Positions 1-45,838 of a stretch of DNA of 45,838 bases are shown one piece after another. The notes beneath the pieces were generated by a model that made no database searches, had not been told where the DNA came from, and saw only the letters and a list, made by a program, of their open reading frames with translations. This DNA comes from Clostridia bacterium (GTDB taxonomy: Bacteria > Aerophobota > Aerophobia > Aerophobales > AE-B3A). Location: NCBI GenBank assembly GCA_009618505.1, contig WJOQ01000255.1, positions 1 to 45,838 on the forward strand, in the 5' to 3' direction. A program made the position numbers and the translations under genes. The number at the start of each line of letters is the position of its first letter. The stretch's first letter is position 1.

Positions 1-2
1 GA

Positions 3-185
3 TCTAGGAGGGAGAAGTGGCTGGCAGAGGGAGGAAAGGATGCCCGCCAGAGAGCCAGGGAGATCGCTATAAATATCCTGGCTACCCATAAGCCCTTAGC
101 AATCCCTTGTGAGGTGGATAAAGAAATAAGGAGTCTAGTAAAAGGACTGAGGCAAGGAGCAAAGGGAGTTCCTTTCTCATTATAG
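3..185 (+). CDS. MttB-family (trimethylamine methyltransferase-like) protein, C-terminal end only
   Basis: An open frame enters from the left edge and encodes about 60 residues ending at the TAG at 183-185. Its segment REKWLAEGGKDARQRARE matches the C-terminal region of the complete MttB-family protein at 27819-29282 (NRKKWAVWESKGAKDMGQRARE), which shows the family. Family members transfer a methyl group from a methylamine or betaine-like substrate to a corrinoid protein. The start, the active site and any pyrrolysine codon lie outside the window, so the substrate cannot be judged. The frame starts at base 3 because the gene is cut by the window edge. Confidence 0.75.
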   Translation, partial: SRREKWLAEGGKDARQRAREIAINILATHKPLAIPCEVDKEIRSLVKGLRQGAKGVPFSL

Positions 186-267
186 CCTCTTTTTCTTAGA
201 GTCTTGAGATCGGTCTTTTCATTTCGCTTGTTATAGTTAATAATGGGAATGGCAAGGACGCGAGGGA

Positions 268-313
268 TTGACAAATTTTAAAATTGATATAATATAATAT
301 CGTAAAACGATAT
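268..313 (+). promoter_or_regulatory. Promoter with LacI-type operator, copy 1
   Basis: TTGACA (268-273) is followed by overlapping TATAAT-like boxes (288-293 and 293-298) and then the 17-bp palindrome ATATCGT-AAA-ACGATAT at 297-313. The palindrome sits over the expected transcription start, where bound repressor would block initiation. The same module precedes the LacI gene at 7056 and the GH2 gene at 13564. It most likely drives the importer operon starting at 575. Assignment of the LacI protein to this site is inference from the shared site. Confidence 0.8.
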
Positions 314-341
314 ACCAAATATCAAGGGTTGATAAAGATAA

Positions 342-395
342 ATGAAGCAGAGAAAGACGTTAAAAGATCTAGGCAGAGAAGATACAAAAAGCTGA
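342..395 (+). pseudogene. Decayed N-terminus of a LacI-family regulator (17-codon remnant)
   Basis: The ATG at 342 lies at the same distance from the copy-1 operator as the LacI start does at copy 2. It opens a 17-codon frame, MKQRKTLKDLGREDTKS, that ends at TGA 393-395. This aligns with the start of the LacI protein (MVKRITLKDVAREAHLS), whose helix-turn-helix begins here. After the stop I see no further LacI similarity. It is either a duplication relic or a short leader peptide. The rest of the 186-574 gap holds the copy-1 promoter, a GGAAAGCTTTCC palindrome (474-485) and a TTTTGGA/TCCAAAA hairpin (517-537). Confidence 0.6.
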
Positions 396-574
396 AGTGG
401 AGAAAGTATATAAAGAGCTAAAAATAACACACGAGGGGGTGAGAAAGTAGGCAGAGCGTTAGCTCAAGGCAAAGGAAAGCTTTCCAAAGAGAGACATGTT
501 CAATAATTAACATTTCTTTTGGAGGGGTTTTCCAAAACATATATCATAAAATAGGGAGGAGACAAGGAGATAAA

Positions 575-1855
575 ATGATAAAAAATAAAAAAGTAAAGCC
601 CATTTTAATAATGGTGGGGATAATGCTGTTATCGGTTTTTGCTATCAGTGGACTAACGTTTGCTGAAGTTACGATAACAGTTTGGGATTGGCACTATGGA
701 GCTGGCCAGTTAGCTGGAGATGCCATGGAGGTGATGGATGCTATGTTCGCAGAAAAGTATCCTGATATCAAGATTAATCATGTAGGAATACCACACACTC
801 CCTATTACGAGATATGGTTGGCTACGGCTGCAGCTCAAGAAGGGCCTGACGTTGTAATGATGCATGCGGATGGGGCTTATCTTACTGATTACAGGGACAG
901 TCTGCTAACTCTCGACGACTATGTGGCTCCATGGATGGACGATCTTAGTGCATGGAATGACGTTCGTGCGAATAAAGATCCTGCTGAAGAGATCAAAGGG
1001 GTACCTTTTACTATACAAGGTCTTCCCTTCTACTGGAATAAGAAACTGTTCAGGCAGGCCGGCCTTGATCCTGAGAAAGCTCTCACAGAGTGGAATGATT
1101 TTATAGCTGGCTGTGACAAGCTGAAAGCAGCCGGGATCAACGCTCTTGGCTGGGGAAATAAAGAAGGTTGGGACTTTGATTGGTATGTACGCAACTTTAT
1201 GGCTACAGCTTTGGGTTTGGAAGGAATAGCTGGATTCGCCACGGGCGAAACCAAATGGACAGATCCACGTATCATTAATGCCATAAGCATGGTTAAATAC
1301 CTTCATGATCAGGGATACTTCACTGAAGGCGGGGACTCTCTTCCACTATTTATGGACGCTGGAGAACTCTTTTACACAGGACAAAGTGCGATTATGCTGG
1401 GTTTGACTTCCGATATATACTGTTGGAAGGATTTTGGAGATGCTCTTGCACCAGAAAATCTTGGGGTTTTCTGTAATGTCAATTATGAAGGTGCACCGTA
1501 TAAGGATGCTTATAGTGCTGAAGCCGGTATGGCCTGGACGGTAACTGTTTGGTCTGCACATCCCGAGGAAGCAGTAAACTATATAAAGTTCATGACAAGT
1601 GCTGAAGCAGCAGTGCCCTTTGTTAATATTTGCGGGGGTATGCCCCCCAGCACCACAGTGGATGTCTCCAAACTTGAGGTATACCCGCAGTTCCATACAC
1701 TCGTAGGCTTTATGACGAATCTTCTAGTTCCATATTACGGAGCTTACACTGGTACGGAAGTTGCGGATGTATTTATGAGAAGTGCTCAACTGATGATGGC
1801 TGGACAGATGACTCCAGAAGAGGTAGCTGCAGCTACCCAGGAAGCGATGCCGTAG
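575..1855 (+). CDS. Sugar ABC transporter, extracellular solute-binding protein (CUT1, family 1)
   Basis: This is a 426-residue periplasmic binding protein that would capture a sugar or oligosaccharide for the permeases downstream. Residues 1-30 form a Sec signal peptide: basic start, hydrophobic core near residues 9-27, and a likely cleavage after TFA. There is no lipobox cysteine, which suggests a soluble periplasmic protein. The mature part begins VTITVWDWHYG, typical of family-1 binding proteins, and has the usual length. The start is supported by AAGGAG at 564-569. A hairpin after the stop, then two permease genes, give the classical binding protein-permease-permease order. Expression is probably controlled by the operator module at 268-313. 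The substrate cannot be read from the sequence. Confidence 0.9.
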   Translation: MIKNKKVKPILIMVGIMLLSVFAISGLTFAEVTITVWDWHYGAGQLAGDAMEVMDAMFAEKYPDIKINHVGIPHTPYYEIWLATAAAQEGPDVVMMHADGAYLTDYRDSLLTLDDYVAPWMDDLSAWNDVRANKDPAEEIKGVPFTIQGLPFYWNKKLFRQAGLDPEKALTEWNDFIAGCDKLKAAGINALGWGNKEGWDFDWYVRNFMATALGLEGIAGFATGETKWTDPRIINAISMVKYLHDQGYFTEGGDSLPLFMDAGELFYTGQSAIMLGLTSDIYCWKDFGDALAPENLGVFCNVNYEGAPYKDAYSAEAGMAWTVTVWSAHPEEAVNYIKFMTSAEAAVPFVNICGGMPPSTTVDVSKLEVYPQFHTLVGFMTNLLVPYYGAYTGTEVADVFMRSAQLMMAGQMTPEEVAAATQEAMP

Positions 1856-1887
1856 AGTAAAAATGAACTAAAGATCAACGTTAACCA

Positions 1888-1919
1888 AAGCCAGAGGGGG
1901 ATTTTTCTCTCTCTGGCTT
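1888..1919 (+). terminator. Stem-loop after the binding-protein gene, probable partial terminator or mRNA stabiliser
   Basis: AAGCCAGAG (1888-1896) pairs with CTCTGGCTT (1911-1919) around a 14-base loop. Only a broken T-rich stretch follows, so termination is probably incomplete. Such hairpins between a binding protein and its permeases commonly keep the binding protein more abundant. Confidence 0.6.
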
Positions 1920-2033
1920 GCTTTCTAGTAGATTTCTTTTAAAATTTCAGTGGTGGAATTTCGATTCCAAAGGAATAGGCTAATTTCTTTGGAGTGCTAT
2001 GGAGTGAGATGTTGAAAAAAAGAGAGAAATAAT

Positions 2034-2909
2034 ATGTTAATTAAAGGAAGAGAGAGCGAGAGATATATGGGCTATCTTTTTCTTTTGCCTCTTATGTTAT
2101 TTTTGGGAGTTTTTATCTTTTATCCCACTGTAGCAACAGTCTGCTATAGTTTTACCCGCTGGAATGGAGTAAAACCTCCGGTGTGGGTAGGGGTGCAAAA
2201 CTTCCAGCGTTTACTCAAGGATAGAATATTCTGGCAAGCATTCAAGAATAATATAACACTTGCTCTTTATATCCCTATATGGCTATTCGTACCTTTGATC
2301 ATAGCTGCTTTGTTACAGGAAGAGATACGGGGATGGAGGTTCTTTAAGTTAGTCTATTTTTTTCCCAATATTCTTTCGCCAGTGATTGTGGGTGTTCTCT
2401 TTGGCATTATATTACGCCTGGATGGCCCGGTTAATGCTATCCTTGAAGCGCTGGGAGCAGGAGGACTGGTTCGGGAATGGCTGGGTGGAATTACAACTGT
2501 TCTACCAATGGTATCTTTTACCATGCTCTGGTGTATGTTTGGCTTTGGCACGATTGTTTTTCTTGCCGGGTTGGCTACGGTACCCGAGAGCTACTATGAT
2601 GCAGCTAAGATTGATGGAGCTGGATGGTGGCAGAGATTGTGGTATATAACTCTACCCTGTTTGCGGGCAGTAATTGAGTTCTGGTTAGTTCTTTGTGTTA
2701 TTACTGTTTTTGCTCGTATGTTTTCTATTATCTATGTCATGACCCGAGGTGGTCCGGGTTATGCCAGTTATGTACTTGAGTTTAATATCTACATGAAGGC
2801 TTTCAGGTATCTACGCATGGGATACAGCTGTATGTTATCTACTGTTCTGCTTCTTATTATACTAGTGGTGGCAGTGACACAGGTATGGTTAATGAGTAAA
2901 GAAAGGTAA
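2034..2909 (+). CDS. Sugar ABC transporter permease, MalF/UgpA type
   Basis: This 291-residue inner-membrane permease is one half of the CUT1 channel. It has about six hydrophobic segments, starting with the helix GYLFLLPLMLFLGVFIFYP near residue 15. The cytoplasmic EAA loop, which docks the ATPase, is YYDAAKIDGAGWWQRL starting at residue 187. Length and motif order match the MalF-like (first) permease without the long MalF periplasmic insert. The stop lies 8 bases before the next permease start, so the two are probably translationally coupled. The ribosome-binding site is weak (AGAGAG upstream of ATG 2034). Confidence 0.92.
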   Translation: MLIKGRESERYMGYLFLLPLMLFLGVFIFYPTVATVCYSFTRWNGVKPPVWVGVQNFQRLLKDRIFWQAFKNNITLALYIPIWLFVPLIIAALLQEEIRGWRFFKLVYFFPNILSPVIVGVLFGIILRLDGPVNAILEALGAGGLVREWLGGITTVLPMVSFTMLWCMFGFGTIVFLAGLATVPESYYDAAKIDGAGWWQRLWYITLPCLRAVIEFWLVLCVITVFARMFSIIYVMTRGGPGYASYVLEFNIYMKAFRYLRMGYSCMLSTVLLLIILVVAVTQVWLMSKER

Positions 2910-2917
2910 TTAATTAA

Positions 2918-3817
2918 ATGAAACAAACCAAAAGTGATTTTTTTATCTGCGTGGCCCAAGTGCTGTCTTTCCTGAAGAGTTTGGGATGTAAGGCCGTAGA
3001 AATTCTTAAAAAGGAGATTGTTTTCCTCTTTCTTCTGGCCATAGCCTTTACTACCATTTATCCGATGTACTTTATGGTTATCACTGCCCTTAAGACTGTG
3101 AAGGATTATATGCTCCATAAATTCGCATTTCCCTCTGTGCTTGTTAGTGAGAATCTCTATTATGCATGGGTAAAGGTGGGTCTGCAACGTTATTTCGGCA
3201 ATACTCTCCTGGTAGTAGGGGTAGGGGTAATAATATATCTTATCGTTTGCAGTATGGCTGCTTACGCCTTTGCCAAAATGCGGTTTCGTTTTCGTTTAGG
3301 GCTTTTTCTCACAGTATTGGGTCTGATGGTTCTACCTCAAGTTGTTCTTGTTGTCCCTCTTTACAAATTGGTTACTTCTCTCGGACTCCTAAATAATCGC
3401 ATAGGATTGAGCTTCATCTACGTTGCTTATTTTGCACCTTTTGGAGTGTATTTGATGACTGCCTATTATCGTGGTGTACCCGATGAAATAATCGAAGCTG
3501 CCAAGCTGGATGGAGCCAGCGTCTGGCAGACATATATATGGATTATGTTACCTATGGGCAAACCTACAATTGCTACTATGGCCGTAATTGGTTTCTTGTC
3601 AATGTGGAATGAGCTTCTCTATGCTTTGCTTTTTTTACAGAAAAGCACTAAACGTACCCTAATGCTAGGAATTGCCCTCATGCAAGGTCAATATGGAGCA
3701 GAAGTTCCCAGGTTAGCGGCTGGCTTGTTGATCACTTGCATTCCAGTGGTTGTAATATTTTTGATCTTTCAACGCTATATCACTAAAGGGTTAACTGCGG
3801 GAGCAATAAAGGGGTAA
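2918..3817 (+). CDS. Sugar ABC transporter permease, MalG/UgpE type
   Basis: This 299-residue protein is the second channel half of the importer. It has a cytoplasmic N-terminus of about 35 residues, then helices beginning with VFLFLLAIAFTTIYPMY. The EAA loop EIIEAAKLDGASVWQTYIW lies near residue 189. The C-terminus ends in KGLTAGAIKG, the typical MalG-type tail. It lies directly behind the MalF-type gene and completes the transporter apart from the ATPase, which is not in the window. The 50-residue N-terminal extension before the first conserved helix is somewhat long, but no later start has a better ribosome-binding site. Confidence 0.92.
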   Translation: MKQTKSDFFICVAQVLSFLKSLGCKAVEILKKEIVFLFLLAIAFTTIYPMYFMVITALKTVKDYMLHKFAFPSVLVSENLYYAWVKVGLQRYFGNTLLVVGVGVIIYLIVCSMAAYAFAKMRFRFRLGLFLTVLGLMVLPQVVLVVPLYKLVTSLGLLNNRIGLSFIYVAYFAPFGVYLMTAYYRGVPDEIIEAAKLDGASVWQTYIWIMLPMGKPTIATMAVIGFLSMWNELLYALLFLQKSTKRTLMLGIALMQGQYGAEVPRLAAGLLITCIPVVVIFLIFQRYITKGLTAGAIKG

Positions 3818-3867
3818 AAGCTAATAATCTTGATTTTTAGCCCATGCGAGTCTTTTACTATAAGTAG

Positions 3868-3885
3868 TTCCTCCTTTTGGAGGAA
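3868..3885 (+). repeat. Short hairpin between permease and GH4 gene
   Basis: TTCCTCC, TTTT loop, GGAGGAA forms a 7-bp perfect stem at 3868-3885. No T-run follows, so it is not a standard intrinsic terminator. It may be a processing or stability element between the transporter and the glycosidase gene. Confidence 0.4.
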
Positions 3886-3953
3886 TCCTACCATTTACAA
3901 AAAACCAAAAAATCAGTAACATAATAAAAAAAATGAGATAAGGACTTTTATCT

Positions 3954-5303
3954 ATGTCTAAGAAACTAGTTCTAATAGGAGCAGGTAGTGCAATGTTTAC
4001 TCAGGGATTAATAGCTGATATTATAAAGGAGCAATCTCTTGGCCCTTGGGAAATAAGGTTAGTTGACATTGACCCTGAGGCTCTTAAGGTGGCTTATAAT
4101 CTTGCTAAAAAAATGGTTGAGGTAAAAAATGCTGATGTAGCAATTAAACAATCCACCGATAGAAAAGACCTTTTGTTCGGGACTGATATTGTCATTACAA
4201 CTATAGGAGTTGGGGGAAGAAGAGCCTGGGAAACAGATGTATTTATTCCCAGAAAGTATGGAATCTATCAGCCTGTGGGAGATACTGTGGGTCCTGGCGG
4301 TATATCCAGAGCTATGAGGATGATCCCAGCGATGAAGGAAATTGCCAGGGACATCTTAAAATTATGCCCGGATGCGTTATTTATCAACTACAGCAATCCC
4401 ATGACTGCAATATGCAGGGCACTGAGAAAATCCACCAATATAAAAGTTACCGGCTTGTGTATAGGTATATACGAGGCAGAAGAATACCTGGCAAAACTAC
4501 TCGGAGTACCCCATCAAGAGGTGACTTCAATAGCTGTGGGCATAAATCACTTAACATTTATAATTGATTTCAGAGATAAAGGAAAAAACGTATTACCAGT
4601 TTTTAAGCAGCGCTTAAAGAAAAGAGGAATAGAAGACTTTAATCTAAAAGAAGAGGGAGAGAGTGAGAATCCTCTCCAGCCAAATAGAAATCCCTTCTGC
4701 TGGTCATTATTTGACACGTATGGAGCCTATCCAGCACCTTGTGATCGTCATGTAGTTGAGTTTTTCCCTGATAAATTTCCCCAGGGGAAGCATTATGGAA
4801 AAACTTTAGGGATTGATGCTTTCTCTTTTGAGTGGGTCATAGAGTTAGGTGACTCAATCTATGCCCAAATGGCTAAATTGGGCAGTCCTGAAACTCCTCT
4901 TAATGACAAGATATTTTCAAAGTCTACAGGTGAACACAGCCAGGTTTTAGAGATCATAACCTCAATATATAAAGATCAAAGAAAAATCTTTTCCGCTAAT
5001 CTTCCTAATGATGGTGCTATACCTAGTTTACCTTCCTATGCTGTACTTGAGATGCCCACTGTAGCTAGCGGTAAGGGATTTTTGCCTCTTCACGTAGACT
5101 ATTTTCCAGACTCTCTTGCAACTATAATTAATAAACGACTATCCTGTGTAGAGCTTACAGTAGATGCAGCATTGAAGGGAGATGGCAAACTTATGGTAGA
5201 GGCTATGCTCGCTGACGGTGGGGTGAGAGAGCGAGGTGTGGCTGAGAAACTTGCAGATGAGCTTTTGAAAGCTCATAAAGAATTTTTACCTCAGTTCTCA
5301 TAA
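3954..5303 (+). CDS. Glycoside hydrolase family 4 (NAD+/metal-dependent alpha-glycosidase type)
   Basis: This 449-residue cytoplasmic enzyme belongs to GH4, which cleaves glycosides through an NAD+-dependent oxidation-elimination mechanism with Mn2+. The N-terminal Rossmann motif is LIGAGSAMFTQGL (residues 7-19), followed by the conserved NYSNPM (145-150). The expected metal ligands are Cys169 (GLCIG) and His199 (GINHL). The motif after the cysteine is CIGI. As I recall, GH4 members usually carry CHSV, CHEV, CHGx, CN(I/V)P or CDMP here according to substrate, so this fits no standard class and the substrate is open. It follows the transporter genes and probably hydrolyses the imported glycoside. 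Confidence 0.9.
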   Translation: MSKKLVLIGAGSAMFTQGLIADIIKEQSLGPWEIRLVDIDPEALKVAYNLAKKMVEVKNADVAIKQSTDRKDLLFGTDIVITTIGVGGRRAWETDVFIPRKYGIYQPVGDTVGPGGISRAMRMIPAMKEIARDILKLCPDALFINYSNPMTAICRALRKSTNIKVTGLCIGIYEAEEYLAKLLGVPHQEVTSIAVGINHLTFIIDFRDKGKNVLPVFKQRLKKRGIEDFNLKEEGESENPLQPNRNPFCWSLFDTYGAYPAPCDRHVVEFFPDKFPQGKHYGKTLGIDAFSFEWVIELGDSIYAQMAKLGSPETPLNDKIFSKSTGEHSQVLEIITSIYKDQRKIFSANLPNDGAIPSLPSYAVLEMPTVASGKGFLPLHVDYFPDSLATIINKRLSCVELTVDAALKGDGKLMVEAMLADGGVRERGVAEKLADELLKAHKEFLPQFS

Positions 5304-5397
5304 TTTTCGAAAAGCACGGCCAGAGATGGAAGAAGTTTTTCATGTGGATTTGCATCAAAAATAGGGACAACCACTGACATTGCTGACATTCGTTCGG

Positions 5398-6237
5398 TTA
5401 TTCTAAACTTTTGAGATATTCTATATTTTTAGCTAATTTCTCTTCTACAGAAATATCTGAGAAATCCTCAAAAGAAAGATATCCCTCATAACCTACCGCC
5501 TTAAGGTCATCTATAACCTGTTTCCACTCAACAATTCCTTCCTTTAACCGAGCCCATGTAGGTTCCCAGAAGAAAATCCCATTTTCATCTTTTCTCTCAA
5601 TTATCCAGGAGGAATTTTTAACGTGGACATGGGCTAAATACTCTCCCAATAACTGCATTCCCATTTGCCAATTTTCATATCCTTCATAGACCATATTCCC
5701 CGGGTCATAGATGACTCCAATGCAGCCAGCATCAAATGAGGATATAAGGCGATAAGCCGCAGAAGCACTGGGTATAATATTTCCCATATGCAGTTCCAAA
5801 AGAGCTTTCATACTATATTTAGAGGCCAGTTTCTCTACCTTTTTTAGATTCTCCTGAGTTTTTTCAAATAAATTATCATAATTAAGCCCTCGCTCATAAG
5901 AAGGAACACCTACCCTTATCTGAGGACAAGTCATAACTTTAGCTGCCTGCATAACTTTTTCTATCTTTTCAAGCTCATCTACCTCTAGATAGGTAGCTAA
6001 GTTACAAATCTCTAGATTCTCTTTCTCTGTTATGTTCTTAATATAACCTGCTTTTTCTTTTAGAGTTTGAAGAAAAAGAGAGCATTTATTACCCTTCCAA
6101 AAAGAAGTTTTTTTCTTTCTTTCCAAAACTGTTGCCACTCTCCATTCAACTCCCTCATACCCCAGATGGGCTAATTTGCCTACTAATTCTTCCGGAGTAA
6201 ATTCTGGTGTCATCACTGTAAAGATACTATATTTCAC
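5398..6237 (-). CDS. Sugar phosphate isomerase/epimerase, xylose-isomerase-like TIM barrel
   Basis: This 279-residue protein has the AP-endonuclease-2/xylose-isomerase-like fold. Visible metal-site motifs are the glutamate in ALLELHMGN, the aspartate in GVIYDPGNM, the histidines in LAHVHVKNSS and the glutamate in GYLSFEDFSD. Members isomerise or epimerise free or phosphorylated sugars and keto acids, and the exact substrate cannot be read. It starts with GTG at 6237, preceded by AAGGAGG on the minus strand. It lies 15 bases behind the truncated Gfo/Idh gene, so the two form a minus-strand operon convergent with the GH4 gene. Confidence 0.88.
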   Translation of the reverse strand: MKYSIFTVMTPEFTPEELVGKLAHLGYEGVEWRVATVLERKKKTSFWKGNKCSLFLQTLKEKAGYIKNITEKENLEICNLATYLEVDELEKIEKVMQAAKVMTCPQIRVGVPSYERGLNYDNLFEKTQENLKKVEKLASKYSMKALLELHMGNIIPSASAAYRLISSFDAGCIGVIYDPGNMVYEGYENWQMGMQLLGEYLAHVHVKNSSWIIERKDENGIFFWEPTWARLKEGIVEWKQVIDDLKAVGYEGYLSFEDFSDISVEEKLAKNIEYLKSLE

Positions 6238-6252
6238 TATTTCCTCCTTCTC

Positions 6253-6837
6253 TTATTTGAGATGGCGGGGGTCGGTAATCCTTTTTGTCTCCTTTACTCT
6301 TTTTTCCCGAGAAATCTTCTTTAATCCACTTAAAAGCTCTTCATACTCCTCTCTGTCGATGGGAATATCAACCGATTTGCCTTTTTTCCCCGAAAGGATA
6401 AGAGCATTGATGAACTCAACACTCCAGATACCCTCCTCTCCCGGAGCAATGAGCTCCTCTCCGAAGAGGACCGAGCGACAGAAATTTCGTATGATCTCCT
6501 TGTGTCCAGTCTGGCACTGAGGAAGCTCTAGCTTCTCTTCGATAATCTCCGGGCTTGCCCACATCTCCTTTGTGGAGAAGGTGAACTCCGGAATGGGTAC
6601 CTTCGAGGAGTAGAGCTTAAGCGAGCCATTCTGGTAGACCATCTTCCCATTGTCACCGAAGAACTCCATAAAGGCTATAGGAGGAGCTTCATTGGTGGTG
6701 GTGTAATAATAACCCCAGGCCCCGTTCGGATACTCCAGAAGGGCGGCTGCCTCGTCCTCAACCTCTATGTTATGAAGCCGGGTGTGTAGCGTAGCCGTGA
6801 CCTTGCTGGGCTTACCTCCTAACCTGACCCTTTCCAT
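6253..6837 (-). pseudogene. Gfo/Idh/MocA-like oxidoreductase, C-terminal domain only (5'-truncated)
   Basis: The frame encodes about 194 residues resembling the C-terminal substrate domain of Gfo/Idh/MocA sugar dehydrogenases. Typical features are VTATLHTRLHNIEVEDEAAALLEYPNGAWG and GDNGKMVYQNGSL. The N-terminal NAD(P)-binding Rossmann domain (normally about 120 residues with GxGxxG) and the EKP motif are missing, so redox activity is unlikely. An ATG at 6837 has a perfect AAGGAGG six bases upstream, so a truncated protein may still be made. A longer in-frame start at 6882 adds a hydrophobic, non-homologous 15 residues and is less likely. It is either a relic or a repurposed binding domain. 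Confidence 0.65.
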
Positions 6838-6892
6838 CAACTTCCTCCTTTTTATAATCACATATGTTACTATTATTATCAAAAAAGAAAAG

Positions 6893-6917
6893 GGAAGTCA
6901 AAACAGATTTGACTTCC
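6893..6917. repeat. Perfect 10-bp inverted repeat in the divergent region
   Basis: GGAAGTCAAA (6893-6902) and TTTGACTTCC (6908-6917) form a stem with a 5-base loop between the minus-strand operon and the LacI promoter. On the minus strand the stem is followed by a T-rich run, so it could terminate minus-strand transcripts. It could also be a regulator site. Confidence 0.5.
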
Positions 6918-6981
6918 TTTGAAATAGTTACTAAATCTTAGTTTGAGAAACTCTTAATTTTTCAACTTAGTTTGCAGGGGG

Positions 6982-7027
6982 TTGACAAATTTTAAAATTG
7001 ATATAATATAATATCGTAAAACGATAT
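6982..7027 (+). promoter_or_regulatory. Promoter with LacI-type operator, copy 2 (LacI autoregulation)
   Basis: TTGACA (6982-6987), TATAAT-like boxes (7002-7012) and the palindrome ATATCGT-AAA-ACGATAT (7011-7027) precede the LacI start by 28 bases. The block 6982-7058 matches 268-344 at 75 of 77 positions by eye. The position over the transcription start predicts negative autoregulation. Confidence 0.85.
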
Positions 7028-7055
7028 ACCAAATATTAAAGGTTGATAAAGATAA

Positions 7056-8123
7056 ATGGTAAAGAGAATAACCTTAAAAGATGTAGCCAGGGAAGCGCAT
7101 CTTTCCGTAAGTATGGCTAGCAGGGTTCTGGGCAATTATGGCTATTTCAGCGAGGAAAGCAAATCTAAAGTGCTTAAAGCCGCCGAGAAGCTAAATTATA
7201 AGCCAGATGTTATTGCCCGGGGACTCAAAACTCGACAAACTAAAGCCATAGGGGTAATTGTATCTGATGTACTCACCTTCTTCTTCACTACACTTGTTCG
7301 GGGGATTGAGGATGTGGCCAGTCAAAGTGGCTATAGTGTAATTTTATGCAATAGCGATGAGGATCCGGTAAAGGAGCGAGACTATCTATTAGCCTTATAC
7401 GAGCGAAATGTAGATGGCTTAATTATCTCTCCCTCAACGGGAAATCACAGCCATCTTAAGAAATTAGCCAGAGGTGGAATGCCCGTGGTATTAGTGGACA
7501 GAGAAGTGAGAGGCCTTAAGGTGTCAACAGTTATAGTAGATAATGAGGCCGCCTCCTACAAGGCAGTAAATTATCTTATTAGCTTAGGGCATCGCCGTAT
7601 AGGGACCATTACCGGCCTGAAAGGAGTTATGACCAGCGAGGAAAGATTAGCCGGGTATAAAAGGGCTCTTGAGGAAAATCATATCTCCTTAGAGCCAGGG
7701 CTCATAAAAGAGGGAGATTACCGAAGGGAAAAAGCCCGGAAGGTTGCCGGGGATTTTATAAGAATGAAACATCCCCCTACCGCTCTTTTTGTCTGTAACG
7801 AACCTATGACCAGCGGAGCTCTCTTGACCCTAAGGGAAAATAAGGTAAAGATCCCCGAGGAGATGGCCATAATTGGATTCGATGATCCTGTATGGGCTCC
7901 CTTAACTGAACCTGCCTTAACTACCGTAAGTCAACCCAGCTATTCTATGGGTACTTTAGCCTGTCAGGCTTTGTTAAAGGAGATAAAGGGGGTTGGTCAT
8001 AGCAAAATTCCCTCTGAGGATATAATCTTAAAACCAACGTTAATTATAAGGGAGTCCTCTGAGAAGAGAATTCCAGAAAATCTTGATGTGGAGATGGCAT
8101 CCTCAGGAGATGATAAGCATTAG
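7056..8123 (+). CDS. LacI-family transcriptional regulator
   Basis: This 355-residue regulator has the LacI helix-turn-helix at residues 5-24 (ITLKDVAREAHLSVSMASRV) and the hinge-helix region around KPDVIARGLKTRQT. The rest is a periplasmic-binding-protein-like effector domain with the typical VDNEAA, GHRRIG and GFDD motifs. It probably senses the sugar imported or released by this locus. The palindrome upstream of its own start recurs upstream of the binding protein at 575 and the GH2 gene at 13564, which defines a candidate regulon. The ribosome-binding site is weak. The last 20 residues are non-conserved. Confidence 0.93.
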   Translation: MVKRITLKDVAREAHLSVSMASRVLGNYGYFSEESKSKVLKAAEKLNYKPDVIARGLKTRQTKAIGVIVSDVLTFFFTTLVRGIEDVASQSGYSVILCNSDEDPVKERDYLLALYERNVDGLIISPSTGNHSHLKKLARGGMPVVLVDREVRGLKVSTVIVDNEAASYKAVNYLISLGHRRIGTITGLKGVMTSEERLAGYKRALEENHISLEPGLIKEGDYRREKARKVAGDFIRMKHPPTALFVCNEPMTSGALLTLRENKVKIPEEMAIIGFDDPVWAPLTEPALTTVSQPSYSMGTLACQALLKEIKGVGHSKIPSEDIILKPTLIIRESSEKRIPENLDVEMASSGDDKH

Positions 8124-8195
8124 AGATGCTAATTAGAAGGTAAAGCTAAAAAGAAGACCAAATTTTTAAAACGTACTATTCGAGGAGAATTTTTA

Positions 8196-9212
8196 ATGGG
8201 TAATAAGGTAACATATCAAAAAGGAAAGCCTATAAGTGAAAGTATTTCCATAAGCGAAGGAATGGTATATCCGATAAGTAAAAAATTAAGCATAAGTATA
8301 AGCAAAAGATTCAAAGATTTTAAAAAAAATTCGGCACTTCTTTTTATGGCCCTGCCCGCTATGATTTTAGTTTTAATTTTCAATTATATACCTATGTTGG
8401 GAATAATTGTTGCTTTTAAGAATTTTCGGTATGATAAAGGGTTTTGGGGAAGTGAGTGGGTTGGACTTGAAAATTTTAAATTCTTTTTTACCTCTCTTGA
8501 CGCCTGGAGGATTACCCGAAATACTGTTTGTTTAAATGCGCTATTTTTCTCTACTGGATTGATTGTTTCTGTAGCCTTTGCCCTGATGCTGCATGAAATA
8601 ACAAAAAAAGCGTTTGTGAAATTCTGTCAAACGGCCTATTTTTTCCCTTATTTTTTATCCTGGGTAGTTGTAGGATATACGCTCTTTGCTTTTCTTAATA
8701 TGAGATTAGGAATTCTAAATAGTTTATTCAAAATTATAGGACTTCAGCCTGTTCACTGGTACCTTAAACCTGAGTACTGGCCGGCAATACTGGTATTAGT
8801 ATATTTATGGAAAACTGTTGGTTATTTTAGCGTCATTTATTATGCTGGTCTAATGGGAATAGACCCTGCCTACTATGAAGCTGCAGCCATTGACGGCGCC
8901 ACGAGGTGGCAAATGATTACCAAAATATCTATCCCCCTTATAAGCCCATTAATGGTCATCATAATGCTGCTTCAAATAGGCAGAATATTTTATGCAGATT
9001 TTGGTATGTTCTATCAATTGCCAAGGGATATTGGTATGTTGTATCCTACTACGGATGTAATTGATACCTATGTATTTCGAGCTTTAAGGGTAACGGCAGA
9101 TATAGGAATGTCAGCCGCTGCTGGCTTCTATCAGGCAATAGTGGGACTTATACTTATAGGTACTGCCAATTATCTTGTTAGAAGAATTAACCCAGAAAAT
9201 GCTCTATTTTAA
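8196..9212 (+). CDS. ABC transporter permease, LplB type (CUT1)
   Basis: This 338-residue membrane protein is of the LplB/YteP class. Its core starts with ALLFMALPAMILVLIFNYIP, and the EAA loop YYEAAAIDGATRWQMI starts at residue 226. The N-terminal 45 residues are an unusual polar stretch rich in Ile-Ser (ISESISISEG, ISKKLSISISKRF) made of repeated ATAAGT/ATAAGC units. The start has AGGAG about 9 bases upstream. A start at the Met near residue 23 would remove part of the repeat. It probably pairs with the permease at 9334 and the binding protein at 10337 as a second oligosaccharide importer. Confidence 0.9.
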   Translation: MGNKVTYQKGKPISESISISEGMVYPISKKLSISISKRFKDFKKNSALLFMALPAMILVLIFNYIPMLGIIVAFKNFRYDKGFWGSEWVGLENFKFFFTSLDAWRITRNTVCLNALFFSTGLIVSVAFALMLHEITKKAFVKFCQTAYFFPYFLSWVVVGYTLFAFLNMRLGILNSLFKIIGLQPVHWYLKPEYWPAILVLVYLWKTVGYFSVIYYAGLMGIDPAYYEAAAIDGATRWQMITKISIPLISPLMVIIMLLQIGRIFYADFGMFYQLPRDIGMLYPTTDVIDTYVFRALRVTADIGMSAAAGFYQAIVGLILIGTANYLVRRINPENALF

Positions 9213-9216
9213 TTTT

Positions 9217-9286
9217 GGTTAATTGGTGAGTAGTTAAATGGTGAGTAATAATTAACCAATTAACAAATTAACCACTCACTACTCAC
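9217..9286. repeat. Mosaic inverted repeat built from two words (GTGAGTAG and GGTTAATT)
   Basis: GTTAATTGG (9218-9226) pairs with CCAATTAAC (9256-9264), and GTGAGTAGT (9226-9234) pairs with ACTACTCAC (9278-9286). Additional partial copies of both words lie between. The 121-base gap between the two permease genes is almost wholly this element plus a ribosome-binding region. It may fold into alternative hairpins that set permease expression, or it may be a copy of a dispersed repeat. Confidence 0.6.
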
Positions 9287-9333
9287 TATTCTGCTTACAG
9301 CTTATAGCTGGCCGAGGGGGAAGCTAGAAAAAA

Positions 9334-10224
9334 ATGATAGAAGCGAAAAAATCAAAACTAATTTCTTCAATCATCATTTGTATAATCCTTACCTCATTTG
9401 CCGTAACGTGTATTATACCTATTATTGCCGTCTTATCCATTTCACTATCTAATGAAATGGATATTTTAAGACATGGCTATAGTCTTATACCCAGAGAAAT
9501 ATCTTTAACAGCCTACCAATATATATTTAAGGTTCCAAAACATATCCTACAATCGTATTTTATTAGCACGAGCGTAACAGGGGCAGGGACCCTTTTAAGT
9601 CTATTTATTATTGCTCTGCTTGCCTATCCATTATCCCGTCGGGATTTTAAATATAGAAATGCATTAGCTTTCTATATATTTTTTACCATGCTCTTTAATG
9701 GAGGTCTGGTGCCCTGGTATATCTTAATCGTAAGGTACTTACATCTAAAGGATACATGGTGGGTACTTGTATTACCCTATTTGGTACTTCCCTGGTTTGT
9801 TTTACTTCTGAAAACATTTTTCCAGCAAATACCTATCTCAATTATTGAATCAGCGAAACTGGATGGGGCAAGTGAGCTAAGAATATTTTTTACCATCATT
9901 GTTCCCTTATCAAAACCGGCCCTGGCAGCTATAGGATTATTTATTTTGCTGCGTTATTGGAATGATTGGTGGCTGCCTTTATTGTATATTGACAGTGAAA
10001 ACCTGGTACCCCTGCAATATATGCTACAGAGAATGATGGCTAACATACAGTTTTTAACCCAACAACTGCGAACTACACAAATGTTTATAGATGTAAGCAA
10101 GTTGCCTAATGAGTCAGCAAGGATGGCTATGTGTATACTGGCCGCGGGGCCTATGCTCTTTATTTTTCCATTTTTCCAAAAATACTTTGTCAAGGGATTA
10201 ACAGTAGGTGCCATTAAAGGTTAG
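9334..10224 (+). CDS. ABC transporter permease, LplC/YtcP type (CUT1)
   Basis: This 296-residue membrane protein is the partner of the LplB-type permease. The first helix lies near residues 10-35. The EAA loop IIESAKLDGASELRIFF starts at residue 170. The C-terminus KYFVKGLTVGAIKG is typical of the class. Between the EAA loop and the C-terminus is the segment NLVPLQYMLQRMMAN, characteristic of the LplC/YtcP subgroup. The stop codon is embedded in a perfect hairpin (10216-10240) before the binding-protein gene. No ATPase gene follows. Confidence 0.92.
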   Translation: MIEAKKSKLISSIIICIILTSFAVTCIIPIIAVLSISLSNEMDILRHGYSLIPREISLTAYQYIFKVPKHILQSYFISTSVTGAGTLLSLFIIALLAYPLSRRDFKYRNALAFYIFFTMLFNGGLVPWYILIVRYLHLKDTWWVLVLPYLVLPWFVLLLKTFFQQIPISIIESAKLDGASELRIFFTIIVPLSKPALAAIGLFILLRYWNDWWLPLLYIDSENLVPLQYMLQRMMANIQFLTQQLRTTQMFIDVSKLPNESARMAMCILAAGPMLFIFPFFQKYFVKGLTVGAIKG

Positions 10225-10240
10225 TACGATACTAACCTTT
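10216..10240 (+). repeat. Perfect 10-bp hairpin over the permease stop codon
   Basis: AAAGGTTAGT (10216-10225), loop ACGAT, ACTAACCTTT (10231-10240). The stem contains the TAG stop (10222-10224) of the permease gene. No T-run follows. It probably acts as an RNA-processing or protection element that lets the downstream binding-protein mRNA accumulate separately. Confidence 0.6.
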
Positions 10241-10336
10241 GGGTCCAGAAAAAGATGAAAAGGAGGTGATGGATGCTCTGAACCAAGCCGGACCTTAGAA
10301 AGTTTTGGAAAAAACCAATCTTAAGGAGGAGAAAGA

Positions 10337-11812
10337 ATGTTCAAAAAAATTTTGTGTGGAGTGATCATGGCAACCTTACTTTTAGCTCCTCAACTTGTCT
10401 GGGCTGGAAGCGAGTTGGAGCCAGTGGAGTTGACCTGGTACTACCCCGGACCTTATCCACAAGCCGATGCGGACATGGTATTTGAAGAATTCAATAAAAT
10501 CCTCAAGGAAAAGATTAACGCAACAGTCGATTTTAAGATTCAAAACTGGGGTGCTTATGAAGATAAAATAAGGGTGATAATAGCTGCTGGAGAAGAATAT
10601 GACCTCTGCTTTACGGCAAACTGGTTCAATAATTACCTTCTGAATGTAGCAAGGGGTGCCTTCTTACCTCTGGATGATTTGATTGATGAGTATGCGCCTG
10701 GACTGAAAGCTTTGGTTCCACCTGCAATGTGGGATGCTACCAGAGTGGAGGGTAAGATTTACGGGCTCATCAACTACCAGATTTCTTGTATGACAAATGG
10801 TGCCTACTTTAAAAAAGAACTGGTAGATAAGTATGGTTTTGATGTCAACACCGTAAAAGAAATGGAAGATCTGGAACCATTTCTTGCCGCGGTCAAAGAA
10901 CAGGACCCGGATATTTACCCCACAGGTATTGTAGCTAGCGGAGGTGGTAACTGGGCAGGGTGGATAACCCACTTTGGCTTTGACGAGGTAGTGGGACGTG
11001 ACATGCCTGGGGCTGTCCGTCTAGATGATACCGGAGAAATTCCCACAGCCATAAACCAATACAAAACAGATGAGTTTAAGAAATTTGCAAGGACAGTAGC
11101 AGATTGGTATCAAAAAGGGTATGTACGTAGTGACGCCCTCGCCATTAACGATGCTACACCTATGATAAAAGCTGCGCAGATGGGAGTCTCCTTTGGGGGA
11201 AATTGTAAGCCTGGTAATTCTGCCGAATATTTAGCTGCCCATGGCTGGGAGATAATTTCATACCCTATTTCGGAGTCTGTATTGAAAACAAGCTCCATTA
11301 TCTCTACCATGCATGCTATAAGCCGAACATCTAAAAATCCCGAAAGAGCGATGATGCTTATGGAATTGTTGAACACCGACAAAGAGCTGTACAATTTGCT
11401 TACTTTCGGCATCGAGGGAATACATTACAACAAGGTAGGCCCAAATCGAATAGAACCGATAGAAGGTAGTGGGTATGTCCCAAATACGGCCTGGCTGTTT
11501 GGATGCCAGTTCAATGCTTACTTCTTGCCCGGACAGGCAGATACGCTATGGGAAGATACACATGCATTAAATATGAGTGCAGTACCTTCGCCCATCTTAG
11601 GCTTTGCCTTTGATCCTGAACCGGTCAAGACCGAAATTGCTCAGTGTTCGTCGGTTGTGGGTGAGTATATGCGAACGATTGACACGGGTAGTTGTGGTGC
11701 TGACTGGGAAGCGACACTAGTAGAATTCATAGCTAAACTTGATGGAGCTGGAACCTCCAGGATTATCACTGAGATTCAAGCACAACTCAACGCATGGAAG
11801 CAGGCAGGATAG
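10337..11812 (+). CDS. Extracellular solute-binding protein, LplA type with C-terminal DUF3502-like domain
   Basis: This 491-residue secreted binding protein has a signal peptide at residues 1-23 with probable cleavage after VWA and no lipobox cysteine. The mature part starts with LEPVELTWYYPGP, typical of the LplA/YtcQ group. The last 110 residues, including PSPILGFAFDPEPVKTEI and a tail of the form IITEIQAQLNAW, resemble the DUF3502 domain often found in LplA-type proteins. The start has AAGGAGGAG about 7 bases upstream. Gene order (LplB, LplC, LplA) matches the family. A strong terminator follows directly, closing the transporter unit. The ligand is probably an oligosaccharide, but this cannot be shown. 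Confidence 0.92.
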   Translation: MFKKILCGVIMATLLLAPQLVWAGSELEPVELTWYYPGPYPQADADMVFEEFNKILKEKINATVDFKIQNWGAYEDKIRVIIAAGEEYDLCFTANWFNNYLLNVARGAFLPLDDLIDEYAPGLKALVPPAMWDATRVEGKIYGLINYQISCMTNGAYFKKELVDKYGFDVNTVKEMEDLEPFLAAVKEQDPDIYPTGIVASGGGNWAGWITHFGFDEVVGRDMPGAVRLDDTGEIPTAINQYKTDEFKKFARTVADWYQKGYVRSDALAINDATPMIKAAQMGVSFGGNCKPGNSAEYLAAHGWEIISYPISESVLKTSSIISTMHAISRTSKNPERAMMLMELLNTDKELYNLLTFGIEGIHYNKVGPNRIEPIEGSGYVPNTAWLFGCQFNAYFLPGQADTLWEDTHALNMSAVPSPILGFAFDPEPVKTEIAQCSSVVGEYMRTIDTGSCGADWEATLVEFIAKLDGAGTSRIITEIQAQLNAWKQAG

Positions 11813-11832
11813 GAAAGGGACATAATTAAGAA

Positions 11833-11869
11833 AAAAAGGGCTGTTGCCTTCCAGGTAACAGCCCTTTTT
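11833..11869 (+). terminator. Strong intrinsic terminator after the second importer
   Basis: A GC-rich stem GGGCTGTTGCC/GGTAACAGCCC (11838-11848 with 11854-11864, one G-U pair) with loop TTCCA is extended by A-T pairs and followed by five T. The A-run on the 5' side would make it work in both directions. Confidence 0.92.
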
Positions 11870-11899
11870 CTTTAAAAAGTCAAAAGAAGGACCAGCCAA

Positions 11900-12988
11900 A
11901 TGGAATATAGACTGCTAGGTGATACCGGCCTTAGAGTTTCCGTGATAGGAATAGGTTCATTAGGGTTTTCTCGAGCAAGAGCAGCACCCGAAGAAATAGA
12001 AAAAATAGTAAATCGAGCATTGGATTTAGGAGTAAACATTATAGATGCCGCCTATGCTTATGCTGAAGGAGAAATAGAAAAGGCAATTGGCCGAGTCACT
12101 AAATATAGAAGAAGAGAGTGTATTATCCTTACCCGTTCCCATTTGCGAAGCCCTGAAGAATTTGCTCAAACCATAAATAAAAGTCTACAAAACTTGAACA
12201 CAGAGGCAATCGATATTTATCAGATGCACGATGTAACCAAACCTGGTGAGTTTGAAAGATTAATGAGTAATGGAGTTTTCAATGAATTAAAAAAGGCGCA
12301 AAAGGCAGGCAAAGTTAAATTTATGGGAATTTCCACTCATGCAAGCCCAGAGGATATGAAGAAAATGATAAACTGTGGAAAATTTGATGTAATAACTGTT
12401 TCCTATAATCTCATCAATTACCAAAGGCAAGCAATTGATGGAGAGGATATATCTATAACGGAGAGGGAAATTTTGCCTTTAGCCAAAAAGAGAGGGTTAG
12501 GAGTTACCATAATGAAACCTTTTGGAGGAGGAATTTTAGCAAAAAATCCCCTTAGTGAGGCAAAAATTTCTCCTATTCAGGCCCTTAAGTTTGTAATTTC
12601 TAATCCTTATGTAGATACGGCTACTCCGGGAGTAGGCAGTATTGCGGAACTGGAAGAAGATGTGAAGGCTGGAGATCCTCATATCTTATTGTCCAAAGAA
12701 GATATAGCAAGACTTCGAGAAGATGCTAAGAAGTGGGGGCCTGATTTTTGTAGAAATTGTGGATATTGCCTTCCTTGTAGTGAAGATATTCCCATACCTC
12801 AAATTATGAGGTTGCTTATGAGGTACAGGTTAGGAGAAGAAGGCAAGAAAAACAGGGCAAAAAAGGCTTATATTAACTTAGAAATTAAGGCAAGTGCCTG
12901 CACTGAGTGTAAAAAGTGTGAGCAAAGATGTCCTTATCACCTCTCCATAAGTAAGAAAATGAAGGAAGCCCAAGAGATTTTTGAATAA
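11900..12988 (+). CDS. Aldo/keto reductase with C-terminal 4Fe-4S ferredoxin-type cysteines
   Basis: This 362-residue protein has an aldo/keto reductase TIM barrel (start MEYRLLGDTGLRVSVIGIG). The catalytic-type Asp and Tyr lie in NIIDAAYAYAEGE, and the VTIMKPFGGG segment is near the nicotinamide site. The C-terminal 80 residues carry CRNCGYCLPC (Cys284, 287, 290, 293) and CTECKKCEQRCP (Cys334, 337, 340, 344), which fit iron-sulfur clusters. This group of Fe-S aldo/keto reductases is common in anaerobes and may couple sugar or aldehyde reduction to ferredoxin. It lies between two terminators, so it is a separate short unit or is fed by read-through. Its natural substrate is unknown. Confidence 0.9.
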   Translation: MEYRLLGDTGLRVSVIGIGSLGFSRARAAPEEIEKIVNRALDLGVNIIDAAYAYAEGEIEKAIGRVTKYRRRECIILTRSHLRSPEEFAQTINKSLQNLNTEAIDIYQMHDVTKPGEFERLMSNGVFNELKKAQKAGKVKFMGISTHASPEDMKKMINCGKFDVITVSYNLINYQRQAIDGEDISITEREILPLAKKRGLGVTIMKPFGGGILAKNPLSEAKISPIQALKFVISNPYVDTATPGVGSIAELEEDVKAGDPHILLSKEDIARLREDAKKWGPDFCRNCGYCLPCSEDIPIPQIMRLLMRYRLGEEGKKNRAKKAYINLEIKASACTECKKCEQRCPYHLSISKKMKEAQEIFE

Positions 12989-12992
12989 CCCC

Positions 12993-13039
12993 TGCCATTC
13001 ATCCCCTCAGCAAGCTGAGGGGTATTCTGGCATTTTTTT
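12993..13039 (+). terminator. Intrinsic terminator after the aldo/keto reductase gene
   Basis: CCCCTCAG (13003-13010), loop CAAG, CTGAGGGG (13015-13022) forms a perfect stem. It is extended by an outer TGCCA/TGGCA pair and followed by seven T (13033-13039). Confidence 0.92.
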
Positions 13040-13113
13040 AGAAAGATAGGCTGGCTTGATTGATTTAAAAAATGGTGAGTTTAGCTCGATCGCTTCTACC
13101 CTAAATTCCTTCT

Positions 13114-13161
13114 GGCAAATACCAGAAAATTGGATTAGAGGAATCCTGGTAGGTATTTGCC
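13114..13161. repeat. Nested inverted repeat in the 12989-13563 intergenic region
   Basis: GGCAAATACC (13114-13123) and GGTATTTGCC (13152-13161) form a 10-bp perfect stem. Inside it ACCAG/CTGGT and GGATT/AATCC pair again, giving a long stepped hairpin. No gene or T-run explains it. Confidence 0.5.
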
Positions 13162-13197
13162 GATGAAGACTTCATGATGCAATAGCTAACTTCATTT

Positions 13198-13329
13198 TTA
13201 AGCCCACCACATCCCTCCAGGTTTTTTTCTGAGCATGACCTCCTTAAGAAAGGATACAGCTTTTTCCAGTCCTTCTTGGGAAGAGATAGGGGAATCCTCA
13301 TGCTCAATGCTCAAAACATAATCATTGCG
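13198..13329 (-). pseudogene. C-terminal remnant of a sugar isomerase/epimerase (xylose-isomerase-like barrel)
   Basis: Reading the minus strand from 13329 gives 43 codons ending at TAA (13200-13198). They include DYVLSIEHEDS and EGLEKAVSFLKEV, which look like the last strand and helix of a TIM-barrel sugar phosphate isomerase (Y-x-S-I-E-H-E-D, then E-x-x-L-x-K-A-V-x-F-L). A stop codon lies in frame just upstream and no start or barrel core remains. It is a gene fossil left between the aldo/keto reductase and the GH2 gene. A longer minus-strand reading in another frame (13101-13307) has no recognisable features and is judged spurious. Confidence 0.65.
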
Positions 13330-13474
13330 TGTTTAGAGATCTCTTTGGAAACTTTGTCTCTAACAGGGCGCGTGGAAAGGGACCCTTTCTAACGGGGTAA
13401 ACTCTTAAGCTAGTTAAAGAAGGCATAGGAAAGAAATGGCTCTACCTGAAAGGTCTCTAGCGTTCGCCACGTCA

Positions 13475-13521
13475 TTGACAAATTTCAAAACTAACTGTAA
13501 TATAATATCGTAAAACGATAT
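13475..13521 (+). promoter_or_regulatory. Promoter with LacI-type operator, copy 3
   Basis: TTGACA (13475-13480), TAATAT/TATAAT boxes (13498-13506) and the identical 17-bp palindrome (13505-13521) lie 43 bases before the GH2 start. The spacer sequence differs from copies 1 and 2, while the palindrome and the -35 box are unchanged. This suggests selection on the operator itself. Confidence 0.85.
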
Positions 13522-13563
13522 ACTATTATTAGGGTCAAGAATTCAAGAAAGGAACATACTGCA

Positions 13564-16500
13564 ATGACAGAACAAGACCGAAAAGAGGAGTTATCCAAGC
13601 TTTGCCCCCTTAAGATTCAACCCCGCCATTTTTACCCCAGCAGTCAAAAAGTAGAGCCTATTCAAGAAAGAAGCTATGAAGAGAATCTGGAAAAGTTTAA
13701 AAAGGAACTTCTCAAACTAAAAGAAAAGTATCAACCATTTTTGGCTAACCATACGCCTAAACCAAAAGTTTCAAGGCAAGGATGGCACCAGACAAGTTTT
13801 GAATTTCGCTATGAACAAAAAGAAGATAGAAAAGATTTTTCCAGGATACTAAAAGGCAAAGGAGAATGGGAAAAAGTTATCATTCCTGACTACCGGGGAC
13901 CGCCAGGAAAGTGGACTGGCTTCTATCGGGAAGAATTTACATTTAAAGAGAAGAGAAAACCAGAAAAAAGGATGTTTTTGCGATTTTTAGGGGTAGATTA
14001 CGTTGGCCATATTTACCTCAATGCTCGTTTTGTAGGAAGCCATGAGGGCTTTTTTGCCCCATTTGAATTCGATGTTACAGACCTCCTGCATTTTGAGGGG
14101 GATAACGTCCTCCTAGTAGAGGTTAAAAATGATGCCCCCACCCTGGGTCTGGAAATCCTCGATAAAAAACAAAATATAGATGGGGATAAGATTTATGCTG
14201 CTACCGGACCAGGCTGGGATGACCCTATCCTGGGATGGCACCATTGTCCTCCCGGAGCGGGAATCTACAACAAGGTCATTTTGGAACAAAGACCCCCTCT
14301 CTTCATCCATTCCCTTTTTGTAAGACCTGATATAGATAACTCTCTCATTGAAGCCTGGGTAGAGGTCTTTCATACAGAAAATCATAATCAGCAGTTCGAA
14401 CTGAAGCTCTCCCTTTATCCAAAAAATTTTCAAGGCAAGACCCTGGTAAATATCCCCTGTCAAGTGGAACCAGCTGGCCCAGGCCTTAATTACTACCGAT
14501 TTAAAATACCTCTCTCTCAATATAGATTATGGAACCCGGAGGAGCCCTGGCTATATACACTGCGTGCTTCTATCATCCGGGAGAGAGAGCTTCAAGATGA
14601 AAAAGATTGTCAGTTTGGAATGAGAAAATTTCATATGGATGAGAAAGAAAAGCTGAAAGGTACCCTTTATCTAAATAATAAACCCATTATTCTCAGGGGT
14701 GCCAATGAAATGGGCCATCTTCAGCAGTGTGTTATGAAAGAAGATTATCAGCAATTAATCAATGACATTCTCATAGCTAAACTTGCTCATTTGAATTACT
14801 ACCGCATCACCCAACGGCCAGTACAAAAAGAGATTTATGAGTATTTTGATATGCTTGGAATGATGCACCAATGTGACCTTCCTCTATTCGGCTATTTAAG
14901 GCGAAACCAGTTTAGTGAGGCACTGAGGCAAGCCGGGGAGATGGAAAGATTAATAAGACCTCATCCTTCCTCTATCATGGTCACCTTTATAAATGAGCCC
15001 TTCCCTCCAACTAAAGAAAAAAAAGAGCACAGAGACCTTTATAGAAATGAGTTAGAGGCTTTCTTCGAAGCTGCCAGAAAAGTAATCTGGATAGAGAATC
15101 CAGACCGCGTGGTTAAGAATGTAGAAGGAGACTATGATCCCCCTACACGGACCGGACTATCAGATTTTCACTGTTATACTCTCTGGTACACAAACCACTC
15201 CATGCCTATAGGTAAACTCCATAAGGGGTATTTACAGGCCCTAAAGAAAGGATGGAAGACCGGCTGCGGAGAATACGGGACTGAGGGATTGGACCCTCTT
15301 TCAGTAATGCTTAAGGATTATCCTAAAGAGTGGCTGCCGAAAAATATTGAAGATCCATGGAGACCGGGGAAAATCATCAAGGCCCAGACCTATGATATGC
15401 ACGGAGACTGGTATGAGGAACAATATCGTATCCAGGATTGGATAAGAGAAAGTCAGGCTCATCAAGCCTTTGCCACCAGAATGATGAGCGATGCCTTAAG
15501 AAGGCGCTCAGATATAATTGTCTCTACGGCCCTGCATTTACTTATTGATGCCTGGCCCTCTGGCTGGATGAAGGCTCTGGTTGCTCATAACCGAGTCCCC
15601 AAGCCAGCTTACTTTGCCTTGCAAAAGTCCATGGAGCCTGTTCGGATAAACTTAAGGACAGACCGCTTCAAGATGTATGGTGGCCAGAGAATTGAAATAG
15701 AGGCCTGGGTACTAAATGACACAGATGTGGACCTGCAAGGTTATAAAATCGTGGCTACTTTAAGGAAAAAAGATGAGAATTATGGGTCATTTGAAATTGA
15801 TGTAGAAGCAAAATCCTCTATTTCCACTTATGCAGGAACAATATCTTTTGATGCTCCCCGGGTACGGGATAGAGAAACTTTCTACCTTGATGCAGCACTA
15901 TTGGATAGCGAGGCAAATATTGTAAATTGTGAAAGGATAGCTTTAGAAGCGTTTGAGAAAGAGATAAAACCATCTCATACCACAATCATGTATGTGGGTA
16001 GAGATATAAAAGACTTCCTTGAAAAGCTAAACATCACGACTATACCCTATCAAAAGGAGGGAAAAAGGGCGGAGGGGATACTCATAAATTCATGGGAGGA
16101 ATATCAGAAAAAGAGTCATTCTCTTTTAAAGTGGGTGGCTGAAGGTTCAAAAGCGCTCTTTCTGCTAAATGATATGGGGAAAGATAGGGTAGAAATCGAG
16201 GATACAATCATTTACTTGAAAGAAATGGCCGGTGGGCTAACAGGAATAACCGAGACTGGGCTGACGTTTGTGGCCAGAAATGCCAATGAGTCTATAACCC
16301 GAGGCTTTGGGCCTAAAGATTTCTCCTTCTGGTATAATGAAGAAAAGGATCATATCGATTTCATTGCTAAAAAGTATATGGATTGCCACGGAATAACACC
16401 TCTTCTTTTCACTCACCAGAAACCTACTTTACATATAATTGAAATCGCAAAAAGTAAAGGTTTAAAGAAAAAACTACCCATTGTAGGCTATATGCCTTAT

Positions 16501-16593
16501 GGCAAGGGTGAACTAATTTTTTCTACTCTTTGCTTAAAGGGATTTGTCGGCGTGAACCCTGTATTAGACCGCTTCCTCAAAAAACTGTTATAG
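13564..16593 (+). CDS. Glycoside hydrolase family 2-like enzyme (beta-galactosidase/beta-glucuronidase superfamily)
   Basis: This 1009-residue protein has the GH2 layout: a jelly-roll sugar-binding domain (residues 70-220, with WTGFYREEFTF and FVGSHEGFFAPFEFDVTDLL), an immunoglobulin-like domain (to about 370) and a TIM barrel. The candidate acid/base is Glu478 in TFINEP and the candidate nucleophile is Glu570 in CGEYGTEG. About 330 further residues form C-terminal domains. There is no signal peptide, so it acts in the cytoplasm on imported glycosides. The N-terminal 70 residues are charged and helical. An operator module immediately upstream places it in the LacI regulon. Beta-galactosidase, glucuronidase or mannosidase activity are all possible. 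Confidence 0.88.
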   Translation: MTEQDRKEELSKLCPLKIQPRHFYPSSQKVEPIQERSYEENLEKFKKELLKLKEKYQPFLANHTPKPKVSRQGWHQTSFEFRYEQKEDRKDFSRILKGKGEWEKVIIPDYRGPPGKWTGFYREEFTFKEKRKPEKRMFLRFLGVDYVGHIYLNARFVGSHEGFFAPFEFDVTDLLHFEGDNVLLVEVKNDAPTLGLEILDKKQNIDGDKIYAATGPGWDDPILGWHHCPPGAGIYNKVILEQRPPLFIHSLFVRPDIDNSLIEAWVEVFHTENHNQQFELKLSLYPKNFQGKTLVNIPCQVEPAGPGLNYYRFKIPLSQYRLWNPEEPWLYTLRASIIRERELQDEKDCQFGMRKFHMDEKEKLKGTLYLNNKPIILRGANEMGHLQQCVMKEDYQQLINDILIAKLAHLNYYRITQRPVQKEIYEYFDMLGMMHQCDLPLFGYLRRNQFSEALRQAGEMERLIRPHPSSIMVTFINEPFPPTKEKKEHRDLYRNELEAFFEAARKVIWIENPDRVVKNVEGDYDPPTRTGLSDFHCYTLWYTNHSMPIGKLHKGYLQALKKGWKTGCGEYGTEGLDPLSVMLKDYPKEWLPKNIEDPWRPGKIIKAQTYDMHGDWYEEQYRIQDWIRESQAHQAFATRMMSDALRRRSDIIVSTALHLLIDAWPSGWMKALVAHNRVPKPAYFALQKSMEPVRINLRTDRFKMYGGQRIEIEAWVLNDTDVDLQGYKIVATLRKKDENYGSFEIDVEAKSSISTYAGTISFDAPRVRDRETFYLDAALLDSEANIVNCERIALEAFEKEIKPSHTTIMYVGRDIKDFLEKLNITTIPYQKEGKRAEGILINSWEEYQKKSHSLLKWVAEGSKALFLLNDMGKDRVEIEDTIIYLKEMAGGLTGITETGLTFVARNANESITRGFGPKDFSFWYNEEKDHIDFIAKKYMDCHGITPLLFTHQKPTLHIIEIAKSKGLKKKLPIVGYMPYGKGELIFSTLCLKGFVGVNPVLDRFLKKLL

Positions 16594-16690
16594 ACTGAAA
16601 AAAACAAGAATATAAAGCTGAAAGACAGTTTTGAGAAGGAATTTCAGGAGTAGGCATAATTTATAAGATTTTCTAAGATACGAGCGGTTC

Positions 16691-16710
16691 CCTCTCCCTT
16701 AAGGGAGAGG
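16691..16710. repeat. Perfect 20-bp GC-rich palindrome
   Basis: CCTCTCCCTTAAGGGAGAGG is fully self-complementary. It is followed by the purine-rich ATTAAGGTGAGGGGGGAG. The composition is unlike the surrounding AT-rich intergenic DNA and resembles interspersed palindromic repeats of other genomes. It lies at the left boundary of the GC-rich gene at 16778. The rest of the 16594-16777 gap has nothing else recognisable. Confidence 0.7.
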
Positions 16711-16777
16711 ATTAAGGTGAGGGGGGAGCGAGGCTTATCTTGAATAATATGTTCGGCCAACGAGGAGAACCAATACA

Positions 16778-17998
16778 ATGATGAATCAGGACAAGTTAGC
16801 TCTTGGCGATCTCGCGAAGCAGTACGCTGAGCTCTGTAACGATCCGGTACAAGATGAGCGCCGGGCTCTCTGGAGGCAACACAACAGCTTGAAGAAGATT
16901 CGGCCTCTGATCTACGTCCGTGCATTTGCGTGGGAGGAAATGTCCCAGTCAAAATGCACGTGCGCGGACCCGTTCCTCCGACAGTTCGAGGATTTTTTCC
17001 GTAACCACCTGTTCTGGAGTACCTTTAACGACGATTCAATTTTCGAACCGTGGGTCACTGTCCAGGCGACCCAAAAATGCGTCGGTTGGGGTTTGTCCGG
17101 TGAACGCAACTTCAGCGAGGAGCCCGCAGGTTCATGGAAAACCGACTATCCCATCAGGAAGCTTGACGATATTGAACAACTGTGCATCCCATGGCATGAA
17201 ATCGACGAAGAGAGGACAGCAAGGGATGTCCAGGGACTGCAAGATGCTGTTGGAGACGTCATCACAATCAACGTCGATCGTGGGCCGGCTTACAGGATGT
17301 GGACAGGCGACATCTCTACGGATCTCGGGTACCTGAGAGGAATCGAACACTTCATGGTGGATATGGTGGACAATCCTGATTGGCTTCATCAGCTTGTTAA
17401 GTTCCTGGCGGACGGAGTGCTGAAGGCCCATGATCAGGCGGAAGCGGCCGGAGATTGGGGACTGTGTGCTCACCAGAATCAGAGCATGGCGTATGCAGAG
17501 GAGCTACAAGACCCGGCACCCAATGTCAATGGCGTCAAACGCACCCAGTTATGGGGCTACATGGCAGCCCAGGAGTTCACTGGCGTATCGCCGGCAATGC
17601 ATGAGGAGTTCCTGCTACGATATCAGTTGCCGATACTCGACAAGTTCGGTCTGGTTGCTTACGGCTGTTGTGAGGATCTTACCTACAAAATTGACATGTT
17701 GCGGCAAATCCCGAACTTGCGGCGGATTGCAGTCTCGCCCTTTGCTGATGCCGCGAAGTGCGCTGAGCAGATAGGACGCGACTATGTCTTCAGCTATCGG
17801 CCGAGTCCAGCTGATATGGTGAGCTACGATTTCGATCCTGACCGTGTTAGATCCATTTTAAGACGTGATCTGCAGGCCTGTAAGAACTGCCTTGTGGACA
17901 TCACATTGAAGGATGTAGAGACGGTACAAAGAGACCCCAATCGTGTTCGCCAGTGGGTGATCATTACGCGGGAAGTGATTGACGAGATTTTTGGATGA
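16778..17998 (+). CDS. UroD-like protein (MtaA/CmuA superfamily), GC-rich, subtype with YGCCE motif
   Basis: This 406-residue protein has the uroporphyrinogen-decarboxylase-like TIM barrel. Relatives in the MtaA/CmuA branch are zinc-dependent methyltransferases that move methyl groups between a corrinoid protein and a thiol or substrate. In place of the usual H-x-C-G it has Tyr295-Gly-Cys297-Cys298-Glu, and a distal cysteine (Cys371, KNCLVDITLKD) is kept, so a metal site is plausible. Sampled sequence is about 58% GC, clearly above its neighbours, which suggests separate acquisition. It is bounded by a palindrome (16691-16710) and a hairpin (18013-18045). Function cannot be set beyond the superfamily. 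Confidence 0.82.
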   Translation: MMNQDKLALGDLAKQYAELCNDPVQDERRALWRQHNSLKKIRPLIYVRAFAWEEMSQSKCTCADPFLRQFEDFFRNHLFWSTFNDDSIFEPWVTVQATQKCVGWGLSGERNFSEEPAGSWKTDYPIRKLDDIEQLCIPWHEIDEERTARDVQGLQDAVGDVITINVDRGPAYRMWTGDISTDLGYLRGIEHFMVDMVDNPDWLHQLVKFLADGVLKAHDQAEAAGDWGLCAHQNQSMAYAEELQDPAPNVNGVKRTQLWGYMAAQEFTGVSPAMHEEFLLRYQLPILDKFGLVAYGCCEDLTYKIDMLRQIPNLRRIAVSPFADAAKCAEQIGRDYVFSYRPSPADMVSYDFDPDRVRSILRRDLQACKNCLVDITLKDVETVQRDPNRVRQWVIITREVIDEIFG

Positions 17999-18012
17999 TG
18001 CAAGCCGAACAA

Positions 18013-18045
18013 GGCGCTGGAGCAGTATAAAATTGAACCAGCGCC
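18013..18045 (+). repeat. Stem-loop after the GC-rich UroD-like gene
   Basis: GGCGCTGG (18013-18020) pairs with CCAGCGCC (18038-18045) around a 17-base loop. There is no strong T-run. It may end or protect the transcript and marks the right edge of the GC-rich segment. Confidence 0.55.
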
Positions 18046-18088
18046 TGCAAATTTAAGGCAAGTTTCGCACAAATGTGGAAATACAGTT

Positions 18089-19174
18089 ATGGATTTGAAA
18101 GAATATTTGCAAATTAATGATAAGCAGCTTGAAAGATTCAAGGATATATATAGACGGTACAGGATGATGTATGAAGATCCTGATAATTGTTTCCCTATGT
18201 TTATGATAATGGTTCCTGTAGAAAATTTGCCAACATGGGAAGAACGTCTTGCAGACCCTATTGTGATGCTGAAAGCGGAGATGGATATACTCAGGCCACA
18301 CCTTGAGTTTGAGGATGACCGTGTTCCTACAGTTCGTGTTGAGTTTGGAACAGCTCAGGTAGCAGCCGCTTTTGGCTGCGAGATGTTTGTGCCACCTAAT
18401 AGCCTCCCTGCTGCAAAGACACATATTCTGAAAAAGGCGAAGGATGTATACAAAATGGAAAAACCATCCCTTGATGCAGGTTGGTATGAAAAACTGAAGG
18501 AATATACCAGGGTTTTTCTTGAGAACCTTCCGGAGGGAATTCATATTCAACACCCGGATATTCAGAGTTCCTTTAATTCAGCACACCTCATTCGAGGAAA
18601 TGATATATTTATTGATTTCTATGATGAACCCCAAGCCCTGGATGCGCTTCTTGACCTTATAACTGACTACATGATTGACTTGGTTCCTCACCTTAAAAGC
18701 ATGATCAGTACCGACAGGGAATGGTTTTTTGATTGGGGAGCAATGTGGAAAGGTACGGCCAGGATATCTAATTGTTCCACACATATGATAAGTCCAGACC
18801 AATACAAAAACCATATCATGCCCAGAGATATGCATCTGCTGAAAACAATTGGTGGAGGCAGAATGCACTACTGCGGCACTTCGGACAAGGTAATTAATGA
18901 GTTCTTCAAGGTGCCTTATATTACAGGACTTGATTACGATGCAGACCATCATGAGCTCTTTTCTTTATCTGAGCGTGTCCCAAAGCATGTAACCCTGCTT
19001 CACTCTTACTGGGGTACGGGCTCCGATGAAACGATTCAGCGTCTTCTGAAAGGAGACTGGCCCAAAAAGCGGAATATCATAGTGCAAGTGCATGTCTCTT
19101 CTCTCGAAGAGGGAAATCAGGTCCTCAAAAACCTACGCAAATCAGTTCCTTATGCCTATCAGGGCGACCTGTAA
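18089..19174 (+). CDS. UroD-like protein (MtaA/CmuA superfamily) with HYCG motif
   Basis: This 361-residue UroD-fold protein has the zinc-type motif His260-Tyr-Cys262-Gly in GRMHYCGTSDK, the arrangement used by MtaA-type methyltransferases. The C-terminal region has VQVHVSS where MtaA has its second zinc cysteine, so the classical third ligand is absent. The segment FDWGAMWKGTARISNCSTHMISPDQY corresponds to the conserved mid-barrel region of the family. It follows the GC-rich UroD-like gene by 90 bases with only a weak ribosome-binding site and has intermediate GC content. It could act on a methylated sugar or amine, but this is inference only. Confidence 0.85.
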   Translation: MDLKEYLQINDKQLERFKDIYRRYRMMYEDPDNCFPMFMIMVPVENLPTWEERLADPIVMLKAEMDILRPHLEFEDDRVPTVRVEFGTAQVAAAFGCEMFVPPNSLPAAKTHILKKAKDVYKMEKPSLDAGWYEKLKEYTRVFLENLPEGIHIQHPDIQSSFNSAHLIRGNDIFIDFYDEPQALDALLDLITDYMIDLVPHLKSMISTDREWFFDWGAMWKGTARISNCSTHMISPDQYKNHIMPRDMHLLKTIGGGRMHYCGTSDKVINEFFKVPYITGLDYDADHHELFSLSERVPKHVTLLHSYWGTGSDETIQRLLKGDWPKKRNIIVQVHVSSLEEGNQVLKNLRKSVPYAYQGDL

Positions 19175-19259
19175 GTAGATTTGTATGTCTCCTCTGGGGC
19201 TAAAATAATAAGAAGGAGTAATTTGTGAAGATGAGCGATATGACTTACAACATCAGCAA

Positions 19260-19517
19260 ATGGCTTATCGAGTAAATGCATACGGGCCAAAATTTAACCG
19301 CGCGCCCCTGGAAGAAAGGCAAAGTTTACCACGTACCGAGGCATTGAAATCTACTTTGATTGGGCTTCCGGCTTTCCCTGAGGCACCACAGGAACTTATG
19401 GAACAATATATTTATGCCTTTGACAAAGTTACTGCACAAGCGGATGAGGTAGCAAAAATTACAATAAAAAATCAGGATATAACTAAGCCACCTGATAAAC
19501 ACTCGGTTATGCGTTAA
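19260..19517 (+). pseudogene. Probable C-terminal remnant of a DegT/DnrJ/EryC1-type aminotransferase
   Basis: The 85-codon frame contains SLPRTEALKSTLIGLPAFPE and then QELMEQYIYAFDKVTAQADE. This matches the end of DegT-family sugar aminotransferases in pattern. Compare the intact gene at 26029, where LPKTLDLLSKSIQIDIPP is followed by an EDCHMIARGVHKVADAYL tail. The PLP lysine and the whole catalytic core are missing. The frame stays open upstream to about 19218 without a convincing start, and an AAGGAG with GTG at 19226 leads into a different, 16-codon frame. I regard it as a fragment, although a short expressed protein cannot be excluded. Confidence 0.5.
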
Positions 19518-19576
19518 AGATTTTTTGCTAGTCTTCTTAGGAAAAGTTTAACTACTTACGGGGTAAAAAGGAGGAA

Positions 19577-20441
19577 TTGAGAATCAATTCAAAAGATAGG
19601 ATGGTTAAGACCTTAAACGGGGAGAAGCCAGGTAGAGTAGCTGTTGCTCCTCACTGGTGGGGTCATTATAAATTTGAGATAGCAGGCAAAGATTATATAA
19701 CAGACTGGTACAGAGATGGGTCTTCTATGATTGAAATATAGGCCAAATTTTATGAAACTTTTAAGCCTGATTGGTTTCACCTTCATAGTGGTACCCCTGG
19801 CCACTATAAGTATCTCAGAGTGAAAAAGGAAGATGATAGATTTTTTTTAATAAATCCTCTTGGCTGGGAGCCGCCAATTGGAGGTTGGTATGATGAAGTA
19901 CTTAATAGAAAAAGTTTCCCAGATAAGTCTTGAGTGGGCTAAAGCTTATGCTGAGGCTGGCTGTGATGCCTTTATTATTTCTGAGGCAGAGTTCTCCTCG
20001 GATTTAATATCACCCAAGATGTACCAGAGGGTACTTTTTGATATTCATCAAAGATATTTTAAAGAAATTTCTGAAATGGGGATATTCCCAATGCTCTGTT
20101 TTTCTGGCAACATAAATCCTCTTATAAAATATATCAACAAAATCGGAATAAAGGCTTTAATGGTTGAAGAAAACAGAAAGGGATTTAGCATGGATACTTT
20201 GAAAATTAGGGAAATATTAAATGAAGAAATTACCCTTTTTGGAAATATTGACCCCTATGAGGCATTAGTTAAAGGGAGGCCGGAGGATGTGGAAAAGGCG
20301 GTCAAAAAACAACTTTTAGCTGCTCGAAGGGGAAGATTTATCGTTTGCAATGGAAGTCCTTTGATAGAGGGAACTCCTCCTGAAAACGTCAAGACAATGA
20401 TAGGGGTGGCTCGTCGATATGGAAAAAATCCACAGTACTAA
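19577..20441 (+). pseudogene. UroD-like gene broken by a TAG stop, a frameshift and an internal deletion
   Basis: A TTG at 19577 behind AAGGAGG opens a UroD-like N-terminus (RINSKDRMVKTLNGEKPGRV). It meets TAG at 19739-19741, then continues as AKFYETFKPDWFHLHSG to TGA at 19931. The second half continues in another frame (19860-20441) with LEWAKAYAEAGCDAFIISEAEF, MLCFSGNINPLI and a normal C-terminus. Roughly 100 middle residues expected between the halves are absent. The C-terminal part (193 residues from ATG 19860) could be translated but lacks the N-terminal barrel. The TAG probably replaced a Gln codon. It is the most eroded member of the local UroD-like set. Confidence 0.8.
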
Positions 20442-20465
20442 ATTTTTTGATAGGGGAGATATAAA

Positions 20466-23405
20466 TTGGAGAAAGATCAAGAAATCAAATTTCAAGTCCT
20501 GAATACCTTCTTTTTTGTAAGAGAAGGGAATAATTTGAAGCAGGTACTTTCCGTAAAGATAGAGAATAACCGGGGCACCTTGAAAAATGGTAAGCTGAAG
20601 GTAGACATACTAGAGAGAAATCTTTGTTTTGATATTCCTCTAGTTGCAAAGGGGGTAAATGTACATTCTATTAGTATCCCAGAGGTTGATAAGCCTACTC
20701 CGGCCACCTTCAGGTTAATTGTAGGTTCCTCAAAATGGATACATAAAAGGGTTATAGAGAGAAAAAGACACTGGAAGATTCATTTAATTCCATTTTCTCA
20801 CCATGATATTGGATATACTGACCTGCAACCCCTCGTAGTAGCTAAACATAAAAGATATTTTGATAAGATCATTGAATACTGCAGACAAAGCGAAGACTAC
20901 CCAGAAGAGGCCAGGTTCAGGTGGACCTGCGATACTGCATGGGCTGTTAAAAACTACCTTGATGATTCCCGAACAAGGAACAAAGACTTTCTGAAACTGA
21001 TAGGAAAAGGAAGGGTTGAGGTGACAGCTCTTTTTGCAGCCCTATCTTCGCCTTTAGCCAGCAGTGAGGAGCTTATTAGAGCATTATACTATACCTTTGA
21101 GCTTAAAAGAAAGTACAAAATTCCCATTAAAACAGCAATGACTACAGATATACCAGGCCATCCCTGGATTCTTCCCCAGCTTCTCTCAAAAGCTGGTATA
21201 AGGTATTTATCTACAGCAGTTAATCAAGCCTACTCCCAAAATAACCAGCCAAGAGCAAAGGCTCCTTACCTGCCCAGGCCATTTTACTGGGAATCTCCGG
21301 ATGGGAGTAGAGTCCTTGTCTGGAATGCGGACACGGATTATACCTATCTTGAAGGTTTCCTATTGGGGTGTGTGGAGGATTTCCGCAAAGAATACAAAAA
21401 TCTGCGTGAATATGTGCTATCCTTCCATAATGAAGATTTAAAGCATCTTTTAAAGATTCCTGATAGGGCTTTACCTGAACATCTTGAGCTATTAGAGAAG
21501 AAGAGCTATCCCTATGATGCCATTAAATTACGTGCACCTTCAGGAATCCTGGGAGATAACCTTCCACCAACTTTTAAGATAGTTGAGACTGTCAGAGAAT
21601 GGAATAAACGATGGGCTTATCCTAAATTAATAATAAGCACAAACGCTGAGTTTTTCCAATACATGGAAACAACTTATCATAAAAGATTTCCCTGTTATAA
21701 AGGGGACTGGACAGACTGGTGGGCAGATGGCCCTGCCTCTTCTGCCTATGAGACAGGCCTAAACAGGGTTACTCATGAGGAGTTAGCCTCAGCCGAAAAA
21801 TTCTCCAGTCTGGCATTTTTCATAAATAAAAAATACAGCTATCCGGCAGGGGATATTAGCAAAGCCTATGAAAATATGATGTTATTTGATGAGCATACCT
21901 GGGGTATGCATGATTGTTTCCGAAACCCGCATTCTCATTCAACTAAGATCCATTGGAGAATAAAATCCTCCTTTGCCTATGATGCATCCTGGATAGCCAG
22001 AGATATATTGGAAAAAAGTTTAACCAGAATTGCATCAGATATTAGAACAGAGGATGGATACTATCATATAGCTGTTTTCAATTCTCTATCCTGGCCTAGA
22101 ACAGATCTTGTAAATCTTTCCCTCCCTTTGAATATATGCAATGATGGTAATTTCAAAATAATAGATGTAAGGACAGATGAGTCTTTACCCTATCAAATTA
22201 TAGATTATTTGCCAGAGGAAAAGATTTACAGGATTATGTTTGCAGCCAGAGAGGTTCCTGGACTTGGTTATAAAAGTTACAAAATATTACCCCACATAGA
22301 GAAAATCGGTCTTGCTAAAGGGGAAAAAGGGAAAAATAGTATAGAGAATTCCTACTATAAGATTTCTTTAGACCCTGAGAGCGGTGGGGTAATAAGTATT
22401 TTTGACAAGGAATTGCGTCAGGAACTGGTGGATAAAGAAAGTAGCCACAAGGTCAATGAATACGTGTATGACAGAGGAGAGCCACCTCTTAACAAAAGAT
22501 TTTTCCCGGCCAGGGTAAAGGAAATTATAAACAAGGATGGGCCATTATCAGAATCTTTAATTACCATCTCTACAGGGAAGATGGCCCCTTCAATACACCA
22601 GGAGATCAGGCTCTACAAGAACATAAAGAAGATTGATTTTATCAACACAATAAATAAAAAAGAGACCCTTATCAAAGAAGGGATATACTATGCTTTCCCC
22701 CTTAATATTAACAAAGGAGAATTCAAGCTGGATGTTCCTGGCGCAATTTTGCGTCCTGAGGTAGATCAACTTCAAGGCACCTGTCGAGATTGGTATTCTT
22801 TCCAGCATTGGTTGGATGTATCAAATTCTGATTATGGTCTAGTCTTCTCCTCGAGGGAAACTGGCCTGGTATCCTTGGGCGACATAAATACAGGTAAATG
22901 GCTTGAGGAGTTATCTTTAACCAATACTAATTTCTTCATTTATATAATGAATAACTACTGGAATACCAACTTTAGGCCAGGCCAGGAAGGTAAACTCACT
23001 TTTCACTTTTCACTCTTCACCTATTCTGGTAGATTTGATGTTTTGCGCTCGACCAGATTAGGATGGGGTTACTGCACACCATTGGTTCCGATTATTTTAA
23101 AGAAAAATCAAAAAGGTATCCTACCCCTTGAAGAATTCACCTTTTGCCAGGTTGACAAACCAAATGTGATGGTGATGACTATAAAACAAGCAGAAGATAA
23201 GAAAGGATATATAATGAGGCTCCATGAATTTAGCGGACAGGAGAGTATCTTTGAAATAAAATTTCCATTCTTGGAGATTTCAAGAGCCTACCAGACAAAT
23301 ATAGTGGAGGAAAATATAGGCTCCCTTAAGGTAAAGGGGGATAATATTATAACTTTGCCCATCAAAGGCTGGGGAATAGAAACAATTCGAATAATACCGG
23401 TTTAA
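20466..23405 (+). CDS. Glycoside hydrolase family 38-like enzyme (alpha-mannosidase superfamily)
   Basis: This 979-residue protein has the GH38 N-terminal catalytic domain. The zinc ligands His112 and Asp114 are in FSHHDIGYTD, the candidate nucleophile is Asp228 in TTDIPGHPW, and a further zinc His477 is in FDEHTWGMHD. Middle and C-terminal beta domains typical of alpha-mannosidases follow (for example SYYKISLDPESGGVISIFDKE). GH38 enzymes hydrolyse alpha-mannosides with retention. No signal peptide is present. The start is TTG 20466 with GGGGAG about 8 bases upstream. Sequence divergence around the nucleophile (IPGH instead of the usual FGH) leaves specificity open. Confidence 0.87.
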   Translation: MEKDQEIKFQVLNTFFFVREGNNLKQVLSVKIENNRGTLKNGKLKVDILERNLCFDIPLVAKGVNVHSISIPEVDKPTPATFRLIVGSSKWIHKRVIERKRHWKIHLIPFSHHDIGYTDLQPLVVAKHKRYFDKIIEYCRQSEDYPEEARFRWTCDTAWAVKNYLDDSRTRNKDFLKLIGKGRVEVTALFAALSSPLASSEELIRALYYTFELKRKYKIPIKTAMTTDIPGHPWILPQLLSKAGIRYLSTAVNQAYSQNNQPRAKAPYLPRPFYWESPDGSRVLVWNADTDYTYLEGFLLGCVEDFRKEYKNLREYVLSFHNEDLKHLLKIPDRALPEHLELLEKKSYPYDAIKLRAPSGILGDNLPPTFKIVETVREWNKRWAYPKLIISTNAEFFQYMETTYHKRFPCYKGDWTDWWADGPASSAYETGLNRVTHEELASAEKFSSLAFFINKKYSYPAGDISKAYENMMLFDEHTWGMHDCFRNPHSHSTKIHWRIKSSFAYDASWIARDILEKSLTRIASDIRTEDGYYHIAVFNSLSWPRTDLVNLSLPLNICNDGNFKIIDVRTDESLPYQIIDYLPEEKIYRIMFAAREVPGLGYKSYKILPHIEKIGLAKGEKGKNSIENSYYKISLDPESGGVISIFDKELRQELVDKESSHKVNEYVYDRGEPPLNKRFFPARVKEIINKDGPLSESLITISTGKMAPSIHQEIRLYKNIKKIDFINTINKKETLIKEGIYYAFPLNINKGEFKLDVPGAILRPEVDQLQGTCRDWYSFQHWLDVSNSDYGLVFSSRETGLVSLGDINTGKWLEELSLTNTNFFIYIMNNYWNTNFRPGQEGKLTFHFSLFTYSGRFDVLRSTRLGWGYCTPLVPIILKKNQKGILPLEEFTFCQVDKPNVMVMTIKQAEDKKGYIMRLHEFSGQESIFEIKFPFLEISRAYQTNIVEENIGSLKVKGDNIITLPIKGWGIETIRIIPV

Positions 23406-23430
23406 GGAAAAATTGGAGGGAATTGCAGCA

Positions 23431-24558
23431 ATGACAGGGAAGGAGCGCATCAAGAAAGCCTTTGCCAACAACGGGGAGCCGGATCGGGTCCCCATCGAGC
23501 CGGGCCTTGATTTTGATACTCTGACTGACCTATCCGGCCTCGATTACTGGAAATACCAGGAGCAAGGGCATACCGAATTGAGCAGCCTGATTACCTGGTG
23601 CAATCGGCTGGGATTTGATCTGTACTATTTTGCCGCCGGGATTCCCGAACCCAACCCACCTGAGAGTATCCAGATTAGCACAAGAAAGTGGAAGGAAGGA
23701 GAAGTTCGTATCGTCGAGACAAACGCAAGGACACCCTCAGGACATATCCAGCAGCGCCGCCGCTATCCCAGGCACAACCCCGAGTATTCTCATGAAAAAT
23801 TTATCAAAGACCTTCATGCTGATTGGCCGGTGTTCAAGGAATATTTCGGAGAAGAGTGGCCAGTTCACCGGCGGTACTTTGAAGAATACGCACGCGCTGG
23901 GGACCGTGGGGTGGTCGGCGTTGTTGTCCACAGCCCAATTGACTGGTGGCAGGAATATCGCCATGGCGGTATCGAACAGGTGATTTTTGACCTCTATGAC
24001 GAAAAATCACTGATGGAGGAGGTTTTCGAATACTACCAGATTCACAGCTTTGCCTACCTTGAGACAGCCGTTAAATTAGATCCTAAGCCCGATTTCGTGA
24101 TGATTCACGGATCAACTTGTTCGGCGAGTGTGATTTCGCCGAATCTCTTTAAAACCTATGCCCTTTCTTATATTCAACAAGCCACTGCTTTACTGAAGAA
24201 CGCGGGAATTCTGAGTCTATTCCATGTCTGCGGTAGGAGCAACGAGTGGCTCCCTATGCTTGCCGAGACAGACTTAAATGTAATAGACGCCCTGGAACAT
24301 CCCCCTGCTGGTAATGTTGATTTGGGCAAAGCGAAGAAGCTCTACGGGAATCGGCTCTGTCTAAAGGGGAATGTTTCGGCAATTACCATGACTTATGGCA
24401 GGCGGCAGGAGGTTCGCCAGGGGGTCATACGCTGTCTTGACGCCGCGGCTGCAGGTGGCGGATATGTGCTCGCTGTCGGAGATAGTATCGGGCCAAAAGC
24501 GAATCTTAAAAATATTGAAGAGATGGTCAACACCGCTCTCAAGTACGGACACTACTGA
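23431..24558 (+). CDS. UroD-like protein (MtaA/CmuA superfamily) with HVCG motif, GC-rich
   Basis: This protein of about 375 residues starts in the usual family way (MTGKERIKKAFANNGEPDRVPIEPG). The zinc-type motif is His265-Val-Cys267-Gly in SLFHVCGRSNEW, followed by the conserved NVIDALEHPPAGN. The C-terminus YVLAVGDSIGP lacks the distal cysteine of MtaA. ATG 23431 is preferred, with GGAGGG about 10 bases upstream. A TTG at 23413 would add six residues. Sampled sequence is about 58% GC against the AT-rich flanks, as in the gene at 16778. Its TGA touches the ATG of the next gene, implying coupling to the isomerase-like protein. Confidence 0.87.
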   Translation: MTGKERIKKAFANNGEPDRVPIEPGLDFDTLTDLSGLDYWKYQEQGHTELSSLITWCNRLGFDLYYFAAGIPEPNPPESIQISTRKWKEGEVRIVETNARTPSGHIQQRRRYPRHNPEYSHEKFIKDLHADWPVFKEYFGEEWPVHRRYFEEYARAGDRGVVGVVVHSPIDWWQEYRHGGIEQVIFDLYDEKSLMEEVFEYYQIHSFAYLETAVKLDPKPDFVMIHGSTCSASVISPNLFKTYALSYIQQATALLKNAGILSLFHVCGRSNEWLPMLAETDLNVIDALEHPPAGNVDLGKAKKLYGNRLCLKGNVSAITMTYGRRQEVRQGVIRCLDAAAAGGGYVLAVGDSIGPKANLKNIEEMVNTALKYGHY

Positions 24559-25974
24559 ATGGAGAAAAAGATGCAAGCAAAAGTTGGCTTAGTATTAATG
24601 GCAGCAAAATGTTTTTGGGATAAGAGAGTCCAAAGTTATAGAAAACTCCCAGAGCTAATTAACAAGGATGCAGAAAATATTGTCAGCAGGCTTTCAAAAC
24701 ATATGGGGATAGTAAATACTGGAATAGTGACCTCTATACGAGAAGCAGAGATAGCTATCGAGGAGTTTAAAAAGGAAAAAGTCGAACTTTTAATAATTTG
24801 TCCTCTAATGTGGAGTGAAGATCAACCTTTGATAAAACTCGTAAATGAGATGGGTGAAGTTCCCCTTCTCTTATGGTGTTATTCTCCCTACCGTAAACTG
24901 CCACCTAAGATAAGTGCCTTGGATTTATTTAGAGGGTCCGGTTCTGTAGGACTATTTCAGGCAAGTGGTCCCCTGAAGAGATTGGGAAGAGATTTTGGTT
25001 TTGTCATGGGAGATCCAGAGGATGAAGAAACCATCCATAACATTGTAGAATACACTCAGCTAGTAAAATTAACAGGAGAGCTTCAAGAAGTTAAGCTAGG
25101 CATACTTCCCTCGAGGTGCGAGGTGATGACAGATTTATATGTTGATGAATTTAGTTTAACAAGCATACTCGGTCCTGCACTGAAGTACATTTCAGTAGGG
25201 CAGCTTCTCTCAGCTTCCCAGGAAATTGATACCTCAAGGGTCAAGATTAATGTGGATGAGCTTAAGAGAAGATATAGAATAAAGGGCGTAAGTAATAAAG
25301 CTCTATATCAGGCAGTTAGAGCTTCTCTGGGAGTGGCAGAGTTAGTGGATAGATTTTGCCTTGATGCCCTGGCCATTGATGACCTCTCTGAAGAACTTCA
25401 TGAAACCATGGGACTTCGTCCCTGTCTTTATCTTCCTCTTCTTCAGGAAAAAGATATAACTATTAGTATGGAAGGTGATATTACTGGAGCAGTGGCCATG
25501 TTTGTACTTAAGAGATTGACCAATAGTCCGGTTATGTTTAGCGAATTTTTTAATTTCGATAAAACGGACAATTCTGTTATAGCAGGCCATGCTGGTCTTC
25601 AAAATCCTCGTTTAGCTGAAAACGATGATGGAGTTATAATTACTCCCGACTATGAGCTTCAGGGTTCATCAGAGTTTGAGGGTGCCTGGATGGAGTTTAC
25701 GGCTAAGCCGGGTCAAGTGACCTTATTGCAGATTGTTCCAAAAATAGAAGGGTTTAAAATGATTATAGCCGCAGGCGAAGCTTTAGGTTCTGACGGTGTA
25801 AGAGTGGAAGGATTTCCTCATGTACAGATAAAATTTAGCTTTCCTCTAGATGATTTTTTTAATCAGGTAGTTAGAGGTGGAGCTACTCATCACTGGGCTA
25901 TGGTTCACGGAGATGTAAAAAGTAAACTAAAAATGTTGGCGGAACTGCTCAAAATAGAAAAATTGGTATTTTAG
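24559..25974 (+). CDS. L-fucose/L-arabinose isomerase-superfamily protein
   Basis: This 471-residue cytoplasmic protein resembles the L-fucose isomerase-like group, which interconverts aldose and ketose with Mn2+. The N-terminal Rossmann-like domain (VGLVLMAAKCFWDKR, EKVELLIICPLMWSED) is followed by the C-terminal region containing MEGDITGAVAMFVLKRL, SEFFNFDKTD and VVRGGATHHWAMVHGD. These supply Glu/Asp/His candidates for the metal site. The ATG directly follows the TGA of the UroD-like gene. A second ATG at 24571 has GGAG at good spacing and may be the real start. It probably channels a released deoxy- or pentose sugar. The exact sugar is unknown. Confidence 0.83.
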   Translation: MEKKMQAKVGLVLMAAKCFWDKRVQSYRKLPELINKDAENIVSRLSKHMGIVNTGIVTSIREAEIAIEEFKKEKVELLIICPLMWSEDQPLIKLVNEMGEVPLLLWCYSPYRKLPPKISALDLFRGSGSVGLFQASGPLKRLGRDFGFVMGDPEDEETIHNIVEYTQLVKLTGELQEVKLGILPSRCEVMTDLYVDEFSLTSILGPALKYISVGQLLSASQEIDTSRVKINVDELKRRYRIKGVSNKALYQAVRASLGVAELVDRFCLDALAIDDLSEELHETMGLRPCLYLPLLQEKDITISMEGDITGAVAMFVLKRLTNSPVMFSEFFNFDKTDNSVIAGHAGLQNPRLAENDDGVIITPDYELQGSSEFEGAWMEFTAKPGQVTLLQIVPKIEGFKMIIAAGEALGSDGVRVEGFPHVQIKFSFPLDDFFNQVVRGGATHHWAMVHGDVKSKLKMLAELLKIEKLVF

Positions 25975-26028
25975 AGTATCTGAATATATTTTAACTAACG
26001 AGCGACGAATTAAAAGGAGGATGACAGT

Positions 26029-27336
26029 ATGAGTGAAAAATTAAGAAGGGAAAAACTTGCCATTGAAGGAGGAAAACCGGTAAAGACCACACCTAACCTA
26101 CCTATGTTCCCCGGTGGGCTGGAAATAGGCCAGGAAGAAAAGAAGGCTGTGCTTGAAGTTCTAGACCACAAGTATCTTTTTCGCTATTACGGCCCAGAGG
26201 AATTTTCCTCCAGAGTAAAATTACTTGAGGAAGAGTTTGCCAAAAAGATGGGAGTAAAATATGCACTGGCAGTGAATTCCTGCACCTCGGCTTTAATTAC
26301 CTCTCTTATAGCAGTGGGAGTTGGTCCAGGAGATGAGGTAATCATTCCTGGATATACATTTTTTGCTAGCTGTGCTGCGGTAATTGCAGCTAGGGCTATT
26401 CCTGTAATTGCCGAGGTTGATGATTCTCTTACTCTGGACCCCGAGGACCTTGAGCGTAAAATAACTCCCCGCACTAAAGCAGTAATGCCGGTTCATATGC
26501 GGGGGGCTCCCTGCAATATGGATGAGATTATGGAAATAGCCAAAAACCATAATTTAAAGGTGGTGGAAGATGCTGCTCAGGCCTGTGGAGGAAGCTATAA
26601 GGGAAGATATTTAGGAACCTTTGGGGATTGCAATACCTTCAGCTTTCAGTATCACAAAATAATTACTGCCGGTGAGGGTGGAATGGTCACCACCGATGAT
26701 GAACTCCTCTATGATAGAGCTCAGGGATATCACGATGTAGCAGCCTGCTGGCGTCCCGGAGGCCCGGGGAAGCGTTTTGGCTCGGCCCGATATAAGGGAG
26801 AGCTTTTTCCAGGAGTTAACTTCCGCATGTCAGAGTTAATAGGGGCAGTAACCAGGGTTCAATTAAGACGCCTTGATGGTCTAATTGAGAGAATGAGAAA
26901 AAATAAGAAAAGAATAAAAGATGCCATTTCCCATATTAAGGGAATACAGTTTCGAAGACTAAATGACCCAGAAGGAGATACGGCTATCGCTTTGTTCTTC
27001 TCACTTCCAACGGCAGAGCTTACAAAGAAATTTGCCAAAGATTTAAGAGCAGAGGGAGTTGAGGCAAATTCCATATATAATAAGGGAGTGCCTGACTGGC
27101 ATATTTATTCCCACTGGGAGATGATTATTAACAAATGGACAGTTACTGCTGAGGGCTGTCCTTACACCTGCCCTCACTATAAAGGTCCAGAGATTAAGTA
27201 TTCAGCTGATATGTTGCCTAAGACCCTGGATTTATTAAGTAAATCCATCCAAATTGACATTCCTCCTCAGTTGACAAAGGAAGATTGCCATATGATTGCC
27301 CGGGGCGTCCACAAAGTAGCAGATGCATATTTATAA
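26029..27336 (+). CDS. DegT/DnrJ/EryC1-family PLP-dependent aminotransferase
   Basis: This 435-residue fold-type I PLP enzyme carries the DegT sugar aminotransferase signatures: YALAVNSCTSALITSL near residue 80, VVEDAAQACGG, and the Schiff-base lysine Lys210 in FQYHKIITAGEGG. The C-terminus matches the family (MLPKTLDLLSKSIQIDIPP). Members aminate keto sugars, and some homologues in catabolic islands act on amino-inositol or unknown substrates. The start is backed by AAGGAGG about 8 bases upstream. It is followed by a broken hydroxypyruvate-isomerase-like gene. A fragment of a second DegT gene lies at 19260. Confidence 0.93.
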   Translation: MSEKLRREKLAIEGGKPVKTTPNLPMFPGGLEIGQEEKKAVLEVLDHKYLFRYYGPEEFSSRVKLLEEEFAKKMGVKYALAVNSCTSALITSLIAVGVGPGDEVIIPGYTFFASCAAVIAARAIPVIAEVDDSLTLDPEDLERKITPRTKAVMPVHMRGAPCNMDEIMEIAKNHNLKVVEDAAQACGGSYKGRYLGTFGDCNTFSFQYHKIITAGEGGMVTTDDELLYDRAQGYHDVAACWRPGGPGKRFGSARYKGELFPGVNFRMSELIGAVTRVQLRRLDGLIERMRKNKKRIKDAISHIKGIQFRRLNDPEGDTAIALFFSLPTAELTKKFAKDLRAEGVEANSIYNKGVPDWHIYSHWEMIINKWTVTAEGCPYTCPHYKGPEIKYSADMLPKTLDLLSKSIQIDIPPQLTKEDCHMIARGVHKVADAYL

Positions 27337-27350
27337 AATAGGAGGGAATA

Positions 27351-27805
27351 ATGGTTAAACTTGATGTCTGTTTGGAAACAGTATCATATCTACCTTAAGT
27401 GAGGCGGCTAAAGTAGTGGAAAAAGAGGGCTTCACTCTCTTACTTGAGCCACTTAACACCTACGTGGACCACCCGGGATATTTCCTTAACTCTGCCAAGG
27501 AGGGAGCCAGGATAATAAGGGATATTAACCATCCCCATATTCACCTGCTTTACGATGTTTATCATATGCAGATAATGGAAGGAAATGTTATATCCACTAT
27601 TGAGCAAAATATTGACATTATAGGCCATTTCCATGCTGCTGGTGTTCCAGGAAGAGGCGAGCTTTACATTGGTGAGCTAAACTATCCCAATATTATCAAG
27701 CGTATTGAAGGATTAGGATACGAGGGATGTTTCGGGCTGGAATATTTTCCCAGCATGGACTCTGAAGAATCACTAAAAAGCATAAAAGAGCTATTAGAAG
27801 ATTAA
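27351..27805 (+). pseudogene. Hydroxypyruvate isomerase-like gene with internal deletion
   Basis: ATG 27351 behind AGGAGGG begins MVKLDVCLETV, the typical start of hydroxypyruvate-isomerase-like TIM barrels, but runs into TAA at 27396-27398. From about 27393 another frame gives the family's C-terminal half: EKEGFTLLLEPLNTYVDHPGYF with a metal Glu, LLYDVYHMQIMEGN, GHFHAAGVPGRGELYIGELNY and GLEYFP. More than 100 residues between the two parts are gone, with a frame change at the junction. A product of 130 residues from GTG 27416 is possible but would lack half the barrel. It is a pseudogene in an otherwise intact operon. Confidence 0.8.
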
Positions 27806-27818
27806 AGGAGCTATTGTT

Positions 27819-29282
27819 ATGGCAATTCGTAAGTTGGAAGGTGGACAATATAGAGTTCTTGGTGATGATCAAATTGAGGATATTCACCAGGCAACTCTAA
27901 AAGTTCTAGAAGAAGTTGGAATAAGGGTAGAACATAAGCCAGCATTAGAAGTGTTCTCTGGTAACGGCTGTGATGTTGATTTTAACAAAAAAATTGTTAA
28001 GATTCCCCAGTATGTGTTGAAAAAAACTCTTCAAACTGCTCCTTCCAGTTTTACTCTTTATGGTAGAAAGCCGGAATTTGACGTATTGGTAGATACTCAA
28101 AATGTGTATACTATAGGGGGCTCATCAGCCTTGTTTGTCTTTGACTTAGATGGAAATCGCCATCCAGCCACGCTTAAGGATTTAGTTGATCTTACCAGAC
28201 TTCAGGATGCTTTGGAGAATCTTCATATTATGCATGGGATTGTTAACCCCCAGGATATTCCTCAACCCGGATTTTGTCGGCGTCTTTTTGCCGCGGTAAT
28301 GGAAAATACCTCCCGAAACTACTATTCTCAGGCTGAGGATGCAGAGGATGTAAGAGACCAAATTGAGATGGCCTCACTTATTTTAGACAGCAAAGAAGAG
28401 GTTAAAAGAAAACCCATTTTTACTGAAGTTGTCTGTATGGTCAGCCCCCTTACTCATCCAGATAAGATGACAGAGGTATTAATGGAATCGGCTAAGTATA
28501 GGGTGCCCCTTTATATAGAAGTTGACGCTCAACCTGGAGGGACAACTCCGGTTACTCTCGCTGGAACACTAGTGGAACAAAATGCCAATATTTTATGTGG
28601 GATAACTTTGGTCCAGCTGGTTAATCCGGGTACACCCTGCATCTACTCTATTGCTTCTGGAATTATGGATATGGCTACAGGAAATTATTCTGGCGGTGCA
28701 CCTGACACATCTCTTTTGCATGCTGCTACTGCTCAAATAGCTCACTATTATAATCTGCCTTTTCAAGGGGGAACCTGTATTGATGCTACTATTTCCGATG
28801 CTCAAGCTGGGTATGAGAGGGCCCTGCAGGTTTTAACCTGTGCTCTTGCTGGAGTTAACTTTGTTCACTTATCTATAGGATTGATGGAGCAAATGCTTTT
28901 GGCCAGTTATGAGCAGTGTGTAATTGACAATGAAATCTTGGGAGCTGCTTTTCGCATTGTAAAAGGAATTGAAGTTAATGAGAATACACTTGCCTTAGAT
29001 GTTATTAAAGAAGTGGGGCCAGGAGGAAATTATCTTATACATGAGCACACAGTAAAGAATTTCAGACAGGTAAGATGGTTTCCTGCTATTACTAACCGGA
29101 AGAAATGGGCGGTGTGGGAGTCTAAAGGGGCAAAGGATATGGGACAGAGAGCCAGGGAGAAAGCAAGACAAATTTTAAAGGAACATCATCCCCAATATCT
29201 TTCTTTAAAGCTATGCCAGGAATTAGATAAGTTTGCCCAACGAGCCCAAAAAAGAGTTTTAAAAACGATTGCTAGAGGGTAG
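27819..29282 (+). CDS. MttB-family methyltransferase, non-pyrrolysine type
   Basis: This 487-residue protein has the MttB fold (start region YRVLGDDQIEDIHQATLKVLEEVGIRVEH, later TSRNYYSQAEDAEDVRDQIEMASLI, end NRKKWAVWESKGAKDMGQRARE). Relatives without pyrrolysine, such as the glycine-betaine enzyme MtgB, transfer a methyl group from a quaternary amine to a corrinoid protein. No internal TAG occurs, and ordinary genes here end in TAG, so pyrrolysine is not expected. The ribosome-binding site AAGGAG lies about 9 bases upstream. It sits between a broken isomerase gene and the large hydrolase-like gene. No corrinoid protein or reactivase gene is adjacent. The substrate could be a methylated amine or a methylated glycan component. 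Confidence 0.88.
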   Translation: MAIRKLEGGQYRVLGDDQIEDIHQATLKVLEEVGIRVEHKPALEVFSGNGCDVDFNKKIVKIPQYVLKKTLQTAPSSFTLYGRKPEFDVLVDTQNVYTIGGSSALFVFDLDGNRHPATLKDLVDLTRLQDALENLHIMHGIVNPQDIPQPGFCRRLFAAVMENTSRNYYSQAEDAEDVRDQIEMASLILDSKEEVKRKPIFTEVVCMVSPLTHPDKMTEVLMESAKYRVPLYIEVDAQPGGTTPVTLAGTLVEQNANILCGITLVQLVNPGTPCIYSIASGIMDMATGNYSGGAPDTSLLHAATAQIAHYYNLPFQGGTCIDATISDAQAGYERALQVLTCALAGVNFVHLSIGLMEQMLLASYEQCVIDNEILGAAFRIVKGIEVNENTLALDVIKEVGPGGNYLIHEHTVKNFRQVRWFPAITNRKKWAVWESKGAKDMGQRAREKARQILKEHHPQYLSLKLCQELDKFAQRAQKRVLKTIARG

Positions 29283-29291
29283 GAGGAAAAG

Positions 29292-32200
29292 ATGGTAAAA
29301 GATGAATTAGTTAATCTGGTAGAGTTTGGGAAAATTAAATGGTGGTCAGGTAAGTACCCAAATGAAATTGAAAGCCATCTTATCCAGCCTCTTAAGGATG
29401 AAGAGGGGAATTCCTATTGGCTGCCAGCGGCAGAATCCAGGGAAAGTGAGTCCCATATAGGAGTAGAGTGGAATGAGCCAAGAAACGTATACAACCTGGA
29501 AGTAATCTATAAAGAGGATGAGTTTATTCCAAAACCAGACTCAGTAAAGGTGCAGTACTGGCAATGTAATTGGCCAACCCCTGCCCCGGAAAGGTTGAAA
29601 GGAGCAAAGCGAGGCTGGATAGGGGCCGATGATTCTTATCATGGAGAATGGATAAGAGCTAATACTAAAGTAACAGCTCATAAAAATAAACATATCTATA
29701 GCTTTGAGCATCTTGATATTGTGGAGCTGCCTGATGAGCAAAAAATAGAGGAAGCTGAGGATTGGAATGCTTTTTTCAGAAAGACTTTAAAAATCCGCCT
29801 TGTATTCAAGAATAATCCTGGACCTGCTATTGCTGATCTCAAAGTATACTCTAAGTCTTTATGGAAACATATAGATTTGGATATTTTTTTTGGATGCGGT
29901 GAAAATGATAAGGGAAGGGATTGGTCAGGAACTATAGAGGCCTATAATGGCAGAATAAAAGATATCCGGCCCCTAGATTTTGACAAAGATGATGCTATTG
30001 CTAAAAATCATGCCTGGAAGTGCAGGACTAAAGGAAGACCCAAGGGAATTCGAACTCATGCGATGTATGCCAATGGCCTTGAATCTTCAGATAGTACTAT
30101 AATTACACTAAGGACAAAAGCAAAGAGCTTTTCCTTTCTTGTTGGTGATGTAATTAAAGGGCCTATTTTTATAAAGGACTATGATGTCTTTATAAAAAAG
30201 AGCAAAGAGCAAATTGACTACAAGGTATATTTAAACCAATTAGCATCTTCGAATAAGAAGAGTATCTATGACTTAGTTATTTTCCAGCCAGAGCAATCAT
30301 ACGAAAGAGCTTTTAAAGAAATCCCACCCTTGCAAAAAATCAAACACGAGGAATCTGCCCTGCCACCTTTGCAAAAAAGTAAAGACGTGGTAACTGCCCT
30401 GCCCTCTTTAGCAGAAGTTTTACAAAAATATGGTAGATACCTCATTTTAGGTTGCGAGGGAAATCGCCAGGAATTTGCCTTGGGGTTTAATGGGCACTTG
30501 TTTGCTAATAAGAAATTTCTTAAACCTTATGGCCGTGATATAGATAAACTTCTGTGGCCGGGGATGGAAATACAGTATAAGTTTGGTACTGGAGATACCC
30601 CTGATTTTAGAGAGAGGGAAGATGGCTGCATACAAAGCTTAAAAGAGGGATACCTGCCTATAGTAGCAACCTGTTGGATAGATAGGGAAATTGAGTATAA
30701 AGAAGAGACGTTCACTAGCTTTCTTGATGATTCTATTAAGCATTCTCTCCTAAAACGTGGGGATGAGGATATTGTTTGCCTGATGCAATTTAGTGCCAGG
30801 AATACTACAAAAGGGAAAAAACAGGCAAAGATATGGCTTACAATCCAACCTCCTGAAGAGTTATCCTTTGAGGATGGATTTATTTTGGCTAAAGGTAGAG
30901 TAGTTTTGGGTGAAACAGTAAAAGATAAGTGGAAAATTCAGAAATATGAGGAGCCTTTGATTAGAGCTTATATTAATGTTAACAACAAAGGTGCGCTCAC
31001 TGCCAAAACATATGTAAGCAAATTAGAGAATACTCATGGTATTTCCAATGCCATAGTATATGAAGTTGAACTTGATAGCTATGAGGAACACACAATTAAT
31101 CTTGCTATTCCCTTCGTTAGTTTAATTAAAAATAAGAACTTACTTTCCTCTCTGAGGTATAATGAAAAATTAAGGGAAGTAATTTCATACTGGAAAAACT
31201 ATATTGACGAAGGCATGCAAGTAAATGTTCCTGATCCTATTATTAACGATTTCTATAAAGCTGTACCTATTCATGTAGCCATTACTGTGGATAAAGATCC
31301 TATCTCGGGCTTATATGAGCTGCCCCCGGCTACTTATGAATACGGCCCTTGTGGAAATGAGGCCTGCTGGCAAATTCGTCAACTTGATTATCGGGGGTAT
31401 CACAAACGTGCCGAGGAATATCTGGAAGCATTCATTCAACTTCAAGGGAAAATGCCTTTTGATGGGAATTTTAAATCTAAAGAAGGCTCTTTCCAGGCTT
31501 GTGGCACCTATGGAGATGAAATACACAGAGGAGTTTTTGCTTATAATCTTGATCATGGATTTATTCTTTTCCAACTTGCAGAACATTATCTTTTAACAAG
31601 AGATGATAAGTGGCTAACCAGAATATTACCCAATCTTCTAAAGGGGTGCGAGTTTATAATTCGTGAGAGAGCCGCTACTATGGGCAGGGAAGCTAATGGC
31701 AGTAAACGCTCAGAGTATGGTTTGCTGCCAGCGGGCCATATGGAAGATAATCAGGAATGGAGACATTGGTTTGCTGTTAATGCTTATGCTTACTATGGCA
31801 TGAAATTAACAACAGATATACTAAAAAAGATTAATCATTCCGAGGCAGAGAGAATTTCCAAAGAAGCCAGAGCTTATTGTAAAGATATTCGTGAGGCAGT
31901 AGAAAAGGCAATGATAGAATCACCAGTTGTTAAATTACTAGATGGTACCTGCGTCCCTCATATTCCTGCCCGAGCCCGACTGCGTGGAAGAGAGTTAGGA
32001 TGGTTGCGTGAGGGTGGATATGGACCTTTACACTTGGTTGGCTGTGATATAATAAAGCTCGATGAGGAGATAACAACATGGATTTTAAAGGACCTGGAGG
32101 ATAATATATTTATTAGCCGGGAATTTGGATGGCCAATAGATCTTGAAAAACACTGGTTTAGTCAGGGAGGGGTAGCCTGTCAACCACTACTATTAAATAA

Positions 32201-32729
32201 TGGTATAGTTTATTTAAAAAGAGGACAAATTAAACACGCCATAAGGTGGCTTTATAATTCTTTAGGGGTGAGTTTATACCCGGATGTTAAAGTTTTTGCT
32301 GAATGGGTGTCGGAACCCGGGCATGGTGTTGGCCCTTTTTATAAAACTTCTGATGAGTGTGAATTTCTTAACTGGCTGCGTATGTTTTTAGTTTATGAAC
32401 AAAAAAATAAATTATTTCTTGCTATGGGCACAGCAAGAAATTGGCTAAAAGATGGTAAAACTATCACGGTAAAAAAATCAGCTACTTATTTTGGGATTGT
32501 AAATTACGAGTTACATTCAAAGGTTACTTCTGGAGAAATTGAAGCAACCTTAAATCCGCCAAAGCGCAGTATTCCAGAAAAAATTGTCATTTGTTTTCGC
32601 CATCCAGAGAAAAAACGGATACAAAGTGTCATCGTCAACGGTGTTAAACATCAAGATTATGATGCTGATAAAGAAGTTATTTATTTAACCAAATTATCTG
32701 ATGAGATGAAAATAGTGGTTAAATACTGA
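29292..32729 (+). CDS. Large putative glycoside hydrolase with C-terminal (alpha/alpha)6-type domain
   Basis: This 1145-residue protein matches no family I can name. The N-terminal 200 residues look beta-rich and discoidin-like (SHIGVEWNEPRNVYNLEVIY). Residues 210-640 are mainly beta with a short internal repeat (PPLQKIKHEESALPPLQKSKD). From about residue 680 a helical part follows with YEYGPCGNEACWQIRQLDYRGYHKRAEEY, YAYYGMKLTTDIL and ARAYCKDIREAVEKAM, typical of six-hairpin glycosidases. Acidic candidates are Glu689 in GNEACW and Glu/Asp residues in GHMEDNQEWRHWF. No signal peptide is seen. The start is supported by GGAGG. Its context suggests a sugar-releasing enzyme, possibly of a new family. 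Confidence 0.6.
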   Translation: MVKDELVNLVEFGKIKWWSGKYPNEIESHLIQPLKDEEGNSYWLPAAESRESESHIGVEWNEPRNVYNLEVIYKEDEFIPKPDSVKVQYWQCNWPTPAPERLKGAKRGWIGADDSYHGEWIRANTKVTAHKNKHIYSFEHLDIVELPDEQKIEEAEDWNAFFRKTLKIRLVFKNNPGPAIADLKVYSKSLWKHIDLDIFFGCGENDKGRDWSGTIEAYNGRIKDIRPLDFDKDDAIAKNHAWKCRTKGRPKGIRTHAMYANGLESSDSTIITLRTKAKSFSFLVGDVIKGPIFIKDYDVFIKKSKEQIDYKVYLNQLASSNKKSIYDLVIFQPEQSYERAFKEIPPLQKIKHEESALPPLQKSKDVVTALPSLAEVLQKYGRYLILGCEGNRQEFALGFNGHLFANKKFLKPYGRDIDKLLWPGMEIQYKFGTGDTPDFREREDGCIQSLKEGYLPIVATCWIDREIEYKEETFTSFLDDSIKHSLLKRGDEDIVCLMQFSARNTTKGKKQAKIWLTIQPPEELSFEDGFILAKGRVVLGETVKDKWKIQKYEEPLIRAYINVNNKGALTAKTYVSKLENTHGISNAIVYEVELDSYEEHTINLAIPFVSLIKNKNLLSSLRYNEKLREVISYWKNYIDEGMQVNVPDPIINDFYKAVPIHVAITVDKDPISGLYELPPATYEYGPCGNEACWQIRQLDYRGYHKRAEEYLEAFIQLQGKMPFDGNFKSKEGSFQACGTYGDEIHRGVFAYNLDHGFILFQLAEHYLLTRDDKWLTRILPNLLKGCEFIIRERAATMGREANGSKRSEYGLLPAGHMEDNQEWRHWFAVNAYAYYGMKLTTDILKKINHSEAERISKEARAYCKDIREAVEKAMIESPVVKLLDGTCVPHIPARARLRGRELGWLREGGYGPLHLVGCDIIKLDEEITTWILKDLEDNIFISREFGWPIDLEKHWFSQGGVACQPLLLNNGIVYLKRGQIKHAIRWLYNSLGVSLYPDVKVFAEWVSEPGHGVGPFYKTSDECEFLNWLRMFLVYEQKNKLFLAMGTARNWLKDGKTITVKKSATYFGIVNYELHSKVTSGEIEATLNPPKRSIPEKIVICFRHPEKKRIQSVIVNGVKHQDYDADKEVIYLTKLSDEMKIVVKY

Positions 32730-32751
32730 TTAATAAAGCAAGGAAAAAATC

Positions 32752-33918
32752 ATGGTTTTAGATTTTAATATTCCTGCTAAAGAGATTGAACGAAGAAAAC
32801 AGGTTATTCGAGATGTATGGGATTACAAATTGGATAACGTTGATCATATTCCTATCCAGTTGATCCCGGTACCAAACTCAAAAGGCTATACTCTTAAAGA
32901 AAGATTCACTGATAAAAGAAAACAGTTAGAAGTGGAGGTGGAAAAAATTAAGGCAGGCTTAGAGTTAATGCCTGATGATTATATACCAACTTTGCATCCT
33001 GATTTAGGTTATGTAGTTACCCAAAGTGTTTTTGGAATGAAACCAGTTTATGCTGATTCTCATCAACCTCCTTATACTAAGAAAGACCCTCCCAAAATTG
33101 CAAAAATTGATGAGGTATACAAATTGAAGCTACCCGATCCTTGTTATGATGGTTTGATGCCTGAAGGATTAGAGAGAATAAAGTATCTGATGAAGGAAAC
33201 AAACTATCAATTCCCCTGTTCATTATTAGACATAGGTGGTCCTATGGATATAGCCCATGAGTTAATGGAGACAAATTTATTTTTTACGGCTATGTACGAT
33301 GCACCTGATACAATCGAGTATTTGGCAAATTTTTTAGCTGACGTTTTAATTGCACTTCGAGATGCATGTATTGAGACAGCTGGTGGTATAGAGAATATAA
33401 CCTCAACTGAATGGGATGAGAAGTGGTTTCCTAAAAAGGGCTACGTAAGTAATGACCTGGCGGCTATGTATTCTCCCAAGTTTTTTGAAAAATTTGCTAT
33501 ACCCGCAGATGATAAAATATATAATAAATATGGGGGTGGCTTGCTTCACAATTGCGGTCCTCATCCCTCTGTTGAGTATTACTTAAGGGATAATCCCAAG
33601 ATTTACGGTCTCACCTGCACTGCCTGGGATTTAGACAAGGAAACCTTAGAGAAGATAAAAGTCTTATTTAATCACAAAGCTATTCTCTATGTAGAACTGC
33701 GGATAACAGAATCAATCAGGAGAACAGTGGAAGAATATAAACGAGTCGTAGATGCTTTAATGCCGGGTGTGATAGCAATACCATGGATGTGGATAGGGCC
33801 AAGTACCTCACTTTATCCTGTCCCGTCTGATATAGATGTTCGCAGGGATACACCAATCCTATACAATAAACTTCTGAAAATAACAAAGGAATATGCAGAT
33901 AAGATAAAAAAAGGTTAA
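32752..33918 (+). CDS. UroD-like protein with HNCG motif
   Basis: This 388-residue UroD-superfamily protein has the subgroup start IPAKEIERRKQVIRDVWDYKLDNVDHIPIQ. It carries His266-Asn-Cys268-Gly in GGGLLHNCGPHPSVEYYL, the expected metal motif of methyltransferase-like members. The conserved mid-region ITSTEWDEKWFPKKGYVSNDLAAMYSP is intact. The distal MtaA cysteine is not visible (VIAIPWMWIGPS). The gene follows the large hydrolase-like gene by 22 bases and precedes another UroD-like gene by 6 bases or a little more, so the three are probably one transcript. It may form a functional pair with the neighbour. Confidence 0.86.
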   Translation: MVLDFNIPAKEIERRKQVIRDVWDYKLDNVDHIPIQLIPVPNSKGYTLKERFTDKRKQLEVEVEKIKAGLELMPDDYIPTLHPDLGYVVTQSVFGMKPVYADSHQPPYTKKDPPKIAKIDEVYKLKLPDPCYDGLMPEGLERIKYLMKETNYQFPCSLLDIGGPMDIAHELMETNLFFTAMYDAPDTIEYLANFLADVLIALRDACIETAGGIENITSTEWDEKWFPKKGYVSNDLAAMYSPKFFEKFAIPADDKIYNKYGGGLLHNCGPHPSVEYYLRDNPKIYGLTCTAWDLDKETLEKIKVLFNHKAILYVELRITESIRRTVEEYKRVVDALMPGVIAIPWMWIGPSTSLYPVPSDIDVRRDTPILYNKLLKITKEYADKIKKG

Positions 33919-33933
33919 AAGGTAGTGAATGAT

Positions 33934-34935
33934 ATGCAGAGTAGTTATGAAATTGTCAGACGAGCCATAGAATTTGATGGACCGGAGCGAGTACCCTATA
34001 ATTTTGATGAAAACCGAACGCCGGTTATTAGGACAAAATACGGGGATGATTTTATCTGGGTCTTTGTAGATCCAGATCCCTCTTTTGTGCCTCATGTTTC
34101 AGGGGAAAGTGAGCTGGGAGTGGTCAGTAAAACCTTAGATGAAAAAGTAATGGGCATACCTAAACAGCATTCCCTTGATGACTGGGGAAAACTGAAGGAT
34201 TATAAGCTTCCTGATTATACCTTGCTCGAAAGGTATAAGAATATGGAGAGGCGAATTGCAGAAAAGCCGGATAAATACGTGCTGGGCATGTTCCCCCACT
34301 TTCTGTTTCAAGTGCTTCCGGAATTATTGGGTTTTGAGCAATTCACAATTTCTATCCTCGCTGAGCGAGAAAACTTAGAGGGACTGCTAGACATGCTGAC
34401 CGAAAGCTGTATCAAGGTTGTCCACTGCATGGCGGACAGGGGGGTTTATGGTATTATTGCCATAGATGATATGGGGTTTCAGGACCGCCTCATGATCAGT
34501 CCAAAGCACTGGAGAGAAATCATCAAGCCTAGATATGCTACGGTTATTCAAGTCGCTCATGAGAGAGGGATTCATATCTTCAGTCACATCTGTGGGTTTA
34601 TCCTAGATATTATTGAGGATTTGATTGAAGTGGGACTGGATGTTATTCAGATTGACCAGCAGGATAACATGGGAATCGATGAGCTTGCCAGAAGGTATGG
34701 GGGCAGGATTTGCTTTTTCTGTCCGGTTGACATCCAAACTACCCTCAGTAAGCCGAATTTGCCAGCTATCGAAGAAAAAGTCAAACACTTACTCTGGGCC
34801 TTTGGAAGGTATAATGGGGGATTTATGGTTAAAACCTATCCCCAGCCTGAAGCTATTGGCATCCCAGAGGAAAACACCGCATATATGTGTGAGATGTTTA
34901 AAAAGTATGGAAAATATCCCTTAGATATTGATTAA
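33934..34935 (+). CDS. UroD-like protein with HICG motif
   Basis: This protein of about 333 residues shows the family's substrate-side start (EFDGPERVPYNFDENRTPVI). The metal-type motif is His218-Ile-Cys220-Gly in IFSHICGFILDIIED. Then comes LDVIQIDQQDNMGIDELARRYGGRI, the classical UroD-like barrel end. ATG 33934 is chosen because AAAGG lies 11 bases upstream. A GTG at 33925 would add three residues but is too close to that site. It closes the long plus-strand run. The 88 bases to the convergent minus-strand gene contain nothing I recognise. Confidence 0.86.
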   Translation: MQSSYEIVRRAIEFDGPERVPYNFDENRTPVIRTKYGDDFIWVFVDPDPSFVPHVSGESELGVVSKTLDEKVMGIPKQHSLDDWGKLKDYKLPDYTLLERYKNMERRIAEKPDKYVLGMFPHFLFQVLPELLGFEQFTISILAERENLEGLLDMLTESCIKVVHCMADRGVYGIIAIDDMGFQDRLMISPKHWREIIKPRYATVIQVAHERGIHIFSHICGFILDIIEDLIEVGLDVIQIDQQDNMGIDELARRYGGRICFFCPVDIQTTLSKPNLPAIEEKVKHLLWAFGRYNGGFMVKTYPQPEAIGIPEENTAYMCEMFKKYGKYPLDID

Positions 34936-35023
34936 TACATACCCAGAGATCTCATTCAAATATCTTAACATTACTACATATTATCCTGTTCTACTATAAA
35001 AGACCGCTGCCGGCTAATTAATT

Positions 35024-36160
35024 TCAGTATTTTCCAAATTTTTTGGCCGTCTCGACCATAGTATAAATGTTATCCTCGGACGTTTCTTTGCCCACTTGAT
35101 CGCCTGTGCCCAGAATCAATCTCGGTTGACTCTCCCAGACCTCCAGAATCTCCCTAATCTCTTTTTCAACATCAACAGAAGTTCCGCGAATCAAGGTTTC
35201 TACAGTGTGAACATTTCCACTAAAGGTTACTCGTCCAGCTAGCTTTTTTTTAACTTTTCTCAAACTTGTAACATCACCTCCGGGCGGGCGTTGAAAAGGA
35301 CAGACACAATCGATTCCCAGTTGAGCAAAATCCTCTATGACTTCCATGCAATTCCCATGGAAATGAAGATGTACAAGGCCGCCCATTTGATGAGCTGCAT
35401 TCACTACAGCTTCTATGACAGGTTTGTCCCACTTTCTCCACATCTGGGGACTGACTAAGGAAAGGGTAGACCAGATACAAGGGATATTAACTGATTCGGC
35501 CGTTGTTTTGCTGAATATTGCCCGAGTAAATTCGGTTATCCAGTGAATGTATCTTTTCTGAAGCTCAAAAAGATAACGCTCATGATCGACTATATCCAGA
35601 ATTGTCTGTTCCAGTCCCCCTTCTCGCTCCCACCCAATAAAATCAATAAAAGTAAAACCAGTAAGAACTTCTAAAAGATAATCATCTCCTATTTTGTCCA
35701 ATGCCTCTTGCACCGCAGACCAGTCATACTCATTTGCTTCTCTTAGGACAAACTTTTCATAAAAAGGCCAGTCATTTTGGAAATTCTTGATAAACCTCTC
35801 TATCTTCCAGGAAGGCTCTTTTTTATCGTAAAGAGTGCGAGCTGTAAGTTTTCCTTTGGGGGTATGGATTATTCCTTTCTCCTCGTAGCGACCCTCTCCA
35901 ATTCTTTGAAGCTGACGATTGATAGGGAAAAGGTCGTATTTTGGTTGCGGCTGAACTATTCCCCACCCTTCACAACTATAATGCTTGAATGTCTTTTGCA
36001 GGGCCTGCCAGTGAGGGATTTCTCTTTCCAGTTGAATCATATCGACCCCGAGAACTTTTGCTGGAATATAATACCAGAATTCTGGAGCAACAGGGACTCT
36101 ATCAGGTTTTTCTCCCTTGTAAGCAGTTAACATTCTCTTTTTTGGCGTTATATTCATCAT
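35024..36160 (-). CDS. UroD-like protein with HFHGNC motif
   Basis: This protein of about 378 residues starts in the family way (MMNITPKKRMLTAYKGEKPDRVPVAPEF). The usual H-x-C-G is replaced by His266-Phe-His268-Gly-Asn-Cys271 (LVHLHFHGNCMEVIED), a variant that could still bind a metal. The C-terminus LILGTGDQVGKETSEDNI matches the family. A longer frame reaches 36244 with 28 extra residues (MALRCYKERADL...). I reject that start because family similarity begins at the Met-Met pair and GAGAGG/AAGGA lies before it. Part of the extra stretch carries a 20-bp sequence repeated at 43245. The stop is convergent with the plus-strand gene at 33934. Confidence 0.83.
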   Translation of the reverse strand: MMNITPKKRMLTAYKGEKPDRVPVAPEFWYYIPAKVLGVDMIQLEREIPHWQALQKTFKHYSCEGWGIVQPQPKYDLFPINRQLQRIGEGRYEEKGIIHTPKGKLTARTLYDKKEPSWKIERFIKNFQNDWPFYEKFVLREANEYDWSAVQEALDKIGDDYLLEVLTGFTFIDFIGWEREGGLEQTILDIVDHERYLFELQKRYIHWITEFTRAIFSKTTAESVNIPCIWSTLSLVSPQMWRKWDKPVIEAVVNAAHQMGGLVHLHFHGNCMEVIEDFAQLGIDCVCPFQRPPGGDVTSLRKVKKKLAGRVTFSGNVHTVETLIRGTSVDVEKEIREILEVWESQPRLILGTGDQVGKETSEDNIYTMVETAKKFGKY

Positions 36161-36219
36161 ATCCTTGCCTCTCTCCCATGTTGGGCTCTCCTTAAAAGAG
36201 TAAATACTTAAATCAGCTC

Positions 36220-36239
36220 TTTCTTTATAGCACCTTAAG
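36220..36239. repeat. 20-bp exact direct repeat, copy 1 (second copy at 43245-43264)
   Basis: TTTCTTTATAGCACCTTAAG occurs here across the stop of the UroD-like gene at 36235. It recurs at 43245-43264 across the stop of the ceramidase-like gene, in the same orientation relative to the genes. On the minus strand one reading frame gives LRCYKE at both places, hinting at a shared lost coding sequence. Confidence 0.65.
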
Positions 36240-37359
36240 GCCATCCTGTATGTGAAAGTAGCTCCTTAGCCTCTTTTTCTGAGGAACAGCTAGTAAAAAT
36301 CAACAACCCTTCTGGCTTAAGACTCTCCAGAACAAAATCAACTTCTGCAGACTGGCAGAAAACCTGAATGGCTTTTTTCTTAGCCTGAATTTTTCGATAT
36401 ATGGGTATCCACCTAGCTACGCCTTCTTTCACCATACCTGCACCGGGAACCCACTGAACAGCGTTAAGGCGAGGAATTTCCAAGATCATGTCCAAATGTT
36501 TCAAAGCATCCGGGCCATCTAAGTGATAGATAGAGTAATCTAAATAATTAATTTCATTCATCAGTTCCTCCAGGAAAAACTCCCCGTACATTGAGGTGGA
36601 AATAAGGCAAGTAAAGTCATTTTGGACGGGGTACCCCTTTCCTGGAGACCAGAGATTTGTCCAACTAGAACTGCCTTCCTGTTTGTCTGCCGTAATCTGG
36701 TAACTTTCCTCATAAATCTTACGCCATACTTTCCAAAGGGGTTTCATTGCCTTCTTAACCCCCTTCGGGTTATCAATTAAGTCCAGACACAGCTGCTGAG
36801 GACCTCCCCTTAGAACTGCTAATGAATCCATGCCCTCGTGAATATCAGTTGGACTGATAAAATACCTTCCTTGTGATTTTTCTAAGGCGTAGCGCATAAA
36901 CTCTTTAGTTTTTTGCCAATAGAAGTTTTTATCTTTGACTTGAATCACGGATAAATCGGAATAATCTGTAAGGATTGGATCATTCCATTTTGCCCAGGAG
37001 ACAGGGGGCGGCTCTTCCTCATTTGCTCCCCAGGTAAAAGTGGGCAAGAAAACAGGGGAAAATTCTATATCTGCACCCATATAAGCAGAGAGGATATCGG
37101 TACCAAAGTTTGGCCAGTAACAGGGAAAGGCTACACCACCAAAAAAAGTGGCCTGGAAAATTTTTTCAGCACATTCAATAACTTTTTCTTTGTCAAATCT
37201 CTCCTCTCTTCTTATCTTTATTGTATTTCCGGATAGTATTTCTCTGGATTGGGAATCATCCCGTGGAGCAACTACCCAAATAGGAACCCTATCCAAAACC
37301 TGGCAATTCCACCAGGTTTCATAATATTTTTTTATTTTCCCCCAATTTTCAAGCAGCAT
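36235..37359 (-). CDS. UroD-like protein with HLDG motif and distal cysteine
   Basis: This 374-residue member of a divergent UroD-like subgroup starts MLLENWGKIKKYYETWWNCQVLDRVPIWV. The metal site is altered to His279-Leu-Asp281-Gly (IYHLDGPDALKHL), while a cysteine in the C-terminal IFTSCSSEKEAKEL is kept. The set therefore becomes His/Asp/Cys. Mid-protein features include ISPTDIHEGMDSLAVLRG and GYPVQNDFTCLISTSMYGEFF. It lies between two other UroD-like genes in the minus-strand operon, with GAGGAG five bases before the ATG. The stop overlaps the 20-bp repeat at 36220. The role may differ from the H-x-C-G paralogues. Confidence 0.84.
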   Translation of the reverse strand: MLLENWGKIKKYYETWWNCQVLDRVPIWVVAPRDDSQSREILSGNTIKIRREERFDKEKVIECAEKIFQATFFGGVAFPCYWPNFGTDILSAYMGADIEFSPVFLPTFTWGANEEEPPPVSWAKWNDPILTDYSDLSVIQVKDKNFYWQKTKEFMRYALEKSQGRYFISPTDIHEGMDSLAVLRGGPQQLCLDLIDNPKGVKKAMKPLWKVWRKIYEESYQITADKQEGSSSWTNLWSPGKGYPVQNDFTCLISTSMYGEFFLEELMNEINYLDYSIYHLDGPDALKHLDMILEIPRLNAVQWVPGAGMVKEGVARWIPIYRKIQAKKKAIQVFCQSAEVDFVLESLKPEGLLIFTSCSSEKEAKELLSHTGWP

Positions 37360-37394
37360 ATTTTCTCCTCTAATGGTTTTCTCCTTATTATCCT

Positions 37395-38414
37395 TTATTT
37401 ATATTGGCCATACTTGAGGATTGCTTCCATCATACGCTTTACATTTTCCACTTTTGCATAACCAGGGATAGAATTACCACTGGAGATGATATAGCCTCCT
37501 CCCGGGGCAAGAGCTTCTATTTTTCTTCTCACTTCTTCTTCAACTTCATCTGGCTCAGCATTACTCAACAAGTTAAGATCAATATTACCCACAACACATA
37601 CTCTTTTTCCATAATCTCTCTTTACCTGGATAATATCCATGCAATTTGGATCAATCGGATGTAGACCATTCATTCCCAAAGTTAATAAATCATCTATTAT
37701 AGGGATTAAATTGCCATCGCTGTGAAATACCCAGGGAATCGTTATTTTCTCGGCTACCTGTTTTACCCGAGGCAAGATAAGGTCTCTGAAGGTCTGAGGA
37801 GAAAAGAAAGGTCCCGTATCAAAAGCAAGGTCATCAGCTGCGCAGAAAAAATCAAAACCAATATTTATAAGTTTCTCTATAATTACACAATTCCACTCAA
37901 CATATTTGTCCAACACTCTTTTTATAAGGTCGGGATTATCATACAGGGCATAGGAAAACCCCTTCACTCCCATACTGCGCATGGTACAATCTATGCCCAA
38001 ATTTACTATAGCACTGGCTGCAAATTCCTCTTTCTCCTTGATAAACTTCTCTGCCGAGTTATATATTTGCTTATCTTCCGGACCGGAACACTTAACAAGT
38101 TCTCTTCGGCCGTCACTCAAAGTAAGAACACATGGCATGTGGTCTATAATTCTTAAATCATCCTCATTTTTAATTACCCCTTCTGTTTGATATTGAATTC
38201 CGTTCTTCCCTTCTTTCCGCTGGACAAAGGGGTCAGGATAACCCCACCATACAATGTGGTCTCGATGCATGCAGCGAGAAATTTCCTTCTCTGTAAAAGT
38301 CTCTTTGCCTGAGATTTCCTTTACCACTTGAGGGGAAATATCAATTTCAAAGTATGGAACTCGGTCTGGAATTTCTCCTTTTAAAACCTTTATTATTCTA
38401 GTTTGAGCACTCAT
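37395..38414 (-). CDS. UroD-like protein with HSDG motif
   Basis: This protein of about 339 residues starts at the ATG at 38414 (MSAQTRIIKVLKGEIPDRVPYFEIDIS). The motif is His231-Ser-Asp233-Gly in WVFHSDGNLIPIIDDL, then NGLHPIDPNCMDIIQVKRDYG and the C-terminus GGGYIISSGNSIPGYAKVENV. Asp replaces the zinc cysteine. The frame extends to a TTG at 38468 inside the end of the GH3 gene. The ATG has no ribosome-binding site but sits just after a hairpin at the GH3 stop (38418-38443), so re-initiation after GH3 translation is likely. This suggests GH3 and this protein are made together. Confidence 0.82.
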   Translation of the reverse strand: MSAQTRIIKVLKGEIPDRVPYFEIDISPQVVKEISGKETFTEKEISRCMHRDHIVWWGYPDPFVQRKEGKNGIQYQTEGVIKNEDDLRIIDHMPCVLTLSDGRRELVKCSGPEDKQIYNSAEKFIKEKEEFAASAIVNLGIDCTMRSMGVKGFSYALYDNPDLIKRVLDKYVEWNCVIIEKLINIGFDFFCAADDLAFDTGPFFSPQTFRDLILPRVKQVAEKITIPWVFHSDGNLIPIIDDLLTLGMNGLHPIDPNCMDIIQVKRDYGKRVCVVGNIDLNLLSNAEPDEVEEEVRRKIEALAPGGGYIISSGNSIPGYAKVENVKRMMEAILKYGQYK

Positions 38415-38417
38415 GTG

Positions 38418-38443
38418 TTTATTAAAGGGTCTAAAAACAAAGA
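38418..38443 (-). promoter_or_regulatory. Hairpin spanning the GH3 stop codon before the UroD-like start
   Basis: On the minus strand AAAGGGTCT, loop TTGTTTTT, AGACCCTTT forms a 9-bp stem that includes the TAG of the GH3 gene. The UroD-like ATG follows about 9 bases later. No classical ribosome-binding site is present, so the hairpin may place terminating ribosomes near the new start. Confidence 0.5.
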
Positions 38444-40782
38444 CCCTTTTTATCTCCTTTAACTTCAAAACTTCCTTTCAAATGTATATCTTCTGAGGAA
38501 CTTCCTATCATTACCTCAAAAATACCCCTCTCCACAACCAAATCCATATTGATGTCATAAAAAGCCAAATCTCCCGAGGTGATAGTGAAGTTCACTGTCT
38601 TTTTCTCCTCTGGCTCAAGGGTTATTCTTTCAAACCCTTTGAGTTCCTTTATGGGTCTGGCTACGGTAGCTACTTTATCATTAATGTATAATTGAACTAC
38701 TTCATCTCCTTTATATTTACCAATATTCTGGACATCTACACCAATATTCATCTTTTCCTTAGAACTTATTTTTTCAGGATTTATTTTGAGATTACTATAC
38801 TCAAATTCTGTATAACTTAGTCCATAACCAAAGGGAAATAGCGGTTGCTTTCCTCTTAAGTCAACATAATCATATCCTCTGCCTGTGGGTTTGGGATTGT
38901 AATAGAGTGGAAGTTGTCCTGTAGTTTTGGGGAACGTTATAGGTAAGCGACCGGCTGGATTATAATCACCAAATAAAACATCGCCAATGGCATTCCCTCC
39001 TTCCTCTCCTGGATACCAGGCTTCAACTACAGCTTCTACGGTATTTATCCATTTACTCATAGTGACAGCGCTTCCATTGATAAGCACTACCACTACAGGT
39101 GTTCCTGTGTTACATATCTCTTTAATTAATTCTTCCTGCACCCCGGGTAGGTCTAAGTTGCATCGATCTTTACTCTCGCCCTCTGTTTCTTCAGAATTTC
39201 CCACAAACAAAATAGCTATATTAGATTTTTCGGCTATTTTTATGGCTTCCTCAAAACCTTTCCTAGAACTTCCGGTTAACCTGCAGCCCTGGGCAAAATA
39301 AACCTTTGTATTTTTGGAAACCTTATTCTTAATTCCTTCTAAGGGTGTAACTACCCCTACCCCATAGCCACTATATCCTCCAACTCTTATCTCATTTGCA
39401 TTAGGGCCTATAAGGGCAATAGATTTTAAATCTTTAGATAAAGGCAAGATGCCATCATTTTTTAATAAGACTATGGCCTGGCTGGCTACTTCTAAAGCTA
39501 ATTTTCTGTGCTCTTCACAGCCGCAAATCTTTTCAGCATATTCAGGATCAACATAAGGGTCATCGAACAAGCCCAACCAGAATTTAACTCTTAAAATTCT
39601 GCGAGTTGCCTCGTTAATTACCTGCTCGGATAGTTTTCCTTCCTTAACTAACTCTGGAAGTTCCTCGAAACAATCGCTTTCAGGCAGCTCCATATCTAAT
39701 CCTGCCTCTATAGCTTTTTTAGCGGCTTCGGCCTTTGTCCTGGCCACTTTATGCGATGTTGTTGTGACGCCACGCTCAGATGTGGGCCAATTTAGAGCGT
39801 ATAGACCTAAAACAGCATCATAATCTGAGACTACAAACCCTTTAAATCCCCATTCTTTTCTGAGAATATCTGTAAGAAGCCATCTATTACAAGAGCAAGG
39901 TACACCATCAAGAGAATTATATGCTGCCATAACAGATAAAGCATTCGTTTTTTGAATACAGGCTTTAAAAGCAGGAAAATAAATTTCTCTTAGGATTCGC
40001 TCCGAGAGGTGAATGGCGTTACTATCCCGCCCTCCATCGCCGACGAAGTTGGCGGCAAAATGTTTAGGAGTAGCTGCCACCTTTTGACTTTGAACGCCCT
40101 TGACAAAAGAGATAGCCATAAGCGAAGCCAGGTAAGGATCCTCGCCATAAGTTTCCTCAGTTCTGCCACATCTTGGATCCCTGGCAATATTGATGGTTGG
40201 TGAAAGACATTGATGAATACCACGTGCTCTCGTTTCTTTTCCGATGGCTGTGGCTACCTCTTTCATTAAATCTGGATCCCAGCTACTGGCCAGAGCTATT
40301 GACTGAGGAAAAATTGAAGAGCCTTTAGCCATGCAGCCATGTAAGCATTCATCGTGGATTATTACCGGTATTCCCAGACGAGTTTCTTCAAGAGCAAATT
40401 TCTGAATTTTATTAGCAAGTTCTGCACTTTCTTTGTGGGAAAATGTTCTCAGGACACAACTTAACTCGCCTAGGCCATATTTTCCCTTTTCTACAACTAG
40501 TTCTTTCCAGTGTTTTCTCCAGAAATGAGTTGATATAGCTTCTGAAATATCTCTTTCCTCAGAAATTATTTTATAAAACAAACTCTCAAGCTTTTTCCCT
40601 TTGTCTGACAAGCTCCCAAAAAGCTCGGAGAATGTTTTCCGTAAATGCCATTTTGCTTTTAATTGGCTAATTTTCTCCTCCAGGGTCATTCTTCCAAGTA
40701 AATCTTCAACTCTTCTCTCTTCAGATTGAGTAGAATCTAGATAAACCAACTTTTCTGCGCTAGACCGCTTGTTCAAGCTCAT
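38431..40782 (-). CDS. Glycoside hydrolase family 3, beta-glucosidase-like
   Basis: This 783-residue enzyme has the GH3 three-part layout. The (beta/alpha)8 domain includes PRCGRTEETYGEDPYLAS, TPKHFAAN and the candidate nucleophile Asp320 in VVSDYDAVLGL. The alpha/beta sandwich holds SIALIGPNANEIRVGGYSGYG and GNSEETEGESKDR, and the fibronectin-type III C-terminal domain includes KPTGRGYDY and DEVVQLYIND. GH3 enzymes release terminal beta-linked sugars with retention. There is an extra 100-residue helical N-terminus before the first conserved strand, possibly a lineage feature. No signal peptide is present, so action is cytoplasmic. AAGGAGG lies about 5 bases before ATG 40782. It follows the dehydrogenase gene by 33 bases. 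Confidence 0.93.
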   Translation of the reverse strand: MSLNKRSSAEKLVYLDSTQSEERRVEDLLGRMTLEEKISQLKAKWHLRKTFSELFGSLSDKGKKLESLFYKIISEERDISEAISTHFWRKHWKELVVEKGKYGLGELSCVLRTFSHKESAELANKIQKFALEETRLGIPVIIHDECLHGCMAKGSSIFPQSIALASSWDPDLMKEVATAIGKETRARGIHQCLSPTINIARDPRCGRTEETYGEDPYLASLMAISFVKGVQSQKVAATPKHFAANFVGDGGRDSNAIHLSERILREIYFPAFKACIQKTNALSVMAAYNSLDGVPCSCNRWLLTDILRKEWGFKGFVVSDYDAVLGLYALNWPTSERGVTTTSHKVARTKAEAAKKAIEAGLDMELPESDCFEELPELVKEGKLSEQVINEATRRILRVKFWLGLFDDPYVDPEYAEKICGCEEHRKLALEVASQAIVLLKNDGILPLSKDLKSIALIGPNANEIRVGGYSGYGVGVVTPLEGIKNKVSKNTKVYFAQGCRLTGSSRKGFEEAIKIAEKSNIAILFVGNSEETEGESKDRCNLDLPGVQEELIKEICNTGTPVVVVLINGSAVTMSKWINTVEAVVEAWYPGEEGGNAIGDVLFGDYNPAGRLPITFPKTTGQLPLYYNPKPTGRGYDYVDLRGKQPLFPFGYGLSYTEFEYSNLKINPEKISSKEKMNIGVDVQNIGKYKGDEVVQLYINDKVATVARPIKELKGFERITLEPEEKKTVNFTITSGDLAFYDINMDLVVERGIFEVMIGSSSEDIHLKGSFEVKGDKKGLCF

Positions 40783-40815
40783 CTTTTCCTCCTTGTAATA
40801 AATTTTCCCTTCCCC

Positions 40816-41829
40816 TTATTCATTAACCATAACACTTTTTACGGTAGTCTCTCTGTCATCTCTTAATATCTTCATAGCCTCCTCAATTTCATCTAGTTTG
40901 AATGTATGACTAATGAGTGCCTTTGCCTCTATTACACCGGACTGAATTAATTCAATACAGGTTGGAAAATAGAGGGAAGGAGAAGCAAATGAGGCTCGGA
41001 GCTCGAGTTTCTTAAAGTGAAAATCATTAGCATTGAAAGAAATTTCTGCGTTAGGGCCATATTCAATCCCTATAAATGCAACAATACCTCCTACATTTGT
41101 AATTTCAAAGGCAGGAGGAATAAGCCTGGGTGGTGCTGTTATAAGTACTCTATCTAAACCTTTCCCTGCATAGGTATGGTCTCGAATATCCATTTTGTCT
41201 GTCAAGATTATTTCATCAGCACCAAATTTTCTGGAAAGTGTGATCCTTCTTCTTGCCACTGAAAGCTCGGCAGCATATATCTTTCTTGCTCCCACCGCTC
41301 GGGCAAGTTTTAAAGCCATAAGTCCAATAGGGCCAAGGCCTATTACCAATACATCATTATTTAGCTTTATATCAGCAGTATACACTAGATCTAAGGCAAC
41401 GCCAAGAGGCTCAACCAATGAGGCTTCTTTAAAAGAAATGCCTTCAAAAGGAACTAAAGTTTCTTTTGGCACAATAATGTAATCAGCAAAACCCATAGGA
41501 CCGGTAAGCCAGTAATTCGGCCCCTTATTACAGAGGTCAACTCTTCCATTACGGCAGTTAGAGCAGGTTCTGCAGAACGTACCGCTCTCCAATACAACCT
41601 TTTTACCTATTGTAACATTATTAACATGCTTGCCTTTCTTTTCTACTAAGCCGGCAATTTCGTGCCCAAAGGGCTGCCAGTCCGCTGCTTCGGTAGCTGC
41701 AGTAGAGAGGTCAGTTCCACATATGCCACATGCTTTAACCTTGACCAAGACTTCATCTTCGGTAATCTCTCTCATATCGAATTCACGAATTTCAAACTGG
41801 TAAGGTGCTTTTACATAAGCTGCTCTCAT
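40816..41829 (-). CDS. Zinc-dependent alcohol/polyol dehydrogenase (MDR superfamily)
   Basis: This 337-residue medium-chain dehydrogenase binds catalytic zinc through Cys37 (CGICGTDL) and His56-Glu57 (GHEIAG). Structural zinc is bound by Cys86, 89, 92 and 100 (CRTCSNCRNGRVDLC). The NAD-binding loop VIGLGPIGLMALKLA follows. The family oxidises sorbitol, threonine, galactitol and similar secondary alcohols, and the exact polyol is unknown. The start is supported by AAGGAG. It probably handles a sugar alcohol or keto sugar from the glycosidase reactions, being followed by the GH3 gene in the same minus-strand unit. Upstream is a sulfatase fragment. Confidence 0.92.
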   Translation of the reverse strand: MRAAYVKAPYQFEIREFDMREITEDEVLVKVKACGICGTDLSTAATEAADWQPFGHEIAGLVEKKGKHVNNVTIGKKVVLESGTFCRTCSNCRNGRVDLCNKGPNYWLTGPMGFADYIIVPKETLVPFEGISFKEASLVEPLGVALDLVYTADIKLNNDVLVIGLGPIGLMALKLARAVGARKIYAAELSVARRRITLSRKFGADEIILTDKMDIRDHTYAGKGLDRVLITAPPRLIPPAFEITNVGGIVAFIGIEYGPNAEISFNANDFHFKKLELRASFASPSLYFPTCIELIQSGVIEAKALISHTFKLDEIEEAMKILRDDRETTVKSVMVNE

Positions 41830-41856
41830 ATTCTTTTCTCCTTATTCCTGGTTGGT

Positions 41857-41994
41857 TTACATAGTTTCAAATCGAACGCCCTTGCGTGCCAGCCTGTCAA
41901 TGTTAGGAGTCTGAATCACATCGTTTTCGTAGCAGCCCAACACAAAGGCACGTAACTGATCGCACAGGCAAATGATTAAGTTTGGCTTATCCAT
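41857..41994 (-). pseudogene. N-terminal remnant of a sulfatase
   Basis: Reading the minus strand from ATG 41994 gives 45 residues ending at TAA (41859-41857). They include MDKPNLIICLCDQLRAF and NDVIQTPNIDRLARKGVRFE, the unmistakable start of arylsulfatase-type enzymes (P-N-[LI]-I, D-x-L-R, TPN-[LI]-DRLA-x-G-V-x-F). The C-x-P-x-R maturation motif and everything after it are missing. It shows that a sulfatase gene once stood between the UroD-like gene at 42029 and the dehydrogenase, hinting at a sulfated substrate in the past. Confidence 0.85.
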
Positions 41995-42028
41995 ACTTAC
42001 TATCTTCTTTCACTTCCCTTTATAGCCA

Positions 42029-43141
42029 TTATTTATCGTATTGCTTTAAGTATTTAAAATAATATTGGAAGTTTTTAAGGGGTACATCAGGTGGAACTGT
42101 ATGGTCAAGAGTAGGTATATAACCTCTCCTCTCTTTAAAATACTCCATTACTCGATCCACTTCTTGCTCAATAGCTCCATAATCTTTGCTTAATGCCCGT
42201 TTATCAATCCCCCCTACAATCATAAATTTATCTGGAAAATCTGAGTGAATTTTTCTCACATCATTTCCAGCCTGAACTTCAAAAGGGAATATTCCTGTAA
42301 CGCCACCTTCTAAGAAAAGCGGGATTAACTCCTGCAAATTTCCATCACTGTCAACCCAAATATTTTTAATTCCTATATTTTTGAGGTAACTTATCAGTTT
42401 TTTGTAATAAGGAAGAATGAATTGTCTAAAGAGTTTAGGAGAAATAAGGGGACCGCTTTTGTAAGCCATATCTTCATCTATTACAATAAGGTCAAGATCC
42501 ATCCCCCTAGCTATCCTGGTAAATATTGCTTTATTCAAATTTACCCATCGGTGTTCTATATCATGAATAAGCTCTGGATCATCGAAAAACGTGTAGAAGA
42601 GTTTTTGATCGCCCAATAAGTTTCTTGCCAGCATAAAGGTACCGCATAAGGTAGTTGCGAGGGGCCATTTTCGACCTTCTTCTCCATATTCTCTCTTTAA
42701 TTGACCCCAATTTCTGAATCGTAATTCTTCATTTAACTCTAATCGAGGTTTTATCTTTTCCCAGGTGGCACGATCCTTAACCGGAAATTGAAGAAATTGA
42801 GGCATTGAGGCATCTTCATTATTTTTAAAAACTTTTTTTATAATACCATCGCCGTCCTGAATAATTCGACAATTTTGATCTTCTTCTATTATCTCTTCAT
42901 CAAATCTAGGAGCAAATGGAGAGATGCAAGCCCCAGCAATTTCCTGAGGCATCCAAACCATTTTATCAAAGCCAAAATATTCATCCAGGTCCCGGCCGTA
43001 TTTCTCTGGATCAAAATCAATATTTAAACCCTCTTTTCTCCATCCCTTTAGAGTAGTAGGCCAAAAACCCGGATTCCAACGAAAATAACGATCTACTTCT
43101 TCTCTTTCACAGTAAGCTGAGAATCTTTCTCTTGAGTTCAT
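42029..43141 (-). CDS. UroD-like protein with DSDG motif
   Basis: This 370-residue member starts MNSRERFSAYCEREEVDRYFRW. The metal motif has become Asp264-Ser-Asp266-Gly (IWVDSDGNLQELIP), without the His and Cys of MtaA-type enzymes. Family landmarks remain: DEDMAYKSGPLISPKLFRQFI, then FMIVGGIDKRALSKDYGAIEQE and IPTLDHTVPPDVPLKNF near the end. A zinc-thiol chemistry is therefore unlikely. Another metal or a purely binding role is possible. The start is supported by GGGAG five bases upstream. It precedes the sulfatase remnant in the minus direction. Confidence 0.85.
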   Translation of the reverse strand: MNSRERFSAYCEREEVDRYFRWNPGFWPTTLKGWRKEGLNIDFDPEKYGRDLDEYFGFDKMVWMPQEIAGACISPFAPRFDEEIIEEDQNCRIIQDGDGIIKKVFKNNEDASMPQFLQFPVKDRATWEKIKPRLELNEELRFRNWGQLKREYGEEGRKWPLATTLCGTFMLARNLLGDQKLFYTFFDDPELIHDIEHRWVNLNKAIFTRIARGMDLDLIVIDEDMAYKSGPLISPKLFRQFILPYYKKLISYLKNIGIKNIWVDSDGNLQELIPLFLEGGVTGIFPFEVQAGNDVRKIHSDFPDKFMIVGGIDKRALSKDYGAIEQEVDRVMEYFKERRGYIPTLDHTVPPDVPLKNFQYYFKYLKQYDK

Positions 43142-43244
43142 AGTACTCCCTTTTCATGTAAGTTCGTACCAGGTAAGTCTTTCTAAGAAACCCAATTGTA
43201 ATTTACCAGGATTCAAAAACCTCTTCTCACGTACAACTTCTGAT

Positions 43245-43264
43245 TTTCTTTATAGCACCTTAAG
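43245..43264. repeat. 20-bp exact direct repeat, copy 2 (first copy at 36220-36239)
   Basis: Same 20 bases as at 36220-36239, again across a stop codon. The remaining gap 43142-43244 reads on the minus strand as a short frame RFLNPGKLQLGFLERLTWYE ending at TGA. This may be a further gene fossil, but I cannot name it. Confidence 0.6.
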
Positions 43265-44536
43265 ATCGGATAGTAGCTGGACAGCTTCCTCCACTATTGC
43301 CTCACCAGTTCCTTGAGCTACAAAACTGTGAAAACCTGTCCACACCTGATAACCACCAAGGTTAAAAGCCTCTTCATCGGGAATATAACCTATGTAATCA
43401 TTGGCGAGTTCTACTATGTATGTATAGCGGAAAGGAGAACGCCTCTTTATTTGAAGTCCAAGTTCTGTAAAAAGTTCGCCAGGCACTCCTACTAGTACTA
43501 TGTCTCCCAAAACTACTGCTTGCAACCATATCTTACCTACCTTACCCTGACGCTCTAAAAGCCTCTGCCTCATCCTTCTGAACACCTCAATAGTCGGTTC
43601 AGGATCACTTAGCCTTTTATTACAATAATAAGAGACGGCTTTATCTTCTTTTTCCTCATCAAATTTCCTTATACTATATTCAATTTCTCGCTTCACCGAT
43701 ACTATGGAGGGAATTACTCTAGGTTTAGAGAAAGAAAGTGCCTTTTTGATAGCATTTTTAACTCTCAGTATCATTTCATCTGTAGATAAGGCAAGATTAT
43801 GAGTAGAACCAGCAGCACCAGGGAGGAAAATTGCCGTGCCGCCAAGCTCCTCCTCTAATTCCTGTGCTGCCAACCCATAAAATCCGGGAGAGCGTCTGCC
43901 AGATTGGCGTGCTCCAATGTTGTGCGTAGAGTGGTTAAAGAAGAATGCTTCCATGCCACCATCTGTCCGCTTAAATGCCATAACAGGTAGCTCAGAATCA
44001 AAGGGTCCGCTTGGCCTTAAAGCGTCTTTTCTCGGCCCAATCCAGTAGATTGTGTCGTCTTCCATCAAAAGACGGCTGTTTTGACCAACTGTAGACTCCT
44101 CTCCTAACCAAAAATACATTTCAGCCTCATTAACACCTTTCAACCTGTTTGTAGCAGTACGAACAGTCGAGAGTATAGAATCTTTCATCCGTATACAGAA
44201 GACCTCATCTCTGGAATATCCATGACAGGTGACGGTTGTAGGTGCATGATGTGTATGGGTAGCTGTAATAAGAATATTTTCAAAAGGAATGTCAAAATCA
44301 GCTTCAATACTTCCACAAACCTCATCAAGGATATCGCCTCCTACCATCAGGACATCACAGGAAACGAGGCAAATCCTGATATTTCCTTCAATAACTATTG
44401 CAGAGGCTCTGATTTTGCCTTCCTGACCAGAAACATATTGTGGATGAATACCTCCGCCGATGACCATTGAATCATCACCTAGAATTTCTGCTGTGGCAGC
44501 GGCCACCTTTATGTCTTTCACTTTTTCTCCTGGCAT
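43250..44536 (-). CDS. Neutral/alkaline ceramidase N-terminal domain-like hydrolase
   Basis: This protein of about 428 residues resembles the N-terminal catalytic domain of neutral ceramidases, zinc amidases. Zinc histidines lie in ILITATHTHHAPT, a second in FFFNHSTHNIGAR, and the conserved PGAAGSTHN follows. The C-terminal immunoglobulin-like domain of true ceramidases is missing, as in many bacterial homologues of sugar islands whose substrate is unknown. ATG 44536 is preferred, although the frame reaches GTG 44545. Both are without a ribosome-binding site, and the GTG lies inside a perfect palindrome (44538-44557). It may cleave an N-acyl or amide decoration rather than ceramide. Confidence 0.78.
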   Translation of the reverse strand: MPGEKVKDIKVAAATAEILGDDSMVIGGGIHPQYVSGQEGKIRASAIVIEGNIRICLVSCDVLMVGGDILDEVCGSIEADFDIPFENILITATHTHHAPTTVTCHGYSRDEVFCIRMKDSILSTVRTATNRLKGVNEAEMYFWLGEESTVGQNSRLLMEDDTIYWIGPRKDALRPSGPFDSELPVMAFKRTDGGMEAFFFNHSTHNIGARQSGRRSPGFYGLAAQELEEELGGTAIFLPGAAGSTHNLALSTDEMILRVKNAIKKALSFSKPRVIPSIVSVKREIEYSIRKFDEEKEDKAVSYYCNKRLSDPEPTIEVFRRMRQRLLERQGKVGKIWLQAVVLGDIVLVGVPGELFTELGLQIKRRSPFRYTYIVELANDYIGYIPDEEAFNLGGYQVWTGFHSFVAQGTGEAIVEEAVQLLSDLKVL

Positions 44537-44537
44537 A

Positions 44538-44557
44538 ATATTCACTATAGTGAATAT
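44538..44557. promoter_or_regulatory. Perfect 20-bp palindrome at the start of the ceramidase-like gene
   Basis: ATATTCACTATAGTGAATAT is fully self-complementary and lies in the 30-40 base gap between the UroD-like gene at 44576 and the ceramidase-like start. It could be a repressor site (different from the LacI palindrome) or an RNA hairpin controlling translation. Confidence 0.55.
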
Positions 44558-44575
44558 GTATTTGATTTTACCATC

Positions 44576-45811
44576 TCACCTACATACCTTCTTCCAACTT
44601 TCAATCATAATCTCTACACTCTCCCATGGTGTATCAGGGAAAAGAGAATCTACTGGCGAGAGTATAAAACCATGCGGTCCCAGAATTTCCACTGCAGTGT
44701 AAACCGCCTCATAAATTTCTTCAGGCAAGCCTTTTTTCAGGGTAAGAGCACTATTTACTCCCCCCGCAAGAGCGAATTGTCCACCAAGTTGTTGTTTCAG
44801 CAGTTTTAAATCTACTTTATCCTGTACTGGATCGACAAAGTATAGTAGATCAATATCAGCCTCTTTAAGTAGCTCAAGCATTGGCATAAGCCCTGTTGTC
44901 ATAACATAGGCAAAGAGCAAACCTGCTTGATGTACCATACTGACAAGGTTTTTCAGATGAGGTAATACAAAACGGCAAAATAATGCTGGTGACCAAAAAT
45001 CTGTAGAGCTATACCAGCCTCGCTGCACTATCATATCTATGCTACCGATATCCAGCATAATTTCAGTTCGGCGCTTATCAAACTCGAACATCACCTCCAC
45101 AAACTCCTGGAAAAAGGCGGGGTTCTGTGAAGCTGCGATGAGTGCTCCTTCTACACCGCTCAGCCATACAATGCCGTCCATACCAAAGGCGCTCCATCCC
45201 TGAACGAGAACCCCTTGCTCAGTAGCAAACCTTTTCACCTGATCCATTCTCTCTTTATACTTTGCCAACCGTTCTGATGTTGGATTTTGAAGAAGATAAC
45301 GAAGTTTAGGAAGGTCTTCAGGGCCACTAACAGGATGTTTCACAGCCCGGGGTATATTAAAGTCCTCAAAGAGAGACACTTTCTCAGGCTGAATTACCCA
45401 CCCTGCTCCCTGGTTTTCTCTTGTTTGCCGAACTGTGTGTCTCAGTAGGCCAGCCGGTGTATTATATTCCCGATGTAAGAGAGTGTAAGTTTCCTTGTCT
45501 GATGGAGGCTCACGCCAATCTCTTATCTGAACACCGGGATGCATACTCCAGGGAACTGAAACATCAAGCACATCATCAACTCCTAAAGAAAACCAACGGC
45601 TAACCCGTTTAAAATCCTGTTTTATACCCCAGGGTTCTGGCAGTGTATGAATATGCTCTAGCCTCATTGTATACCAGTGAGCAACCTCACGATTATTCTC
45701 ACTCCAGCGCAGGTGTTTGGGAGCAGTAAAGCCAAAGACTGGGCAATAAAGTGGTACATGATCTGGTTTCTCACCTTTAATAGTAGCCAACAAACGTTCA
45801 CGTGATCTCAT
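44576..45811 (-). CDS. UroD-like protein lacking the metal motif
   Basis: This 411-residue member starts MRSRERLLATIKGEKPDHVPLYCPVFGF. Where relatives have H-x-C-G it reads FAYVMTTGLMPML, so neither His nor Cys ligand is present. The remaining landmarks are intact: RGWYSSTDFWSPALFCRFVLP, the segment IDLLYFVDPVQDKVDLKLL, and FILSPVDSLFPDTPW at the end. It is the largest of the minus-strand set and lies at the right edge of the window. AAGG lies about 9 bases upstream of ATG 45811. Loss of the ligands suggests a changed chemistry or a regulatory/partner role next to the ceramidase-like protein. Confidence 0.84.
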   Translation of the reverse strand: MRSRERLLATIKGEKPDHVPLYCPVFGFTAPKHLRWSENNREVAHWYTMRLEHIHTLPEPWGIKQDFKRVSRWFSLGVDDVLDVSVPWSMHPGVQIRDWREPPSDKETYTLLHREYNTPAGLLRHTVRQTRENQGAGWVIQPEKVSLFEDFNIPRAVKHPVSGPEDLPKLRYLLQNPTSERLAKYKERMDQVKRFATEQGVLVQGWSAFGMDGIVWLSGVEGALIAASQNPAFFQEFVEVMFEFDKRRTEIMLDIGSIDMIVQRGWYSSTDFWSPALFCRFVLPHLKNLVSMVHQAGLLFAYVMTTGLMPMLELLKEADIDLLYFVDPVQDKVDLKLLKQQLGGQFALAGGVNSALTLKKGLPEEIYEAVYTAVEILGPHGFILSPVDSLFPDTPWESVEIMIESWKKVCR

Positions 45812-45838
45812 AATTTCGCCTTACTTAACTTCGGTTTC

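Follow-up and report, generated by a model that had tools for sequence, protein, structure and literature searches.

A divergent array of uroporphyrinogen decarboxylase-like proteins in a bacterial sugar-use locus: candidates for corrinoid-dependent O-demethylation

Several described systems contain methyltransferases with the uroporphyrinogen decarboxylase (UroD) fold. Among them, MtaA and MtbA (PDB 4ay7 and 4ay8) are methylcobamide:CoM methyltransferases with a His-Cys-Cys site, while CdmB is a zinc-free UroD-fold methyltransferase that plays the MT1 role together with a corrinoid protein, an MTII and an activator. MtvB, OdmB, VdmB and MtoB are, like CdmB, MT1s of the UroD superfamily; the substrates of CdmB are haloalkanes, and those of its named O-demethylase kin are aromatics. 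The type 1 mlp gene clusters encode several UroD-superfamily paralogues per cluster as well as a corrinoid protein and Ram/RACE, and the Mlps, which are tied to sulfur and selenium, carry His-Cys-Cys save for several Mlp1s (PMC10418091). In O-methyltransferases of the superfamily the Cys ligands are replaced, and the rule that sites other than His-Cys-Cys suit oxygen substrates, which corresponds to a distinction between zinc-thiol and carboxylate sites, has already been published (PMC10418091). Then, how does an array of UroD-like genes in a glycan locus compare with these systems?

Here, the window is the whole 45,838-nt stretch of DNA that was analysed, in which open reading frames and profile searches identify ten intact UroD-superfamily ORFs and one broken copy (Table 1; genes are named below by their first coordinate). 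These ORFs sit within and next to two convergent operon-like runs, which also encode GH38 and GH3 proteins, a methyltransferase of the MTTB superfamily and sugar enzymes, and the profile matches of the neighbouring genes bear out the placement among glycosidases proposed by an earlier, sequence-only reading. The ten long intact ORFs that it counted are all present, while the broken eleventh had been overlooked; note that the ORFs listed from 23413 and 33925 contain 23431 and 33934, respectively, as internal starts. Since any PF01208 match at all is found in 8 of 14 control genomes, ten such genes within 29 kb are not a matter of chance. A promoter and terminator scan of positions 33800-36400 gave results at chance level.

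Table 1. Genes of the window and the evidence for their assignment.
Feature	Coordinates	Strand	Evidence
Sugar ABC importer (binding protein + two permeases)	575..3817	+	profile match
GH4 glycosidase	3954..5303	+	profile match
LacI regulator + second sugar ABC importer	7056..11812	+	profile match
GH2 glycosidase, 1009 aa	13564..16593	+	profile match
UroD-like A, 406 aa, YGCCE	16778..17998	+	no Pfam match
UroD-like B, 361 aa, HYCG	18089..19174	+	PF01208, 23.0 bits vs cut-off 23.9
Broken eleventh UroD-like gene (approximate start)	19600..20441	+	in-frame TAG + frame change
GH38 alpha-mannosidase-like, 979 aa	20466..23405	+	profile match
UroD-like C, HVCG + distal D	23431..24558	+	PF01208; phmmer; alignment
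Fucose/arabinose-isomerase-like, 471 aa	24559..25974	+	profile match
DegT-family sugar aminotransferase	26029..27336	+	profile match
MTTB-superfamily methyltransferase, 487 aa, no in-frame stop	27819..29282	+	PF06253, 377.4 bits
1145-aa protein	29292..32729	+	no Pfam/NCBIfam match
UroD-like D, 388 aa, HNCG, variable distal position	32752..33918	+	PF01208; alignment
UroD-like E, HICG	33934..34935	+	PF01208; phmmer
UroD-like F, HFHGNC + distal D	35024..36244	-	PF01208; phmmer; alignment
UroD-like G, HLDG + C358, predicted UroD/MtaA fold	36235..37359	-	structure model; alignment; no Pfam match
UroD-like H, HSDG + distal N	37395..38468	-	PF01208; alignment
GH3 glycosidase, 783 aa	38431..40782	-	profile match
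Zinc alcohol/threonine dehydrogenase-like	40816..41829	-	profile match
UroD-like I, DSDG + distal H	42029..43141	-	PF01208; alignment
Ceramidase-N-like protein, 431 aa	43250..44545	-	profile match below cut-off
UroD-like J, V/T at HxC pair, distal D	44576..45811	-	PF01208; alignment

All of the ten belong to the UroD superfamily, either by a PF01208 match above the gathering score, as in seven of them, or by the UroD fold. UroD-family matches occur in 17 of the 21 genomes searched (up to 24 a genome), and the very conserved family of 16778 has 2928 homologues at E<=1e-10, of which the 120 matches listed carry no Pfam domain. The mutual identity of the ten is only 12.5-25.1%, so they do not represent a local radiation, and this divergence, together with the absence of repeats longer than 35 nt in the window from 16 kb onward, rules out recent tandem duplication. 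Pairwise dN/dS is 0.12-0.28 in nine of the ten genes (over just 183 codons in 32752 and 216 in 44576), 18089 being without a pair, which rules out a pile of pseudogenes or decaying duplicates for those nine. That the ten are heme-pathway decarboxylases, or decaying duplicates, is hardly credible. They share superfamily and fold with HemE, many relatives also have its distal His, and one copy is indeed broken. However, beside the dN/dS values, the HemE equivalog TIGR01464 (cut-off 302.95) gives scores of 15.8-31.7 for five intact ORFs and 46.0 for the broken copy, with the remaining five intact ones unmatched at E 0.01, and HxC or HxD stands where UroD has other residues. The heme-pathway identity, by which the sequence-only reading would have fallen, is ruled out by these scores.

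That reading had placed the motifs at one aligned position and had seen in them a natural series from zinc-thiol to carboxylate to none. When 138 UroD-like proteins are aligned with MAFFT (selected from 156 matches by a length of 300 aa or more, one duplicate removed), the ten motifs do occupy the same columns, 753-756, and phmmer independently aligns the HICG of MtaA (4ay7) with the motifs of 37395, 23431, 35024 and 33934, which confirms that the positions are equivalent. In the three of the ten families examined for conservation, query included, YGCCE (16778) occurs in 121/121, HNCG (32752) in 117/117, and the H and D of HLDG (36235) in 112/112. The distal column, where MtaA has Cys and UroD has His, holds H in 56, N in 25, D in 13 and C in 6 of the 138 proteins (H, N or D in 94). 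Within the window, 23413, 35024 and 44576 have D there, 37395 has N and 42029 has H, as read from that single alignment, in which 16778, 18089, 32752, 33934 and 36235 are poorly placed. Judging from these letters, a missing distal Cys need not mean a missing ligand, as H, N or D would fill that column. The distal Cys of MtaA had been reported only for 16778 and 36235. It is found in 36235, where C358 comes after the last strand (352-357; structure model with mean pLDDT 93.9) and is present in 84/112 homologues; 16778 probably lacks it, since C368 and C371 precede the last strand (372-380) in a weaker model (pLDDT 67.5) that is too weak for reading the metal site. Similarly, the absence of ligands described for 44576 applies to the HxC pair, which is V and T, and not to the distal column. 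The complete zinc-ligand set, His-x-Cys with the distal Cys, occurs in none of the ten and in 5 of the 138, hence the proposed series has no demonstrated zinc-thiol end.

Compared with the described systems, the window proteins have the UroD fold in common with all of them and the aligned HxC column in common with MtaA and MtbA, which are the best structural match of the predicted structure of 36235. However, the His-Cys-Cys site is absent, and the scores are far beneath the MtaA, MtbA and MtaA/CmuA cut-offs (for MtaA/CmuA, TIGR01463, 54.6 at best among the intact ORFs, in 23413, and 85.9 for the broken copy, against 235.4). As in the mlp clusters, several UroD-superfamily paralogues lie together, whereas the ligand sets are different and glycosidases accompany them. 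The similarity to CdmB is weak (phmmer against the PDB set, E 9.5e-9 for 37395 and 4.1e-4 for 23431; 42029 finds no PDB chain at E 1), and the setting is a glycan locus; the absence of CdmB from the Foldseek matches listed for 36235 is uninformative either way. The MTTB-superfamily protein 27819 matches the glycine betaine methyltransferase 9yce (E 2.3e-97) and belongs to the MttB proteins without pyrrolysine, having no in-frame TAG and a score of 460.4 with the trimethylamine equivalog TIGR02369 (cut-off 525). The isomerase-like 24559 scores 122.8 with the sulfoquinovose isomerase model, whose cut-off is 700. Profile scans of 30 of the 32 window genes found no B12-binding protein, corrinoid protein or reactivase, and the window contains no cobalamin riboswitch, its two weak matches being sub-threshold. 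In two scans of 22 other loci, 21 lacked such a riboswitch and one had an AdoCbl riboswitch; L155 and L156 have none. None of the titles and abstract openings retrieved, mostly from outside subscription journals, describes UroD arrays at glycosidase loci.

The genome of a sister species (G001) contains three PF02607 matches (corrinoid protein), three MTTB, one RACo and one CdhC (acetyl-CoA synthase), the last of which was found in just 7 of 17 genomes. A single sister contig holds two MTTB genes, a corrinoid protein, RACo and three UroD-like genes. Sister corrinoid proteins are encoded at L031 4061-4717 and L032 9925-10569, and RACo at L032 12162-13973. The sister genome has a single pterin-binding match, whose frame of 406 aa differs from the 266-281-aa type, so no MTII candidate is seen there. 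Nine orthologues of the window UroD-like genes lie on four sister contigs in another arrangement, five of them still together. The orthologue of 16778 (92.9% identity) is two genes away from an MTTB gene, the broken eleventh gene has an intact orthologue of 383 aa, and the order UroD-GH38-UroD-isomerase round 23431 is kept, while 18089 has no orthologue among the sister contigs examined. Consequently, the corrinoid-protein and reactivase genes that the sequence-only reading proposed to search for do exist in a close relative, and its non-heme identity, equivalent motifs and glycosidase setting also stand; the graded local family does not, given this rearrangement and the low mutual identity.

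Do UroD-like genes lie near corrinoid genes in relatives? In 21 genomes, 7 of 35 corrinoid proteins (at most 1.42 expected), 6 of 31 RACo genes (1.42 expected) and 8 of 36 MTTB genes (1.69 expected; 36 used of 37 matches) are near a UroD, where 151 of 177 UroD matches were used, the expectation ignores contig ends and genome kinship is uncorrected. The number of UroDs per genome correlates weakly with those of RACo (0.49, p 0.025) and MTTB (0.45, p 0.038) and not significantly with that of corrinoid proteins (rho 0.36, p 0.11). A corrinoid protein, RACo, MTTB or pterin-binding gene is found within 6 kb of 29 of the 138 proteins, 14 of which are near a corrinoid protein, and the remaining 109 have none. 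The 29 include four window proteins, linked solely through the window's MTTB, and five (L121, and two each of L123 and L124) from loci chosen for known corrinoid or MTTB genes; without those five the count is 24/133, and also without the window's four it is 20/123 by hand. The His-Cys...Cys proteins are linked in 5/5 cases against 24/133 (Fisher p 3e-4), a biased contrast that we do not rely on, as three of the five come from pre-chosen loci.

The linked classes reach beyond the MtaA-like one, to HxD+N (5/16), HxD+H (4/12), HxC+H (4/35) and DxD+H. The nearest relative of 37395 outside the sister genome (L123_3248, 46.2% identity) adjoins corrinoid-protein and RACo reactivase genes; the next (L063_3525, 44.9%) is not beside such genes. 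Two HxDG+N members lie directly next to a pterin-binding methyltransferase, with gaps of 0 and 16 bp. Three relatives have a corrinoid protein beside the genes for 5-formyl-THF cyclo-ligase and FTCD_C, and the stretches examined there contain no UroD. A Subdoligranulum plasmid carries a similar array of nine UroD-like ORFs. GH2, sugar importers and an alpha-L-rhamnosidase accompany them, as do RACo and an AdoCbl riboswitch; the parts of the plasmid examined contain no corrinoid protein.

Two other readings bear on this uneven linkage. It is improbable that the ten are a mixed set, in which a minority, such as the class of 37395, are corrinoid methyltransferases and the rest no longer transfer methyl groups; the class differences agree with it, several classes having no linked member at all, but such zeros are weak evidence given the small classes and the short MAG contigs. 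Rather unlikely, too, is a corrinoid-independent family, in which the UroD barrel with a variable metal site is reused for lyase, decarboxylase, aldol or isomerase sugar chemistry, each subfamily with its own reaction. The 109 unlinked proteins agree with this, as do a genome (G012) with ten UroDs, one pterin-binding match and no PF02607, RACo or MTTB match (MAGs being incomplete), the large HxC/HxD clade that retains a UroD-like distal His, the conserved gene order round 23431, and the metal-dependent HpaI-type aldolases beneath the UroD/MtaA matches in the Foldseek list of 36235. Arguing against it are the excess of UroD-like genes close to corrinoid, reactivase and MTTB genes, the two members abutting the pterin-binding methyltransferase, and the plasmid's reactivase and riboswitch.

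We consider it about an even chance (probability roughly 0.5) that the ten are O-demethylating MT1 enzymes using corrinoid proteins in common. The glycan-use island would then encode a battery of substrate-specific UroD-fold MT1s, each binding another methylated product of the adjacent glycosidases and transporters. First-shell residues (His-x-Cys, His-x-Asp, Asp-x-Asp or other, with a distal His, Asn or Asp) would polarise the methoxyl oxygen, some members perhaps binding no metal, and the Co(I) of a corrinoid protein would then accept the methyl group; MTTB would act in the same way on an N-methyl compound. A small number of corrinoid proteins, between one and three, with genes outside the island, may serve many MT1s, a RACo-type enzyme would reactivate these corrinoid proteins, and a pterin-binding methyltransferase would hand the methyl to tetrahydrofolate and so to the acetyl-CoA pathway. 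Methylated sugars are the presumed substrates, and glycan demethylation fits the gene context. In favour of this reading are the corrinoid, reactivase, MTTB and CdhC genes of the sister genome, the linkage of several motif classes to such genes in relatives, the plasmid array, and the published replacement of Cys ligands and zinc-free CdmB. Against it weigh the 109 unlinked proteins, the weak or non-significant correlations across genomes, G012, the missing MTII candidate in the sister genome, the limited occurrence of CdhC, the lack of a B12-binding protein and a cobalamin riboswitch in the window and of such a riboswitch in 21 of 22 other loci, and the plasmid stretches free of a corrinoid protein. 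A cobalamin-independent or core MetE-like methylation of a thiol, with homocysteine or another acceptor, is very improbable.

It is also possible, if somewhat doubtful, that a modular anaerobic corrinoid-dependent glycan demethylation exists more widely, with many non-cysteine (His/Asp/Asn) UroD-fold MT1s in glycosidase and ABC-importer loci sharing few corrinoid proteins, both in this uncultured lineage and in the plasmid array, with its reactivase and AdoCbl riboswitch, of the gut bacterium Subdoligranulum. Sugar O-demethylation is otherwise known as an oxidative, P450-type reaction. An oxygen-free route, if true, would account for the way anaerobes process methylated polysaccharides and tie glycan degradation to acetogenesis, and would give a function to the 16778 family and to many proteins annotated merely as uroporphyrinogen decarboxylase family. 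With these motif classes, the published ligand rule could also be tested directly within one organism. As for individual members, the G+C content of 16778 is 0.527, compared with 0.41 for the whole window, and one source gives the name 'trimethylamine corrinoid protein 2' to a homologue of 36235 (P0359).

Profile searches of its genes give the window the character of a sugar-utilisation island, with two ABC sugar importers, a LacI regulator, GH4, GH2, GH38, GH3, an isomerase-like protein, a DegT aminotransferase and dehydrogenases. The sequence-only reading had described an array of ten intact UroD-like ORFs with aligned metal motifs; all ten, named here by start coordinate, were recovered where it had placed them, but an eleventh, broken copy had been omitted. 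Since intergenic gaps are short on both strands (0 to 79 bp on the forward, −38 to 199 bp on the reverse), the genes form two convergent operon-like runs, with 16778 and 18089 positioned just ahead of the forward one.

Coordinates of features in the window and in loci of the sister species
Feature	Coordinates	Remark
UroD-like ORFs, + strand	starts 16778, 18089, 23431, 32752, 33934	intact
UroD-like ORFs, − strand	starts 35024, 36235, 37395, 42029, 44576	intact
Eleventh UroD-like copy	ends at 20441	broken
Forward (+) run	~19.9 to 34.9 kb	
Reverse (−) run	45.8 to 35.0 kb	
MTTB methyltransferase	27819-29282	mid-array; profile match; in-frame stop absent
Rfam match, pyrrolysine insertion sequence of mttB	28776-28875	sub-threshold, 27.2 vs 38 bits; within the MTTB gene, which lacks TAG
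Open frame at window edge	3-185 (+)	by eye, resembles the C-terminus of another MTTB
Truncated AP_endonuc_2-like ORF	27416-27805	intact in sister species, L034 6280-7089
Truncated Gfo/Idh-like ORF	6253-6882	intact in sister species, L041 11782-12927
1145-aa protein	29292-32729	between MTTB and 32752; Pfam and NCBIfam scans gave no match
PfkB kinase and D-lyxose-isomerase-family genes	L001 5854-7690 (sister species)	between UroD array and dehydrogenase; GH3 there in window

The Rfam match within the MTTB gene is probably coding sequence in common with mttB.

The motifs do lie at equivalent positions, as had been claimed. When 138 UroD-like proteins from the window and 97 loci, each 300 aa or longer, are aligned, all ten fall in columns 753-756, and phmmer alignments place the motifs of 37395, 23431, 35024 and 33934 on the HICG of MtaA (4ay7). 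YGCCE is kept in 121/121 sequences of the 16778 family, HNCG in 117/117 of the 32752 family, and H and D of HLDG both in 112/112 of the 36235 family, where the counts comprise the query and the long-enough members of 120 listed matches, out of 2928, 172 and 252, respectively. Judged from these sequences, the motif is characteristic of its family in the three families tested. The single departure, YGCCG in the sister-species orthologue of 16778, may be a sequencing error.

Pairwise identity among the ten proteins is 12.5-25.1% (mean 17.1), which rules out a local radiation as the origin of the array. The genome scan yielded one relative, the MAG CSMAG_2518 ‘Clostridia bacterium’. In this sister genome nine of the intact members, as well as the broken copy, have orthologues (87-94% amino acid identity), spread over four contigs: five together on L001, two on L035 with an intact partner of the broken copy, and one each on L033 and L037. 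No orthologue of 18089 turned up on the contigs retrieved. The arrangement of the genes has changed, the 44576 orthologue lying near that of 23431; the order UroD-GH38-UroD-isomerase is conserved on L035, and the 16778 orthologue (L034) adjoins a glucosamine-isomerase-family gene and the MTTB. The dN/dS ratio is 0.12-0.28 for the nine UroD pairs and 0.14-0.26 for the MTTB, GH38, isomerase and dehydrogenase pairs.

A comparable array occurs on OY725838.1, a 109.8-kb plasmid of gut Subdoligranulum variabile whose record has no annotation. The stretches read (L154/L156) hold nine UroD-like ORFs, two of them cut by stretch or record end, among them YGCCE (33% identity to 16778), DSDG + H (31% to 42029), two HxCG + H and one HxC + C types; they also encode GH2, an alpha-L-rhamnosidase, a RACo reactivase, a DUF2284 protein and two ABC importers for sugars. 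Between the reactivase and a 167-aa ORF that matches no Pfam family sits an AdoCbl riboswitch, scoring 55.3 bits against a cut-off of 50; no corrinoid protein was seen in these stretches. As the same mix of deep subfamilies accompanies glycosidases in a distant host, an accidental association is unlikely. Overall, the observation of the sequence-only reading is partly confirmed and its interpretation partly supported: the equivalence of the motifs and their place among glycosidases hold up, a graded local series does not.

Are these enzymes then part of a corrinoid system? The sister genome does contain both corrinoid-protein and reactivase genes, with matches to three B12-binding_2, three MTTB, one RACo and one CdhC; on one contig, three UroDs accompany two MTTBs, a corrinoid protein and a RACo of 603 aa that carries a Fer2 domain, and another contig has a corrinoid protein amid four UroDs. 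Across 21 genomes, a UroD is found within 6 kb of 7/35 corrinoid proteins, 6/31 RACo and 8/36 MTTB matches, which is four to five times what a uniform distribution would give. Of the 138 UroD-like proteins, 29 have at least one of these three genes or a pterin-binding methyltransferase gene within 6 kb, including four window members linked solely via the window's MTTB and five from loci picked knowing such genes lay there; HxD+N, HxD+H, HxC+H and DxD+H are all represented. Two HxD+N members abut a pterin-binding methyltransferase (L103_9421 at 16 bp, L064_7361 at 0 bp). Elsewhere, in three related genomes (L140, L141, L143), a corrinoid-protein gene adjoins 5-formyl-THF cyclo-ligase and cyclodeaminase (FTCD_C) genes, an arrangement that would fit a shared carrier.

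However, the other 109 proteins have no such neighbour, and the number of UroDs in a genome is not significantly correlated with that of corrinoid proteins (rho 0.36, p 0.11), the values being rho 0.49, p 0.025 for RACo and rho 0.45, p 0.038 for MTTB. One genome with 10 UroDs (G012) gave no match in PF02607, RACo and MTTB profile searches; its B12-domain proteins are longer (452-495 aa), and it has one pterin-binding match. Another (G003), with 17 UroDs and no PF02607, has, where a contig ends, a B12-binding fragment and after it a pterin-binding gene, so MAG breaks can hide corrinoid genes. The one pterin-binding match in the sister genome measures 406 aa and does not belong to the 266-281-aa type, CdhC is matched in 7/17 genomes, and a cobalamin riboswitch is absent from the window scan and from 21 of 22 other loci scanned. 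Some other sugar chemistry by the UroD-like enzymes is a rival of fairly low probability. The favoured reading is corrinoid-type O-demethylation via shared carriers, at a probability of 0.5; for methylated sugars as the substrates the probability is likewise fairly low.

According to Kountz and Balskus (PMC10418091), S-methyltransferases of the superfamily carry His-Cys-Cys zinc sites, and O-methyltransferases have carboxylates or non-ligands in place of one or both Cys. Applied to the window, this rule would make none of the ten an S-methyltransferase and would assign most of them to oxygen substrates. CdmB is a UroD-fold MT1 without zinc (PMC13222342). Arrays, an MT1 role and the exchange of ligands are thus all known singly; the novelty seems to lie in their joining with glycan loci, in the scale, and in the HxD/DxD + His/Asn sets, and the literature listings searched yielded no description of it.

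The 16778 family numbers 2928 homologues (E<=1e-10), of which the 120 listed share 70-94% identity, bear names from several phyla and have no Pfam domain. On sequence grounds, it is an unusually conserved, unnamed UroD-like family. The gene itself was probably gained by transfer, because its G+C content is 0.527 (0.41 for the window), its relatives of 70-77% identity bear names from other phyla, and among the other 16 group genomes six have a relative of 32-35% identity and ten have none at E<=1e-30. YGCCE is kept in five of these six distant relatives, those read full-length, as well as in the plasmid relative.
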